A stretch of DNA of 50,900 nt from an uncultured Eubacteriales bacterium (GTDB lineage: Bacteria; Bacillota; Clostridia; Oscillospirales; Acutalibacteraceae). Both the position numbers and the translations under genes were made by a program. The number at the start of each line of letters is the position of its first letter. Positions within the stretch are counted from its first letter, which is position 1. Positions 1 to 50,900 of this stretch are shown in pieces. The DNA is taken from positions 1 to 50,900 of the forward strand of contig ONBJ01000012.1 of NCBI GenBank assembly GCA_900316025.1, read 5' to 3'. A model generated the notes under the pieces. That model saw only the letters and a program-made list of their open reading frames with translations, searched no databases and was not told the origin of the DNA.

Positions 1-2
1 AT

Positions 3-632
3 TATGTAAGTATTCTGTTTGAGTACGAAAACCAAGTACAGAAAACAGAACCGCAGAAATTTTTAGGCTTGGATTTTTCTATGCACGAATTATATGTTGA
101 CAGCAACGGTAATTGTCCGCAGTTTCTGAGATATTACAGGTTGTCCGAAAATAAACTGAAAAGAGAACAGAGAAAGCTTTCAAAAATGGTGAAAGGTTCA
201 AAGAACAGAGAAAAACAACGTATAAGAGTTGCTAAACTGCATGAAAAGGTTGCCAATCAAAGAAAAGATTTTCTGCACAAACAGTCAAGACAGATAACCA
301 ATGTCTATGATTGTGTGTGCATTGAAAATCTAAATATGCAGGCAATGGCACAGTCACTGAATTTCGGTAAACCTGTTTCAGACAACGGTTGGGGAATGTT
401 CACAGCATTTCTGAAATACAAGTTAGATGAACTTGGAAAAAGACTTGTCAAAATCGACAAATTCTTTGCAAGTTCACAAATTTGCAGTGCTTGTGGATAC
501 CAAAATCCCGATACAAAAGATTTGTCTGTTCGGGAATGGATTTGTTCTTGTTGTCAAACACATCATAACAGAGATATAAACGCTGCTGTAAACATACGAA
601 ATGAAGGTATGAGAATAGTAGCATTAGCATAA
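3..632 (+). CDS. tnpB: TnpB RNA-guided nuclease (partial, 5' end outside window)
   Basis: This is the C-terminal part of an IS605 OrfB/TnpB protein. The frame is open back to base 3, so an internal TTG at 69 is not a real start. The RuvC-like catalytic residues look intact: first Asp in LGLDFSM, Glu in CIENLNM, last Asp in NRDINAA. A four-Cys zinc-finger-like segment (CSACGY ... CSCC) lies between the second and third. In this family TnpB is a DNA endonuclease guided by an RNA made from the element's right end, and it favours retention of the element. Nothing in the visible part suggests inactivation, but the N-terminal domain cannot be judged. Stop codon at 630-632. Confidence 0.9.
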   Translation, partial: YVSILFEYENQVQKTEPQKFLGLDFSMHELYVDSNGNCPQFLRYYRLSENKLKREQRKLSKMVKGSKNREKQRIRVAKLHEKVANQRKDFLHKQSRQITNVYDCVCIENLNMQAMAQSLNFGKPVSDNGWGMFTAFLKYKLDELGKRLVKIDKFFASSQICSACGYQNPDTKDLSVREWICSCCQTHHNRDINAAVNIRNEGMRIVALA

Positions 633-750
633 AACAAAAATAAGAACTGTGGGACACACGGGGATAGCTTGTTGATACTGTACAGGTTGCTGTACTTGAG
701 CGAGAAGCCCCCGCTTCTAAGCGTTAGCGTAAGCGGCGGGAGTATGTCAC
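625..750 (+). ncRNA. Candidate omega RNA (reRNA) scaffold
   Basis: TnpB guide scaffolds are transcribed from the tnpB 3' end through the right end of the element. This segment contains a 6-bp stem GTACAG/CTGTAC with loop GTTG (about 680-695) and a larger hairpin (about 708-740), then ends at the putative element boundary. The guide would be the flanking bases from about 751 (ATACATAACAAAAACAG). The extent is inferred, not measured. Confidence 0.5.
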
Positions 751-761
751 ATACATAACAA

Positions 762-804
762 AAACAGACTCCTTGGAGTATAAACTCAGACAGTCTGTTT
801 TTTT
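762..804 (+). terminator. Rho-independent terminator
   Basis: AAACAGACT (762-770) pairs with AGTCTGTTT (792-800) and runs into a T tract (798-804). It lies immediately downstream of the IS right end, so it could end tnpB/omega RNA transcripts or belong to the gene into which the element inserted. Confidence 0.7.
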
Positions 805-837
805 ATTCAATACAGAAATACTGTATTAACAAAACAA

Positions 838-921
838 TAAAGTTTAGGTCAAGCCTTTTCAAAGGCTTGCGGTTTCCAAAGGCGGAGCCTTTGGTGGGAT
901 TTTAAAGGGCAAAGCCCTTTA
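838..921 (+). repeat. Family A three-hairpin repeat, copy 1
   Basis: Starts with TAAAGTTTAGGTC, followed by hairpin 1 (AAGCC...GGCTT), hairpin 2 (CCAAAGG...CCTTTGG) and hairpin 3 (AAAGGGC...GCCCTTT). It lies between the IS element and the terminator of the convergent membrane-protein gene. Copies 2-8 begin near 2025, 16308, 31040, 33662, 45256, 49149 and 50708. Confidence 0.9.
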
Positions 922-925
922 AAAA

Positions 926-972
926 AATAAGCAACCCCCGTCTGCCATTCCGACAGACGGGGGTTGCTTATT
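926..972 (-). terminator. Strong terminator of the Pr6Pr-type gene
   Basis: A long perfect stem (core GCAACCCCCGTCTG, 931-944, with its complement at 954-967, extended to about 19 bp) directly follows the minus-strand stop codon at 974. In that direction it is followed by a T-rich run (the A tract at 921-927). Confidence 0.85.
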
Positions 973-973
973 A

Positions 974-1678
974 CTATTCGGTTTTTTCTTCGGAATTTTC
1001 TTCGCTTTTCTTTTTCGGGAGTATTGAGGATATTTTCTGAGGGAGCTGATCCAGTGCGAAAAAAGTAAAGCCGATTATCACAAAGGCAAGCATCATTGTA
1101 ATTATTATTGCTAGGGTTGTAGCTGCTCCGTTAAGGCTGATATTCATAAAATCATAAGGAAAACGACCTTCGTCTCCTACTCTGCCGTTGAAAGCATATA
1201 CTACAAGATAAACGGTAGTCATATAGAAAAACGGAGGTATGCACCATATGAACGGAAACCATATTTTAAAGCTTCCTTTTTTATCGAAAAGTATCCAGTC
1301 CAGCACAATGACAATCGGCAGAGCGTAATGAATAATATTTGCCCAAAGAAAACTCAGATTGTCCGAAATCTGCCCCCTGTTTACAATAAAGTACGATACA
1401 AGCCCCATAAGGCACATACTGAGCATCAGAGTTCCTTTGAACGAGGGGAACAGACAGGTTTTTTCGCTGTCGGGGTGATTTACCTGCCAGAAAGAGAGAA
1501 TGAAGTAATATATAACGGTAACAATAGTTATCAGAATATCAAAATAATGGAAGGACGTAAGACTGAAGCTTCCGCCGAACAAATCCAGTTTTGCGATAAG
1601 AGCTATCGTACCGCTTATAGCTATAGCCATTCTCCACAGTACGGCAAGCGGCTTATATCGTATGTACATATTAATCAT
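974..1678 (-). CDS. Pr6Pr-like six-helix integral membrane protein
   Basis: This 234-residue protein is strongly hydrophobic, with about six predicted membrane segments. The segment near residues 115-130 (IIHYALPIVIVLDWILF) resembles the conserved HY...P...LDW signature I associate with the Pr6Pr family, a bacterial membrane family of unknown function. A Lys/Glu-rich cytoplasmic tail (KKKSEENSEEKTE) ends the protein. Two ATGs are possible (1678 and 1669); a GAAAGG segment lies just upstream and fits the second better. It is monocistronic, with its own terminator and a divergent small gene upstream. No function can be assigned; the family call is from memory. Confidence 0.7.
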   Translation of the reverse strand: MINMYIRYKPLAVLWRMAIAISGTIALIAKLDLFGGSFSLTSFHYFDILITIVTVIYYFILSFWQVNHPDSEKTCLFPSFKGTLMLSMCLMGLVSYFIVNRGQISDNLSFLWANIIHYALPIVIVLDWILFDKKGSFKIWFPFIWCIPPFFYMTTVYLVVYAFNGRVGDEGRFPYDFMNISLNGAATTLAIIITMMLAFVIIGFTFFALDQLPQKISSILPKKKSEENSEEKTE

Positions 1679-1773
1679 TGCCTTTCAAAATGTGATAAAC
1701 GGTGGTAATACAGGATATAATGTGCTATACTTTTATAAACAGAAAAATCAGGTCGGAAAGGTGGTTATAAACT

Positions 1774-1956
1774 GTGTACGGAAAATCCAACTGTGAGCAT
1801 TGTGCAAATTATATCTATGACGAAGAGTATGATTGTTATATCTGTCAGGTGAACCTTGACGAAGACGAAATGGCAAGGTTTATGCAGAAAAGCTGTTATG
1901 ACTGTCATTACTTCAAGTTTTATGACGAGTACAAAATGGTAGAAAAACAAAACTGA
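1774..1956 (+). CDS. Small Cys-rich protein, three CxxC pairs (DUF6472-like)
   Basis: A 60-residue acidic protein with CxxC pairs at residues 7/10, 21/24 and 41/44, suggesting a metal-binding (zinc ribbon-like) or redox fold. The central segment CQVNLDEDEMARF resembles small clostridial proteins I recall as DUF6472, with no known function. It starts with GTG at 1774, preceded by GGAAAGGTGG. It has its own terminator at 1981 and a possible -10 (TATAAT, 1716-1721) upstream. The Cys spacing and a well-placed terminator argue that it is a real gene despite its size. Confidence 0.75.
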   Translation: MYGKSNCEHCANYIYDEEYDCYICQVNLDEDEMARFMQKSCYDCHYFKFYDEYKMVEKQN

Positions 1957-1980
1957 AGAATATCTATGGTTATTCCTTTT

Positions 1981-2014
1981 AAAATGCCGTTTATGAACGG
2001 CATTTTATTTTTTT
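1981..2014 (+). terminator. Rho-independent terminator
   Basis: Perfect 11-bp stem AAAATGCCGTT (1981-1991) / AACGGCATTTT (1996-2006), loop TATG, then a T run to 2014. It ends the small Cys-rich gene. Confidence 0.9.
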
Positions 2015-2024
2015 AATGTCACGC

Positions 2025-2110
2025 TTCAAGGGCTTTGCCCTTGAAAATCCCACCAAAGGCTCCGCCTTTGGAAACCGCAAGCCTTTGAAAAGGCTTGACC
2101 TAAACTTTAT
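2025..2110 (-). repeat. Family A three-hairpin repeat, copy 2 (inverted)
   Basis: Minus-orientation copy between two convergent genes. Hairpin 3 is TTCAAGGGC/GCCCTTGAA (2025-2045), hairpin 2 CCAAAGG/CCTTTGG, hairpin 1 AAGCC/GGCTT, ending with the conserved edge (TAAACTTTAT on the plus strand, 2101-2110). It lies 22 bp past the proS stop codon. Confidence 0.9.
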
Positions 2111-2132
2111 GGTTATGGATTGTCTTTGGGGT

Positions 2133-3860
2133 TCAGATATTGTATTCGGCAAGAAGCTTATCCACAAGCTTTTTGATTTCTGCCGCCGAGTTTTCAAGCG
2201 GAATATCACTCTTGAAAGATTTATCTCTGAAAGAAACCTCACAGCAGTTTCTGTCTATCGTTTTGGGACTTATGACAACTCTTACAGGTATTCCGAACAA
2301 ATCGGCATCGGCAAACATAAATCCGGGACGTACAGCTCTGTCATCATAAAGAACCTCAACTCCCATATTGGTAAGTTCATTGTAGAGATTTTCGCAAATA
2401 TTGCTTACATTTTCGTCTTTGGCTCTGAGGTTGCATATTTCGACCTGCCAGGGGGCGATAGATATAGGCCATACAGGGCCGTAGTCATCGTGACTTTCCT
2501 CACAGACGGAAGCCGCAAGACGACCCACACCGATACCATAGCAGCCCATAATAGGATACTGAGCTTCGCCCTTATTGTCGAGGTATGTCATATCCATAGC
2601 TTTTGTATATTTAGTGCCGAGCTGGAAAATATTTCCTACTTCTATGCCACGCTTGATTGTAATTGAGTGCTTTCCGCATACAGGGCATACAGCACCTTCA
2701 AATGTTTTTGCTATATCCGTAAAGGTAACATCACCTAAATCACGCTTTATATTCAGACCTTTGTAATGATAATCAACCTCATTTGCACCGCATACAAGAC
2801 TTTCTATTCCAGAAAGGGATTTATCATAAACAACAATAACTCTTTCATCAATATTCAGAGGGCCTGTAAATCCGGGAACTATGCCGCATTCTTCGGTTAC
2901 AATATCCTGAGCAGGGTGTATATCGTCACCGATATAATTTCTGAGCTTTGTTTCGTTTACCTCCAGATCACCTCTTACAAATGCTACAATATATTTGTCA
3001 TCAGAATTTCTCTGGTACATAACGGCCTTGCAGGAGTGCTTGGCATCTGCGTTGAAAAATTTCTCAAGGTCATCTATTGTTTTTGCGTTCGGAGTGTGGA
3101 TTTTTTCCAGAGGAATTGCCTCATCGGGAGCATTTTCGACTATACAGTCAGCGGCTTCCATATTTGCCCTGTAGTCGCACTCTGAGCATATTGCAAGAGT
3201 ATCTTCGCCGATGTCGGCAAGCAGCATAAACTCGTGGGAAATACTTCCGCCCATCATACCGCTGTCGGATTTTACGGAAACGACATTTTTCGCACCTGCA
3301 CGTCTGAAAATTCTTTCATAAGCTTTAAAGCAGCGTTCGTAATATTCCTCCAAATCTGCCTGAGAGGTATGGAAAGAGTAAGCGTCTTTCATAGTGAACT
3401 CACGAACTCTTATAAGACCGCCTCTTGCACGGGGTTCATCTCTGAATTTGGTCTGTATCTGATATATCATAAAAGGATAGTTGGCGTATGATTGAGCGGT
3501 ATCCTTTGCCAGATGAACGGCAGCCTCCTCATGCGTCATACCAAGAACCATATTATTGTTGTTTCTGTCTTTGAACCTTGCCATTTCGCTGCCTATGCTT
3601 GAGTAGCGTCCTGACTTTTCCCAAAGGCTTGCAGGCATTACAACAGGGAACATAACCTCCTGACCGTCTATTTTGTCCATTTCCTCACGGATAATATTTT
3701 CGATTTTTCTTGTAATTCTTTTGGTGGGCATAAAAAGAGAATATATTCCGTTAGCCATATATTTCATATATCCGCCTCTTACCATAAGCTTATGACTGTC
3801 AATAAGGCAGTCTGAGGGAGCATTTTTAAACCTTTCACCTAAAAGCTTGGAAACTCTCAT
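2133..3860 (-). CDS. proS: Prolyl-tRNA synthetase (bacterial type)
   Basis: Charges tRNA-Pro with proline in the cytoplasm. At 575 residues it matches the usual bacterial-type enzyme, including the YbaK-like editing insertion in the middle (about residues 230-390) and the C-terminal anticodon-binding domain. Class II motif 2 is visible (QTKFRDEPRARGGLIRVREF), together with the N-terminal SKLLGERF...D..SHKLMVRGGY segment. ATG at 3860 follows AAGGAGTTG. A promoter TTGACT-N17-TAATAT lies at 3933-3905 on the minus strand. No T-box is present in the short leader, unlike ilvA in this window. Confidence 0.97.
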   Translation of the reverse strand: MRVSKLLGERFKNAPSDCLIDSHKLMVRGGYMKYMANGIYSLFMPTKRITRKIENIIREEMDKIDGQEVMFPVVMPASLWEKSGRYSSIGSEMARFKDRNNNNMVLGMTHEEAAVHLAKDTAQSYANYPFMIYQIQTKFRDEPRARGGLIRVREFTMKDAYSFHTSQADLEEYYERCFKAYERIFRRAGAKNVVSVKSDSGMMGGSISHEFMLLADIGEDTLAICSECDYRANMEAADCIVENAPDEAIPLEKIHTPNAKTIDDLEKFFNADAKHSCKAVMYQRNSDDKYIVAFVRGDLEVNETKLRNYIGDDIHPAQDIVTEECGIVPGFTGPLNIDERVIVVYDKSLSGIESLVCGANEVDYHYKGLNIKRDLGDVTFTDIAKTFEGAVCPVCGKHSITIKRGIEVGNIFQLGTKYTKAMDMTYLDNKGEAQYPIMGCYGIGVGRLAASVCEESHDDYGPVWPISIAPWQVEICNLRAKDENVSNICENLYNELTNMGVEVLYDDRAVRPGFMFADADLFGIPVRVVISPKTIDRNCCEVSFRDKSFKSDIPLENSAAEIKKLVDKLLAEYNI

Positions 3861-3904
3861 TAAAACTACAACTCCTTAAAAATGTATACAAAAATCATAA
3901 ACTA

Positions 3905-3933
3905 ATATTACCACTTACACATAAAAAAGTCAA
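3905..3933 (-). promoter_or_regulatory. Putative sigma-A promoter of proS
   Basis: On the minus strand TTGACT (3933-3928), 17-bp spacer, TAATAT (3910-3905), about 45 bp before the proS start codon. Confidence 0.6.
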
Positions 3934-3964
3934 TTTTTATTGAAATAATGATATAATTAAAATA

Positions 3965-4005
3965 AAACATCTGTATGACGGTTTAAATCCGACATACAGA
4001 TGTTT
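3965..4005 (-). terminator. Terminator after SGNH hydrolase copy 1
   Basis: 13-bp stem AAACATCTGTATG (3965-3977) / CATACAGATGTTT (3993-4005), followed in the minus direction by a T-rich stretch. It lies just beyond the ancestral stop codon of the broken tail (4028). Confidence 0.8.
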
Positions 4006-4027
4006 GAAATTAAAGCTTAATAAATTA

Positions 4028-4500
4028 TTATGCGACTGTTACTGTACAGCTTGCAGTTTTGCCGTTGTACGTTGTTACTGTTATAACTGAAGTACCAGCT
4101 TTCTGAGCTACAATTTTACCTGTACTGTATACTCTTACAACAGAAGGATCACTGCTTTACAACAGAAGGATCACTGCTTGTCCACTTGAAAGATGATGCT
4201 GAATTTTCAGAAAGAATTTTCTTGAAGGTATAGCTGGAATTTACATTGAGCGTCAGGGTCTCCTTGTCAAGAGTAATGCTTTCGGGAGCGTGCTTTACGT
4301 TTACCTTACAGGTAGCTGTAAGACCATTGGGAGTTGTTGCCGTTATGGTAACGGTACCACGCTTTTTACCTGTAACAACGCCGTATTTGTCTACAGCGGC
4401 GATTTTCTTGTCGCTGCTGCTCCATTTAACAGTCTTTACTGCTTCTGAGGGAGCAATAGTTGCTTTGAGTGCGTAGTTCTGACCAATACCGATATTTACA
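4028..4500 (-). pseudogene. Out-of-frame Ig-like (BIG2) tail of SGNH hydrolase copy 1
   Basis: In a frame different from the upstream hydrolase, this stretch encodes SVELNKTAVNIGIG, a VKWSSSD core, TGKKRGTVTITATTP, and a second-domain start TLDKETLTLNVNSSYTF. This closely matches the tail of copy 2. Two lesions are visible. There is a net 31-nt deletion at the junction near 4531 relative to copy 2. There is also an exact 22-nt tandem duplication at about 4138-4182 (unit beginning TTACAACAGAAGGATC), which shifts the second Ig-like domain again. The restored frame would end GKTASCTVTVA at the stop 4028-4030. Confidence 0.85.
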
Positions 4501-5794
4501 GCTGTTTTGTTAAGCTCAACGCTTTCAGCACGATTTCACGGTGTCCGTTAGCATCGGGGTGAGGGTCGAGATTAAGCTCGTTGCTTATGTTGTAAACGTC
4601 TACAAAAACCGCACCATTTTCATCTGCAACGCTCTGAAGCTTTTCGTTGAGTGAAATTATAGAGGGAGCGACATTTTTTCCTGCAAGCAGATACTGCATG
4701 GGATAAGCGATTTCATCTGATATAATGGAAAGAAGCTGTGCCATTTTTTCTTTTTTCTGCTGCTTGATTTTAGCTATACGCTGTTTCAGCTCTGCGATGT
4801 GGCTGAAGCAGCTTTCTGTTTTTTCCTCTGCTTCTTCATCAGTTACAAGCTCAACCTCGTCATCAGTATCCAGCTTCTGACCGCATACCTCTTCGGCAGC
4901 TCTTGTAAAGATATTCTTCATAACGGCAGACATATTATAAACCTGTCCGTCATATACAAGTGAATTTCCGTAAGGGTTGAACATACCGATTAAAGCAATA
5001 TCGGTATCGCTGTTTACTGCTTTTACAGCGTCAACAACCTTTGTAACGTTTTCAGCGGATTTTTCTACATAGCTGTCGGTATCATTCAGAAGACCCTTGA
5101 GATAAGCCGCAGCCTCAGCAATAGTCTGATAGTCTATGTTATCCTTGTTTTGCTCAATAATGTATATTCCTGTCTGCATTGATGTCTCGCTGTCGAATCC
5201 TGCAACAGTCATTATAAGTGCAGTGCCTGTTGCCTGAAGAATAGGATTTTGATTTGCCATCATAGGCATAAGCATTTCAAGAACTATGTCGTTTCCGCCA
5301 AGCTGTATGCTTACCAGCTCAGCCTCGGGAAGATACTGCATAAAGTAGTCGTGATATTTTGACATAGCCTCAATGCCTCTTTGTCCCAGAAAGCCTCCGA
5401 CAACTGCCTCAGCCATATCGCTGTGGAAATTCTCTGAAAGGATTGCATCTGCTACATCTTCTGCACGGAAGCCTGTAGTTGAAAGATTTGTTGCGGTTGT
5501 GGTGTAGCCTCTTTCAGCACCTACCTCTGCAAGATATTCGCCGAATACCTGAGCGTATGCGTCCTGTACGGGGTTGGCAAGCAAATCATCTGTGATGATG
5601 AATGCAGGGTCAGCCATCATTGATTCCGTCGTGCCGTCGCTTGACAAACCGAAGCCTGCTGCGATACTGTCGCCTAATGCAACATAGTTGTAAGCCTTGT
5701 CAGGTGCAGTACCCTCCGCATTGACGGCAAGACAAGCCTGACTGCTGAGCATTACCGCTGACAGAGCTACGGATAAAAGCTTTTTGCATTTCAT
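4496..5794 (-). CDS. Secreted SGNH/GDSL hydrolase, copy 1 (C-terminally frameshifted)
   Basis: A secreted esterase/lipase-like enzyme of the SGNH superfamily. A signal peptide is present (MKCKKLLSVALSAVMLSSQACLA). Block I is YVALGDSIAAGFG (nucleophile Ser about residue 44), block III is LGGNDIV (about residue 167), and block V is DPHPDANGH, giving the catalytic Asp/His pair. A charged coiled-coil-like insert (EEKTES...KQRIAKIKQQKKEK) lies at about residues 320-355. ATG at 5794 follows AGGAGGTTCA. The protein ends at GHREIVLKALSLTKQL because of a 31-nt deletion, so the Ig-like tail present in copy 2 is lost. The catalytic core is complete, so activity is plausible. Substrate unknown. Confidence 0.88.
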   Translation of the reverse strand: MKCKKLLSVALSAVMLSSQACLAVNAEGTAPDKAYNYVALGDSIAAGFGLSSDGTTESMMADPAFIITDDLLANPVQDAYAQVFGEYLAEVGAERGYTTTATNLSTTGFRAEDVADAILSENFHSDMAEAVVGGFLGQRGIEAMSKYHDYFMQYLPEAELVSIQLGGNDIVLEMLMPMMANQNPILQATGTALIMTVAGFDSETSMQTGIYIIEQNKDNIDYQTIAEAAAYLKGLLNDTDSYVEKSAENVTKVVDAVKAVNSDTDIALIGMFNPYGNSLVYDGQVYNMSAVMKNIFTRAAEEVCGQKLDTDDEVELVTDEEAEEKTESCFSHIAELKQRIAKIKQQKKEKMAQLLSIISDEIAYPMQYLLAGKNVAPSIISLNEKLQSVADENGAVFVDVYNISNELNLDPHPDANGHREIVLKALSLTKQL

Positions 5795-5828
5795 AGTAAA
5801 TGAACCTCCTGTTTTTTTGAATTTAATG

Positions 5829-5862
5829 TTGAACGGATAGGCAGAAAAGCCTATCCGTTCAA
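5829..5862. terminator. Palindrome between the two SGNH genes
   Basis: 14-bp perfect stem TTGAACGGATAGGC (5829-5842) / GCCTATCCGTTCAA (5849-5862). It lies after the ancestral end of copy 2 and before the RBS of copy 1. The U tract is poor on the minus strand, so it may be an attenuating or processing hairpin rather than a full terminator. Confidence 0.55.
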
Positions 5863-5882
5863 TTTTATATTATGCAGCTGTT

Positions 5883-6014
5883 TTAAGCAACCGTTACCTC
5901 ACAGCTTGCTGTCTTGCCGTTGTACGTTGTTACTGTTATAACTGAAGTACCAGCTTTCTGAGCTACAATTTTACCTGTACTGTATACTCTTACAACAGAA
6001 GGATCACTGCTTAT
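5883..6014 (-). pseudogene. Out-of-frame end of the second Ig-like domain of SGNH copy 2
   Basis: After a 16-nt deletion relative to copy 1 (at about 6013) the frame shifts and copy 2 stops at SENSA. The lost frame continues as SSDPSVVRVYSTGKIVAQKA and ends at 5883-5885. About 98 nt here are identical to copy 1 (from about 4060), far more similar than the catalytic parts of the two genes. Confidence 0.85.
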
Positions 6015-7639
6015 GCTGAATTTTCAGAAAGAATTTTCTTGAAAGTATAGTTGGAATTTATATTGAGTTTCAATGTTTCCTTGTCAAGGGTAATGCTTTG
6101 AGGAGCATGCTTTACGTTTACCTTACATACTGCTGTCAGACCATTGGGAGTTGTTGCTGTTATAGTAACAGTACCAACCTTTTTACCTGTAACCATACCG
6201 TGTTTGTCTACAGTAGCGATTTTCTCATCGCTGCTGCTCCATTTAACGGTCTTTACTGCTTCTGAGGGAGCAATAGTTGCTTTGAGTGCGTAGTTCTGAC
6301 CAATACCGATATTTACAGCTGTTTTGTTAAGCTCAACGCTTTCAGCAGTATTTTCGAGCGTTTCTTCCATAAATGCTGCAATTTCACTGTGTCCCTTTGC
6401 AGTGGGGTGAGGGTCGAGGTTAAGTTCGTTGCTTATGTTGTAAACGTCAACATATACTGCATTTTCTTCTGCTGCAATAGCCTGTAATTTTGCGTTCAGG
6501 GATTTCATCTGAGGCTCAACGTTTTTGCCTGCGATTGTGTACTGCATAGGATAAGCGATTTCCTCGGAAATGATGGAAAGAAGCTGCTCGAGCTTTTCCT
6601 TTTTCTGCTGTCTGAGCTTAGCTATACGCTTCTTCAGCTCAGCAACGTGCCGTGAGCATTCCTCTGTTTTTTCCTCTGCTTCATCATCTGTTACAAGCTC
6701 AACCTCTTCTACATCAAGCTTTTTGCCGCAGATTTCCTCGGCAGCTCTTTTGAATATTGTCTGCATAACTGTTGACATATCATAGATTGTTCCTTCGTAT
6801 ACCAGGGAATTTCCATAAGGATTGAACATACCTATAACAGCAATGTCAGTGTCACTGTTTACTGTTTTAACAGCCTTTACAACGTCATGTACGTGACCTG
6901 CTGAATGTTCAACATATGTTTCGGCATTCTGGCTTACGTTGCTCAGATAAGCTGCAGCTTCCGTAAATGTCTGATATGTAAGATTATCCTTCTGTCCTTC
7001 CAATACCATAATTCCGCCGCCAATTGACGTTTGCATATCGCAGCCGAACAGTGTCAGCATCATCGATGTGCTTACAGCCTGCAAAACGGGATTTTCTGAT
7101 GAACCCATGGGAACGAGTATTTCCATAACAATATCGTTTCCGCCCATTTGTACGCTTACAAGGTCAGCCTTGGAAAGATACTTGTTGTAAATTGTGTGGT
7201 AATTGCTGAGAGGTGCACTTGCTCCCGTGCCTACAAAATATTCCAGAATCCATGTAGCAATGTCACCCTTATAGCCGTCGTTTAAAATTGTCTGCTCAAC
7301 ATCCTGTGCACGGTATGCAGTAGAGGAAAGGTTGGTTGCTGTTGTGGTGTAGCCTCTTTCAGCACCTAATTCTGCAAGATAGCTGCCGAATACCTGAGCA
7401 TAAGCATTCTGTACTGGATTTGCAATCAAATCTTCGGTAAGAACAAGAGCAGGGTCGGTTGCGAATGATTGTAAAGAACCATCGCCGGAAAGACCAAAAC
7501 CTGCCGCAATACTGTCGCCGAGAGCGACATAGTTGTAGGTTTTGTCAGGTGTACTTTCCTCAGCGGAGGCAAATACACAAGACATGTTGCCCAGCATAAT
7601 TGCTGAAAGGGCAACGGATAAAACTTTTTTAAGTTTCAT
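6011..7639 (-). CDS. Secreted SGNH/GDSL hydrolase with Ig-like tail, copy 2 (truncated)
   Basis: Paralogue of the next gene downstream. Signal peptide MKLKKVLSVALSAIMLGNMSCVFA; block I YVALGDSIAAGFGLS; block III MGGNDIV; block V DPHPTAKGH; the same charged helical insert (AELKKRIAKLRQQKKEK). A BIG2-type Ig-like domain (about residues 435-510: VELNKTAVNIGIG, VKWSSSDEKIATVD, VGTVTITATTP) follows the catalytic domain, and a second one begins (ITLDKETLKLN) but is cut by a 16-nt deletion. ATG at 7639 follows AAGGAGGTTT. It begins 26 bp after the ligase gene, so the two are probably co-transcribed. BIG2 domains usually sit on surface proteins; the substrate is unknown. Confidence 0.88.
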   Translation of the reverse strand: MKLKKVLSVALSAIMLGNMSCVFASAEESTPDKTYNYVALGDSIAAGFGLSGDGSLQSFATDPALVLTEDLIANPVQNAYAQVFGSYLAELGAERGYTTTATNLSSTAYRAQDVEQTILNDGYKGDIATWILEYFVGTGASAPLSNYHTIYNKYLSKADLVSVQMGGNDIVMEILVPMGSSENPVLQAVSTSMMLTLFGCDMQTSIGGGIMVLEGQKDNLTYQTFTEAAAYLSNVSQNAETYVEHSAGHVHDVVKAVKTVNSDTDIAVIGMFNPYGNSLVYEGTIYDMSTVMQTIFKRAAEEICGKKLDVEEVELVTDDEAEEKTEECSRHVAELKKRIAKLRQQKKEKLEQLLSIISEEIAYPMQYTIAGKNVEPQMKSLNAKLQAIAAEENAVYVDVYNISNELNLDPHPTAKGHSEIAAFMEETLENTAESVELNKTAVNIGIGQNYALKATIAPSEAVKTVKWSSSDEKIATVDKHGMVTGKKVGTVTITATTPNGLTAVCKVNVKHAPQSITLDKETLKLNINSNYTFKKILSENSA

Positions 7640-7664
7640 AATGAAACCTCCTTGAAAATATTAA

Positions 7665-9533
7665 TTATATTTCATCTTTACTTATCTTTTTTCTTGAAAC
7701 CGTGCCGTCCTCAGAATAATCGACAAAGTAAAGATAATTTTCATCGCAGGGAGCATAATAGCCCTCGTAGTCATGAGCAAGGAGAATGTAATCTCTTTTG
7801 CTTGTAACCTCACCGAGTTCAAATTCGGTGTAGAATTTAATTGCTTTGAGCGGATATTTTTTGCAGAAATATTCAACAAGCTCAGCCTTGGGAGTTGTGC
7901 AGTTAGGGTCGAGGATAATCTGACCTACAACGTCATGACCGCCCTTATCGTTTTTGAATGCACTGATTTCCCACTCAAGAATGGGGTCTGCCTTATCAAG
8001 AGAGTACTCTATCATAAACAAGTATACTCTTTCGCCCTGTTCATTTATGTAGGAATCTGACGCACGTCCTAAAATATTATATGAGCCGTCAGCATGACGA
8101 ACTGCAATATCTCCTGTAACGCCCCATTTTATACCGTTTTCGTCTATATACCATCTCTGAGCGGTAGCCTCGGGATTATCAAGGTAGCGGTCTGCGGCAG
8201 CAGGACTGGTTGCGTGAAGATTTGCAAGAACCTCATTTTCGGTAACAAGGTTTCCGTTATCATCAACAAGCTTTACGTGAACATGAGGTTCAAGTGGTTT
8301 ACCTGTTTCGTTTGTTTTTGTCTGCTCGTCCATAAAGTATGTAACGAGAGTAACGCCGCCCTCCTCACTTGCACCTCCTCCGAGAGAGAAGCGGATTTTA
8401 CAGCCGTTGGCTCTGAGCCAGTTATCAATTTTGTAAACGGCACTTTTTGTAACAGGTTCTCCGCCTGAAGCGGGACGTGTAAGGTTGGAAAGTGCATCGG
8501 GAGCTATTACACCCTGTTTTACTGCCGAAAGGAAGAAGCTTGCGGTTGCAATAACGTTGTTGCATTTTGTTGCAGACAAATCTCTTGCGAAAGCGTTTTT
8601 ATTGTAGATAGGCTGAGGAACAAGTGTACCGCCTCTTGCAAGCGTCATAATAGCACAGCAGCGTTCGCCTGTCATATGCGTCATAGGAATAGCCTGGAAG
8701 CAGCGTTCTCCGACATAGTTCTGAGTATCAAGTCCAGCGTGCATTTCGATATAGGCATTGAGGGAGTATTCCTTATATACAACGCATTTGGGATTGCCTG
8801 TTGTTCCGCTTGTATAGTAATAGCTTATGTCACGGTCAAGGTCTGTAGGTCCGTAGGGGAGAGGAATGTCGCTTTTTTCGGCTGCCCTTTTGAGGTCATC
8901 GAGCTTTATGAACTCAACGCCCTTTATCTTGTCGAGGTTCATAAGGCATTCCATAATCTGATTGATGTCGAAAACCTCCTGCATTTTTTTAGGCATTTCA
9001 GAGGTATCAAGGAACATACCCTTTTTCTCCTCGGGCAGATAGTCGTCAAGGCTCATTACTATAACCTTTTCTATACTGCTGTTTTCGAGGTGGTCGACAA
9101 AGTATGGAAGAAAAGCGTCAAGAGTAACAATTACATTTGACTTCTTGTCCGAAGTATAGAGGTGAAAATCGTTTTTCAAAAACAAAAAGTTCACGTTGTT
9201 GCTTATTGCGTTGATGAAGTTGCACGCAAACAAAAGCATAAGATTTTCGATACTTACAGGCATACAAAGAGTAACAACATCGCCCTCTTTAACTCCCGCA
9301 AGCTTCAAGGCTCTTGCATAAGCATCTCTTAAAGCAGGAAGTTCCCTGTAGGTTATTACTGTTCCGAAATAGTCGAAAGCCTCACCGTCCATATTGTCCT
9401 GATTGAACGTCATAACGGTATCGAAAATATTCATATTATATATCGGAACACCGTTGATTACACGGTCAATCTTTGCCCATTCGGGGAATTTTCTTTTAAT
9501 GGTGGAAGTATTGATATTTGTAGGTTTTTTCAT
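7665..9533 (-). CDS. AMP-forming acyl/aryl ligase (ANL superfamily)
   Basis: A 622-residue adenylate-forming enzyme that would activate a carboxylate with ATP, usually followed by transfer to CoA. Core motifs are visible: A3 YYYTSGTTGNPK, an A5-like GGGASEEGG, A7 WGVTGD, A8 ILGRASDSYINEQGERV, and a C-terminal A10-like EVTSKRDY that supplies a Lys. ATG at 9533 follows AAGGAG. It is the first gene of a minus-strand unit with secreted SGNH hydrolases downstream, hinting at joint handling of an acyl or aryl ester, but this is only context. I cannot tell the substrate, and the A5 sequence is unlike the standard YGxTE. Confidence 0.85.
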   Translation of the reverse strand: MKKPTNINTSTIKRKFPEWAKIDRVINGVPIYNMNIFDTVMTFNQDNMDGEAFDYFGTVITYRELPALRDAYARALKLAGVKEGDVVTLCMPVSIENLMLLFACNFINAISNNVNFLFLKNDFHLYTSDKKSNVIVTLDAFLPYFVDHLENSSIEKVIVMSLDDYLPEEKKGMFLDTSEMPKKMQEVFDINQIMECLMNLDKIKGVEFIKLDDLKRAAEKSDIPLPYGPTDLDRDISYYYTSGTTGNPKCVVYKEYSLNAYIEMHAGLDTQNYVGERCFQAIPMTHMTGERCCAIMTLARGGTLVPQPIYNKNAFARDLSATKCNNVIATASFFLSAVKQGVIAPDALSNLTRPASGGEPVTKSAVYKIDNWLRANGCKIRFSLGGGASEEGGVTLVTYFMDEQTKTNETGKPLEPHVHVKLVDDNGNLVTENEVLANLHATSPAAADRYLDNPEATAQRWYIDENGIKWGVTGDIAVRHADGSYNILGRASDSYINEQGERVYLFMIEYSLDKADPILEWEISAFKNDKGGHDVVGQIILDPNCTTPKAELVEYFCKKYPLKAIKFYTEFELGEVTSKRDYILLAHDYEGYYAPCDENYLYFVDYSEDGTVSRKKISKDEI

Positions 9534-9947
9534 ACATAAGCTCCTTCTTTAATTCCTGAAACTATGATTGAGCAAATATATCATTTTTCGTGATTATGCA
9601 CAATAAATATACACTGCCTGTCACCCTGAACGAAGTGAAGGGTCTTAAAAAAGATTCCCTCACTCCGTTCGGAATGACAAGCGTTTGTGCAATTTTTTAA
9701 ATTTGCTCATTTATGGCCTGAAAAATATTTTATCCTAAAACAAAGCTTGAATTTTCGTTTTTGATTTTAGCATTTATAGAAACGTTTAGTCAATAAGCAA
9801 GGCATAAAAAAAAGTAAATAAATTATGAACAAAATCCATATTGGAATAATATTGCATTATTTATATAAATTTTATACAAATTTTATTAAAATTTGTCCCG
9901 GCTGATGAATTTCAGGCAGAAAAGCGGGACAGGTCTGTTTTTTCGGT
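9534..9947. other. Divergent intergenic region
   Basis: This A/T-rich gap separates the ligase unit (minus) from the ABC transporter (plus). It holds a ligase promoter candidate on the minus strand (TTGACT 9793-9788, 18-bp spacer, TAAAAT 9769-9764) and an imperfect inverted repeat at 9619-9678 that would be transcribed in the ligase leader. I see no gene in it. Confidence 0.6.
9619..9678. repeat. Imperfect palindromic repeat (TGTCACCCTGAACGAAG type)
   Basis: TGTCACCCTGAACGAAGTGA... (from 9619) pairs imperfectly (about 18 of 24 positions) with the segment ending GTTCGGAATGACA (to 9678). It resembles a dispersed palindrome that I recall from many unrelated bacterial genomes. Single copy in this window and unrelated to families A and B. 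Confidence 0.75.
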
Positions 9948-9976
9948 TTGACAGAGATAATATCTTTTGATATAAT
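9948..9976 (+). promoter_or_regulatory. Consensus sigma-A promoter of the znu-type operon
   Basis: TTGACA (9948-9953), 17-bp spacer, TATAAT (9971-9976): a perfect match to consensus. Transcription would begin near 9983, which rules against an ATG at 9985 and supports the start at 10012. Such a strong promoter implies control by a repressor (for example a Fur/Zur-type protein), but I cannot identify an operator with confidence. Confidence 0.85.
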
Positions 9977-10011
9977 TCATTCTAATGTATTTTGACAGCG
10001 GTGATTTATAT

Positions 10012-10764
10012 ATGTCTATTTTAAAGTGCGATAACGTAACAATGAGCTATGACGGAAACGTTGTGTTTAAAGAACTTAGCTTTGAAATCAGTGCAGGGGA
10101 CTATCTTTGTATTGTGGGTGAAAACGGTTCGGGAAAAAGTACGCTTATGAAAGGAATTTTAGGACTTCATTCTCCCGGTTACGGCAGATTTGTATACGGA
10201 GAGGGTCTGAAACAAAAGGAAACAGGCTATCTTCCGCAGCAGACTCCCGTACAGAAGGATTTTCCCGCATCGGTGTGGGAGGTTGTTCTTTCGGGAAGGC
10301 TTAACAGTAAAGGCGTTATGGGACTTTACACAAAGGAGGATAAAAAACAGGCTGAAAAAAATCTTGAAAAGCTTGGAATACCATCTCTGAAAAAGAGGTG
10401 CTACAGAGAGCTTTCGGGAGGTCAGCAGCAGAGAGTACTTCTGGCAAGAGCATTATGTGCCGCAAAAAAGCTTATTTTGCTTGATGAGCCTGTTGTCGGA
10501 CTTGACCCTGTTGCCGCATCTCAGATGTACAATATAATAAAAGACCTCAATGCAAAGGATAAAATGACAGTCATAATGGTATCTCACGATATTATCAGTG
10601 CAGTAAACTACGCAACACATATACTTCATATGTGCGTAAACGGTGATTTCTTTTTCGGAACAACTGAGGAATATAAACACAGTGAACTCGGAAGCAAATT
10701 TCTCTATCACAACTGTCATTGCAGTGACTGCGAACTGCACGAGCAAAAACATATTCACCACTAA
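10012..10764 (+). CDS. znuC: Metal (zinc/manganese-type) ABC transporter ATPase
   Basis: The ATP-hydrolysing subunit of a metal importer. Walker A GENGSGKST, Q-loop LPQQTP, signature LSGGQQQR, Walker B KLILLDEP and switch His in VSHD are all present. The C-terminus is rich in His and Cys (HNCHCSDCELHEQKHIHH), suggesting metal sensing or handling. ATG at 10012 is chosen over 9985 because the promoter's start site falls at about 9983 and a GGTGAT segment precedes 10012. The permease follows about 100 bp downstream. The ZnuC/TroB/MntB families cannot be separated by sequence reading alone; zinc is favoured by the tail. Confidence 0.9.
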   Translation: MSILKCDNVTMSYDGNVVFKELSFEISAGDYLCIVGENGSGKSTLMKGILGLHSPGYGRFVYGEGLKQKETGYLPQQTPVQKDFPASVWEVVLSGRLNSKGVMGLYTKEDKKQAEKNLEKLGIPSLKKRCYRELSGGQQQRVLLARALCAAKKLILLDEPVVGLDPVAASQMYNIIKDLNAKDKMTVIMVSHDIISAVNYATHILHMCVNGDFFFGTTEEYKHSELGSKFLYHNCHCSDCELHEQKHIHH

Positions 10765-10867
10765 AAATAATTCTTTGCAGTAAGTAAATTATGTTATATT
10801 TTGATTTCTGTTTTTTTATAACAGATTTTAGATTTTAGTTGAATTTATCGGGAAGTGATTTTTACTT

Positions 10868-11686
10868 ATGGATATACTTTCAATGTTCGGTTATAAATTT
10901 ATGATAAGGGCTTTGATAGTTGGAATACCCGTTGCATTGTGTGCGGTTTTGCTGGGAGTAAGTCTTGTTCTGAAGCGGTACTCTATGATTGGTGACGGAC
11001 TTTCTCACGTTGGCTTCGGAGCATTGGCAGCAGCTTCGGCATTCAACTGGGCACCGCTGCCTGTAGCCATACCGATAGTTGTGCTGTCGGCATTTCTTCT
11101 GCTTAGGCTGAGCGAAAACAGCAAGATAAAGGGCGATTCCGCAATAGCTTTGATTTCAAGCAGTGCATTGGCAATAGGCGTGACGATTGCCACACTGAAA
11201 AATGGTATGAACACGGATATAAGCAATTATCTGTTCGGAAGTATAGTAGCGGCTTCGGATTTTGATGCAGTTTTAAGCTTATGCCTATCTGCCGTTGTAA
11301 TAGTACTTTACATACTGTTCTATAACAGAATTTTTGCTGTCACCTTTGATGAGAATTTTGCAAAAGCCACAGGAACAAGGGTTAGCTTTTACAATACAGT
11401 AATAGCCATACTTACCGCTCTTACTGTGGTACTCGGTATGAGAATTATGGGAACGCTTCTTATTTCCAGCCTTATAATTTTTCCTGCACTTACTTCAATG
11501 CAGGTCTGCAAAACGTTCAAAAGTGTTGTGATTACTTCATCTGTACTTTCGGTTTCGTGCTTTTTCTTTGGAATTACGGCATCATACCTGTACAGAACAC
11601 CTGTGGGAGCAAGCATAGTAATAGTAAATATAATAGCTTTTATAATATTTCTCTGTATACGTACAGTAAGGGGAGGACGCTCATAA
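10868..11686 (+). CDS. znuB: Metal ABC transporter permease (ABC-3 family)
   Basis: A 272-residue inner-membrane permease with about eight to nine hydrophobic helices. It carries family segments SLVLKRYSMIGDGLSHVGFGA near residues 28-50 and LRIMGTLLISSLIIFPA-like sequence (MRIMGTLLISSLIIFPALTS) around residue 195, which are characteristic of ZnuB/TroC proteins. It pairs with the ATPase just upstream. A GGGAAGTGAT segment precedes the ATG. No gene for the periplasmic-type metal-binding lipoprotein (ZnuA) lies in this window, so the binding protein must be encoded elsewhere. A family B cloverleaf repeat lies 34 bp after the stop codon. Confidence 0.92.
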   Translation: MDILSMFGYKFMIRALIVGIPVALCAVLLGVSLVLKRYSMIGDGLSHVGFGALAAASAFNWAPLPVAIPIVVLSAFLLLRLSENSKIKGDSAIALISSSALAIGVTIATLKNGMNTDISNYLFGSIVAASDFDAVLSLCLSAVVIVLYILFYNRIFAVTFDENFAKATGTRVSFYNTVIAILTALTVVLGMRIMGTLLISSLIIFPALTSMQVCKTFKSVVITSSVLSVSCFFFGITASYLYRTPVGASIVIVNIIAFIIFLCIRTVRGGRS

Positions 11687-11720
11687 CCATGATTCAGAGG
11701 TCTGAGGTTTCGCTCAGGGG

Positions 11721-11816
11721 GCGATTGCAGATGACCAAAGGCAAAGCCTTTGGTCGCATAAAAGTGCCTTGCACTTTATGCCCTTGCGGAATATTCCGCA
11801 AGGAATCTGCAATCGC
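11721..11816 (+). repeat. Family B cloverleaf element, copy B1
   Basis: Closing stem GCGATTGCAGA (11721-11731) / TCTGCAATCGC (11806-11816) brackets three hairpins. Arm 1 is 11733-11755 (GACCAAAGGC/GCCTTTGGTC). Arm 2 is 11756-11781 (GCATAAA(A)GTGC/GCACTTTATGC). Arm 3 is 11782-11803, a perfect 22-nt palindrome centred on AATATT. Left flank GGTTTCGCTC resembles the flanks of B2 and B3. It sits between znuB and the acyltransferase gene. Confidence 0.9.
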
Positions 11817-11879
11817 AAGCGTGCCCCGTACAAATTGTGCTTACACTGAAAAAATGTGTGTAAATTTGGAGATGGTTTT

Positions 11880-12962
11880 GTGAAAACGTCAAAAAGAAAA
11901 TCAGGAATTGAGCTTCTGAGAATAATAGCAATAATTCAGATTATATTTCTTCACGCTTATCAGTACGGCGGCTTCGGAAAGGCGGCGGCTGATTATTTGT
12001 GCGGAAAAGAAATACTGGTAATGTCTGCATATTCGCTTTGCAGAGCACCTGTTGATGTTTTTGTTATGATTTCGGGTTATTTTATGATAACCTCTGAGTT
12101 CAATATAAGAAAAACGCTCAGACGTGCAAAAAAGCCTTATGAAGCAATGATTTTTTACTCGGCTGCAATATCGCTGATATTTTTTATTGCAGACCCGGGT
12201 CTTATCACACCGCCGAACGTATGCAAGGCGTTTCTGCCGTTTCTTTCAAGAACGTGGTATTTTCTTGACAACTATATTATAATACTGCTGATAAGCCCGT
12301 TCCTGAACAAAATGCTTTCATCTCTCAGCAAAAGACAGTACCTTTACTTTCTGGGAGTTATTTTTGCCGTGGTGAGCGTATGGTCGACACTGGCTCATAT
12401 AGACGGTATAAATCAGGTGGTTTCCACTAAAAAAATACTGGATCAGGAATACGGAAAAAGTCTGGGAGGCTTTCTCCTTATGTACATAACAGGAGGTTAT
12501 CTGAGACTTTTTGTCGGAGATAAAAAGAACGGCAGAGAAAAACCGAACCTTATATATATGGGAGCTTTCCTTGCACTTTGTATGCTTGATTTGGCTCTGT
12601 ACGGCTTTGTACCTCAGTACAGGCACGTTTTCGGAATGTTTGACAATCCGATAGTTCTTTGTGAAAGTGCCTGTCTTATCCTGTTTTTCAGGGATTTCAA
12701 ATTCAGCTCATCGGTAATAAACCTGCTTGCTTCAACTACTCTGGGAGTTTATGCAATACATGAGCATTATTTTATGAGGAAGTGGATATGGTCTGTGCTG
12801 AGCTTTAAGGATAAGGCTCTTTTTGAGGGCTTTATCTTTATTCCTGCGGTTATGGGAGGCTGTATTGCAGTGTTTATATGCTGCTCACTGGTGGAGTTTC
12901 TGAGAGAAAAAGGCTCGATGTTTATACATAAAAAGCTTTCGGAGCGAAAAAGTAAGGATTAA
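11880..12962 (+). CDS. Membrane acyltransferase (acyltransferase-3 / OafA type)
   Basis: About 360 residues with some ten hydrophobic helices. The N-terminus KSGIELLRIIAIIQIIFLHA carries the R...H pattern of membrane O-acyltransferases that decorate cell-surface glycans. GTG at 11880 is chosen because GGAG lies 8 bp upstream and the family motif begins right after it; an upstream ATG at 11856 lacks an RBS. The C-terminus is Lys/Arg-rich. The gene stands alone between a cloverleaf repeat and the pullulanase promoter. The acyl group and acceptor are unknown. Confidence 0.85.
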   Translation: MKTSKRKSGIELLRIIAIIQIIFLHAYQYGGFGKAAADYLCGKEILVMSAYSLCRAPVDVFVMISGYFMITSEFNIRKTLRRAKKPYEAMIFYSAAISLIFFIADPGLITPPNVCKAFLPFLSRTWYFLDNYIIILLISPFLNKMLSSLSKRQYLYFLGVIFAVVSVWSTLAHIDGINQVVSTKKILDQEYGKSLGGFLLMYITGGYLRLFVGDKKNGREKPNLIYMGAFLALCMLDLALYGFVPQYRHVFGMFDNPIVLCESACLILFFRDFKFSSSVINLLASTTLGVYAIHEHYFMRKWIWSVLSFKDKALFEGFIFIPAVMGGCIAVFICCSLVEFLREKGSMFIHKKLSERKSKD

Positions 12963-13011
12963 TTATTGTAATTTATATAAAAAATGAGCAATATATGTAT
13001 TTTATTTTGAA

Positions 13012-13040
13012 TTGTACATTCTGGTATTTTATGATATAAT
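13012..13040 (+). promoter_or_regulatory. Putative sigma-A promoter of the pullulanase gene
   Basis: TTGTAC (13012-13017), 17-bp spacer, TATAAT (13035-13040). The leader of about 105 nt contains a short hairpin (CCGAA...TTCGG, near 13100). I see no clear CcpA-type operator. Confidence 0.65.
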
Positions 13041-13153
13041 GTGCTGTATATTGAACCCGATGCTTTTCGTATGGCGTGTCAGGTGCAGTATACATATTGC
13101 CGAATTATGATTTCGGCTGACGGAATTTTTTTCAATCCGGAGGGAAAATTTTT

Positions 13154-16100
13154 ATGCCAACGTTACAGGAAAGATATGAAACAATAGGCAACTATTATAA
13201 TGCAAGGGAAATATATCCGCTTTATGACGGAGATGACCTCGGAGTGACATACAGTCCTGAGAAAACAACATTCAAGGTATGGGCACCGAGTGCGGTAGCG
13301 GTATCGTTAAATCTGTACAGGACAGGTTCAGATGTAGAGCAGGGCTCAGAAAAAGTTATAACAATGGCTATGGTTAAGGATAACGAAACAGGAGTATGGA
13401 GTATCTGCGTAAAAAGTGATTTAAAGGGATTATATTATACATACAGCGTTCTTGTAGACGGAGTTATGCGTGAAACACAGGACGTTTATTCAAAAGCAGT
13501 AGGCGTAAACGGAAACCGTTCAATGATTCTTGATATGAAGGAAACAAATCCTGAGGGCTGGTCAAAGGACAAGCACGTATTTGTTGACAATCCGACAGAT
13601 GCGGTGATATGGGAAATTCATGTAAGGGATTTTTCCATAAGCAAGTCATCAGGCGTTGAACCGGAAAACAGAGGAAAATATCTCGCATTCACGCAAAGAG
13701 GAACAAAGGTGAACAAACAAAGGGACGTTTCTTCCTGTGTTGAATATCTTGTTGAGCAGGGAATAAACTATGTACACCTTAACCCTGTATTTGATTTCGG
13801 TTCTATAGACGAGGCAATGCACACTTCTCAGTACAACTGGGGATATGACCCCGTAAACTTCAACGTACCCGAAGGCTCATATTCAACCAATGCCGCAAAG
13901 GGAGAGGTAAGAATAAACGAGTTCAAACAGATGGTTCAGGCACTCCATGACAGAGGCATAGGAGTTATTATGGACGTTGTGTATAACCACGTTTATTCCG
14001 CAGGCGACAGTTGTTTTGAAAAGACAGTACCCGGTTATTATTTCAGAATGTACTCACAGTATCAGTTCTTTAACGGAAGCGGATGTGGAAACGTAACTGC
14101 TTCCGATAAGGCAATGTTCAGAAAATATATGATAGACTCTCTGAAATACTGGGCAAACGAATATCATATAGACGGATTCAGATTTGACCTTATGGGCTGT
14201 CACGATTACATTACAATGAATAAAATAAGGGAAGCACTCGATGAAATAGACCCCAGAATAATTATGTACGGAGAGCCTTGGATGGCAGACTGGCTCGGCA
14301 ACGGAATACACGGGGACTATGCGTGTATATCACAGAATGCGTTCAAATTAAGTCCTAGAGTAGGAATGTTCAGCGATAAAATGAGAAATGCCCTCAAAGG
14401 AAATACAGACGATGACAGCATAGGATATATTCAGGGTGCAACAAACGTAAACAATGAAATAAAGGCAGGTATGATGGGCGGCTCAAACGATACCTTCGGA
14501 AGATGGGCAAGAGAGCCTATGCAGTGCGTGACCTATAACTCGGCACACGATAACCTCACACTCTGGGATAAAATTCTCAGATCAAACGGAAACAATGACT
14601 ATAACGGACATAACAGCGTTGTTATTGCACAGAACAAACTTTCAGCCGTAATAGTGCTTACATCTCAGGGAGTGCCTTTCTATCTTGCTGGTGAAGAGTT
14701 TGCAAGAACAAAGTTCGGCGATCACAACAGTTATCGTTCCGCTGACGGAATAAACAAGATAGACTGGACAAGGGTTGTAAGATATGAATACCTCGTAAAA
14801 TATTACAAGGGACTTATGGAAATAAGGGCAGCTTACTCTCCGTTCAGGTCGGGTGACGGTTCAGCGGCACACTACACATACTTTGTAGAAAACGGAAGTG
14901 CAATAGGATATACCGTAAGAAATATGACAAAAAATGCACAGAATGAATGGGGTACAGTTGCAGTTCTTGTAAATAACAGTACAAGTCCCAAAATGCTTGA
15001 ACTCAGAGTAAACGGAGAAAAAACTCCCGATAAATGGGCTGTTGTAGTCAACGGTGACAATGCAGGTCTTGAAAGACTTGGAACAATACACGGAAACAAT
15101 ATAAATGTTCCTCCCCGAAGTGCATTGGTGCTTGTAGATGACAAAACATTCGACAGACTGAAAAAGGCAGACAAGAGCTACCGAACAGTTATAGTAAAGC
15201 ATATAGATGTTGAAACCAACGAGATTATAAAGCAGGTTTCATCACATTACATAAAGGGAACAACCTACAGAACACACCCTCATAAGGAAATGCTTTTTGA
15301 ATATTCTCTCGTTGAAAGCTCAGACAATCCCACAGGAGTTATCGGAGATGATGATGTTGAGGTCAAATACTATTATCAGAGAGATGAAAGAGAGAATTTC
15401 AGAATTTTCAAAAATCAGATAACTGAGGACGGAACATCTGTAGTTCCTGCCAATGAGTGGAGAGTAAAGAAGGGCGATAAATATTCTGTTAAGCCCGATG
15501 CCGTTCATGGCTATGAGCTTGATACGGACAGACTGCCGAGGGCTATAGGAAAAGTAAAGGCTGATACGGTAATTACCTATATTGACAAGCTTGTACCTCC
15601 GTCACCGCTGAAGGTACACTATTTCAACCACAACAACTGGATAGCACCGCACATATACATATACGATGAAAGAGGCGGTTCTGCAAGACCTGTTGTTGAC
15701 CAGTGGCCCGGAACTCAGATGAAGATAGAGAATAACAGCGGCTGGTGGGTATTCGGAGATGTTGATATAGACGAAGCTCAGGTTGTGTTCAGTGATGGTA
15801 TTTTCGGACAGGATCCCGAAGCAAGTCACCCCGGCTACAAGGTATCAGGTGAAGTTTGGATAAAAGACCAAAAAGTATACTTCAATTCAAGAGTAGTTGT
15901 CAGTCACGTTGACGCAAACGGAAACAAGCTTGTTGAAGATTATATTGAACCGGGTATAAACAAGTGCAGTGACGATACCTACAAGGTATTCCCCAGAGAA
16001 GACCTCGGAAATGTTCTCCAGACCATAGGAGATGTTTCGGGAGCATGGAGTACCACTGTAAAGAACGTAATATTTATTTACGAAACAAAGCCTGAAAAGA

Positions 16101-16279
16101 AAAAAGAAGATATCAAGGAAGATACTCAGGAAAATACTCAGGAGAATACTCAGGAAAACAATTCCGAGAGTAACCCTGAGGAAAAACAGGAAAAAAATAC
16201 TGAAACAGAAACAGCAACCCCTGAAACTTCGGAAGATACTCAGACAGCATCTTCCGAAGCTCCTGAAAAAGAGAATTGA
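13154..16279 (+). CDS. pulA: Type I pullulanase, GH13, with MucBP-like and starch-binding modules
   Basis: Debranches alpha-1,6 links in pullulan, amylopectin or glycogen. Order: CBM48-like N-terminal domain (about residues 25-120), GH13 barrel with YNWGYDPVNFNVPEGSYS, DVVYNH (about 273), nucleophile Asp in GFRFDL (about 344), acid/base Glu in YGEPW (about 374) and HDN (about 469). Then come a beta domain, a MucBP-like repeat (about 675-745), a second related unit (755-815), a CBM25/26-like starch-binding module (about 819-905, WPGTQM...GWWVF), another MucBP-like unit (912-980), and a Glu/Thr/Asn-rich low-complexity tail. GGAGGG precedes the ATG. There is no signal peptide and no LPXTG motif, which is odd for such surface-type modules. 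Confidence 0.93.
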   Translation: MPTLQERYETIGNYYNAREIYPLYDGDDLGVTYSPEKTTFKVWAPSAVAVSLNLYRTGSDVEQGSEKVITMAMVKDNETGVWSICVKSDLKGLYYTYSVLVDGVMRETQDVYSKAVGVNGNRSMILDMKETNPEGWSKDKHVFVDNPTDAVIWEIHVRDFSISKSSGVEPENRGKYLAFTQRGTKVNKQRDVSSCVEYLVEQGINYVHLNPVFDFGSIDEAMHTSQYNWGYDPVNFNVPEGSYSTNAAKGEVRINEFKQMVQALHDRGIGVIMDVVYNHVYSAGDSCFEKTVPGYYFRMYSQYQFFNGSGCGNVTASDKAMFRKYMIDSLKYWANEYHIDGFRFDLMGCHDYITMNKIREALDEIDPRIIMYGEPWMADWLGNGIHGDYACISQNAFKLSPRVGMFSDKMRNALKGNTDDDSIGYIQGATNVNNEIKAGMMGGSNDTFGRWAREPMQCVTYNSAHDNLTLWDKILRSNGNNDYNGHNSVVIAQNKLSAVIVLTSQGVPFYLAGEEFARTKFGDHNSYRSADGINKIDWTRVVRYEYLVKYYKGLMEIRAAYSPFRSGDGSAAHYTYFVENGSAIGYTVRNMTKNAQNEWGTVAVLVNNSTSPKMLELRVNGEKTPDKWAVVVNGDNAGLERLGTIHGNNINVPPRSALVLVDDKTFDRLKKADKSYRTVIVKHIDVETNEIIKQVSSHYIKGTTYRTHPHKEMLFEYSLVESSDNPTGVIGDDDVEVKYYYQRDERENFRIFKNQITEDGTSVVPANEWRVKKGDKYSVKPDAVHGYELDTDRLPRAIGKVKADTVITYIDKLVPPSPLKVHYFNHNNWIAPHIYIYDERGGSARPVVDQWPGTQMKIENNSGWWVFGDVDIDEAQVVFSDGIFGQDPEASHPGYKVSGEVWIKDQKVYFNSRVVVSHVDANGNKLVEDYIEPGINKCSDDTYKVFPREDLGNVLQTIGDVSGAWSTTVKNVIFIYETKPEKKKEDIKEDTQENTQENTQENNSESNPEEKQEKNTETETATPETSEDTQTASSEAPEKEN

Positions 16280-16307
16280 TTTACATAATTTATTGACTTA
16301 AAATCCT

Positions 16308-16391
16308 TAAAGTTTAGGTCAAGCCTTTTCAAAGGCTTGCGGTTTCCAAAGGCGGAGCCTTTGGTGGGATTTTTAAGGGCAAAGCCCTTAA
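16308..16391 (+). repeat. Family A three-hairpin repeat, copy 3
   Basis: Plus-orientation copy between the pullulanase and gpsA genes. Hairpin 2 is CCAAAGG/CCTTTGG and hairpin 3 TAAGGGC/GCCCTTA. GTTTA near the left edge can pair with TAAAC just after hairpin 3. The repeat ends about 15 bp before the gpsA start, so it forms the upstream edge of that gene's ribosome binding region. Confidence 0.92.
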
Positions 16392-16406
16392 ACGAGAGAA
16401 TATATT

Positions 16407-17369
16407 ATGAACATTTCGCTGCTCGGCTGCGGAAGATGGGGCTCTTTTATAGCATGGTATCTTGATAAGACAGGTCACAGCGTATATTCATGGGGACTTG
16501 AAAGCGAAAAGGTATTTCAGGACTTGAAAAGAGAACGCAAAAATATGTACGTGAATTTCAGTGATGACATAGTTATAACTTCTGACCTGACGCAGGCAGT
16601 GGAGCATGCGGAGGTTATGATAATTTCCATAAGTTCACAGGCACTCAGCGGATTTATGGAAAAACTCTCAAAGGAGAATCTCCACGGAAAAGCAATAGTT
16701 CTTTGTATGAAGGGAATCGAAGAAGGAACAGGAAAAAGACTTACACAGATTGTCGGCGAGTACGTTGATACCGAAAAAACACCTGTAGCCGTATGGGTAG
16801 GGCCGGGTCACCCTCAGGACTTCGTAAGAGGAATACCCAACTGTATGGTTATCGATTCCGAAAATGAGCAGCTTAAAATAAAGCTTGTAAATGAATTTTC
16901 AAGTGAACTTATAAGATTTTACATCGGAAAAGATCTGATAGGAACAGAGGTCGGAGCAGCCGCCAAAAACGTTATAGGTATTGCGGCAGGTATGCTTGAC
17001 GGTATGAACTGTACCTCTCTCAAGGGAGCACTTATGTCAAGGGGAACGATGGAAATATCAAGGCTCATAAAGGCTATGGGCGGAAACGAGTTGTCGGCAT
17101 TCGGACTTTGTCATCTTGGAGATTATGAAGCCACACTTTTTTCTCAGTTCAGCCACAACCGCAGATTTGGCGAAATGTTCGTAAAGGGCGAAAGGTTCGA
17201 CAAGCTTGCCGAAGGAGTTTCCACAACAAACGCTCTTGTAAAACTTGGCGAAATGTACAATGTTGATTTGCCTATAGTAAATGCTGTAAGTCAGGTTATA
17301 AACTTCGGCAAAGACCCCAGACAGATATTATCTGATATGTTTTTGCGTAAGATTAAGAACGAATTCTGA
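16407..17369 (+). CDS. gpsA: NAD(P)-dependent glycerol-3-phosphate dehydrogenase
   Basis: Reduces dihydroxyacetone phosphate to sn-glycerol 3-phosphate for phospholipid synthesis. The N-terminal Rossmann motif LLGCGRWGSFIAWYL is clear. A GPGHPQDF segment occupies the place of the usual GPSHAEE loop, KNVIGIAAGMLDGM carries the family Lys, and LCHLGDYEATLFSQFSHNRRFGE matches the C-terminal substrate domain. At 320 residues it is slightly shorter than typical (about 330-340). The variant GPGHPQDF and LCHLGDYE sequences differ from textbook GpsA, so this is a divergent clade. The start follows a family A repeat, with only a weak GAGAG as RBS. Confidence 0.85.
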   Translation: MNISLLGCGRWGSFIAWYLDKTGHSVYSWGLESEKVFQDLKRERKNMYVNFSDDIVITSDLTQAVEHAEVMIISISSQALSGFMEKLSKENLHGKAIVLCMKGIEEGTGKRLTQIVGEYVDTEKTPVAVWVGPGHPQDFVRGIPNCMVIDSENEQLKIKLVNEFSSELIRFYIGKDLIGTEVGAAAKNVIGIAAGMLDGMNCTSLKGALMSRGTMEISRLIKAMGGNELSAFGLCHLGDYEATLFSQFSHNRRFGEMFVKGERFDKLAEGVSTTNALVKLGEMYNVDLPIVNAVSQVINFGKDPRQILSDMFLRKIKNEF

Positions 17370-17397
17370 TTTATTTCTGTTAAGATTAAAATTTTAC

Positions 17398-17426
17398 TTG
17401 ACTTTTTATACGAAAAAGCGTATAAA
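17398..17426 (+). promoter_or_regulatory. Sigma-A promoter of the ilvA T-box leader
   Basis: TTGACT (17398-17403), 17-bp spacer, TATAAA (17421-17426). A small palindrome (TTATACG/CGTATAA) fills the spacer and overlaps the -10, so it could also be an operator or the end of the gpsA transcript. Confidence 0.7.
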
Positions 17427-17433
17427 TTGTTAT

Positions 17434-17727
17434 AGTGTTCAATTAACTAAAAAGCTGTGATAAGGATAAGGAGCAGTCATCTTTATTTTCAGAGAGCCGA
17501 TGTTTTGGTGGAAATCGGCAGGGGAGGACTGAATACCATCACCTTTAAGCTGACCTCTGAACGTTTGAAAAAAACAAGTAGGAGAGTTCGGGTTTCTCCC
17601 GTTACAGGGAAAGCATTTTCAATATTTTTATTTGATGATGCTGCAAAGAGGTCTGTTTTTCAGGCAATTAAGGTGGTACCACGGAATGTTCGTCTTTCGT
17701 CCTTTTTTCGGGACGAAAGACTTTTTT
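17434..17727 (+). ncRNA. T-box riboswitch (probable isoleucine specifier) of ilvA
   Basis: The T-box core is unmistakable: AAGGTGGTACCACGGA at 17670-17685, followed by a terminator. A long 5' region before it (from about 17450) fits Stem I. Within it, GAATACCATCACC (17531-17543) offers the specifier ATC (Ile, 17538-17540) followed by A. Uncharged tRNA-Ile would favour the antiterminator and switch on ilvA. The Ile assignment is inferred from position and from the downstream gene. Confidence 0.93.
17692..17727 (+). terminator. T-box attenuator terminator
   Basis: GTCTTTCGTCC (17692-17702) pairs with GGACGAAAGAC (17711-17721), followed by six T (17722-17727). It lies directly after the T-box sequence, as expected for the alternative to the antiterminator. 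Confidence 0.93.
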
Positions 17728-17803
17728 ATGTTGGTTGTACCGAATGACGCTTTGACAGACCTCGGTATCAGTTCTATAATTTTCTTCAGGAGATGTTTTT
17801 TTA

Positions 17804-19003
17804 ATGCTAACTTTAGACAGAATTTATCACGCATCATACGTCTTGAAAAATGCTGTAAGACCTACGGATATTATAAAATGCTCTGACGATGTTGTCCCGG
17901 GTGTAAAGGTTTATCTGAAAACAGAAAACCTTCAGGTTACGGGTTCGTTCAAGGTAAGAGGAGCATACTATAAAATATCACAGCTTACAGATGAGGAAAA
18001 GGCAAAGGGTGTTATAGCCTGTTCGGCAGGAAATCACGCTCAGGGTGTTGCACGTGCGGCTACAAAAATGGGTATAAAATCCCTGATATGTATTCCCGAT
18101 GCCGCTCCGATAAGCAAAATAGAAGCAACAAAGCGTCTTGGTGCTGAAGTTTGTCTTGTAAAGGGTACATATGATGATGCCTATGCAAAAGCCGTTGAAC
18201 TTCAGAAGGAAAGCGGAGCTACATTTATACACCCGTTTGACGATGACCTTGTTATCGCAGGACAGGGAACAATAGGACTTGAAATTATCAATACAAAGCC
18301 TGATATTGACGCAGTGGTTGTTCCCGTAGGCGGAGGCGGACTTGTTTCGGGTGTTGCATTTGCAATAAAGTCGCTTGACCCCAATATAAAGGTATACGGT
18401 GTTCAGGCAGAGGGTGCTCCCTCAATGGTAAACAGCGTAAAGCACGGACAAATCGAAACTCTGGACAGCGTTCATACTTTTCAGGACGGTATAGCCGTAA
18501 AGACACCAGGAACACTTACCTATGAAATAACCAGCAAATATGTAGATGACCTTATCACGGTAACAGATGATGAATGTGCAGCAGCAATTCTCAAGCTTAT
18601 AGAACGTCAGAAACTCGTAACAGAGGGTGCGGGAGCAAATGCCTTTGCGGCAGTTATGTTCAATAAAATTCCCGACCTTCAGGGCAAAAAGGTATGCTGT
18701 CTGCTTTCGGGAGGAAATATAGATGTTACTATACTTTCAAGGGTTATCAACAGAGGTTTGCAGATGAGCGGACGACTTGTTGACCTTACAATAGAGCTTA
18801 TAGACAAACCGGGTCAGCTTCAGGAGGTTTCCGACATTATAGCAAATATGGGCGGAAATGTAGTTTCTGTTGCTCATGACCGTGCTGATTTAAGTTCGGA
18901 TATAAATGCCTGCTATCTGCGTATAAGTATGGAAACAAGAAATCAGGAACATGCAGATGCAATAAAAAATGCCTTTAACGAAAGAGGCTACAAAATAATC
19001 TGA
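17804..19003 (+). CDS. ilvA: Threonine ammonia-lyase with ACT domain
   Basis: Converts threonine to 2-oxobutanoate, the first step of isoleucine synthesis, through enamine/imine intermediates. The PLP Lys is residue 50 in TGSFKVRGA. SAGNHAQGVA binds the substrate carboxylate side, and VGGGGLVSG is the glycine-rich phosphate loop. One ACT domain (GRLVDLTIELIDKPGQLQEV, from about residue 325) closes the 399-residue protein, resembling the shorter clostridial form. AGGAG precedes the ATG. Control by an Ile-type T-box supports a biosynthetic rather than catabolic role. ridA follows 83 bp downstream. Confidence 0.95.
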   Translation: MLTLDRIYHASYVLKNAVRPTDIIKCSDDVVPGVKVYLKTENLQVTGSFKVRGAYYKISQLTDEEKAKGVIACSAGNHAQGVARAATKMGIKSLICIPDAAPISKIEATKRLGAEVCLVKGTYDDAYAKAVELQKESGATFIHPFDDDLVIAGQGTIGLEIINTKPDIDAVVVPVGGGGLVSGVAFAIKSLDPNIKVYGVQAEGAPSMVNSVKHGQIETLDSVHTFQDGIAVKTPGTLTYEITSKYVDDLITVTDDECAAAILKLIERQKLVTEGAGANAFAAVMFNKIPDLQGKKVCCLLSGGNIDVTILSRVINRGLQMSGRLVDLTIELIDKPGQLQEVSDIIANMGGNVVSVAHDRADLSSDINACYLRISMETRNQEHADAIKNAFNERGYKII

Positions 19004-19086
19004 TTTATAAAAATGCGTCTACAGGATTTTTTCGTAATGCTGAAATCCTGTATGTAATAATATTTGACAATGATGGAGGAATAAAA

Positions 19087-19461
19087 ATGTCAGAAAAAAT
19101 TTATACAAAAAATGCACCCGATGCAATAGGTCCTTACTCTCAGGCTGTAGTAAGCGGAGGTCTTGTATTTACATCAGGTCAGATAGCAATAAATCCCGCA
19201 ACGGGCTGTGTTGAGGCTCAGACCATAGCAGAGCAGACCGAACAGGTTATGAAAAATCTCGGAGCTGTTCTTGAGGCAGCAGGCTCAGGCTATGACAAAG
19301 CCGTAAAGACAGTATGCTTCCTTGCAAATATGAGCGATTTCGGAGTATTCAACGAAATTTACGGAAAATACTTTTCAGGAAAGCCTGCACGTTCGTGCGT
19401 TGCAGCAAAGGAGCTTCCCAAGGGCGTTCTCGTAGAAGTAGAGGTTATAGCTGAGGTGTAA
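19087..19461 (+). CDS. ridA: Reactive intermediate/imine deaminase RidA
   Basis: A 124-residue YjgF/YER057c/UK114 protein of the usual length. KNAPDAIGPYSQAVVSGGLVFTSGQIAI and the C-terminal PARSCVAAKELPKGVLVEVEVIA, with the conserved Arg, are diagnostic. RidA hydrolyses the reactive 2-aminoacrylate and 2-aminocrotonate enamines released by PLP enzymes such as IlvA, so its place directly after ilvA makes functional sense. GGAGG precedes the ATG. A hairpin (ACAGGATTT/AAATCCTGT, about 19021-19050) lies in the gap after ilvA, and a terminator follows ridA. Confidence 0.96.
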   Translation: MSEKIYTKNAPDAIGPYSQAVVSGGLVFTSGQIAINPATGCVEAQTIAEQTEQVMKNLGAVLEAAGSGYDKAVKTVCFLANMSDFGVFNEIYGKYFSGKPARSCVAAKELPKGVLVEVEVIAEV

Positions 19462-19502
19462 GAGCCTTTCTAAATGAAAAAGTTATAAATATACGTTTCA
19501 GG

Positions 19503-19530
19503 CACTCGACTGTCAGGTCGGGTGTTTTTT
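19503..19530 (+). terminator. Terminator of the ilvA-ridA unit
   Basis: CACTCGAC (19503-19510) / GTCGGGTG (19517-19524) with one T-G wobble, then six T. Confidence 0.85.
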
Positions 19531-19593
19531 CTTGTCCGTAAAAGCATAATGTATATTTTTCCGGATTTGCTGATTTATAGTTTAAAGTAGCTT

Positions 19594-19628
19594 TTGTGAC
19601 ATAATTTTCCGAAATCCTGTGAGATAAT
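19594..19628 (+). promoter_or_regulatory. Possible long-spacer spoIIG-type promoter
   Basis: GATAAT (19623-19628) is a fair -10, and GTGACA (19596-19601) lies 21 bp upstream of it, longer than the usual 17. In Bacillus subtilis the spoIIG promoter has an unusually long spacer and is activated by Spo0A. The flanking TTTTGTGACA only loosely resembles a Spo0A box. Weakly supported. Confidence 0.3.
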
Positions 19629-19653
19629 ATATCAAGAGGGGAGGTGAGGTATA

Positions 19654-20541
19654 ATAGGCAGGACAATTTATATAGACATACTGCTGGGTATCAATATTAT
19701 AGTGAATTACTTCATACTTGTTTCCACAGCGAAATTCCGAAGGCTTAATCCGAAAAAAGCAAGGCTGGTATCGGGAAGTATTTTCGGTGCTTTATGTTCA
19801 TTGATAATATTGCTGCCTGATATGCCGTTCGCTGTGAGCTGGATTATGAAGTCGGCGGTTTCACTTGCGATTGTACTTATAACTTTCGGGTATGTAAATC
19901 TTAGATCACTTGTAAAGAATACGGCAGTATTTTTTATGATAAGTTTCTGCTTCTGCGGATTTATGCTTTTTGTGTGGTTCATATTTACTCCTAAAGGAAT
20001 GGTTATAAGAAATTCCGTTGTATATTTCAGCATATCGCCTGTGATAATGATAATAACAACGGTTATATGCTATGCAGTGATAAACGTAATTACACGTATA
20101 ACCGAAAGACCGCCGCCAAAAAACGAGATATGCAAAATAAGGATAATAAACAACAATCATTTCAGCGAATTTTACGGAAAGAGCGATACAGGGAATACAC
20201 TCTGCGAGCCGTTCAGTAATGCACCTGTAATAGTTGTCAATGAAAATGCGTTAAAGGACACAGCAGAGAAGGAGTTCATAAATCTTATGTATACAAAAGA
20301 GCCTGAATGTATGTTGAAGGGAAAATACCGTTTAATACCGTTTCATTCTGTCGGAGGAAGCGGACTTTTACCTGCATTTGTACCAAAGGAAGTATATATA
20401 GATAACGTGTACTGCGGTATGAGGATATATGTGGCAGTATGCAGAAATACAATTTCGGAGGGAGAAATAAAAGCGATGGTAAATCCTGAAATTATTGAAG
20501 CAGTAAAGGGTGATTTTGATGATAGCTGTAAAATTATATAA
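19654..20541 (+). CDS. spoIIGA: Sigma-E processing peptidase SpoIIGA (apparent AUA start)
   Basis: A membrane aspartic-type protease that activates pro-sigma-E in the mother cell during sporulation. The N-terminal half has hydrophobic helices ([23 protein letters not shown] at the start). The C-terminal half carries [24 protein letters not shown], which contains the D-T-G-like protease motif, and [15 protein letters not shown]. The family's first helix begins upstream of any ATG, GTG or TTG in frame. A strong GGAGGTGA (19640-19647) lies 6 bp before ATA at 19654, and an in-frame TGA at 19645 closes the frame further up. The GTG at 19702 would delete most of helix 1. sigE follows with a short overlap. 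Confidence 0.88.
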
Positions 20542-21229
20542 TCTGATACTTAATATCAGAGAAAGACTTTTCGGACGCAACGGAATATACTATATAAACG
20601 GTTCGCAGACGCTGCCGCCTCCGCTGAAAAAGTCGGAGGAAGAGATAGTTATGGAAAGAATAACAGGCGGCGATGACAGGGCAAGAGAAATACTGATAAC
20701 GCATAATTTAAGGCTTGTCGTATACATAGCTAAAAAGTTTGAAGCAACGGGAGCAAATTCTGAGGATTTGATTTCGATAGGAACTATAGGACTTATAAAG
20801 GCAGTAAATACATTTTGTCCTCAAAGGAACATAAAGCTTGCAACATATGCTTCAAGGTGTATAGAAAACGAAATACTTATGTATCTGAGAAAAAGTACGC
20901 AGCTTAAAAATGAAATATCCATTGATGAGCCTCTCAACGTAGACTGGGACGGAAATGAACTGTTGCTGAGCGATGTACTCGGAAGTGACAGCGATATTGT
21001 AAACAGAAATATGGAGCAGGAAGCGGAATGCAAGGTACTTCTTGAAGCTGTAAACAGACTTGAACCACGTGCCAGACAGATTACGGTTTTAAGGTTCGGA
21101 CTTATGGGAAACAGGGAGCATACGCAGAAGGAAGTAGCGGTAATGCTCGGAATATCTCAGTCATATATATCAAGGCTTGAAAAAAAGATAATAAATAAAT
21201 TAAAAAAAGAACTTTCTTCGGCGATATGA
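20519..21229 (+). CDS. sigE: Sporulation sigma factor sigma-E
   Basis: Early mother-cell sigma factor of endospore formation. The N-terminal propeptide (about 25-30 residues, [16 protein letters not shown]) is the part removed by SpoIIGA. Region 2 shows [31 protein letters not shown] and the -10 recognition helix [19 protein letters not shown]. Region 4 ends with the helix-turn-helix [24 protein letters not shown] at 20519 follows AAAGGGTGAT; a GTG at 20510 is possible but lies inside that RBS. It overlaps the spoIIGA end by 23 bp, suggesting translational coupling. The sigG gene that often follows in Bacilli and Clostridia is not next here. Confidence 0.96.
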
Positions 21230-21300
21230 ATTAAATTTTTTATTTTGGTAAATATAAAGATATGCCAGAAGGTAAATTCACATTTACAGGAGAAATAAAA

Positions 21301-21666
21301 ATGAAAAAAACTATTTCTATATTGTTGACATCCATAATGACCTTTACAGTAATGTCTGTTCTTATGACAGGCTGCGGAGAAAAAGGAAAGATAGGAAACG
21401 GAAACAGCGGAACAATTACCGATAATGCGGAAAATGCGACAAATGCCGTAACCGAGATTGTAACAGAGGAAATGACAGTAGCCGAAATGATGACAGACGA
21501 AGCCGCAACGGATAATGTGACAGCAACAGAGGACGTTACCGTAGTTGAACAGGTAAGCGAAGCTGATACACAGGGAATTGCAGGAGAAATAGGTGATGCA
21601 ATAGACGACGGAGTATCTAATATTGCCGAGGGAATTTTCGGAACGGAGAGTCCGACAAACGACTGA
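21301..21666 (+). CDS. Small acidic lipoprotein, unknown function
   Basis: A 121-residue protein with a lipoprotein signal (KKTISILLTSIMTFTVMSVLMTGC; lipobox LMTGC, acylated Cys about residue 24), then a Gly/Asn linker and a Thr/Glu/Ala/Val-rich acidic region (TEIVTEEMTVAEMMTDEAATDN). It ends with an amphipathic stretch (IAGEIGDAIDDGVSNIAEGIFG). ACAGGAG before ATG 21301 sets the start; an ATG at 21262 has no RBS and would put a charged extension before the signal. I do not recognise a family. It follows sigE by about 70 bp, but a link to sporulation is only positional. Confidence 0.8.
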   Translation: MKKTISILLTSIMTFTVMSVLMTGCGEKGKIGNGNSGTITDNAENATNAVTEIVTEEMTVAEMMTDEAATDNVTATEDVTVVEQVSEADTQGIAGEIGDAIDDGVSNIAEGIFGTESPTND

Positions 21667-21717
21667 TACAGTGTATGATATAGTACTGACGTTCAGAGCC
21701 AGAGCGATTATGTTCAG

Positions 21718-21761
21718 AAACAGAGGTATCAGGCATTTTTAAGTGCCTGATACCTCTGTTT
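21718..21761 (+). terminator. Terminator of the spoIIGA-sigE-lipoprotein unit
   Basis: Perfect 18-bp stem from AAACAGAGGTATCAGGCA (21718-21735) to TGCCTGATACCTCTGTTT (21744-21761). Only a short U tract follows on the plus strand, so efficiency may be moderate. Confidence 0.8.
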
Positions 21762-21849
21762 TGCTGATTATTATTTTCTGAAGAAAATGTGCCTGACTAT
21801 CTTATGTTAAATACTCATATTTTTTTGTAAAATTATGAGTTTTATCATA

Positions 21850-21878
21850 TTGCCTGTAAAGGTACAACGTGTTATAAT
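21850..21878 (+). promoter_or_regulatory. Putative sigma-A promoter of the P-type ATPase gene
   Basis: TTGCCT (21850-21855), 17-bp spacer, TATAAT (21873-21878), about 40 bp before the start codon. Confidence 0.65.
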
Positions 21879-21919
21879 GAACTAAGTATTTTGTATATTT
21901 GGGGTTTGGAGGAAAATCC

Positions 21920-24331
21920 GTGGAAAAGGAAAAAGTAAGATTTAATCCTGAAATTGACAAGGGTCTGACCGATGAACAGGTAAGTCAGAGATTTGAACAG
22001 GGATATTACAACAAGGCAAGCGATTTTGAAACCAAATCGGTATGGAGAATATTGCAGGACAATGTGTGTACGCTGTTCAATGCTATGAACGCACTGCTTG
22101 CCCTATGTGTATGTTTGGTAGGCTCGTATAAAAATGCGTTGTTTATGGTTATCATAACTATAAATGCACTTATCGGAACGGTACAGGAAATAAGGGCAAG
22201 AAATACGATAAAAAAGCTTTCAATAGTAAACTCTCAGAAAGTAGATGCTGTACGAAACGGAAAGATTGAAAATATTGATATAAACAGCATAGTACTTGAT
22301 GATATATTCTTTCTTTCGCAGGGACAGCAGATACCAACGGACTGTATTGTTCTGGAGGGTGAGTGCGAGGTAAATGAATCACTGCTTACAGGTGAATCCG
22401 ATGCCGTTTTCAAGAAAGCCGGCGACACGCTTATATCGGGAAGCTTTATGGTAAGCGGAAAATGTACGGTAAAAGCGGAAAAGGTCGGAGAAGATAATTA
22501 TGCCTCAAACATTTTCAACGGTGCAAAGTACGTTAAGAAAGTTGATTCTCAGATTATGAAATCGCTGAATTTCATAATAAAGAATATGGTAATGCTGATT
22601 ATTCCCGTAGGACTTCTGCTTTTCGGCAGGCAGTATATGGCAACGGATTTCAGCGATATACAGAAAGCTGTTGTCGGTGCAGTAGCAGCGTTAATCGGTA
22701 TGATACCTGAGGGACTTATACTGCTTACAAGTACAGTGCTTGCCGTTGGTGTAATAAGGCTTTCACAAAGAAAGGTTCTTGTACAGGAAATGTTCTGTAT
22801 AGAAACCCTTGCCAGAGTAGACGTTCTGTGCCTTGACAAGACAGGTACTATAACAGAAGGCTGTATGGAGGTAAGGAGTGTAATAGCTGCCGAAAATGAA
22901 AGCTATGAAAAGCTTGAAAAAGCCCTGAATGCAATATCCAAATTTTCAAAGGACAGCAATCCTACAATAAACGCCATAAAACAAAGATATACGGGTATGA
23001 CCGATTATAAAGCCGAAAGCTTTGTAGCATTTTCTTCAGAAAAGAAGTGGTCGGGAATAAGTTTCGGAAAAGACGGTACATACGTTATGGGTGCTGAAGA
23101 ATTTATATTCGGCGGCAAAAACGAAAGTATACAGAAACTTACAAAGAATGTTTCAAAGGGTTACAGAATTATAACGCTTGCCTATTCGGAAAGCAGTTTC
23201 AACGGCAGAGAACTTCCGGATAACTTAAAACCTCTGGGTGTTGTTATTCTCAGGGACAAGATAAGAGCAGAAGCAAAGGATACTCTTAAGTACTTTGATG
23301 AGCAGGGCGTACAGCTCAAGGTTATTTCGGGAGATAACGTAGAAACAGTATCGGCTGTTGCAAAGAATGCGGGACTTAAGGATTACGAAAAGACAATAGA
23401 CGCAACAACGCTCAAAACCGAAGATGATATATATGATGCTGTGGAAAAATATTCCGTTTTCGGACGTGTTACTCCAAAGCAGAAACTCCAGATGGTAAAG
23501 GCTCTGCAAAAACATGAGCATACGGTCGCAATGACAGGTGACGGTGTAAACGATGTTCTTGCACTGAAAGAGGCTGACTGTTCGGTTGCTATGGCAAGCG
23601 GCAGTGAAGCGGCAAGATGTGTTTCTCAGCTTGTGTTACTTGACTCAAATTTTTCATCTATGCCCAAGGTTGTCGCTGAGGGCAGACGTTCAATCAACAA
23701 TATACAGCGTTCGGCTTCTCTTTTCCTTGTCAAGACGATATTTTCAACAATACTTGCGGTTATATTCGTTTTCTGGGGCGAAAGCTATCCTTTCTCACCT
23801 ATACAGATGACGCTTGTAAATGTATTCTGCATAGGCTTCCCCTCGTTTATACTCGCTCTTGAACCTAACAACAACAGAATACAGGGCAATTTTATTATAA
23901 ATGTGTTAAACAGAGCCATTCCTGGAGGACTTACTGTAGTTCTTTCGGTTGTGCTTGTAACCGCACTGGGCATAATCTTCAATCTTGAACCTGATTTTGT
24001 ATCTACCCTTGCTATATCGGTTACAGCTTTTGTCGGTCTTATGGTTATATATAAAACCTCGCTTCCGTTCAATATTATAAGAATTGTTATGTTTTCTGTC
24101 TGCTGCGGCGGAATATTGTTTGGTGTTGTCTGGTCTAAGGGTGTATGCGAGGCACTGGAAATCGGAAACTTTTTTGGCTTTGTTGATATGAGCCTGATAT
24201 TTTTAATATATTTTGTGATATGTGCATTAATTGCCTTTATGGAGTTCTTTCTGTTCAACAAGTTCAGGGATAAATTTAATCTCAACCGTCTTTACGGGAA
24301 GATTTTCAAAAAAAGCGATTTGTTTGATTAA
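21920..24331 (+). CDS. P-type cation-transporting ATPase (CtpE/Ca2+-like)
   Basis: An 803-residue membrane ATPase. The actuator domain has LTGES, the phosphorylation site is DKTGTITEG (Asp about residue 305), and the hinge is TGDGVNDVLALKEAD. The membrane segment before it is IGMIPEGLILLTSTVLAVG, and the linker VLVQEMFCIETLARVDVLCLDKTG resembles CtpE-type transporters, for which a Ca2+ role is reported in mycobacteria. No CPC or HMA heavy-metal domain is present, so it is not a copper or cadmium pump. GTG at 21920 is chosen because GGAGG lies 7 bp upstream; the frame is open further up (TTG 21899) but that start would overlap the RBS. Monocistronic. The exact ion is unproven. Confidence 0.88.
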   Translation: MEKEKVRFNPEIDKGLTDEQVSQRFEQGYYNKASDFETKSVWRILQDNVCTLFNAMNALLALCVCLVGSYKNALFMVIITINALIGTVQEIRARNTIKKLSIVNSQKVDAVRNGKIENIDINSIVLDDIFFLSQGQQIPTDCIVLEGECEVNESLLTGESDAVFKKAGDTLISGSFMVSGKCTVKAEKVGEDNYASNIFNGAKYVKKVDSQIMKSLNFIIKNMVMLIIPVGLLLFGRQYMATDFSDIQKAVVGAVAALIGMIPEGLILLTSTVLAVGVIRLSQRKVLVQEMFCIETLARVDVLCLDKTGTITEGCMEVRSVIAAENESYEKLEKALNAISKFSKDSNPTINAIKQRYTGMTDYKAESFVAFSSEKKWSGISFGKDGTYVMGAEEFIFGGKNESIQKLTKNVSKGYRIITLAYSESSFNGRELPDNLKPLGVVILRDKIRAEAKDTLKYFDEQGVQLKVISGDNVETVSAVAKNAGLKDYEKTIDATTLKTEDDIYDAVEKYSVFGRVTPKQKLQMVKALQKHEHTVAMTGDGVNDVLALKEADCSVAMASGSEAARCVSQLVLLDSNFSSMPKVVAEGRRSINNIQRSASLFLVKTIFSTILAVIFVFWGESYPFSPIQMTLVNVFCIGFPSFILALEPNNNRIQGNFIINVLNRAIPGGLTVVLSVVLVTALGIIFNLEPDFVSTLAISVTAFVGLMVIYKTSLPFNIIRIVMFSVCCGGILFGVVWSKGVCEALEIGNFFGFVDMSLIFLIYFVICALIAFMEFFLFNKFRDKFNLNRLYGKIFKKSDLFD

Positions 24332-24357
24332 TGTCTGCTCTGAAAGAAAAATACCGT

Positions 24358-24499
24358 GAAGCCGTCAGCCGTGGCGGTGATTTCAGCCCCTCGTGAAATT
24401 TATGTTTCACGAGGGGGGTCTTTTAAGCTGTGAAGCTTAAAAGACTGCTCAAGGATAAATCCTTGAGCAGCTGAAATCACCGCCACGGCTGACGGCTTC
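24358..24499. repeat. Family B cloverleaf element, copy B4 (perfect four-way junction)
   Basis: A 29-bp perfect closing stem (24358-24386 with 24471-24499) brackets three perfect hairpins: 24387-24416 (CCCCTCGTGAAA / complement, loop TTTATG), 24418-24445 (GTCTTTTAAGCT / complement, loop GTGA) and 24446-24469 (TGCTCAAGGA / complement, loop TAAA). Only one or two bases are unpaired at the junction. The stem next to the junction reads GGTGATTTCAG, against GGCGATTGCAG in B2 and B3. It lies between the convergent ATPase and SDR genes, where it could act as a bidirectional terminator, although T tracts are weak. Confidence 0.95.
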
Positions 24500-24538
24500 G
24501 TAAACGGCTGTAAAAACAAGCCTGATTTTTTATTTTGA

Positions 24539-25279
24539 CTATATCAGAATACCGCCGTTGACGCTGAGAACCTGACCTGTGATAAATGAGGCAGCCCTGT
24601 CATCGGCAAGAAACAGAACAGCATTGGCGACATCTTCGACAGTACCCAGCCTGCAAAGCGGAGTTTCCTCTTTAAGCTGAGAAACAGTATCGTCTGAAAA
24701 GCCCGACATCATATCGGTCATAATAACACCCGGAGAAACGCAGTTGACCCTTATATTACTGGGAGCAACTTCCTTTGCAAGAGCTTTTGTAAGACCTATG
24801 ACACCTGCCTTGGCAGCGGAATAATGAACCTCACAGCTTCCGCCTGTTTCGCCCCACATAGACGCTATATTTATGATACAGCCGCAGTGGTTGAAAATCA
24901 TTTTCGGCAGAACGCAGTGACAGCAGTTATAAACTCCCGTAAGATTAGTGCCTATCATATCCGACCACATTTTCGGAGTTATGTCTGTAAAAAGAAGCTG
25001 CTGAGATATACCTGCATTGTTTACAAGAATATCAATTCCGCCGAAATTTTTGTAGATTGCATTTACCATATTTCTGACATCTTCATAATTGCTTACGTCC
25101 GCCTTAAATGTATGAGCAATACCTTTAAGACGGCTGTTTATTTTTTCACAAAGCGAAATAGCATCGTTTTCGCTTTTGTTATAATTCAAGGCGATATTAT
25201 ATCCTTTTTCTGCAAAAAGTTCCGCAATTTTTGCTCCGATACCTCTTGAAGCTCCCGTTATCAGTACAGTTTTCGGCAT
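24539..25279 (-). CDS. SDR-family reductase (FabG/YmfI-like)
   Basis: A 246-residue short-chain dehydrogenase/reductase. The cofactor motif TGASRGIG, the structural NNAG (VNNAGISQ), and the catalytic Ser (NIASMWGETGG) with YSAAK are present, and the C-terminus is VNGGILI. The NYNKSE after beta-2 suggests NADPH use. The SMWGETGGSCEVHYSAAKAG segment resembles clostridial proteins annotated as EF-P 5-aminopentanone reductase (YmfI), which finish a lysine modification on elongation factor P; a FabG-like role is the alternative. It follows the flavin reductase gene with a gap of 5 bp, so the two are co-transcribed. Confidence 0.88.
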   Translation of the reverse strand: MPKTVLITGASRGIGAKIAELFAEKGYNIALNYNKSENDAISLCEKINSRLKGIAHTFKADVSNYEDVRNMVNAIYKNFGGIDILVNNAGISQQLLFTDITPKMWSDMIGTNLTGVYNCCHCVLPKMIFNHCGCIINIASMWGETGGSCEVHYSAAKAGVIGLTKALAKEVAPSNIRVNCVSPGVIMTDMMSGFSDDTVSQLKEETPLCRLGTVEDVANAVLFLADDRAASFITGQVLSVNGGILI

Positions 25280-25284
25280 AGCAC

Positions 25285-25797
25285 TCAGTCCTTTTTGAGA
25301 ACGGCTGTAATTTCGCTTATATACATCTTATGCCAGTCGCTGCCGTCAGGCTTATAGTTTGCGGCAATACCATCTGCAATTATACCGTCTTTATCAAGAT
25401 ACTGAGTGTAAAGCTTTTTGCATATCATAACAATTTTTGCCTCTTCAAAGTAGGGGATACCCTCATAATACTGTACGGTAAGACCTGTTTCCTTTATTTT
25501 GTCGAAATCACGTCCGCTTTTAGTACCGCAGAACATAAGAGCCTTTCTGTAATCCTCACCAAGAACGCACAGAGAAAAACACTCCTCATTTTCAAGCATA
25601 TCAAAAGTATATCTCTGAGGTCTTATAAATGTGAATGCAACAGGCTTGTTCCACATAATACCCAGACCGCCCCAGCTTGCAGTCATCATATTGCATCTGT
25701 CATTATGCTCAGCCGTGACAAGAAGCCAGTCTTTGCCAATGGTTTTAAACGTATTTTCCGTAATTTCTTCGGGATTGATTTTTTTGAAATTGTTCAT
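25285..25797 (-). CDS. Flavin reductase-like FMN-binding protein
   Basis: A 170-residue protein of the flavin reductase-like split-barrel family. MMTASWGGLGIMWNKPVAFTFIRPQRYTFDMLE and FSLCVLGEDYRKALMFCGTKSGRDFDKIKETGL are characteristic of FMN-binding members of this family. Such proteins often bind FMN and reduce flavins or act as NAD(P)H:FMN oxidoreductases; the physiological electron acceptor is unknown. ATG at 25797 follows AGGAGTGC. It is first in a two-gene minus-strand unit with the SDR gene. The divergent regulatory region of argG lies upstream. Confidence 0.88.
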   Translation of the reverse strand: MNNFKKINPEEITENTFKTIGKDWLLVTAEHNDRCNMMTASWGGLGIMWNKPVAFTFIRPQRYTFDMLENEECFSLCVLGEDYRKALMFCGTKSGRDFDKIKETGLTVQYYEGIPYFEEAKIVMICKKLYTQYLDKDGIIADGIAANYKPDGSDWHKMYISEITAVLKKD

Positions 25798-25916
25798 AAA
25801 ACAGCACTCCTAAGCAATAATTTTACTTTAGTGTATGTATCATTTTCAAAAGCAATACATACGCTGACGATACATATTATATCACATTTTCAATAATATA
25901 CAATAGATGCTGTATA

Positions 25917-25934
25917 AATGAATAAATATACAAT
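25917..25934 (+). promoter_or_regulatory. ARG-box-like operator 1
   Basis: AATGAATAAATATACAAT closely matches the ArgR/AhrC box consensus I recall (roughly CATGAATAAAAATKCAAK in Bacillus). It is about 270 bp before argG. Confidence 0.65.
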
Positions 25935-26073
25935 AGCTTATGAATATTCAGTATAGAGAGTTTGAGCCTGAATTAAAATTATTCGTAAAAATAAAATCGT
26001 TTTAAGTGTTAAATATATATAAAAACTTTACTTTGAATAAATAAAATATATAATATTCCGAAAAATCAATGAT

Positions 26074-26090
26074 TTGAATAAATATACAAA
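26074..26090 (+). promoter_or_regulatory. ARG-box-like operator 2 at the argG promoter
   Basis: TTGAATAAATATACAAA shares the core TGAATAAATATACAA with site 1 and ends 6 bp before the -35 of the argG promoter. Arginine-bound ArgR would block the promoter there and could loop to site 1. Confidence 0.7.
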
Positions 26091-26096
26091 AAAATC

Positions 26097-26124
26097 TTGA
26101 TTTTTTGTATAGAGTGAGTATAAT
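26097..26124 (+). promoter_or_regulatory. Putative sigma-A promoter of the arginine operon
   Basis: TTGATT (26097-26102), 16-bp spacer, TATAAT (26119-26124). The transcript would start near 26131 and carry a leader of about 60 nt. Confidence 0.65.
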
Positions 26125-26189
26125 ATTATTTGTAAGAAAAATCCTGAAGCATTTCAGATAATATAAAGTAAAAAACGGAGGTCATAAAA

Positions 26190-27419
26190 ATGGCAAAAAA
26201 GAAAGAAGATATAAAAAAGGTAGTTCTTGCATATTCGGGAGGACTTGATACATCTATAATCATTCCTTGGCTTAAAGAAAATTATAACAACTGTGAAGTA
26301 ATAGCAGTTTCAGGAAACGTAGGACAGGGTACAGAGCTTGACGGACTCGAGGAAAAAGCAATCGCAACAGGAGCGTCAAAGCTTTACATAGAGGACTTGA
26401 ACAAGGAATTTGTCGAGGAGTATGTATTCCCCACAATCAAGGCAGGAGCAGTTTACGAAGGAAAATATCTTCTCGGAACATCATTTGCACGTCCTGTAAT
26501 CGCAAAAAGAATAGTTGAGATAGCAAAGGCAGAGGGAGCAGACGCAATCTGTCACGGCTGTACAGGAAAAGGAAATGACCAGGTACGTTTTGAACTTGCA
26601 ATAAAGGCATATGCACCCGATATGGCTATAATAGCTCCTTGGAGAACATGGGAGTTCAAGTCAAGAGAGGAAGAAATCGCATACGCTGAGGCAAAGAACA
26701 TTCCCCTTAAAATCAACAGAGAAACAAATTATTCAAAGGATAAGAACCTCTGGCATCTTTCACACGAGGGACTTGACCTTGAAGACCCTGCAAACGAACC
26801 CGACTATAACAAAGAAGGCTTTCTGGAGCTTGGAGTATCACCCGAACAGGCACCCGACAAGCCTACATATGTAACAATTACATTTGAAAAAGGCATTCCC
26901 GTTGCAGTAGACGGCGAAAAAATGGACGGTGTAGCTATCATTGAGAAGCTCAACAAGCTTGGCGGAGAAAACGGCATAGGAATTACCGATATGGTAGAAA
27001 ACAGACTTGTAGGTATGAAAGCAAGAGGCGTATATGAAACTCCCGGCGGAACAATACTCTATGCTGCACACGCAAAGCTTGAAGAAATCTGCCTTGACAG
27101 AGATACACAGCATTATAAAGCACTTGTAGCTAATCGTTTTGCAGAGCTTGTATATTACGGACAGTGGTATACACCTCTCAGAGAAGCACTTTCTGCATTT
27201 GTTGACAGCACTCAGCAGACCGTAACAGGAGAAGTAAAGTTCAAGCTGTACAAGGGCAATATCATAGATGCAGGCGTAACCTCACCTTATTCACTCTATG
27301 ACCCCGAAATAGCTACTTTCGATGAGGACGAGGTTTATGACCAGAACGACTCCGCAGGATTTATAAATCTGTTCGGACTTCCCATAAAGGTAAGAGCACA
27401 AAAAGGTCTGATTAAGTAA
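26190..27419 (+). CDS. argG: Argininosuccinate synthase
   Basis: Joins citrulline and aspartate with ATP, the seventh step of arginine synthesis. The N-type ATP pyrophosphatase motif AYSGGLDTS, the [14 protein letters not shown] segment and the C-terminal [22 protein letters not shown] are clear. 409 residues matches the family. CGGAGG precedes the ATG at 26190. It is the first gene of the cluster, 90 bp before argH; that gap has a possible GGGACG/CGTCCC stem (about 27457-27482). Confidence 0.97.
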
Positions 27420-27509
27420 TAACCAATTTCACAAAAGGTATTCAAAAATGAAAAGGGACGGGTGATTAATATTGCTCGTCCCGTATACTAATTTATGAGG
27501 TGAAAAGTA

Positions 27510-28874
27510 ATGAAGCTCTGGACGGGAAGATTTCAGAAAGAAATAAGCAAAACTACAAATGACTTCAATTCCTCAATATCATTCGACAGCCGAATGTATA
27601 AAGAGGATATAACAGGAAGTATAGCACACGCAACAATGCTCGGTGAATGCGGTATAATAGACAAGGAGCAGTCCGAAATAATATGTAAAGGTCTTGAAGA
27701 AATTCTGACCGATATAGAAAGCGGAAAGCTCGAAATAGATATGGAAGCCGAAGATATACATACATTCATAGAGGGCGAACTCACAAAAAGACTTGGCGAT
27801 GCAGGAAAAAGACTTCATACAGCAAGAAGCCGTAATGACCAGGTAGCTCTCGACATAAGACTGTACCTGAGAAATCAGACAGAAGAACTTAAACAGCTCG
27901 TAAAAGGACTTATAGATGTAATCTGCAACAAAGCGGAGCAGTATGCAAGTACCGTAATGCCCGGTTATACTCATCTTCAAAGAGCACAGCCCATCACGTT
28001 CGGACACCATCTTATGGCATATGCCGAAATGCTTCTGCGTGACCTTTACAGACTTGAGGACGCTCAGAAAAGAATGAACATAAATCCTCTCGGAAGCGGA
28101 GCACTTGCCTGCACCACATATCCCATAGACAGAAGTATAACCACAAGACTTCTCGGCTTTGACGGTATGACCAGAAACAGCCTTGACGGAGTTTCTGACA
28201 GAGATTTCTGTATTGAGCTTGCCTCTGCACTTTCTGTCATAATGGTTCATCTTTCGAGATTTTCCGAAGAAATAATTATGTGGTGTTCGTGGGAATTTAA
28301 ATTCATAGAGCTTGACGACGCTTTTTCAACAGGTTCATCAATTATGCCTCAGAAGAAAAACCCCGATATAGCAGAGCTTGTAAGAGGAAAATCGGGCAGA
28401 GTTTTCGGAGATTTACAGACCCTTCTCACCGCTATGAAAGGCATAGCACTTGCCTACAACAAGGATATGCAGGAGGATAAGGAAGCAATTTTTGACGCAT
28501 TCGATACAGTCAGAATGTGCCTTACAGCATTTACTCCTATGCTCGATACAATGACCGTTATTCCCGAAAATATGAGAAAAGCTGCTGCAAACGGCTTTAT
28601 AAACGCTACAGACTGTGCAGACTATCTTGTAAAGAAAGGACTTCCTTTCAGAGATGCGTACAAGGCAACAGGTTCGCTTGTTGCTTTATGTATTAAAAAA
28701 GGTCTTACCCTTGAAACACTGCCCATAGACGAATACAAAGCCGTATGCGATATATTTGACGAGGGAGTTTATGATGCAATTTCCCTTGAAAAATGCGTAA
28801 ATGAACGAAGTCCTTACGGTGGCCCTGCAAACGTTGTAAATGCAGTTAAAGAAGTCAGAGAGCTGATAAAATAA
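27510..28874 (+). CDS. argH: Argininosuccinate lyase
   Basis: Splits argininosuccinate into arginine and fumarate. The fumarase/aspartase superfamily signature GSSIMPQKKNPD and N-terminal LWTGRFQKEISKTTNDFNSSISFD are typical, as are HTARSRNDQVA and MPGYTHLQRAQPITFGHH. 454 residues is normal. GAGGTGAAAAG precedes the ATG. The stop codon is followed directly by the next ATG (28876), implying tight coupling with the small membrane-protein gene. Confidence 0.97.
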   Translation: MKLWTGRFQKEISKTTNDFNSSISFDSRMYKEDITGSIAHATMLGECGIIDKEQSEIICKGLEEILTDIESGKLEIDMEAEDIHTFIEGELTKRLGDAGKRLHTARSRNDQVALDIRLYLRNQTEELKQLVKGLIDVICNKAEQYASTVMPGYTHLQRAQPITFGHHLMAYAEMLLRDLYRLEDAQKRMNINPLGSGALACTTYPIDRSITTRLLGFDGMTRNSLDGVSDRDFCIELASALSVIMVHLSRFSEEIIMWCSWEFKFIELDDAFSTGSSIMPQKKNPDIAELVRGKSGRVFGDLQTLLTAMKGIALAYNKDMQEDKEAIFDAFDTVRMCLTAFTPMLDTMTVIPENMRKAAANGFINATDCADYLVKKGLPFRDAYKATGSLVALCIKKGLTLETLPIDEYKAVCDIFDEGVYDAISLEKCVNERSPYGGPANVVNAVKEVRELIK

Positions 28875-28875
28875 A

Positions 28876-29379
28876 ATGTGGGTAAGAAAGTATCCGTTTA
28901 TTTTTTCGATATTATGGGTATTGACCGAAGCCCTGGACGTTGCTCTGATAGTTCTTTTTGCGGCAAAGCTGAGATTTGCCGATATATCAAGTCTGACACT
29001 GCATAATTCTAAATTTTTCAGTCTTGTATTTTTTATAATCTTTTTTGCAGTAATTGCAAGATTTTTCTTCGATGTTATGGGACATTACGAGTTTAATCGT
29101 GACGGCATAATGTTCAAATGCTTTTTTTACAAAAAGAGCTATAAATGGAGCGACTTCAAATATGTAGGAAAAATGAAGCTTAAAAAGAGTGAGAGCATAC
29201 TAAGTGATACCAACGAAGTATTTATATTTTCCCTGAATGTGGAAAAAAGCGGTCTTGACAACATACACCCTCTTATTGACAGACGCAAAAAATTTTTCAG
29301 ACTACCTTATTTCGGAGAACTTGAACATTTTCTTTATGACTTCTGTGACTGTTACGAGGGGGATATTGTCCGCAAATAA
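28876..29379 (+). CDS. Two-helix membrane protein with PH-like domain, unknown (paralogue 1)
   Basis: 167 residues: two N-terminal membrane helices (FIFSILWVLTEALDVALIVLF and FFSLVFFIIFFAVIARFFF), then a soluble beta-rich part (HYEFNRDGIMFKCFFYKKSYKWSDFKYVGKMKL) resembling bacterial PH-like domains with the F-x-W-x-D/E-F pattern. It begins one base after the argH stop, so it relies on coupling. The next gene is a distant paralogue. I do not recognise a named family, and nothing in the sequence links it to arginine except its position. Confidence 0.75.
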   Translation: MWVRKYPFIFSILWVLTEALDVALIVLFAAKLRFADISSLTLHNSKFFSLVFFIIFFAVIARFFFDVMGHYEFNRDGIMFKCFFYKKSYKWSDFKYVGKMKLKKSESILSDTNEVFIFSLNVEKSGLDNIHPLIDRRKKFFRLPYFGELEHFLYDFCDCYEGDIVRK

Positions 29380-29412
29380 TTTTTTAATTGAAATTTTCAA
29401 GAGGTTTAGGTA

Positions 29413-29949
29413 ATGTTCAGTTTTTATACTAAATCAGAAAAAACAATACTTGTTATATTGTGGATTGTTATGTTTGCAGGAACGTTGTTATTATCTGCAA
29501 ATATACTGTTTTCGTTTTTTATTTTAAACAAAGCCGACTTTTTTGGAATTATCGCAGCAACTGCGGCAATTATTATCTCTGCAATATTTTTTCCTTTTCT
29601 TTTAGCCGACCCCTTAACCTGTTTTGAAATTTCAGAAAGAGGAATAAAACGAAAATGTCTTTTCAAAAGTGAATTTTACGGTTGGGAAGATTTTGCTTTT
29701 ATTGCAAAAGCAGTATGGCATTACAAATTTCATACAGGCGATGTGATAATATTTTCAAAGGATACGGCAAATCAGGATTTTAAATTCAGACTGTCCAATC
29801 TTCACAGACCTCAGACAAAGCATTATTTTCGCCTTAAATGTTCGGACAGGCTTGAAGAAATGCTATACTTATATTCCAAATGCTATAACGGCTACATAAA
29901 TGACAGCAACGGAAAAATTGTGGAAATTTACAACTTAGGCTTTAAATAA
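29413..29949 (+). CDS. Two-helix membrane protein with PH-like domain, unknown (paralogue 2)
   Basis: 178 residues built like its neighbour: helices TILVILWIVMFAGTLLLSANILF and FFGIIAATAAIIISAIFFPFLL, followed by CFEISERGIKRKCLFKSEFYGWEDFAFIAKA and a C-terminal YFRLKCSDRLEEMLYLYSKCYNGYI. That C-terminal part parallels FFRLPYFGELEHFLYDFCDCYEGDI in paralogue 1. AAGAGGTTTAGGT before the ATG gives a fair RBS. The shared segments show duplication followed by strong divergence. Function unknown. Confidence 0.75.
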   Translation: MFSFYTKSEKTILVILWIVMFAGTLLLSANILFSFFILNKADFFGIIAATAAIIISAIFFPFLLADPLTCFEISERGIKRKCLFKSEFYGWEDFAFIAKAVWHYKFHTGDVIIFSKDTANQDFKFRLSNLHRPQTKHYFRLKCSDRLEEMLYLYSKCYNGYINDSNGKIVEIYNLGFK

Positions 29950-29982
29950 ATATATAAATTCAAAAAGAGAGATGATTTGAAA

Positions 29983-31017
29983 ATGATAAAAGCAGGAATT
30001 ATAGGAGCAACGGGTTATGCAGGTGCAGAGCTTGTACGTCTGCTTATGACACACCCCGAAGCCGAAATATCAGCTATAAGCTCGGTAAGCTTTGAGGGAA
30101 AGCCGATAAGCGAAATTTACCCTGCATACTACAGCCTTAATGATATGATATGCGAAAATGCCGATGATGTAGTCGCAAAAAGTGACGTGATTTTTGCGGC
30201 ATTACCCCACGGACTTTCTCAGGAACTGGCAAAAACCTGTCACGAAAAAGATAAAATCTTCATTGACCTTGGTGCTGATTTCCGCCTTGAAAACGAAGAT
30301 GATTACAAGGAATGGTACGGCGGAGAATATACCGATAAGGAACTTCACAAAAACTCCGTATATGCTTTGCCCGAGTTTTTCAGAAAAAACATAGTAGGCA
30401 AGAAAACCATAGCAAACCCAGGCTGTTATACAACAGGAGTACCTCTTGCAATAGGCCCTGCCGTAGCAAAGGGTCTGGTTGAAACAAAAGGTATTATAGC
30501 CGACTGTAAGAGCGGTGCAACAGGTGCAGGCAGAGGACTTTCGCAGAACACTCATTTTACGGAGCTTAACGAAAGCTTTCACCCCTACAAGGTAGCCTGT
30601 CACCGTCACACTCCCGAAATAGAGCAGACACTTTCGCATTTGGCAGGAAAACCTGTAAAAATAACCTTCGTTCCTCATCTTTTACCCGTAAACCGTGGAA
30701 TACTTTCTACTGTATACGCATCTCTTAAAGACGGTGTTACAAAAGAGCAGATAAGAGCCGCTTACCACGAATTTTACGACAGCGAATACTTTGTAAGACT
30801 TCTTCCTGACGGACAGATTGCCGATATTCACAATATAAAATACTCAAACTTCGGCGATGTTTCCCTACATATCGACACAAGAACAAATACATTGGTAGCT
30901 GTATCGGCTATAGACAATATGGTAAAGGGAGCGGCAGGTCAGGCAATACAGAATATGAACATAGTATTCGGTCTTGATGAAAAAACAGGACTTGAAATTA
31001 TACCGCCTGCTTTTTAA
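29983..31017 (+). CDS. argC: N-acetyl-gamma-glutamyl-phosphate reductase
   Basis: Reduces N-acetylglutamyl phosphate to the semialdehyde with NADPH. The Rossmann start MIKAGIIGATGYAGAELVRLL and the catalytic Cys in ANPGCYTTG (about residue 148) are clear, as is HRHTPEIEQ. The ATG at 29983 gives the usual family N-terminus. A TTG at 29977 sits closer to GAGAGATGAT and could be the true start, adding two residues. It resumes the arginine pathway after the two membrane-protein genes. A family A repeat separates it from argB. Confidence 0.96.
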   Translation: MIKAGIIGATGYAGAELVRLLMTHPEAEISAISSVSFEGKPISEIYPAYYSLNDMICENADDVVAKSDVIFAALPHGLSQELAKTCHEKDKIFIDLGADFRLENEDDYKEWYGGEYTDKELHKNSVYALPEFFRKNIVGKKTIANPGCYTTGVPLAIGPAVAKGLVETKGIIADCKSGATGAGRGLSQNTHFTELNESFHPYKVACHRHTPEIEQTLSHLAGKPVKITFVPHLLPVNRGILSTVYASLKDGVTKEQIRAAYHEFYDSEYFVRLLPDGQIADIHNIKYSNFGDVSLHIDTRTNTLVAVSAIDNMVKGAAGQAIQNMNIVFGLDEKTGLEIIPPAF

Positions 31018-31039
31018 ACAGTTCAGAAAAAGTGAACCA

Positions 31040-31121
31040 TAAAATTTAGGTCAAGCCTTTTTAAAGGCTTGCGGGTCGAGGGCAGAGCCCTCGGCAGGAT
31101 TTTTAAGGGTGCAACCCTTAA
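31040..31121 (+). repeat. Family A three-hairpin repeat, copy 4 (inside the arg operon)
   Basis: Here hairpin 2 is TCGAGGG/CCCTCGG and hairpin 3 TTAAGGGT/ACCCTTAA: both arms changed together relative to copies 1-3. TTTA at the left can pair with TAAA after hairpin 3. It fills most of the argC-argB gap and ends 25 bp before the argB start. Confidence 0.92.
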
Positions 31122-31146
31122 ACAGGAAAGGAAGAGAGTTTATATA

Positions 31147-32004
31147 ATGGAAATTTCCAACGAAGAAAGAGCACATATACTTGTGCAGGCTTTGCCGTAT
31201 ATTCAGAAATTTGCAGGAAAAACAGTAGTAGTAAAATACGGCGGAAATGCTATGATAAGTCCTGAACTGAAAAGTGCAGTTATGAGCGATATTGTTCTTA
31301 TGCGACTTGTAGGTGTGAACGTTGTTCTGGTACACGGCGGCGGCCCCGAAATAAGCGAGATGCTCAAAAAAACAGGCAAGGAAAGCAAGTTTATAAACGG
31401 TATGCGTGTTACCGATAAGGAAACAATGGATATAGTCCAGATGGTTCTTGCAGGAAAGGTAAACAAAAGCCTTGTTCAGAGCCTCAGCAGACATAACGGA
31501 AAAGCTATGGGTCTTTGCGGTCTTGACGGAAATATGCTTATGGCAGGAAAACTCGCAGCGGCTGATGACCTCGGCTATGTCGGAGAAATAAGAGAGGTAA
31601 ACGAACGTATTATAAATGACGCTATATCAGACGGCTATGTACCTATAATCTCCACTATCGCAGGCGGCTATGACGGAAACGTATACAACATAAACGCTGA
31701 TGTCGCAGCAGCTCATATTGCGGCTAAGCTCGGAGCTTACAAGCTTATACTTATGACTGATATAAGAGGTCTTCTCAGAGATAAAAACGATGAAAATACT
31801 CTCATACCTGTTGTAAACGTTAGCGAAGTGCCTATGCTCAAAAAATCAGGTATCATAAGCGGCGGTATGATACCCAAAATCGACTGCTGCGTAGAAGCCG
31901 TAAGACGTGGCGTAAAACGTGCCCATATCATAGACGGCAGAATAGAACATTCAATACTTATAGAAATATTCTCTGACGAGGGTATCGGAACTATGTTCTA
32001 TTAA
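31147..32004 (+). CDS. argB: Acetylglutamate kinase
   Basis: Phosphorylates N-acetylglutamate. VVKYGGNAM, VLVHGGGPEI, and the C-terminal GIISGGMIPKIDCCVEAVRRGV are standard family motifs, and 285 residues is normal. The ATG at 31147 is chosen because AGGAAAGGAAGAG lies just upstream and family homology begins there (MEISNEERAHILVQALPYI). The frame stays open upstream into the family A repeat, which is not coding. Arginine feedback depends on an N-terminal helix; the segment EERAHILVQALPYIQKF could form it, but this is not certain. Confidence 0.96.
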   Translation: MEISNEERAHILVQALPYIQKFAGKTVVVKYGGNAMISPELKSAVMSDIVLMRLVGVNVVLVHGGGPEISEMLKKTGKESKFINGMRVTDKETMDIVQMVLAGKVNKSLVQSLSRHNGKAMGLCGLDGNMLMAGKLAAADDLGYVGEIREVNERIINDAISDGYVPIISTIAGGYDGNVYNINADVAAAHIAAKLGAYKLILMTDIRGLLRDKNDENTLIPVVNVSEVPMLKKSGIISGGMIPKIDCCVEAVRRGVKRAHIIDGRIEHSILIEIFSDEGIGTMFY

Positions 32005-32030
32005 AAAAATTAAGTTTAAGAGGTGAATTT

Positions 32031-32462
32031 ATGTCCGGAGTACAGATAAGAAATATGGTGATTGAGGATTATGACGAAATTTTTGCAATGTGGCAGATAA
32101 CGTCAAAAAGAGCGTTGTCGGGTGCTGACAGCTATGAGGCAATAGAACGCTACCTCAACAGGAACAGAGGATTAAGTCAGGTTGCCGTAACAGACGGAAA
32201 AATAGTAGGTACTGTGCTTGCAGGACATGACGGCAGACGTGGATTTATTCACCATATGGCAGTGTTGCCCGAATACAGAAGAAAGGGTATAGCAAAGGCT
32301 ATGGCTGAAAAGGCTATAAGAAAGCTTATGGGTGAGGGTATAGTAAAAACCCATATCTTCACATACTGCGACAATATGGCAGGACAGGGCTTCTGGGGAA
32401 GTCTTGGATTTGAAAAGCGTGAGGATATTTTTGTTTACTCATATGAAAAGAAACAGAAATAA
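32031..32462 (+). CDS. GNAT-family N-acetyltransferase inside the arg operon
   Basis: A 143-residue acetyltransferase. The acetyl-CoA pyrophosphate loop is EYRRKGIAKAMAEKA, preceded by FIHHMAVLPE, and the end GQGFWGSLGFEKRE is typical of GNAT enzymes. AAGAGGTG precedes the ATG. It lies where many Clostridia carry argJ (between argB and argD), and no argJ or argA is present in this window. A short-form N-acetylglutamate synthase is therefore plausible. It could also be an unrelated GNAT enzyme carried in the operon. The GNAT fold is sure; the substrate is not. Confidence 0.82.
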   Translation: MSGVQIRNMVIEDYDEIFAMWQITSKRALSGADSYEAIERYLNRNRGLSQVAVTDGKIVGTVLAGHDGRRGFIHHMAVLPEYRRKGIAKAMAEKAIRKLMGEGIVKTHIFTYCDNMAGQGFWGSLGFEKREDIFVYSYEKKQK

Positions 32463-32498
32463 CCATAAAATACGTTTCATAGGTAAGGTGAAATAATT

Positions 32499-33668
32499 AT
32501 GATATTACAACAGATAAAAGATGATGACCATAAATATATAATGAATACATACGGACGCTTCAATGCGGCTCTGGTAAAGGGCAAGGGAGCAAAAGCATGG
32601 GACGAAAGCGGAAAGGAATATATAGACTTTACAAGCGGAATAGGTGTAAACTGTCTTGGATACAGCGATGACGGCTGGGTAAAAGCCGTAACCGAACAGG
32701 CAGCAAGATTACAGCATATTTCCAATTTATATTACAGTCCGTTGCAGACGGAGCTTGCAAAAAAGCTTTGCGAAATTACAGGCTTCAGCAAAGTATTTTT
32801 TGCAAACAGCGGAGCAGAAGCCAACGAATGTGCAATAAAGCTTGCAAGAAAATACAGCTTTGAGAAATACGGAAAGGACAGAACAGAGATTGTAACCCTT
32901 GAAAATTCCTTTCACGGAAGAACAGTGACTACCCTTTCTGCAACGGGACAGGACGTATTCCACAATTACTTTTTTCCTTTTACGGAAGGCTTTAGCTTTG
33001 CAAAAGCCAATGATATGGAAAGCGTGAAGGCTAAAGTAAATAATAATACCTGTGCGGTAATGATTGAGCTTATTCAGGGTGAGGGCGGAGTAAATCCGCT
33101 TGAAAAAGGCTTTGTGAATGAGCTTGCGGATTATTGCTCGGAGAATGATATACTTTTGATTATAGATGAGGTTCAGACAGGTGTCGGAAGAACAGGAAGC
33201 TTTTATTGTTATGAGCAGTTCGGAATAAAGCCTGATATAATTTCCTCGGCAAAGGGAATAGGCGGGGGTCTGCCTATGGGAGCGTGTCTGTGCAGTGAGA
33301 AGCTCAGGGACGTTATGAGTCCGTCCACACACGGTACGACCTACGGCGGAAATCCGATAGCCTGTGCAGGTGCATTGGAGGTTCTGAAAAGGGTTTCGGA
33401 TAAAAAATTCCTTGAAGATGTTGCCGAAAAGGGAAGCTACATAAAGGAAAAGCTTCTGAAAATAAAGGGCGTATCCGAAGTAAGAGGAATGGGAATGATG
33501 ATAGGTGTTGTTCTCGAAAAGGACAATGCAAAAGAGGTTGCGGTAAAATGTGTGGAAAAGGGTCTGCTTGTTCTCACAGCAAAAAATCTGATACGTTTCC
33601 TGCCGCCGCTCAACATAACAAAAGAGGAAATCGACAAGGGTCTTGAAATTTTCGCCGATGTAGTTTAA
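32499..33668 (+). CDS. argD: Acetylornithine aminotransferase
   Basis: PLP-dependent class III aminotransferase making N-acetylornithine. The N-terminus YGRFNAALVKGKGAKAWD, FANSGAEANECAIKLAR, the DEVQTGVGRTG cofactor motif and the Lys in SSAKGIGGGLP are present. 389 residues is normal. AAGGTGAAA precedes the ATG. The last codons overlap a family A repeat: AGTTTA, which includes most of the stop codon, is one half of that repeat's short closing stem. Confidence 0.95.
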   Translation: MILQQIKDDDHKYIMNTYGRFNAALVKGKGAKAWDESGKEYIDFTSGIGVNCLGYSDDGWVKAVTEQAARLQHISNLYYSPLQTELAKKLCEITGFSKVFFANSGAEANECAIKLARKYSFEKYGKDRTEIVTLENSFHGRTVTTLSATGQDVFHNYFFPFTEGFSFAKANDMESVKAKVNNNTCAVMIELIQGEGGVNPLEKGFVNELADYCSENDILLIIDEVQTGVGRTGSFYCYEQFGIKPDIISSAKGIGGGLPMGACLCSEKLRDVMSPSTHGTTYGGNPIACAGALEVLKRVSDKKFLEDVAEKGSYIKEKLLKIKGVSEVRGMGMMIGVVLEKDNAKEVAVKCVEKGLLVLTAKNLIRFLPPLNITKEEIDKGLEIFADVV

Positions 33669-33746
33669 GGGTTTCACCCTTAAAAATCCCACGAGGGCTC
33701 TGCCCTCGACCCGCAAGCCTTTGAAAAGGCTTGACCTAAACTTTAT
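33662..33746 (-). repeat. Family A three-hairpin repeat, copy 5 (inverted, overlaps argD stop)
   Basis: Hairpin 3 (TTAAGGGT/ACCCTTAA) and hairpin 2 (CGAGGGC/GCCCTCG) match the copy 4 variants. AGTTTA (33662-33667) and TAAACT (33737-33742) can close the whole element as a 6-bp stem. The left edge includes the argD stop codon at 33666-33668. It separates argD from argF. Confidence 0.92.
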
Positions 33747-33793
33747 GTTTTTGTCATTTATATATTTAAATAAATCACAAAGGAGAAATTTTT

Positions 33794-34702
33794 ATGAAGC
33801 ATTTTTTAAAGCTGCTTGATTACAGCGGAAAAGAAATTATTGATATGCTGAATCTGGCAGACCAGCTCAAATATGAGCAGAAACACGGAATTGAGCATAA
33901 GCTGCTCGCAGGAAAAACACTGGGTATGATATTTCAGAAAGCATCTACAAGAACAAGGGTATCGTTTGAAGTAGGAATGTATCAGCTCGGAGGTTATCCG
34001 CTGTTTTTGTCGGCTAATGATATGCAGATAGGCAGGGGAGAGCCTGTGGAGGATACTGCAAGAGTACTTTCAAGATTTATAGACGGAATTATGATAAGAA
34101 CGTTTGAACAGGCTGAGGTTGAAACACTTGCTAAGTATGGTTCTATACCTGTAATAAACGGACTTACTGATTTTTGCCACCCCTGTCAGGTAATGGCTGA
34201 TTTGATGACGATAAGGGAGTATAAAGGAACGCTTGAGGGACTTAAACTCTGCTTTGTAGGTGACGGAAACAATATGGCAAATTCCCTGATAGTAGGAGGA
34301 CTTAAAACGGGAATGAAAGTTACAATAGCTTGTCCCGAAGGTTATGAGCCACCCGAAGAAATACTGGAATTTGCAAAGCAGTACGGCGATAAATTCGGAA
34401 TGTACCGCTCACCCAAGGAAGCCGCACAGAATGCAGATGTAGTTTATACAGATGTATGGGCATCTATGGGACAGGAGCAGGAGGCTAAGAAAAGAGCTGA
34501 GGCTTTCAAGGGTTTCTGTGTGGATTCCGACCTTATGAGCGTAACCAATAAGGATTGTATGGTGCTTCACTGTCTGCCTGCACACCGTGGGGAGGAAATT
34601 ACGGCTGAGGTTCTGGAAGCTCATGCAAATGAAATTTTTGATGAAGCTGAAAACAGACTTCACGCACAAAAGGCAGTACTTGTTACTATGATGAAAGACT
34701 AA
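33794..34702 (+). CDS. argF: Ornithine carbamoyltransferase
   Basis: Makes citrulline from ornithine and carbamoyl phosphate. The carbamoyl phosphate motif STRTRVSFEVGMYQLGG, HPCQVMADL and the ornithine motif HCLPAHRGEEI are intact. 302 residues is normal. AAAGGAG precedes the ATG. It closes the arginine genes, and the M13 peptidase gene starts 3 bp after its stop. An anabolic role is supported by the operon; no arcA/arcC is present. Confidence 0.97.
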   Translation: MKHFLKLLDYSGKEIIDMLNLADQLKYEQKHGIEHKLLAGKTLGMIFQKASTRTRVSFEVGMYQLGGYPLFLSANDMQIGRGEPVEDTARVLSRFIDGIMIRTFEQAEVETLAKYGSIPVINGLTDFCHPCQVMADLMTIREYKGTLEGLKLCFVGDGNNMANSLIVGGLKTGMKVTIACPEGYEPPEEILEFAKQYGDKFGMYRSPKEAAQNADVVYTDVWASMGQEQEAKKRAEAFKGFCVDSDLMSVTNKDCMVLHCLPAHRGEEITAEVLEAHANEIFDEAENRLHAQKAVLVTMMKD

Positions 34703-34705
34703 AAT

Positions 34706-36640
34706 ATGAATATACGAAGAAATTTTCTTAAAATTGTTTCTCTTGTAATGATATTTGCAGTGTTGCAGGGAGTTCTGACTTCATGCGGTACTTCGGATAA
34801 AACAGAGAGTAAAGCAGAAAGTAAAAACGATACTGAAACAGTTTCGCTTAAAGATGATTTCTATACGGCAGTAAATTATGACTGGCTGGAATCTGCCGAT
34901 ATTCCTGAAAACGGATTAAATTCGGATTACTACGATATATGCAGCAAAAACATATCGGAATTTTATAAAAATTATGTTGAGGGACTTTCTTCAAAAAAAG
35001 AGCTTTCAAAACAGGAAAGCAGGCTTCTTGTGCTTTATGAGCAGTTTATGGAAGGACAGTATGAACAAAGTCTTGAAACGGTAAAAAAGTATGTGCAGGA
35101 GATAGAAAAAGCAAAAAGTCTGAGCGATATGGAAAAGCTGTATTCGGATAAAAGAATTTCTGTTTATAACGGACTTCTTAATTTTGAAATTTCAGGCTCG
35201 AAAAGTTCATATATACTCAGACTTAATGCGGTTACTTTGAACGGAACTGATATTACAAAGGTATCAACTTATTCGTTTGATGAAAAAATCCGTGAGCAGT
35301 ATCTTAATTCGCTTAAAGGTGTGATACTGAAAAGTGGTATCTACAGTGGGGAGAAAGCTGATGCTATAGCTGAAAGTGCAGTAAGTACCGAAACTAAAAT
35401 TTTACAGGGTAAGCTTTCGGAAAATAAAGACAGCGGTTTCTCGTTATATGATTCCAAAAGTGATTTTTTATTCAACGTAGATTTGCACAGTATACTTGAC
35501 GGTATGGGCTATGAAAGAGATTATCAGAACATAGCGTGTGATGATTTTTATATGGATTTGCTCAACAATGAGATTTTTACTGAGGAAAATGTCGAGGCTC
35601 TGAAAAATTACCTTATAGCAGGTGTCATATACAGAGCGTTGGGAAGTTCGGAATATAACGAAAAAATCGGTGTGACATTTGAAATAATTGCAGATTTCTA
35701 TATGAAAGATGTTCTTGTAAAAGGTTATCTTGACGAAAATATAACCGATGAGGACGTGGATTACCTGTCGCAAATGGCTGAAAAAATAATTTCAGTGTAC
35801 AAGAAAAGAATTGATAAGATTTCTTACCTTTCGGACAGTACAAAATCAAAAGCGAAAAAAAAGCTTGATAATCTGAATGTTATAGTTGCACGTCCGCAAA
35901 CTCTTATAGATTACTCGGAAGCTGATGTCAGCGATAAAAATACATATATTCAGAACTGCGAGAACTGCATAATTGCAAAAAGAAACGAGCATAACAGATT
36001 TCTGAAAACGGAATTTTCAAGGGATAAGATTGTTTTTGATACTATGGAGCTGAATGCCTATAACAGTTTCGGAAGCAACTCAATTATTATAGATGCAGGT
36101 ATAATGCAGGACTGCGTTTACAGTACCGAAAAATCTTTTGAGGAAAATCTCGGAAGTATAGGTACTGTAATTGCTCACGAGGTATCGCATACACTGGATA
36201 TAACAGGAAGCGTCTATGATGAGAACGGAGTTTATAAGGGCTGGTGTAACGTAAATGACCGTAAAGCCTATATCGAAAAGGTAAATCAGCTAAAGGATTT
36301 TATGGCTAAGCAGGGCGAAAAGGACGGCATAGAGCTTAATGCCACAGCAACCAGAGGTGAAGATATTGCCGACCTGACAGGTATTCAGTGCTGTGTGGAG
36401 GTTCTCAAAGAGCAGAAAAACCCTGATTATAAAAAATTCTTTACGGAATATGCTGTTATTCACAGGGAAAAGTGTACAGACGAGGTTCTTGAAAAGCGTA
36501 TAGAATACGACACACATTCGCCGTCAAAGTACAGGGTGAATGTACCGGTTCAGCAGATAGCTGAATTTTATACAGCCTTTGATATAAAAGAGGGTGACGG
36601 TATGTACGTTCCCGAAAGTGAAAGAATAAGCGTATGGTAA
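34706..36640 (+). CDS. M13-family (neprilysin-like) metallopeptidase lipoprotein
   Basis: A secreted zinc endopeptidase of 644 residues, anchored by lipid. Signal with lipobox LTSC (acylated Cys about residue 27). The zinc site is HEVSH (about 492), with the third ligand Glu in GEDIAD (about 552). The M13 C-terminal signature is PSKYRVNVPVQQIAEFYTAFDIKEGDGMYV, ending SVW. M13 enzymes degrade oligopeptides. It starts 3 bp after argF with a weak RBS, so it is probably translated from the same message; peptide-derived amino acids and arginine synthesis may share control, but this is inference. A cloverleaf repeat follows. Confidence 0.93.
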   Translation: MNIRRNFLKIVSLVMIFAVLQGVLTSCGTSDKTESKAESKNDTETVSLKDDFYTAVNYDWLESADIPENGLNSDYYDICSKNISEFYKNYVEGLSSKKELSKQESRLLVLYEQFMEGQYEQSLETVKKYVQEIEKAKSLSDMEKLYSDKRISVYNGLLNFEISGSKSSYILRLNAVTLNGTDITKVSTYSFDEKIREQYLNSLKGVILKSGIYSGEKADAIAESAVSTETKILQGKLSENKDSGFSLYDSKSDFLFNVDLHSILDGMGYERDYQNIACDDFYMDLLNNEIFTEENVEALKNYLIAGVIYRALGSSEYNEKIGVTFEIIADFYMKDVLVKGYLDENITDEDVDYLSQMAEKIISVYKKRIDKISYLSDSTKSKAKKKLDNLNVIVARPQTLIDYSEADVSDKNTYIQNCENCIIAKRNEHNRFLKTEFSRDKIVFDTMELNAYNSFGSNSIIIDAGIMQDCVYSTEKSFEENLGSIGTVIAHEVSHTLDITGSVYDENGVYKGWCNVNDRKAYIEKVNQLKDFMAKQGEKDGIELNATATRGEDIADLTGIQCCVEVLKEQKNPDYKKFFTEYAVIHREKCTDEVLEKRIEYDTHSPSKYRVNVPVQQIAEFYTAFDIKEGDGMYVPESERISVW

Positions 36641-36681
36641 GAAACGGCTGTTTATCAGACTTGCGGCTTCGCTCAAAGTGA

Positions 36682-36776
36682 GGCGATTGCAGACCGTCAA
36701 AAGCTTTGCTTTTGACGAAACCTGAAAAATTCAGGCTTTAGCGGCAGACTTTTGTCTGCCGCAGTCTGCAATCGCC
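36682..36776 (+). repeat. Family B cloverleaf element, copy B2
   Basis: Closing stem GGCGATTGCAGAC (36682-36694) / GTCTGCAATCGCC (36764-36776). Arms: 36695-36717 (CGTCAAAAGC/GCTTTTGACG), about 36719-36737 (CCTGAA/TTCAGG core) and 36741-36762 (GCGGCAGAC/GTCTGCCGC). Left flank GGCTTCGCTC (36665-36674) is shared with B3. It lies about 42 bp past the M13 peptidase stop, and a T tract follows at 36793-36799. Confidence 0.93.
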
Positions 36777-36836
36777 GCATAGCTGACGCAGGTTTTTTTA
36801 TTTTCAGAATAATAAAAAACATAAGGCGGTGGCAGT

Positions 36837-37910
36837 ATGCCAAAAAGGGTATTGATAGGTATGAGCGGCGGTGTGGACAGCTCCGTAGCTGCACTTATGC
36901 TTCTTGAAAGCGGATATAGGGCAGACGGAGCAACTCTCAGACTTTTTACCGATGAAGATATAGGAATGAATGACAGAGGAAGAACTTGCTGTTCACTGGA
37001 AGATGTCGAAAACGCAAGAACGGTATGTTATAAGCTTGGTATAAGACATTATGTATTTAATTTTTCGGGAGATTTCAGAAAAAAAGTAATAGAAAGTTTT
37101 GCAGAAAGCTATAAAAGAGGCGAAACGCCAAATCCCTGCATAGAATGCAACAGGTACATAAAGTTTCCGAAAATGCTTGAAAGAGCAAGGTTACTCGAAT
37201 ATGATTATATAGCAACAGGTCACTATGTACGCAGAGAAGAAACTTCGGGCGGCAGGGTACTGATAAAAAAGGCTGTTGACAGTACAAAGGATCAGACTTA
37301 TGTTTTGTATGTTCTTACGCAGGACGTATTGAAACGGACGCTTTTTCCGCTCGGAGGTATGACAAAGGAGCAGTCCAGAGAGCTTGCCGAAAAAAACGGA
37401 CTTATAAATGCAAGAAAGCCTGACAGTCAGGACATATGCTTTATAAAGGACGGTGACTATGCAGGATTTCTTGAAAACACAATGGGAGTAAAATCTCCCA
37501 AGGGAAGTTTTATATATAAGGACGGAACTGTTCTGGGGGAACATAAGGGGATTATACATTATACTATAGGACAGAGAAAAGGACTGGGTATAAGTTATGC
37601 ACACCCGATTTTTGTATTAGATAAAAACCCGTATGATAATATTGTAACACTTGGGGATAACGAAGACCTTTACACGAGCCGTCTTAAAGCTGACAGGCTG
37701 AACTGGATAGCACTGGAAAAGCCTGTTGACGGTATGAGAGTAAAGGCAAAAACACGCTACAGTCAGAAAGAAAGCTGTGCTACTGTTCATGTAATATCAG
37801 AAGATGAGGTAGAGGTTGAGTTTGACGAAAAGCAAAGAGCAATAACAAAAGGACAGTCGGTAGTATTCTATGAGGACGAATATGTTGTCGGCGGTGGAAC
37901 GATAAAATAG
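36837..37910 (+). CDS. mnmA: tRNA 2-thiouridine(34) synthase
   Basis: Adds sulfur to the wobble uridine of tRNA-Lys, -Glu and -Gln. The PP-loop GMSGGVDSSVAA is at the N-terminus. The two catalytic Cys are in NPCIECNRYIKF and SQDICFI, and DQTYVLYVL with FPLG are typical. 357 residues is normal. GGCGGTGG precedes the ATG at 36837. The family's usual partner, a cysteine desulfurase/NifU pair, is not adjacent here. A GNAT gene follows 10 bp downstream. Confidence 0.95.
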   Translation: MPKRVLIGMSGGVDSSVAALMLLESGYRADGATLRLFTDEDIGMNDRGRTCCSLEDVENARTVCYKLGIRHYVFNFSGDFRKKVIESFAESYKRGETPNPCIECNRYIKFPKMLERARLLEYDYIATGHYVRREETSGGRVLIKKAVDSTKDQTYVLYVLTQDVLKRTLFPLGGMTKEQSRELAEKNGLINARKPDSQDICFIKDGDYAGFLENTMGVKSPKGSFIYKDGTVLGEHKGIIHYTIGQRKGLGISYAHPIFVLDKNPYDNIVTLGDNEDLYTSRLKADRLNWIALEKPVDGMRVKAKTRYSQKESCATVHVISEDEVEVEFDEKQRAITKGQSVVFYEDEYVVGGGTIK

Positions 37911-37920
37911 GAGTATTATT

Positions 37921-38394
37921 ATGATAAGACGTGCAAAAGAAGAGGATATAAATGGGATAAACAGACTGCTTTTTCAGGTTCAGCAAATTCACGCAGAAAA
38001 AAGGTCAGATATATTCAGAAAGGGACAAAAGAAGTATACCGATGATGAAATTTTAAGAATAATAAATGATGATGCACGCCCTGTGTTTGTTTTTACGGAC
38101 GAAAAAGAAAATATACTGGGATATGTATTCTGCATATATCAGATAACAAAAGACAGCAGGTCATTGAGCGACAGGAGAGTAATATACATAGACGATTTAT
38201 GCGTAGATGAAGCTTTCAGAGGAAAGCATATAGGTTATGAACTGTGCAGATACGTTGAAAATTTCGGAAAAGAAAACGGCTTTGACAGCATAACTCTGAA
38301 TGTATGGAATTTGAATGAAGGTGCTTACGGATTTTATAATAAATGTGGTTTTGAGCCGTTAAAGGTAACTATGGAAAAAAGAATAAACGTTTAA
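37921..38394 (+). CDS. GNAT-family N-acetyltransferase
   Basis: 157 residues. VIYIDDLCVDEAFRGKHIGYELCRYVENF contains the acetyl-CoA loop (RGKHIG), and AYGFYNKCGFEPLKVTMEKRI is a typical GNAT end. The substrate is unknown. AGGAG (37911-37915) gives a good RBS. The gene starts 10 bp after mnmA, suggesting co-transcription, but that does not reveal a target. It is not close to the GNAT at 32031. Confidence 0.85.
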   Translation: MIRRAKEEDINGINRLLFQVQQIHAEKRSDIFRKGQKKYTDDEILRIINDDARPVFVFTDEKENILGYVFCIYQITKDSRSLSDRRVIYIDDLCVDEAFRGKHIGYELCRYVENFGKENGFDSITLNVWNLNEGAYGFYNKCGFEPLKVTMEKRINV

Positions 38395-38425
38395 GCGATA
38401 TAAATAAAAATCAATTTCAAATTTC

Positions 38426-38454
38426 TTGACAATATATGATATTGGGAGTAAAAT
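38426..38454 (+). promoter_or_regulatory. Sigma-A promoter of alaS
   Basis: TTGACA (38426-38431), 17-bp spacer, TAAAAT (38449-38454), about 40 bp before the start codon. There is no T-box in this short leader. Confidence 0.8.
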
Positions 38455-38496
38455 TGAAACGTTATTTCGTTAATATGCTATACGAGGAGAATTGCT

Positions 38497-41121
38497 ATGA
38501 AGTGGACAGGCTTGAATGAGCTTAGAGAAAAATATTTATCTTTTTTTGAAAGTAAGGGACATCTGCGTTTGCCGAGTTTTTCGCTCGTACCGAAGGACGA
38601 CAAAAGCTTGCTTCTGATAAATTCGGGTATGGCTCCCATGAAGAAGTACTTTACGGGAGAGATTACTCCTCCCAGAAAAAGAGTTACAACGTGTCAGAAA
38701 TGTATTCGTACACCTGATATTGAGCGTGTAGGAATAACCGCACGTCACGGTACATTTTTTGAGATGCTGGGAAATTTCTCTTTCGGGGATTATTTCAAGC
38801 ATGAGGCTACTGCATGGGCTTGGGAGTTTTTTACAAAGGTACTTGAAATTCCTGAGGAAAAGCTTTATGTTTCCGTTTACGAGAAGGACGACGAAGCATA
38901 CGACATATGGACAAAGGAAATAGGTGTTGACCCCTCACATATGGTTCATCTCGGAAAAGAGGATAATTTCTGGGAACACGGCTCAGGACCCTGCGGCCCC
39001 TGTTCTGAAATTTACTTTGACAGAGGTGCCGATAAGGGCTGCGGAAGTCCCGACTGTGCGGTAGGCTGTGAGTGCGACAGATATGTTGAAGTCTGGAATC
39101 TTGTTTTCACACAGTTTGAGAATGACGGAAACGGAAACTATACTCCTCTTGACCACCCCAACATAGATACAGGTATGGGACTTGAACGTCTTGCCTGCGT
39201 TATGCAGAACGTTGACAATCTTTTTCTGGTTGATACAGTCAAAGGAATTATGGACAAGGTTATTGAGATTGTCGGTGTAAATTACGGCGATAGTGAAAAG
39301 TCAGATATTTCACTGCGTGTAATAACCGATCATATAAGAAGCACAACATTTATGATAAGCGATGGTGTTATGCCTTCCAATGAGGGAAAAGGCTATGTTC
39401 TGAGAAGGCTTTTAAGACGTGCTTCAAGACATGGTAAGCTGCTGGGTTATCATAAGCCTTTCCTGTTCAAGGTTGCCGAAGAGGTTATCAGATGCAGCAA
39501 AGACGCATATCCTGAGCTTGCAGAAAAGCATGACCTTATAATCGAGGTTATCAGAAAAGAAGAAGAGCTTTTCATAAAGACAATAGATTTGGGTATGAAT
39601 ATACTCAACGAAATTATAAATAAAAAGGATATAACCGAGCTTTCAGGAGAAAGTGCCTTTAAGCTCAATGATACATACGGTTTCCCTATAGACCTTACAA
39701 GGGAAATTCTTGCGGAAAAAGGCATAAAGGTAGATGAAAAAAGATACCTCGAACTTCTTGCAGAACAAAAGCAGAGAGCAAGAAATGCCCGTAAAAATGC
39801 AGGTGCTGAGGCTTGGCTCAGCGACAATACCGACCTTACAGATTTGCAGAAAACCGTGTTTACAGGATATGATACACTCTCGGACTGCGGCAAAGTTCTT
39901 GCATTGATAAAGGACGGAGAAAGAACGGAAAATGCTTCCGCAGGTGAAAAAATAGCAATCGTTCTGGACAAAACACCTTTTTATGCTGAAAGCGGCGGTC
40001 AGGTCGGCGATGTAGGTACGGCTAAAAGCGATAAATGTGAGCTTGAAATTTTCAATACAGTAAAGGATCAGACAGGCTGTTTTGTTCATTATGCGGAGAT
40101 AACAGACGGTTTCATTTCAGTAGGGGATACACTTTCGTGCGAGGTTGACAGAAGCTTCAGGGAAAATGTTATGAGAAACCATACAGGTGCTCATATACTT
40201 CAGGCTGCATTGCGTAAGGTTCTGGGAAGTCACTGCGAACAGGCAGGTCAGCTCGTAAACGAAAACAGGGTAAGATTTGACTTCACTCACTTCTCAGCAT
40301 TAAAACCTGATGAGATAGCTCAGGTCGAAAGGCTGTGTAATGAAGAAATACTCAGAGCTGCTCCTGTGGAAACAAAGGAAATGCCTATCGAGGAAGCTAA
40401 GAAAATAGGTGCAATGGCTCTCTTCGGAGAAAAATACGGCGATGTTGTCCGTGTTGTAAAAGCAGGGGATTTTTCAACGGAGCTTTGCGGCGGTACTCAC
40501 GTTTCAAATACAGGGCAGATAGGTATGTTCAAGATACTTTCCGAAACCTCAGTTGCTTCGGGAGTGAGAAGAATTGAAGCCGTTACAGGTATTAATTCAG
40601 TTTACGAATACAACAAGCTTATTTTCGGTGTTTCGCAGATGGTAAGCATACTCAAAATAAATAACCCTCACGAATTTCTTAAAGGGGCAGAGCATATCGC
40701 ATCTCTTATGAAGGCTAAGGACAATGAAATCGCAGAGCTTAAAAACAAGCTTGCTTCAAGTTCTGTAGACAGTATATTGAACAGTGCAAAGCAGATAAAA
40801 TCCTTTAAGGTTATGAGTACAAAATTAAAGGGTGCAGATGCTAACGTTATCCGCTCAATCTGTTCAACCGTAATAGATAAAGAAACCGATGCTGTTCTTG
40901 TTGTGGCAAGCGTTGCGGACGGAAAGGCTACAATAGCTTGTGCGTGCGGTAAGAATGCACGCAGTAATGGTGCTGCCGCAGGAAAAATCGTAAAGGCTGT
41001 AGCTCAGTTGGCAGGCGGAAACGGCGGCGGAAAGTCTGATATTGCTATGGCAGGTGCAAAAGACCTCAGCAAAATTGATACGGCTTTGTCGAAGCTTACC
41101 GAAATAGTCGAAGCTTTGTAA
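38497..41121 (+). CDS. alaS: Alanyl-tRNA synthetase
   Basis: Class II synthetase of 874 residues, the usual length. Catalytic domain: FFESKGHLRLPSFSLVP, INSGMAPMKKYFTGE, then HGSGPCGPCSEIY. The editing domain has the zinc ligands HTGAHI and CGGTH, and the C-terminal DHHA1-like oligomerisation domain ends AGGNGGGKSDIAMAGAKD. A Cys-rich stretch (CGSPDCAVGCECD) is visible near residues 190-200. GAGGAG precedes the ATG. Monocistronic; followed by a family B cloverleaf. Confidence 0.97.
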   Translation: MKWTGLNELREKYLSFFESKGHLRLPSFSLVPKDDKSLLLINSGMAPMKKYFTGEITPPRKRVTTCQKCIRTPDIERVGITARHGTFFEMLGNFSFGDYFKHEATAWAWEFFTKVLEIPEEKLYVSVYEKDDEAYDIWTKEIGVDPSHMVHLGKEDNFWEHGSGPCGPCSEIYFDRGADKGCGSPDCAVGCECDRYVEVWNLVFTQFENDGNGNYTPLDHPNIDTGMGLERLACVMQNVDNLFLVDTVKGIMDKVIEIVGVNYGDSEKSDISLRVITDHIRSTTFMISDGVMPSNEGKGYVLRRLLRRASRHGKLLGYHKPFLFKVAEEVIRCSKDAYPELAEKHDLIIEVIRKEEELFIKTIDLGMNILNEIINKKDITELSGESAFKLNDTYGFPIDLTREILAEKGIKVDEKRYLELLAEQKQRARNARKNAGAEAWLSDNTDLTDLQKTVFTGYDTLSDCGKVLALIKDGERTENASAGEKIAIVLDKTPFYAESGGQVGDVGTAKSDKCELEIFNTVKDQTGCFVHYAEITDGFISVGDTLSCEVDRSFRENVMRNHTGAHILQAALRKVLGSHCEQAGQLVNENRVRFDFTHFSALKPDEIAQVERLCNEEILRAAPVETKEMPIEEAKKIGAMALFGEKYGDVVRVVKAGDFSTELCGGTHVSNTGQIGMFKILSETSVASGVRRIEAVTGINSVYEYNKLIFGVSQMVSILKINNPHEFLKGAEHIASLMKAKDNEIAELKNKLASSSVDSILNSAKQIKSFKVMSTKLKGADANVIRSICSTVIDKETDAVLVVASVADGKATIACACGKNARSNGAAAGKIVKAVAQLAGGNGGGKSDIAMAGAKDLSKIDTALSKLTEIVEAL

Positions 41122-41166
41122 TTTACCCGAAGTAAGGTTCAGTTCAAAACCTATGGCTTCGCTCGT

Positions 41167-41270
41167 GCGGCGATTGCAGACGCTCGTGACTGCGTTCACG
41201 AGCTGATAAATTGCTTGAAAGCAATTTATCGAATTCAAATACAAAGTATTTGAATGTCTGCAATCGCCGC
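41167..41270 (+). repeat. Family B cloverleaf element, copy B3
   Basis: Closing stem GCGGCGATTGCAGAC (41167-41181) / GTCTGCAATCGCCGC (41256-41270). Three perfect arms: 41182-41203 (GCTCGTGA/TCACGAGC), 41205-41230 (GATAAATTGCTT/AAGCAATTTATC) and 41233-41255 (ATTCAAATAC/GTATTTGAAT). Left flank GGCTTCGCTC as in B2. It is 45 bp after the alaS stop. Confidence 0.95.
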
Positions 41271-41350
41271 ATATTTGGTGTACATCAAACCGACAAAAAA
41301 TAATTTTTTGGTTAAAAGTAACGGAAATAAAATATATATTATGAATCTCA

Positions 41351-41379
41351 TTGACAATTTTTTAACAATCTTATATAAT
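41351..41379 (+). promoter_or_regulatory. Sigma-A promoter of adhE with overlapping Rex-like operator
   Basis: TTGACA (41351-41356), 17-bp spacer, TATAAT (41374-41379). The 18-mer TTGACAATTTTTTAACAA (41351-41368) fits the Rex operator layout TTGTTAA-N4-TTAACAA with two mismatches, covering the -35 and part of the spacer. Rex is displaced by NADH, so adhE would be induced when NADH is high. The leader to the start codon is about 125 nt and can form a GTTCAG/CTGAAC stem (about 41419-41460). Confidence 0.8.
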
Positions 41380-41509
41380 GTAATCAGTGGTAGATGTAAC
41401 TGTTTGCTGCTTAAGGTGTTCAGTCGTTTCTTTTTATTCGGGTACGGAGCTTTTCTGAACCTGAATGACAGTAGAAAATAACGACATTATTTATAAGGAG
41501 ACTGTAGTT

Positions 41510-44149
41510 ATGGCAAATCAAGAAGAAATAAAGGTTCCCGCTGCTGAGGAAGCACAGGTTCCCGAAATTATTCAGACAGTAGAAGATTTACAGGCAAAAA
41601 TGAAAGCGATGAGAAAGGCTCAGAAAATATTCTCAACCTATTCTCAGGAGCAGGTAGATAAAATTTTCAAGGCAGCAGCCATAGCAGCTAACAAAATGCG
41701 TATTCCCCTTGCAAAAATGGCTGTTGAGGAAACAGGTATGGGAATTGTTGAGGATAAGGTTATCAAAAACAATTACGCTGCCGAACATATCTACAACGCA
41801 TATAAATTTGAGAAAACTTGCGGTGTTATAGAGGAAAATCCTGCATACGGAACAAAGGTTATTGCAGAACCTCTCGGACTTATAGCAGCGGTTATCCCTA
41901 CGACAAACCCCACGTCAACGGCTATATTCAAGGCGCTTATCTGTCTTAAAACAAGAAACGCTATTATAATAAGCCCTCACCCCCGTGCAAAGAAATCGAC
42001 AATAGCAGCAGCAAAAATCGTTCTTGATGCAGCTGTTGAAGCAGGTGCTCCCGAGGGTATAATCGGCTGGATAGATGTTCCTTCGCTTGAGCTTACAAAC
42101 GAGGTTATGAAAAACTCCGATACAATACTTGCAACAGGCGGCCCCGGTATGGTAAAGGCAGCTTATTCTTCAGGAAAGCCTGCACTTGGCGTTGGTGCAG
42201 GAAATACACCTGTTATCATAGATGAAACAGCCGATATTCAGATGGCTGTATATTCAATAATTCATTCAAAGACATTCGACAACGGTATGATTTGTGCTTC
42301 TGAGCAGTCAGTAACAGTTCTCAGCAGCATATATGACCAGGTTAAGGCAGAGTTCAAAAAGAGAGGCTGCTACTTCCTTGAAGGCGATGAGCTTGACAAG
42401 GTAAGAAAAACAATCCTTATAAACGGTTCGCTCAATGCAAGAATAGTAGGTCAGAAAGCACATACTATAGCAAAGCTTGCAGGAGTTGAAGTTCCCGAAG
42501 ATACGAAGGTTCTTATCGGTGAAGTTGAGTCCGTTGATATCTCAGAGGAATTTGCTCACGAAAAACTTTCTCCCGTACTTGCTATGTACAAGGCTGAAAC
42601 CTTTGACGAAGCTATCGCAAAGGCTGAAGTTCTCGTTGCTGACGGCGGCTACGGTCATACGGCTTCCCTCTATATTCACCCCGCAGAAAAAGAAAAGATG
42701 GCTAAGCATCAGGCAGCTATGAAAGCTTGCCGTATACTTGTAAATACACCTTCTTCATTCGGCGGTATAGGTGATCTCTATAACTTCAAGCTTGCTCCCT
42801 CGCTTACACTCGGCTGCGGTTCATGGGGCGGCAACTCCGTATCCGAAAACGTTGGCATAAAACACCTCATTAACAGAAAAACCGTTGCCGAAAGGAGAGA
42901 GAATATGCTTTGGTTCAGAGCACCTCAGAAGGTTTACTTTAAAAAGGGCTGTATGCCTGTTGCTCTTGATGAGCTTGGCACAATTATGCACAAGAAAAGA
43001 GCATTTATTGTAACAGACCAGTTCCTTTACAAAAACGGTTATGTTGCACCAATTGAAGAAAAGCTCGATATGATGGGTATAGAACACACCTGCTTCTATA
43101 ACGTTCAGCCTGACCCTACTCTTGCTTCCGCTAAGGAGGGTGCTGAGCAGATGAGATTGTTTGAGCCTGATGTAATAATAGCTATGGGCGGCGGCTCGGC
43201 GATGGACGCAGGTAAGATTATGTGGGTTCTTTACGAACACCCCGATGCTGACTTCCTTGATATGGCTATGAGATTTATAGATATACGCAAGAGAGTTTAT
43301 ACCTTCCCTGAAATGGGTCAGAAGGCTACGTTTGTTGCCGTTCCTACATCTTCGGGTACAGGTTCGGAGGTTACTCCTTTTGCAGTTATCACAGACGAGA
43401 AAACAGGTCAGAAGTATCCTCTTGCAGACTACCAGCTTTTGCCTAATATGGCTATCATCGACGTTGACAATATGATGAACCAGCCTAAGGGTCTTACAAG
43501 TGCTTCAGGTATAGACGCTCTCACTCACGCTCTTGAAGCTTATGCTTCCGTTATGGCTACAGATTATACTGACGGTCTTGCTCTCAAGGCTATGAAGAAT
43601 ATTTTCAAGTATCTGCCTTCTGCTTATGAGAACGGTGCTAAAGACCCTATCGCAAGAGAAAAAATGGCTGATGCTTCAACTATGGCAGGTATGGCTTTTG
43701 CAAATGCTTTTCTTGGTGTATGTCACTCTATGGCTCATAAGCTTGGTGCTTATCATCACCTTCCCCACGGTGTTGCAAACGCATTGCTTATAACAATGAT
43801 TATGAAATATAACGCATGTCCTGCTCCCGAAAAAATGGGAACATTCTCACAGTATCAGTACCCTCATACACTTGAAAGATACTGCGAATGTGCTAATTTC
43901 TGCGGAGTGTTCGGCAGCACTGACGAAGAAACTCTCGATTTGTTCATTCAGAAAATTGAGGAGCTTAAAGCTAGAGTTGGTATCAAAAAGACTATTGCTG
44001 AGTACGGTATAAGCGAAGAAAACTTCCTTGCTACACTTGACGAAATGTCAGAAATGGCATTTGACGACCAGTGTACAGGTGCTAACCCCAGATACCCGTT
44101 GATTTCTGAAATCAAGGAAATGTATCTGAGAGCTTATTACGGAAATTAA
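41510..44149 (+). CDS. adhE: Bifunctional acetaldehyde-CoA/alcohol dehydrogenase
   Basis: Reduces acetyl-CoA to ethanol in two NADH-dependent steps. The N-terminal aldehyde dehydrogenase half has PTTNPTSTAIFKALI, the catalytic Cys in GMICASEQS (about residue 262) and GVGAGNTPVIID. The C-terminal iron alcohol dehydrogenase half has AMGGGSAMDAGK, SGTGSEVTPF and the metal-ligand region CHSMAHKLGAYHHLPHG. Total 879 residues, usual for AdhE. AAGGAG lies 10 bp before ATG 41510; an in-frame ATG at 41465 has no RBS. Probably assembles into spirosomes, as other AdhE proteins do. Ends with a strong terminator. Confidence 0.97.
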   Translation: MANQEEIKVPAAEEAQVPEIIQTVEDLQAKMKAMRKAQKIFSTYSQEQVDKIFKAAAIAANKMRIPLAKMAVEETGMGIVEDKVIKNNYAAEHIYNAYKFEKTCGVIEENPAYGTKVIAEPLGLIAAVIPTTNPTSTAIFKALICLKTRNAIIISPHPRAKKSTIAAAKIVLDAAVEAGAPEGIIGWIDVPSLELTNEVMKNSDTILATGGPGMVKAAYSSGKPALGVGAGNTPVIIDETADIQMAVYSIIHSKTFDNGMICASEQSVTVLSSIYDQVKAEFKKRGCYFLEGDELDKVRKTILINGSLNARIVGQKAHTIAKLAGVEVPEDTKVLIGEVESVDISEEFAHEKLSPVLAMYKAETFDEAIAKAEVLVADGGYGHTASLYIHPAEKEKMAKHQAAMKACRILVNTPSSFGGIGDLYNFKLAPSLTLGCGSWGGNSVSENVGIKHLINRKTVAERRENMLWFRAPQKVYFKKGCMPVALDELGTIMHKKRAFIVTDQFLYKNGYVAPIEEKLDMMGIEHTCFYNVQPDPTLASAKEGAEQMRLFEPDVIIAMGGGSAMDAGKIMWVLYEHPDADFLDMAMRFIDIRKRVYTFPEMGQKATFVAVPTSSGTGSEVTPFAVITDEKTGQKYPLADYQLLPNMAIIDVDNMMNQPKGLTSASGIDALTHALEAYASVMATDYTDGLALKAMKNIFKYLPSAYENGAKDPIAREKMADASTMAGMAFANAFLGVCHSMAHKLGAYHHLPHGVANALLITMIMKYNACPAPEKMGTFSQYQYPHTLERYCECANFCGVFGSTDEETLDLFIQKIEELKARVGIKKTIAEYGISEENFLATLDEMSEMAFDDQCTGANPRYPLISEIKEMYLRAYYGN

Positions 44150-44169
44150 TTGTAAATAAATTTATATTT

Positions 44170-44226
44170 AACGGCTGTCCTGAATCGTTTTGCTTTTTAC
44201 AATCAGGTTTGGAACAGCCGTTTTTT
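44170..44226 (+). terminator. Terminator of adhE
   Basis: AACGGCTGT (44170-44178) / ACAGCCGTT (44214-44222), extended by CCTGA (44179-44183) / TCAGG (44203-44207), then a T run to 44226. Confidence 0.85.
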
Positions 44227-44246
44227 ATTTCAGGGTGACTTTATAT

Positions 44247-45251
44247 ATGAATGATATAAAAATTTCGGTTGTAATACCGAGCTATAATGCTGAAAAATAT
44301 ATAGCACGATGTATCGATTCCGTTTTGAACACAGGCTATGAAAATCTCGAAATTATCTGCATAAATGACGGAAGTAAGGACGGAACTCTTGCAGTTCTGC
44401 GTGATTACGAAAAAAAATATGACTGCATAAAGGTAATAGATACACCAAACGGGGGAGTTGCAAGAGCGAGAAACATCGGAATTGAAAATCTTAGCGGCGA
44501 TTTTGTAACCTTTTTGGACGCTGACGACTGGATTCATCCGCAGTTTTTCAGTATTCTGCTGGAAGTCCAGAATGAATACAATTCAGATATAAGTGTAGGC
44601 GGATATGTGCAGAAAAAAGAATATTATGTAGATGACGCATTCGATAAAAATAAAGAAAAAGCTCTGTGCTTTGACGGAGAAGAATTTTTGAAGTTCGGCA
44701 TACATAAACGTTCAGCGTGTATGAGGCTTTACAGGACTTCCGTTATAAAAGATGTACGCTTTTACGATGGTCTTAAATACGGTGAGGATATGCTGTTCAA
44801 TTTTGATTTATACAGTCAGAATGCAGGCTTAAAGACTACATTTATAGGTTTTCCTATGTACTACTACTACAGTCATGATGATTCCAAAGTATCTACATCA
44901 GACGGAAGCGATTATATAAGTATGTGCAGGGTATATATGGAGCGTGCAAAAGAAGCTCATTCTTACGGAAAATCAGAAATTTATCTTTCTCAGGATTTGC
45001 TGGAATGCTTTTCGAGCCGCTATCATATCAAATACAGTGCCGATAAACAAACCAAGGCAGAGCTTAACAAGGTTTTGTTCGATAGTCTTAAGCTTGCTAA
45101 AAAATACAAATGTTTTTCTTTTACAAAATATATGTGCTTTCAGGTTTTTGCAAGATTTCCGTTTATATACAGATGGTTCAGAATTATAAAAGACCCCACA
45201 ATACTTGAATGGGAAAAATTTGAAAAAGAAAAATGCAGGCAAAAAAAATAA
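44247..45251 (+). CDS. Family 2 glycosyltransferase (GT-A fold)
   Basis: 334 residues. The nucleotide-sugar motif VVIPSYNAEKYIARCIDSVL, INDGSKDGT, and the metal-binding DxD in TFLDADDWIHPQFF are standard GT2 motifs. ATG at 44247 is chosen because AGGGTGAC lies just upstream and the GT2 fold starts at residue 4; the frame is open upstream but that extension overlaps the adhE terminator. It probably adds a sugar to a surface glycan; donor and acceptor are unknown. The C-terminus is Lys/Arg-rich. No other glycan genes are nearby. Confidence 0.9.
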   Translation: MNDIKISVVIPSYNAEKYIARCIDSVLNTGYENLEIICINDGSKDGTLAVLRDYEKKYDCIKVIDTPNGGVARARNIGIENLSGDFVTFLDADDWIHPQFFSILLEVQNEYNSDISVGGYVQKKEYYVDDAFDKNKEKALCFDGEEFLKFGIHKRSACMRLYRTSVIKDVRFYDGLKYGEDMLFNFDLYSQNAGLKTTFIGFPMYYYYSHDDSKVSTSDGSDYISMCRVYMERAKEAHSYGKSEIYLSQDLLECFSSRYHIKYSADKQTKAELNKVLFDSLKLAKKYKCFSFTKYMCFQVFARFPFIYRWFRIIKDPTILEWEKFEKEKCRQKK

Positions 45252-45255
45252 GACC

Positions 45256-45336
45256 ATAAAATTCAGGTCAAGCCTTTTTAAAGGATTGCGGTTTCCAAAG
45301 GCAGAGCCTTTGGTCAGGATTAAGGGTGAACCCCTA
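45256..45336 (+). repeat. Family A repeat, copy 6 (decayed)
   Basis: Recognisable edge (TAAAATTCAGGTC) and hairpin 2 (CCAAAGG/CCTTTGG), but hairpin 1 has a mismatch (GGATT in place of GGCTT) and hairpin 3 (AAGGGTGAACCCCT) no longer pairs cleanly. It lies between convergent genes. Confidence 0.85.
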
Positions 45337-45360
45337 AAATTATTATAATAAAAATCAGTT

Positions 45361-45391
45361 ATGCCCCTTGAAATATCATTTCAAGGGGCAT
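45361..45391. terminator. Bidirectional terminator
   Basis: 14-bp perfect stem ATGCCCCTTGAAAT (45361-45374) / ATTTCAAGGGGCAT (45378-45391), loop ATC, between the convergent glycosyltransferase and macro-domain genes. Confidence 0.8.
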
Positions 45392-45397
45392 AACCTT

Positions 45398-46336
45398 TTA
45401 AAAAGAACCTATCTGCTTTTCACCGAAATAAAACAGCATTGAATTTATCTGTAATATATCATAATTTCCGTTATCCATAAACATACTTATTATAACATCA
45501 CGCTTATAAGATAACGAAAAATCAAATCCGCTTTTTTCGACAAAGCCTCTCACGTCATCAGCGTTACTTTCAAATGCCACGGCTATGCCCAGTACCTCTT
45601 CTTTACTTACGGCTTTATTTACAGAGCCGTTGATAAGCTGTCCTAATGTCATTCTGCCTATGTTGGCTTTTGGGCAAAGTTTTTTTTCTTTTAATTTGTA
45701 CTTTTTTAAGGTATCGCACAAAATTTTTGAAAACTCAGGGCAGGGAAGCCCTGAGTTGGATTTTTTATCGTGAACATCTTTGTTAAAAAAATTGTTTCCT
45801 GCTGGTATATAATTCTCCGATATATATCGTTCGGTTTTCCTGACAAGCTCTTTATCAGGCATAAACGAGCTTCTGCTTTTCAGGACTAAAAATATGTCCA
45901 TATCATATTTTAAAAGATATTCCTTTATTTCACATAATGCGGAGCGTATAACCATATCTTTTGGAAAGCCTTTTCTGCCTGTTCCTATTAACGGAAGTGA
46001 TACGCTTTTCATAAGCTTTTTTCCTGCCATAGAAATCGAATTTCTATAACAAAGTCCTATATATTCTTCCGCACGTCTGCCGGACTGCGAAAATATCGGG
46101 GCAGCACAATGTATTATATACTTGCAGTCAAGACCGTATGAGTTTGTTGTTACGCATTCACAGCTTCCGCAAAAGCCTATTTTTTCACATTCACGTTCCA
46201 ACGCCTGCGGATTTCTGACTTTTTTGTACAGTTCTCCGCTCATACCTCCCGTATCTTTCAGGCTTACATCTGCCGATATAACTATACATTCCGTATCTGC
46301 TTCTGTTATATCGCCTTCTTTTATGAAAAACGGCAT
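45398..46336 (-). CDS. Macro-domain protein with C-terminal helical (HTH-like) module
   Basis: 312 residues. The N-terminal macro domain (about 1-155) shows IVISADVSLKDTGGMSGELYKKV, YIIHCAAPIF and SLPLIGTGRKGFPKD, typical ADP-ribose-binding loops. A linker follows. The second part (about 185-312: LGQLINGSVNKAVSKEEVLGIAVAFESNADDVRGFVEKSGF, then DVIISMFMDNGNYDILQINSMLFYFGE) looks like an all-helical module with HTH character that I recall from other clostridial fusion proteins. It is the last gene of the thi unit (30 bp after thiE). The role is unknown; removal or sensing of ADP-ribose is the family expectation. Confidence 0.8.
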   Translation of the reverse strand: MPFFIKEGDITEADTECIVISADVSLKDTGGMSGELYKKVRNPQALERECEKIGFCGSCECVTTNSYGLDCKYIIHCAAPIFSQSGRRAEEYIGLCYRNSISMAGKKLMKSVSLPLIGTGRKGFPKDMVIRSALCEIKEYLLKYDMDIFLVLKSRSSFMPDKELVRKTERYISENYIPAGNNFFNKDVHDKKSNSGLPCPEFSKILCDTLKKYKLKEKKLCPKANIGRMTLGQLINGSVNKAVSKEEVLGIAVAFESNADDVRGFVEKSGFDFSLSYKRDVIISMFMDNGNYDILQINSMLFYFGEKQIGSF

Positions 46337-46366
46337 AAAAAATCATTCCTTAAAAATGTGAACTTA

Positions 46367-47005
46367 TCATCTTGCAAACGGATTGAACAAAGCTTTCAGC
46401 TCTCTTGCAGCCGAGGCTATATCAGGCTTTCCGATAACAGAGGAAATAACCGCAACTCCGCTTATTCCCGTACTGTTTAAAAGAGTTATATTATCTCTTT
46501 TTATGCCGCCTATAGCCACAACGGGTATTTTCACCTGTGAACATATTTCCTTTAAGCTTTCGGTTGATACAGGTTTTGTATCCTTTTTTGTACCCGTAGC
46601 AAACACAGCACCAACTCCAAGATAGTCCGCACCGTCATTTTCAGCTTTGAGAGCTGCTTCAAGATTATTCGCCGATACACCTATTATTTTACTTTCACCA
46701 AGAACCGCCCTTGCAATATTTGCAGGCAAATCCTTTTGCCCAAGATGTACGCCGTCAGCATTAACTGCCGCCGCAATATCAAGCCTGTCGTTGATAATAA
46801 GCGGAACACCATAGTAATCCGTTATATTCTTTACGGAAAGAGCAAGCTCATAAAATTCACGTGATGTACAGTTTTTTTCCCTTAGCTGAACTACCGTACA
46901 GCCGCCTTTGACAGCCGCCTCAACAGCCTGTTCGAGAGTTTCCGTACTCATAATATCCCTGTCCGTACAGAGATAAAGCGTATAATCAATCTGATGTTTA
47001 TTCAT
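46367..47005 (-). CDS. thiE: Thiamine phosphate synthase
   Basis: Condenses HMP diphosphate with thiazole phosphate to thiamine phosphate. A 212-residue TIM barrel of family length. VQLREKNCTSREFYELA, INDRLDIAAAVNADGVHLGQKDLP, the VSANNLEAALKAENDGADYLGVGAVFATGTK stretch and PVVAIGGI are canonical. It lies 7 bp after thiC. The thiazole branch genes (thiG, thiH, thiS) are not in the window, so the thiazole moiety must be made elsewhere or salvaged. Confidence 0.96.
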   Translation of the reverse strand: MNKHQIDYTLYLCTDRDIMSTETLEQAVEAAVKGGCTVVQLREKNCTSREFYELALSVKNITDYYGVPLIINDRLDIAAAVNADGVHLGQKDLPANIARAVLGESKIIGVSANNLEAALKAENDGADYLGVGAVFATGTKKDTKPVSTESLKEICSQVKIPVVAIGGIKRDNITLLNSTGISGVAVISSVIGKPDIASAARELKALFNPFAR

Positions 47006-47012
47006 AGCAAAA

Positions 47013-48326
47013 TCACTTTTCTGTAACGAACTTTACTTCTTTGCCTTCAAGTATCATATTGGTAGTTCTTACAGCACACATTTTTCCGCACATTGAGCAG
47101 GTATGTCTGTCAGCAGGGGGAGTACTTTCAAAATATTCTCTTGCCTTGTCGCCGTCTATAGCAAGTTCAAACATTTTTTCCCAGTCCACAGCGTGTCGAG
47201 CCTCAGCCATTTTGTTGTCAATATCCCTTGCACCCTTTATGCCCTTTGCAATATCGGCAGCGTGTGCAGCTATCTTGCTTGCAACGATACCCTCTTTTAC
47301 GTCGTTGAGGTCGGGCAGACGCAGATGCTCGGCAGGAGTTACATAGCAGAGAAAATCAGCTCCGCTTGCAGCAGCTATCGCACCGCCTATCGCACTTGTT
47401 ATATGGTCATATCCGGGAGCAATATCGGTTACGAGAGGCCCTAAAACATAGAAAGGTGCTTCGTGACAAATTCTTTTCTGGAATTTCATATTTGCGGCTA
47501 TTTCGTCCATAGCCATATGACCCGGACCTTCTACCATAACCTGTACGTCCTTTTCCCACGCACGTTTTGTAAGATTGCCAAGCTCTATAAGTTCGGAAAT
47601 CTGACCTGCGTCTGTGCTGTCATCTATACAGCCGGGACGGAGTGCATCGCCAAGGCTTATTGTAACATCAAATTCCCTGAGAATATCGAGAACTTCGTCA
47701 TAATATTCAAAGAAAGGATTTTCGTTTCCTGTCATAGCCATCCACGCAAAAAGCAGAGAGCCGCCTCTTGAAACGATATTCATTTTTCTGCCCTCACGGC
47801 GGAAAGCTTCGACAGCACGTCTGTTTATTCCTGCGTGAATAGTCATAAAGTCCACGCCCTCCTCAGCGTGTGCCCTTACAACCCTGAGAAAATCCTGAGC
47901 GGTTATTTCGAGCAAATCCTTTTCGAGATAGCCTATTGCATCATACATAGGAACAGTACCTATCATAGCAGGTGATTTTTCTATAAGCTGAGTACGGAAA
48001 GTATTTGTTTTTCCGTAGTTGCTCAAATCCATAATAGCCTCTGCACCGAATTTTATAGCCATATCTACCTTCTGCATTTCAACGTCATAGTTATTGCAGT
48101 CACCCGAAATTCCCAGATTAACATTGATTTTTGTTTTAAGACCCTTTCCTATACCTTCGGGGGATATGGATTTATGGTTTATGTTGCAGGGGATAGCAAC
48201 CTGTCCGCAGGCTACAAGAGCCATAAGTTCGTTTACGTCCATATTTTCTTTTTCAGCAACGATTTCCATTTCGGGAGTTACTATGCCTTTTTTGGCAGCT
48301 TCCATCTGTGTAGCGTAATTTCTCAT
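47013..48326 (-). CDS. thiC: Phosphomethylpyrimidine synthase ThiC
   Basis: A radical SAM enzyme that rearranges aminoimidazole ribotide to HMP phosphate. 437 residues, the short form common in anaerobes. C-terminal iron-sulfur motif [12 protein letters not shown]. Barrel segments include [32 protein letters not shown] and [10 protein letters not shown]. It overlaps thiD by 4 bp (ATGA type), implying translational coupling. Oxygen-sensitive, as expected for an anaerobe. Confidence 0.97.
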
Positions 48327-49129
48327 TTTTCATCAAAGCCTTTCATATTATAATAGTCATAAAAATGGTTCAGCGGGCCGCTGCCGCTGCCTATATCAAG
48401 CGAATATTTTATGGTATTGAATATATAGCGTTTTGCATTGAGTACAGCTTCGTCCGCACTGTATCCTCTTGCGAGGAAGGCAGTAATTGCTGATGAAATT
48501 GTACAGCCTGTACCGTGAGTATTTTTGGTGTTTATGCGAACCGAGGAAAATTTATATACTTTTTTTCCGTCATACAGAATATCGTCGGGCTGTCCGTTTG
48601 AATGACCTCCCTTGATAAGAACGCAATCCGCACCGAGGCGGTGTATTCTTTTTGCACAGCTTATCATATCGTCAATATTTTTTATTTTCTGACCTGCAAT
48701 CATTTCCGCTTCTGGAATGTTTGGGGTTATCACCGTTGCCAGCGGAATAAGGTTTTCACGCAAAGCGTTTAAAGCTCTGTATTCCATAAGAGGGTGATTG
48801 TTTTTTGCAAGCATTACAGGGTCGAGTACGATTTTAGGCGGCTGATAGAATTTAAGTTTTTCTGCTATACATTCCATTATGTCGCTGCTTTTTGTCATTC
48901 CTATTTTAACGCCGTCAACGGATATATCCTCAAAAACTGCGTCTATCTGTTCTTCAATGGCATCAAGCGGCATATCGTAAACGCTTATAACTCTTTTAGT
49001 GTTTTCAGCCACTACCGAGGTTATAACGCTCATTGCGTAAACACCGTTTGCACAGAATGCTTTTATATCCGCCTGCACACCTGCTCCGCCACTGCAGTCT
49101 GAGCCTGCTATCGTCAGACAATGCTTCAT
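48323..49129 (-). CDS. thiD: HMP/HMP-phosphate kinase
   Basis: Phosphorylates hydroxymethylpyrimidine twice for thiamine synthesis. [19 protein letters not shown] at the N-terminus, [24 protein letters not shown] and the anion-hole motif [12 protein letters not shown] are diagnostic of the ribokinase-like ThiD family. 268 residues is normal. GGAGGATAAAAG precedes the ATG at 49129. It is the first gene of thiD-thiC-thiE under the TPP riboswitch at 49323-49409, with a family A repeat in the leader. Confidence 0.96.
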
Positions 49130-49148
49130 AGCTTTTATCCTCCTTTAG

Positions 49149-49234
49149 TTCAAGGGCTTTGCCCTTGAAAATCCCACCAAAGGCTCCGCCTTTGGAAACC
49201 GCAAGCCTTTGAAAAGGCTTGACCTAAACTTTAT
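49149..49234 (-). repeat. Family A repeat, copy 7 (in the thiD leader)
   Basis: Minus-orientation copy with hairpin 3 TTCAAGGGC/GCCCTTGAA (49149-49169) and hairpin 2 CCAAAGG/CCTTTGG. It lies between the riboswitch terminator and the thiD RBS, so it is part of the thi mRNA leader. Confidence 0.92.
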
Positions 49235-49267
49235 GTTTTTTGCTGAATGAAATCAGATTAGAAATAT

Positions 49268-49306
49268 AAAAGGCACTCGCTGCTGAAGACAGTAGAGGAG
49301 TGCCTT
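49268..49306 (-). terminator. TPP riboswitch terminator
   Basis: On the minus strand AAGGCACTC pairs with GAGTGCCTT (49298-49306 with about 49270-49278), followed by TTTTATATTTC. It lies about 20 bp downstream of the TPP aptamer, as expected for ligand-controlled termination. Confidence 0.85.
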
Positions 49307-49322
49307 AAAAAACAAATGATTT

Positions 49323-49409
49323 GTTTGCTCCCTACGATAGTATTAACTAACAGGTTCAAAGGGTCAGGCAAAAAAACCTTCTCAACTTTTTACAGTTCCC
49401 CTGCAATTT
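49323..49409 (-). ncRNA. TPP (thiamine diphosphate) riboswitch
   Basis: Read on the minus strand, the segment contains AGGGGAACT, then TTGAGA (standing for CTGAGA), GACCCTTTGAACCTGTTAG, and ACTATCGTAGGGAGC, which are the conserved blocks of the THI element. A P1 stem can form from TTGC and GCAA. It lies between the lepB end and thiD and is followed by a terminator, so high TPP should turn thiDCE off. The first G of CTGAGA context and GTTAGTTAATACTA differ a little from the common consensus but match a clostridial variant as I remember it. Confidence 0.9.
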
Positions 49410-49444
49410 GTTATGTAATAAAAAATCTGATTATTCCGAAATTC

Positions 49445-50014
49445 TTAGAGAATGCGTATTCTGTCCAGCGGAGATATGATAATTCTTGCCTGACCGATTA
49501 TATTGTAAACAGGTATCAGTCCGACCTCAGAAAAACGGCTGTCGGTAGAATGGTCACGGTTATCACCCATAACGAAAACCATACCCTTGGGAATAACCGA
49601 AGGGATTTCAGCATCACCCTGTTTTTTGGTAGGGTCTTTGATGTAGGGTTCGTCAAGAACAACTCCGTTTACCGAAACCTCTCCCGTGTTGAAATTGATG
49701 TTAAGGGTCTGACCTTCAGTGGCAATTACACGTTTTATAATAGGCTTATACAAATTCTGTCCCTGACTGATAACTACGATGTCACCGTTATCGGGGGTAT
49801 AGCAGAAGTTTGTTACCACAACTCTGTCCTTATCGTGCAGAGTATCCATCATTGACCTTCCGTCAACATCTACAAGCCTGAAAAAGAACGTAAGCACGAG
49901 AACTACAAGTGTTACTGAAATGATAAGTGTATGAAGCCACTCATAGCAGCTTTGAGTAAGAGAAACTTCTTCTTCGGTGTTATCGTTTTCTTTTTTCAAA
50001 TCAATACTGTCCAT
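49445..50014 (-). CDS. lepB: Signal peptidase I
   Basis: Cleaves signal peptides of secreted proteins at the membrane. One N-terminal membrane helix (LIISVTLVVLVLTFFF) follows an acidic cytoplasmic tail. The catalytic Ser is in DGRSMMDTL and the general-base Lys in IKRVIATEG; box E is MGDNRDHSTDSR. 189 residues. ATG at 50014 is chosen because AAAGGAGG precedes it; the frame opens further up to 50047 without an RBS. It follows rplS, as in many Firmicutes. Confidence 0.96.
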   Translation of the reverse strand: MDSIDLKKENDNTEEEVSLTQSCYEWLHTLIISVTLVVLVLTFFFRLVDVDGRSMMDTLHDKDRVVVTNFCYTPDNGDIVVISQGQNLYKPIIKRVIATEGQTLNINFNTGEVSVNGVVLDEPYIKDPTKKQGDAEIPSVIPKGMVFVMGDNRDHSTDSRFSEVGLIPVYNIIGQARIIISPLDRIRIL

Positions 50015-50059
50015 AAAAGAACCTCCTTTACAACGGAAAAATGACATTCAATAGCAAAA

Positions 50060-50080
50060 AAGGGACGGAAAACGTCCCTT
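50060..50080 (-). terminator. Terminator between rplS and lepB
   Basis: AAGGGACG (50060-50067) / CGTCCCTT (50073-50080), with a T run following on the minus strand. It would end most rplS transcripts and reduce lepB expression. Confidence 0.85.
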
Positions 50081-50099
50081 AAATATCGGATATTGGCTA

Positions 50100-50444
50100 T
50101 TAGCGGATTTGCTCCTTAACCTTAGCAGCCTTACCAACTCTGTCACGGAGATAGTAGAGCTTGCTTCTGCGAACCTTACCATATCTGATAACCTTTACGT
50201 CCTTAACATTAGGTGAGTGAACAGGGAATACCCTCTCAACACCAACGCCGTAAGAAACACGTCTTACAGTAAAGGTAGCCGATACGCCACTGCCTTTTTT
50301 AGCAATAACTGTACCCTCAAACATCTGAATTCTTTCCTTTTCGCCCTCACGAATGTTTACGCTTACTCTTACGGTGTCACCTATACCGAACTTGGGCAGT
50401 TCATTCTTCAAAGAATCAGCAGCGATTGTTTTTAATGCATCCAT
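50100..50444 (-). CDS. rplS: 50S ribosomal protein L19
   Basis: 114 residues of the large ribosomal subunit protein L19. [54 protein letters not shown] and [23 protein letters not shown] are diagnostic. AGGAGG precedes the ATG. The leader (about 155 nt) contains a strong hairpin and may be a ribosomal-protein leader. Usually found after trmD; the gene upstream here is only partly visible. Confidence 0.98.
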
Positions 50445-50604
50445 TTTAAAATCCTCCTAAGTTTTCAGACATTCTTGCAGCCTGTATGAAAAATCGCAGT
50501 TCATAAGCCGCAGAGGACTGTCCGCTTTAATGTCTTGGAATGCCTGAAAGGGCATTCCGCAGGCATCAATCCCCATTATTTTCAAATAACGGAACTCAAA
50601 TGCT
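50445..50604 (-). promoter_or_regulatory. Structured leader of rplS (possible L19-type leader)
   Basis: The leader contains the 8-bp stem GGAATGCC/GGCATTCC (50538-50545 with 50552-50559) and other partly paired segments. An L19 leader is known in Firmicutes; I cannot confirm that this one belongs to it. Confidence 0.4.
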
Positions 50605-50609
50605 TTAAC

Positions 50610-50638
50610 ATTATAGCATAATTCAAATATAATTTCAA
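50610..50638 (-). promoter_or_regulatory. Sigma-A promoter of rplS
   Basis: Minus strand TTGAAA (50638-50633), 17-bp spacer, TATAAT (50615-50610), giving a leader of about 155 nt. Confidence 0.75.
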
Positions 50639-50707
50639 GCGATTTGCGAACATTTTAATATCTTTACGTTGATTTTTTGTATTGAAGCAATTATGAAAGA
50701 AAAAACG

Positions 50708-50789
50708 TAAAGTTTAGGTCAAGCCTTTTTAAAGGCTTGCAGGTCGAGGACAGCGTCCTCGTCAGGATTTTTAAGGGTGAAACCCTTAA
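50708..50789 (+). repeat. Family A three-hairpin repeat, copy 8
   Basis: Hairpin 2 is TCGAGGACAGCGTCCTCG, with a further paired change relative to copies 4 and 5; hairpin 3 is TTAAGGGT/ACCCTTAA. AAAGTTTA (50709-50716) can pair with TAAACTTT (50787-50794) to close the element with 8 bp, the clearest closing stem in this family. It lies just after the stop of the partial upstream gene. Confidence 0.92.
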
Positions 50790-50794
50790 ACTTT

Positions 50795-50900
50795 TCAGTC
50801 AGCTATTTCCTCGCCGTCAAGAAAATCCTGATTTCTTTCATCTATTTTTACGTAAGGTCGTCTGGGAAGAACATTTTCATATGCAGGACGTATGATTTTG
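50795..50900 (-). CDS. C-terminal end of an unidentified protein (partial)
   Basis: A minus-strand frame open to the window edge encodes KIIRPAYENVLPRRPYVKID...FLDGEEIAD and stops at TGA (50797-50795). It looks like a real protein end: acidic, with a clean stop and a family A repeat directly after it. The rest lies outside the window, so I do not assign it. By position, trmD or rimM would be expected upstream of rplS, but this end does not match what I recall of either. Confidence 0.6.
   Translation of the reverse strand, partial: KIIRPAYENVLPRRPYVKIDERNQDFLDGEEIAD

What the first reader, a model, noticed from the sequence alone, without database searches (positions are those of the whole stretch)
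11721..41270. Family B: four cloverleaf elements with a conserved closing stem but unrelated, still perfectly paired inner arms
Copies at 11721, 24358, 36682 and 41167 all have one closing stem and exactly three hairpins. The stem next to the junction keeps GG(C/T)GATT(G/T)CAG, and where B4 differs both strands changed. The arms have no shared sequence, yet every copy keeps the pairing. Conservation of shape without sequence means the inner arms are re-made or diverge fast under structural selection. All four begin within about 50 bp after a stop codon, and three share the left flank GGYTTCGCTC. I do not know a described repeat family with this behaviour.
Basis: partly seen in the sequence, partly recalled or inferred. 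Interest (0 to 1): 0.85.

Follow-up and report, generated by a model that had tools for sequence, protein, structure and literature searches.

The report
Cloverleaf DNA repeats with mirrored arms
Two related, uncultured bacteria carry a short DNA repeat in many copies (135 by a strict count in one of them) that folds into an almost perfectly paired cloverleaf whose two halves change together, most likely because DNA copying uses one half to rewrite the other, so the shape lasts while the letters drift.

Summary
A model search over 175 kb (window plus stretches of two sister-species contigs) gave 21 copies: 20 with three arms, one with two, and 4 of 883 pairs not Watson-Crick. In 99 of 163 copies the four-way junction has no unpaired base.

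The arms are not unrelated: they align to one A-B-C family. But they change symmetrically. Between sister-species orthologues 35 of 926 stem positions differ, while only 5 of 1867 pairs are not Watson-Crick; 15 of 97 loops are exact reverse complements; 2 of 36 cores are inverted, one of them the window copy at 41167. G-T and A-C mismatches are equally rare (7 and 6 of 4859), whereas tRNAs give 19 G-U of 304, so RNA folding is unlikely to keep the pairing. Best mechanism: template switching between inverted-repeat arms, which corrects mismatches and flips spacers, acting on an old intergenic repeat. How it spreads and what it does are unknown. Rfam gave nothing for the copies searched and no Y1 transposase was found. 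New variant of a known kind.

The parts
11720..11816 (+). copy B1: closing stem 11721-11732 / 11805-11816, arm A 11733-11755, arm B 11756-11781 (one-base bulge), arm C 11782-11803; canonical orientation A-B-C
   Evidence: R1 72.6 bits (this copy was in the training set). Absent from the orthologous gap of the sister species (31 bp there)
11706..11715 (+). left-flank 'tail' GGTTTCGCTC of B1
   Evidence: family-wide tail count
24358..24499 (-). copy B4: divergent member with a perfect 30-bp closing stem 24358-24387 / 24470-24499, arms 24388-24415, 24418-24445, 24446-24469
   Evidence: R1 47.0 bits (not in the training set)
36682..36776 (+). copy B2: closing stem 36682-36694 / 36764-36776, arm A 36695-36717, arm B 36718-36738 (one A-C mismatch), arm C 36741-36762
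   Evidence: R1 76.5 bits (training set). The gap is about 50 bp without element in congener G003
36665..36674 (+). left-flank tail GGCTTCGCTC of B2
41167..41270 (-). copy B3: closing stem 41167-41181 / 41256-41270, arm C 41182-41203, arm B 41205-41230, arm A 41233-41255; the core is inverted relative to the orthologue in RUG213 (L101:4726-4829)
   Evidence: R1 70.8 bits on the minus strand (training set)
41155..41164 (+). left-flank tail GGCTTCGCTC of B3, here beside arm C

Best explanation
This is a multicopy, non-coding, mostly intergenic DNA element of about 95 bp: a closing inverted repeat around three abutting hairpins, which a single strand can fold into a nearly or fully paired four-way junction. 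Shown: 135 strict copies in the own genome and at least 82 distinct ones in a sister species; at least 38 of 81 fetched G000 copies have a counterpart at the orthologous place; stems drift symmetrically; loops and sometimes the whole core are found reverse-complemented. Inferred: the drift in concert is caused by template switching between inverted-repeat arms during replication. One switch copies one arm onto the other, which fixes a mismatch in a single step; a switch that passes through the spacer flips it. The same process acts on 3-4-nt loops (often) and on the roughly 74-bp core (rarely). Also inferred: mismatched forms are mostly removed, because stems diverge four to five times more slowly than flanks while loops diverge like flanks. 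Not known: how the copies spread (mostly before the two species split) and whether they serve the host.
For: Pairing: 16 of 4859 arm pairs non-Watson-Crick in 163 copies, G-T 7, A-C 6, other 3 (2 of 489 arms hide a bulge); 4 of 883 in the 21-copy sample, none G-T; tRNA control 19 G-U of 304. Concert: orthologue stems 35 of 926 positions changed, 5 of 1867 pairs non-WC, transition:transversion 15:20, like the flanks' 152:159 (p=0.59). Loops: 15 of 97 exact reverse complements, null mean 7.1, p=0.002; the 13 non-homopolymer cases were reached in 0 of 20000 shuffles; no loop was classed as plain reverse or complement. Four loop inversions come with a mirrored stem change in the same arm (one search lists five; one is misregistered). 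Core inversion: 2 of 36 orthologue pairs, and the tail lies beside arm A in 59 and beside arm C in 19 copies. Rates: stems 3.8%, loops 19.7%, flanks 15.8% or 18.8%. Precedent: yeast template switching homogenises arms and inverts spacers (PMC8604942, abstract and passages); the rRNA study PMC8794818 (passages) says a compensated stem plus inverted loop would be the strongest support and found it extremely rare.
Against: The neutral version predicts stems changing as fast as loops; they change four to five times more slowly, so selection or biased correction must be added. Loop words come from a small vocabulary, so about 7 of the 15 reverse complements are expected by chance. Only two genomes and one divergence were compared, so the direction of change is not polarised, and copies shared by the two genomes are counted twice in the 163. 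The single orthologous copy in G002/G003 shows two one-sided changes and no mirrored one, so self-correction may not be universal. Replication was not observed.
Confidence: 0.7

Rival explanations
1. The transcribed RNA cloverleaf is the selected object: a 3'-UTR structure that stabilises mRNA or ends transcription, kept by ordinary compensatory mutation.
For: By a simple ORF-based gene call, 103 of 139 classed gaps are tandem and 25 convergent, and in tandem gaps the element starts a median 40 bp after the upstream stop. The tail lies on the downstream side in 33 of 51 tandem cases (p=0.049).
Against: Wobble pairs are missing: G-T 7 against A-C 6 of 4859, no G-T among 883, against 6% G-U in 14 tRNAs. 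Loops and whole cores invert. Orientation to transcription is 54:49. No T-run enrichment outward, 21% against a 22% A-run control in 324 flanks. No Rfam match in the window copies or in four loci with copies.
Confidence: 0.1
2. A cellular protein that binds or cuts four-way junctions or cruciforms (an HU-like protein, a junction resolvase or a recombinase) recognises the shape, and shape is selected on DNA. Inversion is then its product.
For: 99 of 163 copies have no unpaired base at the junction; 20 of 21 in the 175-kb sample have exactly three arms; stems change less than flanks, 35 of 926 against 311 of 1973.
Against: Flipping of 3-4-nt loops is not what site-specific recombinases are known for (recalled). 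Core inversion is rarer than loop inversion, as expected if distance limits template switching. I did not search for such a protein.
Confidence: 0.3
3. It is a MITE or REP-type element moved in trans by a known transposase.
For: Dispersed intergenic copies with arm subfamilies, terminal inverted repeat, presence/absence at two sites between the sister species.
Against: No Y1 transposase (PF01797) match in either element-rich genome. The two presence/absence sites are imprecise and show no target-site duplication by eye. No half element in the fetched G000/G005 stretches. Other transposase families were not tested.
Confidence: 0.25
4. Loss of the hairpin nuclease SbcCD let the palindromes accumulate.
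For: SbcD has no match in G000 and G005 (G005 is 90% complete) and is over the cut-off in the other 4 of 4 congeners. SbcC gives 133-262 bits in those four and only a 20.5-bit fragment in G000 and nothing in G005, though no genome of the six reaches that model's curated cut-off.
Against: In the family only 125 of 300 genomes are over the SbcD cut-off, and 55 have no match at all. No closed elements in 296.5 kb of 10 genomes without SbcD match, and hairpin density does not track SbcD (medians 0.14 and 0.17 per kb). G001 has SbcD and 1.27 hairpins per kb. G002 and G003 have SbcD and share one copy.
Confidence: 0.2

Closest known systems
Double-hairpin elements of fungal mitochondrial genomes (Paquin et al. 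2000, recalled; mentioned as suggested mobile elements in PMC5910586, passages)
   Same: Short dispersed palindromic DNA, suggested to be mobile, with hairpins of changing sequence (the last point recalled)
   Different: Two hairpins in organelle genomes; here three arms plus a closing stem in bacterial contigs, with loop and core inversion measured
REP / BIME / REPIN elements with RAYT transposase (PMC2817692, PMC3733652, PMC3116915; title and start of abstract in the listings only)
   Same: More than 100 copies, extragenic, palindromic
   Different: REPs are 20-40 bp, most with GTAG or CGTC tags; no Y1_Tnp match here
Template-switch mutations at inverted repeats (PMC8604942, PMC8794818; passages read)
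   Same: Arm homogenisation, spacer inversion, one-step compensatory changes
   Different: Described there as scattered mutations in yeast genes and in rRNA; here a whole repeat family evolves this way, at nested scales
Minute inversions at hairpins in chloroplast non-coding DNA (Kelchner and Wendel 1996; only the citation seen, in PMC5910586)
   Same: Hairpin loops flip in place
   Different: Not a repeat family; no nested inversion of a three-arm core (recalled)

Membership tests
REP/RAYT elements | RAYT (Y1 transposase) gene in the genome | tested here: not met
   PF01797: no match in G000 and G005; matches in G001 and G002; 5 of 14 control genomes ring
REP/RAYT elements | 20-40 bp single palindrome | tested here: not met
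   about 95 bp with three arms plus closing stem
MITE | terminal inverted repeats, many copies, no gene inside | tested here: met
MITE | target-site duplication at a clean empty site | tested here: inconclusive
   two sites present in one species and absent in the other, both imprecise
MITE | cognate transposase with matching ends | tested here: inconclusive
   only PF01797 tested; no half element in the fetched stretches
Structured RNA family in Rfam | match to a curated model | tested here: not met
   window gave only T-box and TPP at gathering score; four loci with copies gave none at E<=0.5
Structured RNA (general) | G-U pairs tolerated on the transcribed strand | tested here: not met
   G-T 7, A-C 6 of 4859; no G-T among 883
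Intrinsic terminator | hairpin followed by a T-run | tested here: not met
   T-run of 5 or more outward 21%, A-run control 22%, 324 flanks
Template-switch evolution | homogenised arms and inverted spacers | tested here: met
   the one G002/G003 copy is an exception
Mitochondrial double-hairpin elements | two hairpins in organelle DNA | tested here: not met
   three arms in 20 of 21 copies, on contigs of bacterial genomes

The most novel reading that the evidence does not exclude
The element is a selfish DNA whose inherited trait is a shape, a fully paired four-way junction, and not a sequence. Template switching keeps rewriting both arms so the shape repairs itself when it is copied, and a junction-recognising activity spreads it by shape alone, so copies can lose all sequence likeness and stay functional.
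Probability: 0.25. Interest if true: 0.88.

Novelty: new variant of a known kind. Interest (0 to 1): 0.66.

Why it matters
Template switching is usually inferred from rare, scattered mutation clusters. Here one bacterial genome offers over a hundred copies of a four-helix element in which mismatch correction, loop flipping and inversion of the whole core can all be scored, with spacers from 3 to about 74 nt. That makes the rate, distance dependence and genetic control of template switching directly measurable. It also warns that covariation in stems, normally taken as evidence for a functional RNA, can arise at the DNA level.

Tried and rejected
RNA-structure family: set aside on wobble counts and lack of Rfam matches. 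Terminator: no T-run excess. RAYT-driven REP: no Y1_Tnp match. SbcCD loss as sufficient cause: a promising genus pattern that the family base rate and the 20-genome sample do not support. Phage origin: the one viral contig with copies, two of them, is 99.85% identical over 5.4 kb to a stretch of the own genome (L139), with a related stretch in G005 (82%), so it says nothing about phage spread. First count of mirrored stem changes (59) contained misregistered arms (pairs 63 and 64 by eye); the gap-aware recount (35 of 926) replaces it. 11 of 108 arms were left out of the comparison because their length differed by an odd number, and 2 of 38 orthologue pairs (56, 73) because the cut segment missed one end of the element. 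Literature: searches for a described family showed none in the rows listed; I read listings, plus passages of PMC2267715 on stem-loop families and the abstract and outline of PMC6649704. The search for RUG213 found no paper. The library lacks most subscription journals, so this is no proof of absence.
Full report
What was checked. The window is contig C44 of an unnamed 2.08-Mb genome, G000. Its nearest relative with many copies, G005, has contig lengths found in the record 'uncultured Clostridiales bacterium RUG213', so I treat them as the same assembly. That RUG stands for a rumen genome is recalled; the habitat of G000 is not known to me.

How many. The strict pattern CGATTGCAG..CTGCAATCG with a 57-87 nt gap occurs 135 times in G000, and its reversed control 0 times. 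In the same search G002 and G003 gave one weak match each, and G001 and G004 none among the 150 candidates scored. In 398 genomes of the family, where only 10 candidates per genome were scored with stricter filters, G000, G005 and G003 matched at 1e-4 and the G002 match was lost; absence elsewhere is therefore only provisional. R1 over the window and 124 kb of G005 gave 21 copies in 175 kb, 4 and 17. At least 6 of the 21 were among its training copies. These densities extrapolate to roughly 160-250 per genome. A sequence-free structure finder for perfect arms gave 2 three-arm elements in the window, 14 (and one two-arm) in the 124 kb of G005 and 1 in 43 kb of G003. It gave none in 106 kb of G001, 16 kb of G002, 69 kb of G004 or 419 kb of other species, and none in 622 kb of 20 other family genomes or 60 window shuffles.

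Anatomy. Among 163 distinct fetched copies (81 G000, 82 G005, chosen by a strict closing-stem match) all parse as three hairpins. Of the 21 found by R1, 20 have three arms and one has two; it lacks the middle arm. 462 of 489 arms have loops of 3 or 4 nt, and 2 of 489 hide a bulge. Arms mostly abut, and 99 of 163 copies have no unpaired base at the junction. Arms have a fixed A-B-C order and recognisable family words, with 71, 122 and 98 distinct stems. Closing stems also vary in a mirrored way among the 21 (for example GATTGCAG, GGTTGCAG, GATTTCCG), so their constancy in the finding is partly a search effect. A tail near GCGGCTTCGCTC lies within 40 bp beside arm A in 59, beside arm C in 19, both in 6 and neither in 78 of 162 copies; a reverse-strand control gave 1 and 1. 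That fits an ancestral A-side tail with about a quarter of tailed cores inverted since. Copies shared by the two genomes are counted twice here.

Not RNA. Of 4859 arm pairs 16 are not Watson-Crick: G-T 7, A-C 6, other 3; G000 alone gives G-T 5, A-C 4, other 1 of 2423. The parser treats G-T and A-C alike, so their near equality is a fair test; RNA selection would favour G-T on one strand. In the 883 pairs of the 21 copies there are 4 mismatches, none G-T. Fourteen tRNAs from the fetched stretches give 19 G-U and 0 A-C of 304 pairs. By a simple ORF-based gene call, copies sit in tandem (103), convergent (25) or divergent (11) gaps; 13 overlap a called ORF and 11 could not be classed. Orientation to transcription is 54:49. 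The tail shows a slight downstream bias, 33 of 51 (p=0.049). Outward T-runs are no commoner than A-runs. Rfam gives nothing for the copies searched.

Evolution in concert. For 38 G000 copies both flanks fall in one fetched G005 stretch, and each has an element there (four were missed by the strict pattern but are visible in the printed segments). G005 stretches were fetched because they hold elements, so this is not a retention rate. Of 36 pairs that could be aligned, 34 have the same orientation and 2 are inverted: window 41171 against L101, and L175:4482 against L211. In 97 comparable arms 35 of 926 stem positions differ, and both species are still paired there (5 of 1867 pairs non-WC). Transition:transversion is 15:20 in stems and 152:159 in flanks. 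Loops: 32 identical, 15 exact reverse complements, 50 other, none classed as plain reverse or complement. Shuffling loops among non-orthologous arms gives 7.1 reverse complements on average (p=0.002); for the 13 non-homopolymer cases none of 20000 shuffles reached the count. In the best orientation loops differ at 19.7% and 30-nt flanks at 18.8% (15.8% with the more lenient gaps), against 3.8% in stems (p about 1e-23 if positions were independent). Among 36 copies with a counterpart found, the orthologue is closer than the best paralogue in 31 (one of the five exceptions, copy 49 at 43% identity, looks like a lookup error of my script). So most of the spread seems to predate the split of the two species.

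Reading. One process explains near-perfect pairing, mirrored changes without a wobble path, loop flips and rarer core flips: template switching between inverted-repeat arms. That it homogenises arms and inverts spacers was found in yeast (PMC8604942, abstract and passages). The rRNA study PMC8794818 (passages) names a compensated stem with an inverted loop as the strongest support and reports it as extremely rare. Four such arms appear here among 97 (one search lists five; one is an alignment artefact). The slow stems suggest that pairing is also protected, by selection against unpaired forms or by biased correction; this part is inference.

Presence and absence. B1 is missing from the orthologous G005 gap (31 bp against 182). 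A G005 element at L202:2522 is missing from the G000 gap in L140. Both sites are imprecise, so insertion and deletion cannot be told apart. Whether G005 has counterparts of B2 and B4 was not covered by the stretches fetched. G003 and G002 share one orthologous cloverleaf at a gene end that G001 lacks, so the element is probably older than its amplification. There the two differ by two one-sided changes and no mirrored one, a result against universal self-correction; both are fragmented assemblies of 76-84% completeness.

SbcCD. G000 and G005 lack an SbcD match, and the four congeners are over the cut-off (SbcC similar but below its curated cut-off in all six). But only 125 of 300 family genomes are over the SbcD cut-off, samples of ten genomes without and ten with SbcD show no difference in hairpins and no closed elements, and hairpin-rich G001 has SbcD. 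Loss may be permissive; it is not sufficient.

Verdict. Real, ordinary in its parts (palindromic repeats, template switching) and unusual in the whole: a bacterial repeat family that keeps a four-way shape while letters drift in mirrored steps. The spreading mechanism and any host function are open.

Noticed in passing
window about 16290-16390; also L299 (G001) and many G005 loci: A second palindromic repeat of about 100 bp with two perfect hairpins (TCCAAAGGC..GCCTTTGG and TTTAAGGGC..GCCCTTAAA type), seen also in congener G001, where perfect hairpins of 9 bp or more reach 1.27 per kb. Its hairpin words resemble arms A and B of the cloverleaf by eye.
   Followed up: partly
L304; G000:C24:19800-25900 (L139): A prophage-like gene cluster (terminase, portal and baseplate-like ORFs, judged by eye, no family search) carries two cloverleaf copies between its genes and is found in a viral contig collection; a related stretch is in G005 at 82%.
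   Followed up: partly
window 19462 against L280:6830-6966: A synteny break between the two species lies directly beside a cloverleaf element.
   Followed up: no
L281:8689-8815: A copy whose middle arm has grown to a 21-bp stem; the only mismatch among its parsed pairs is one A-C.
   Followed up: no
window 17448-17707 and 49312-49412: T-box leader and TPP riboswitch, both over the Rfam gathering score.
   Followed up: no
window 926-972 and 45358-45394: Perfect single hairpins of 19 and 17 bp, possibly ordinary terminators.
   Followed up: no
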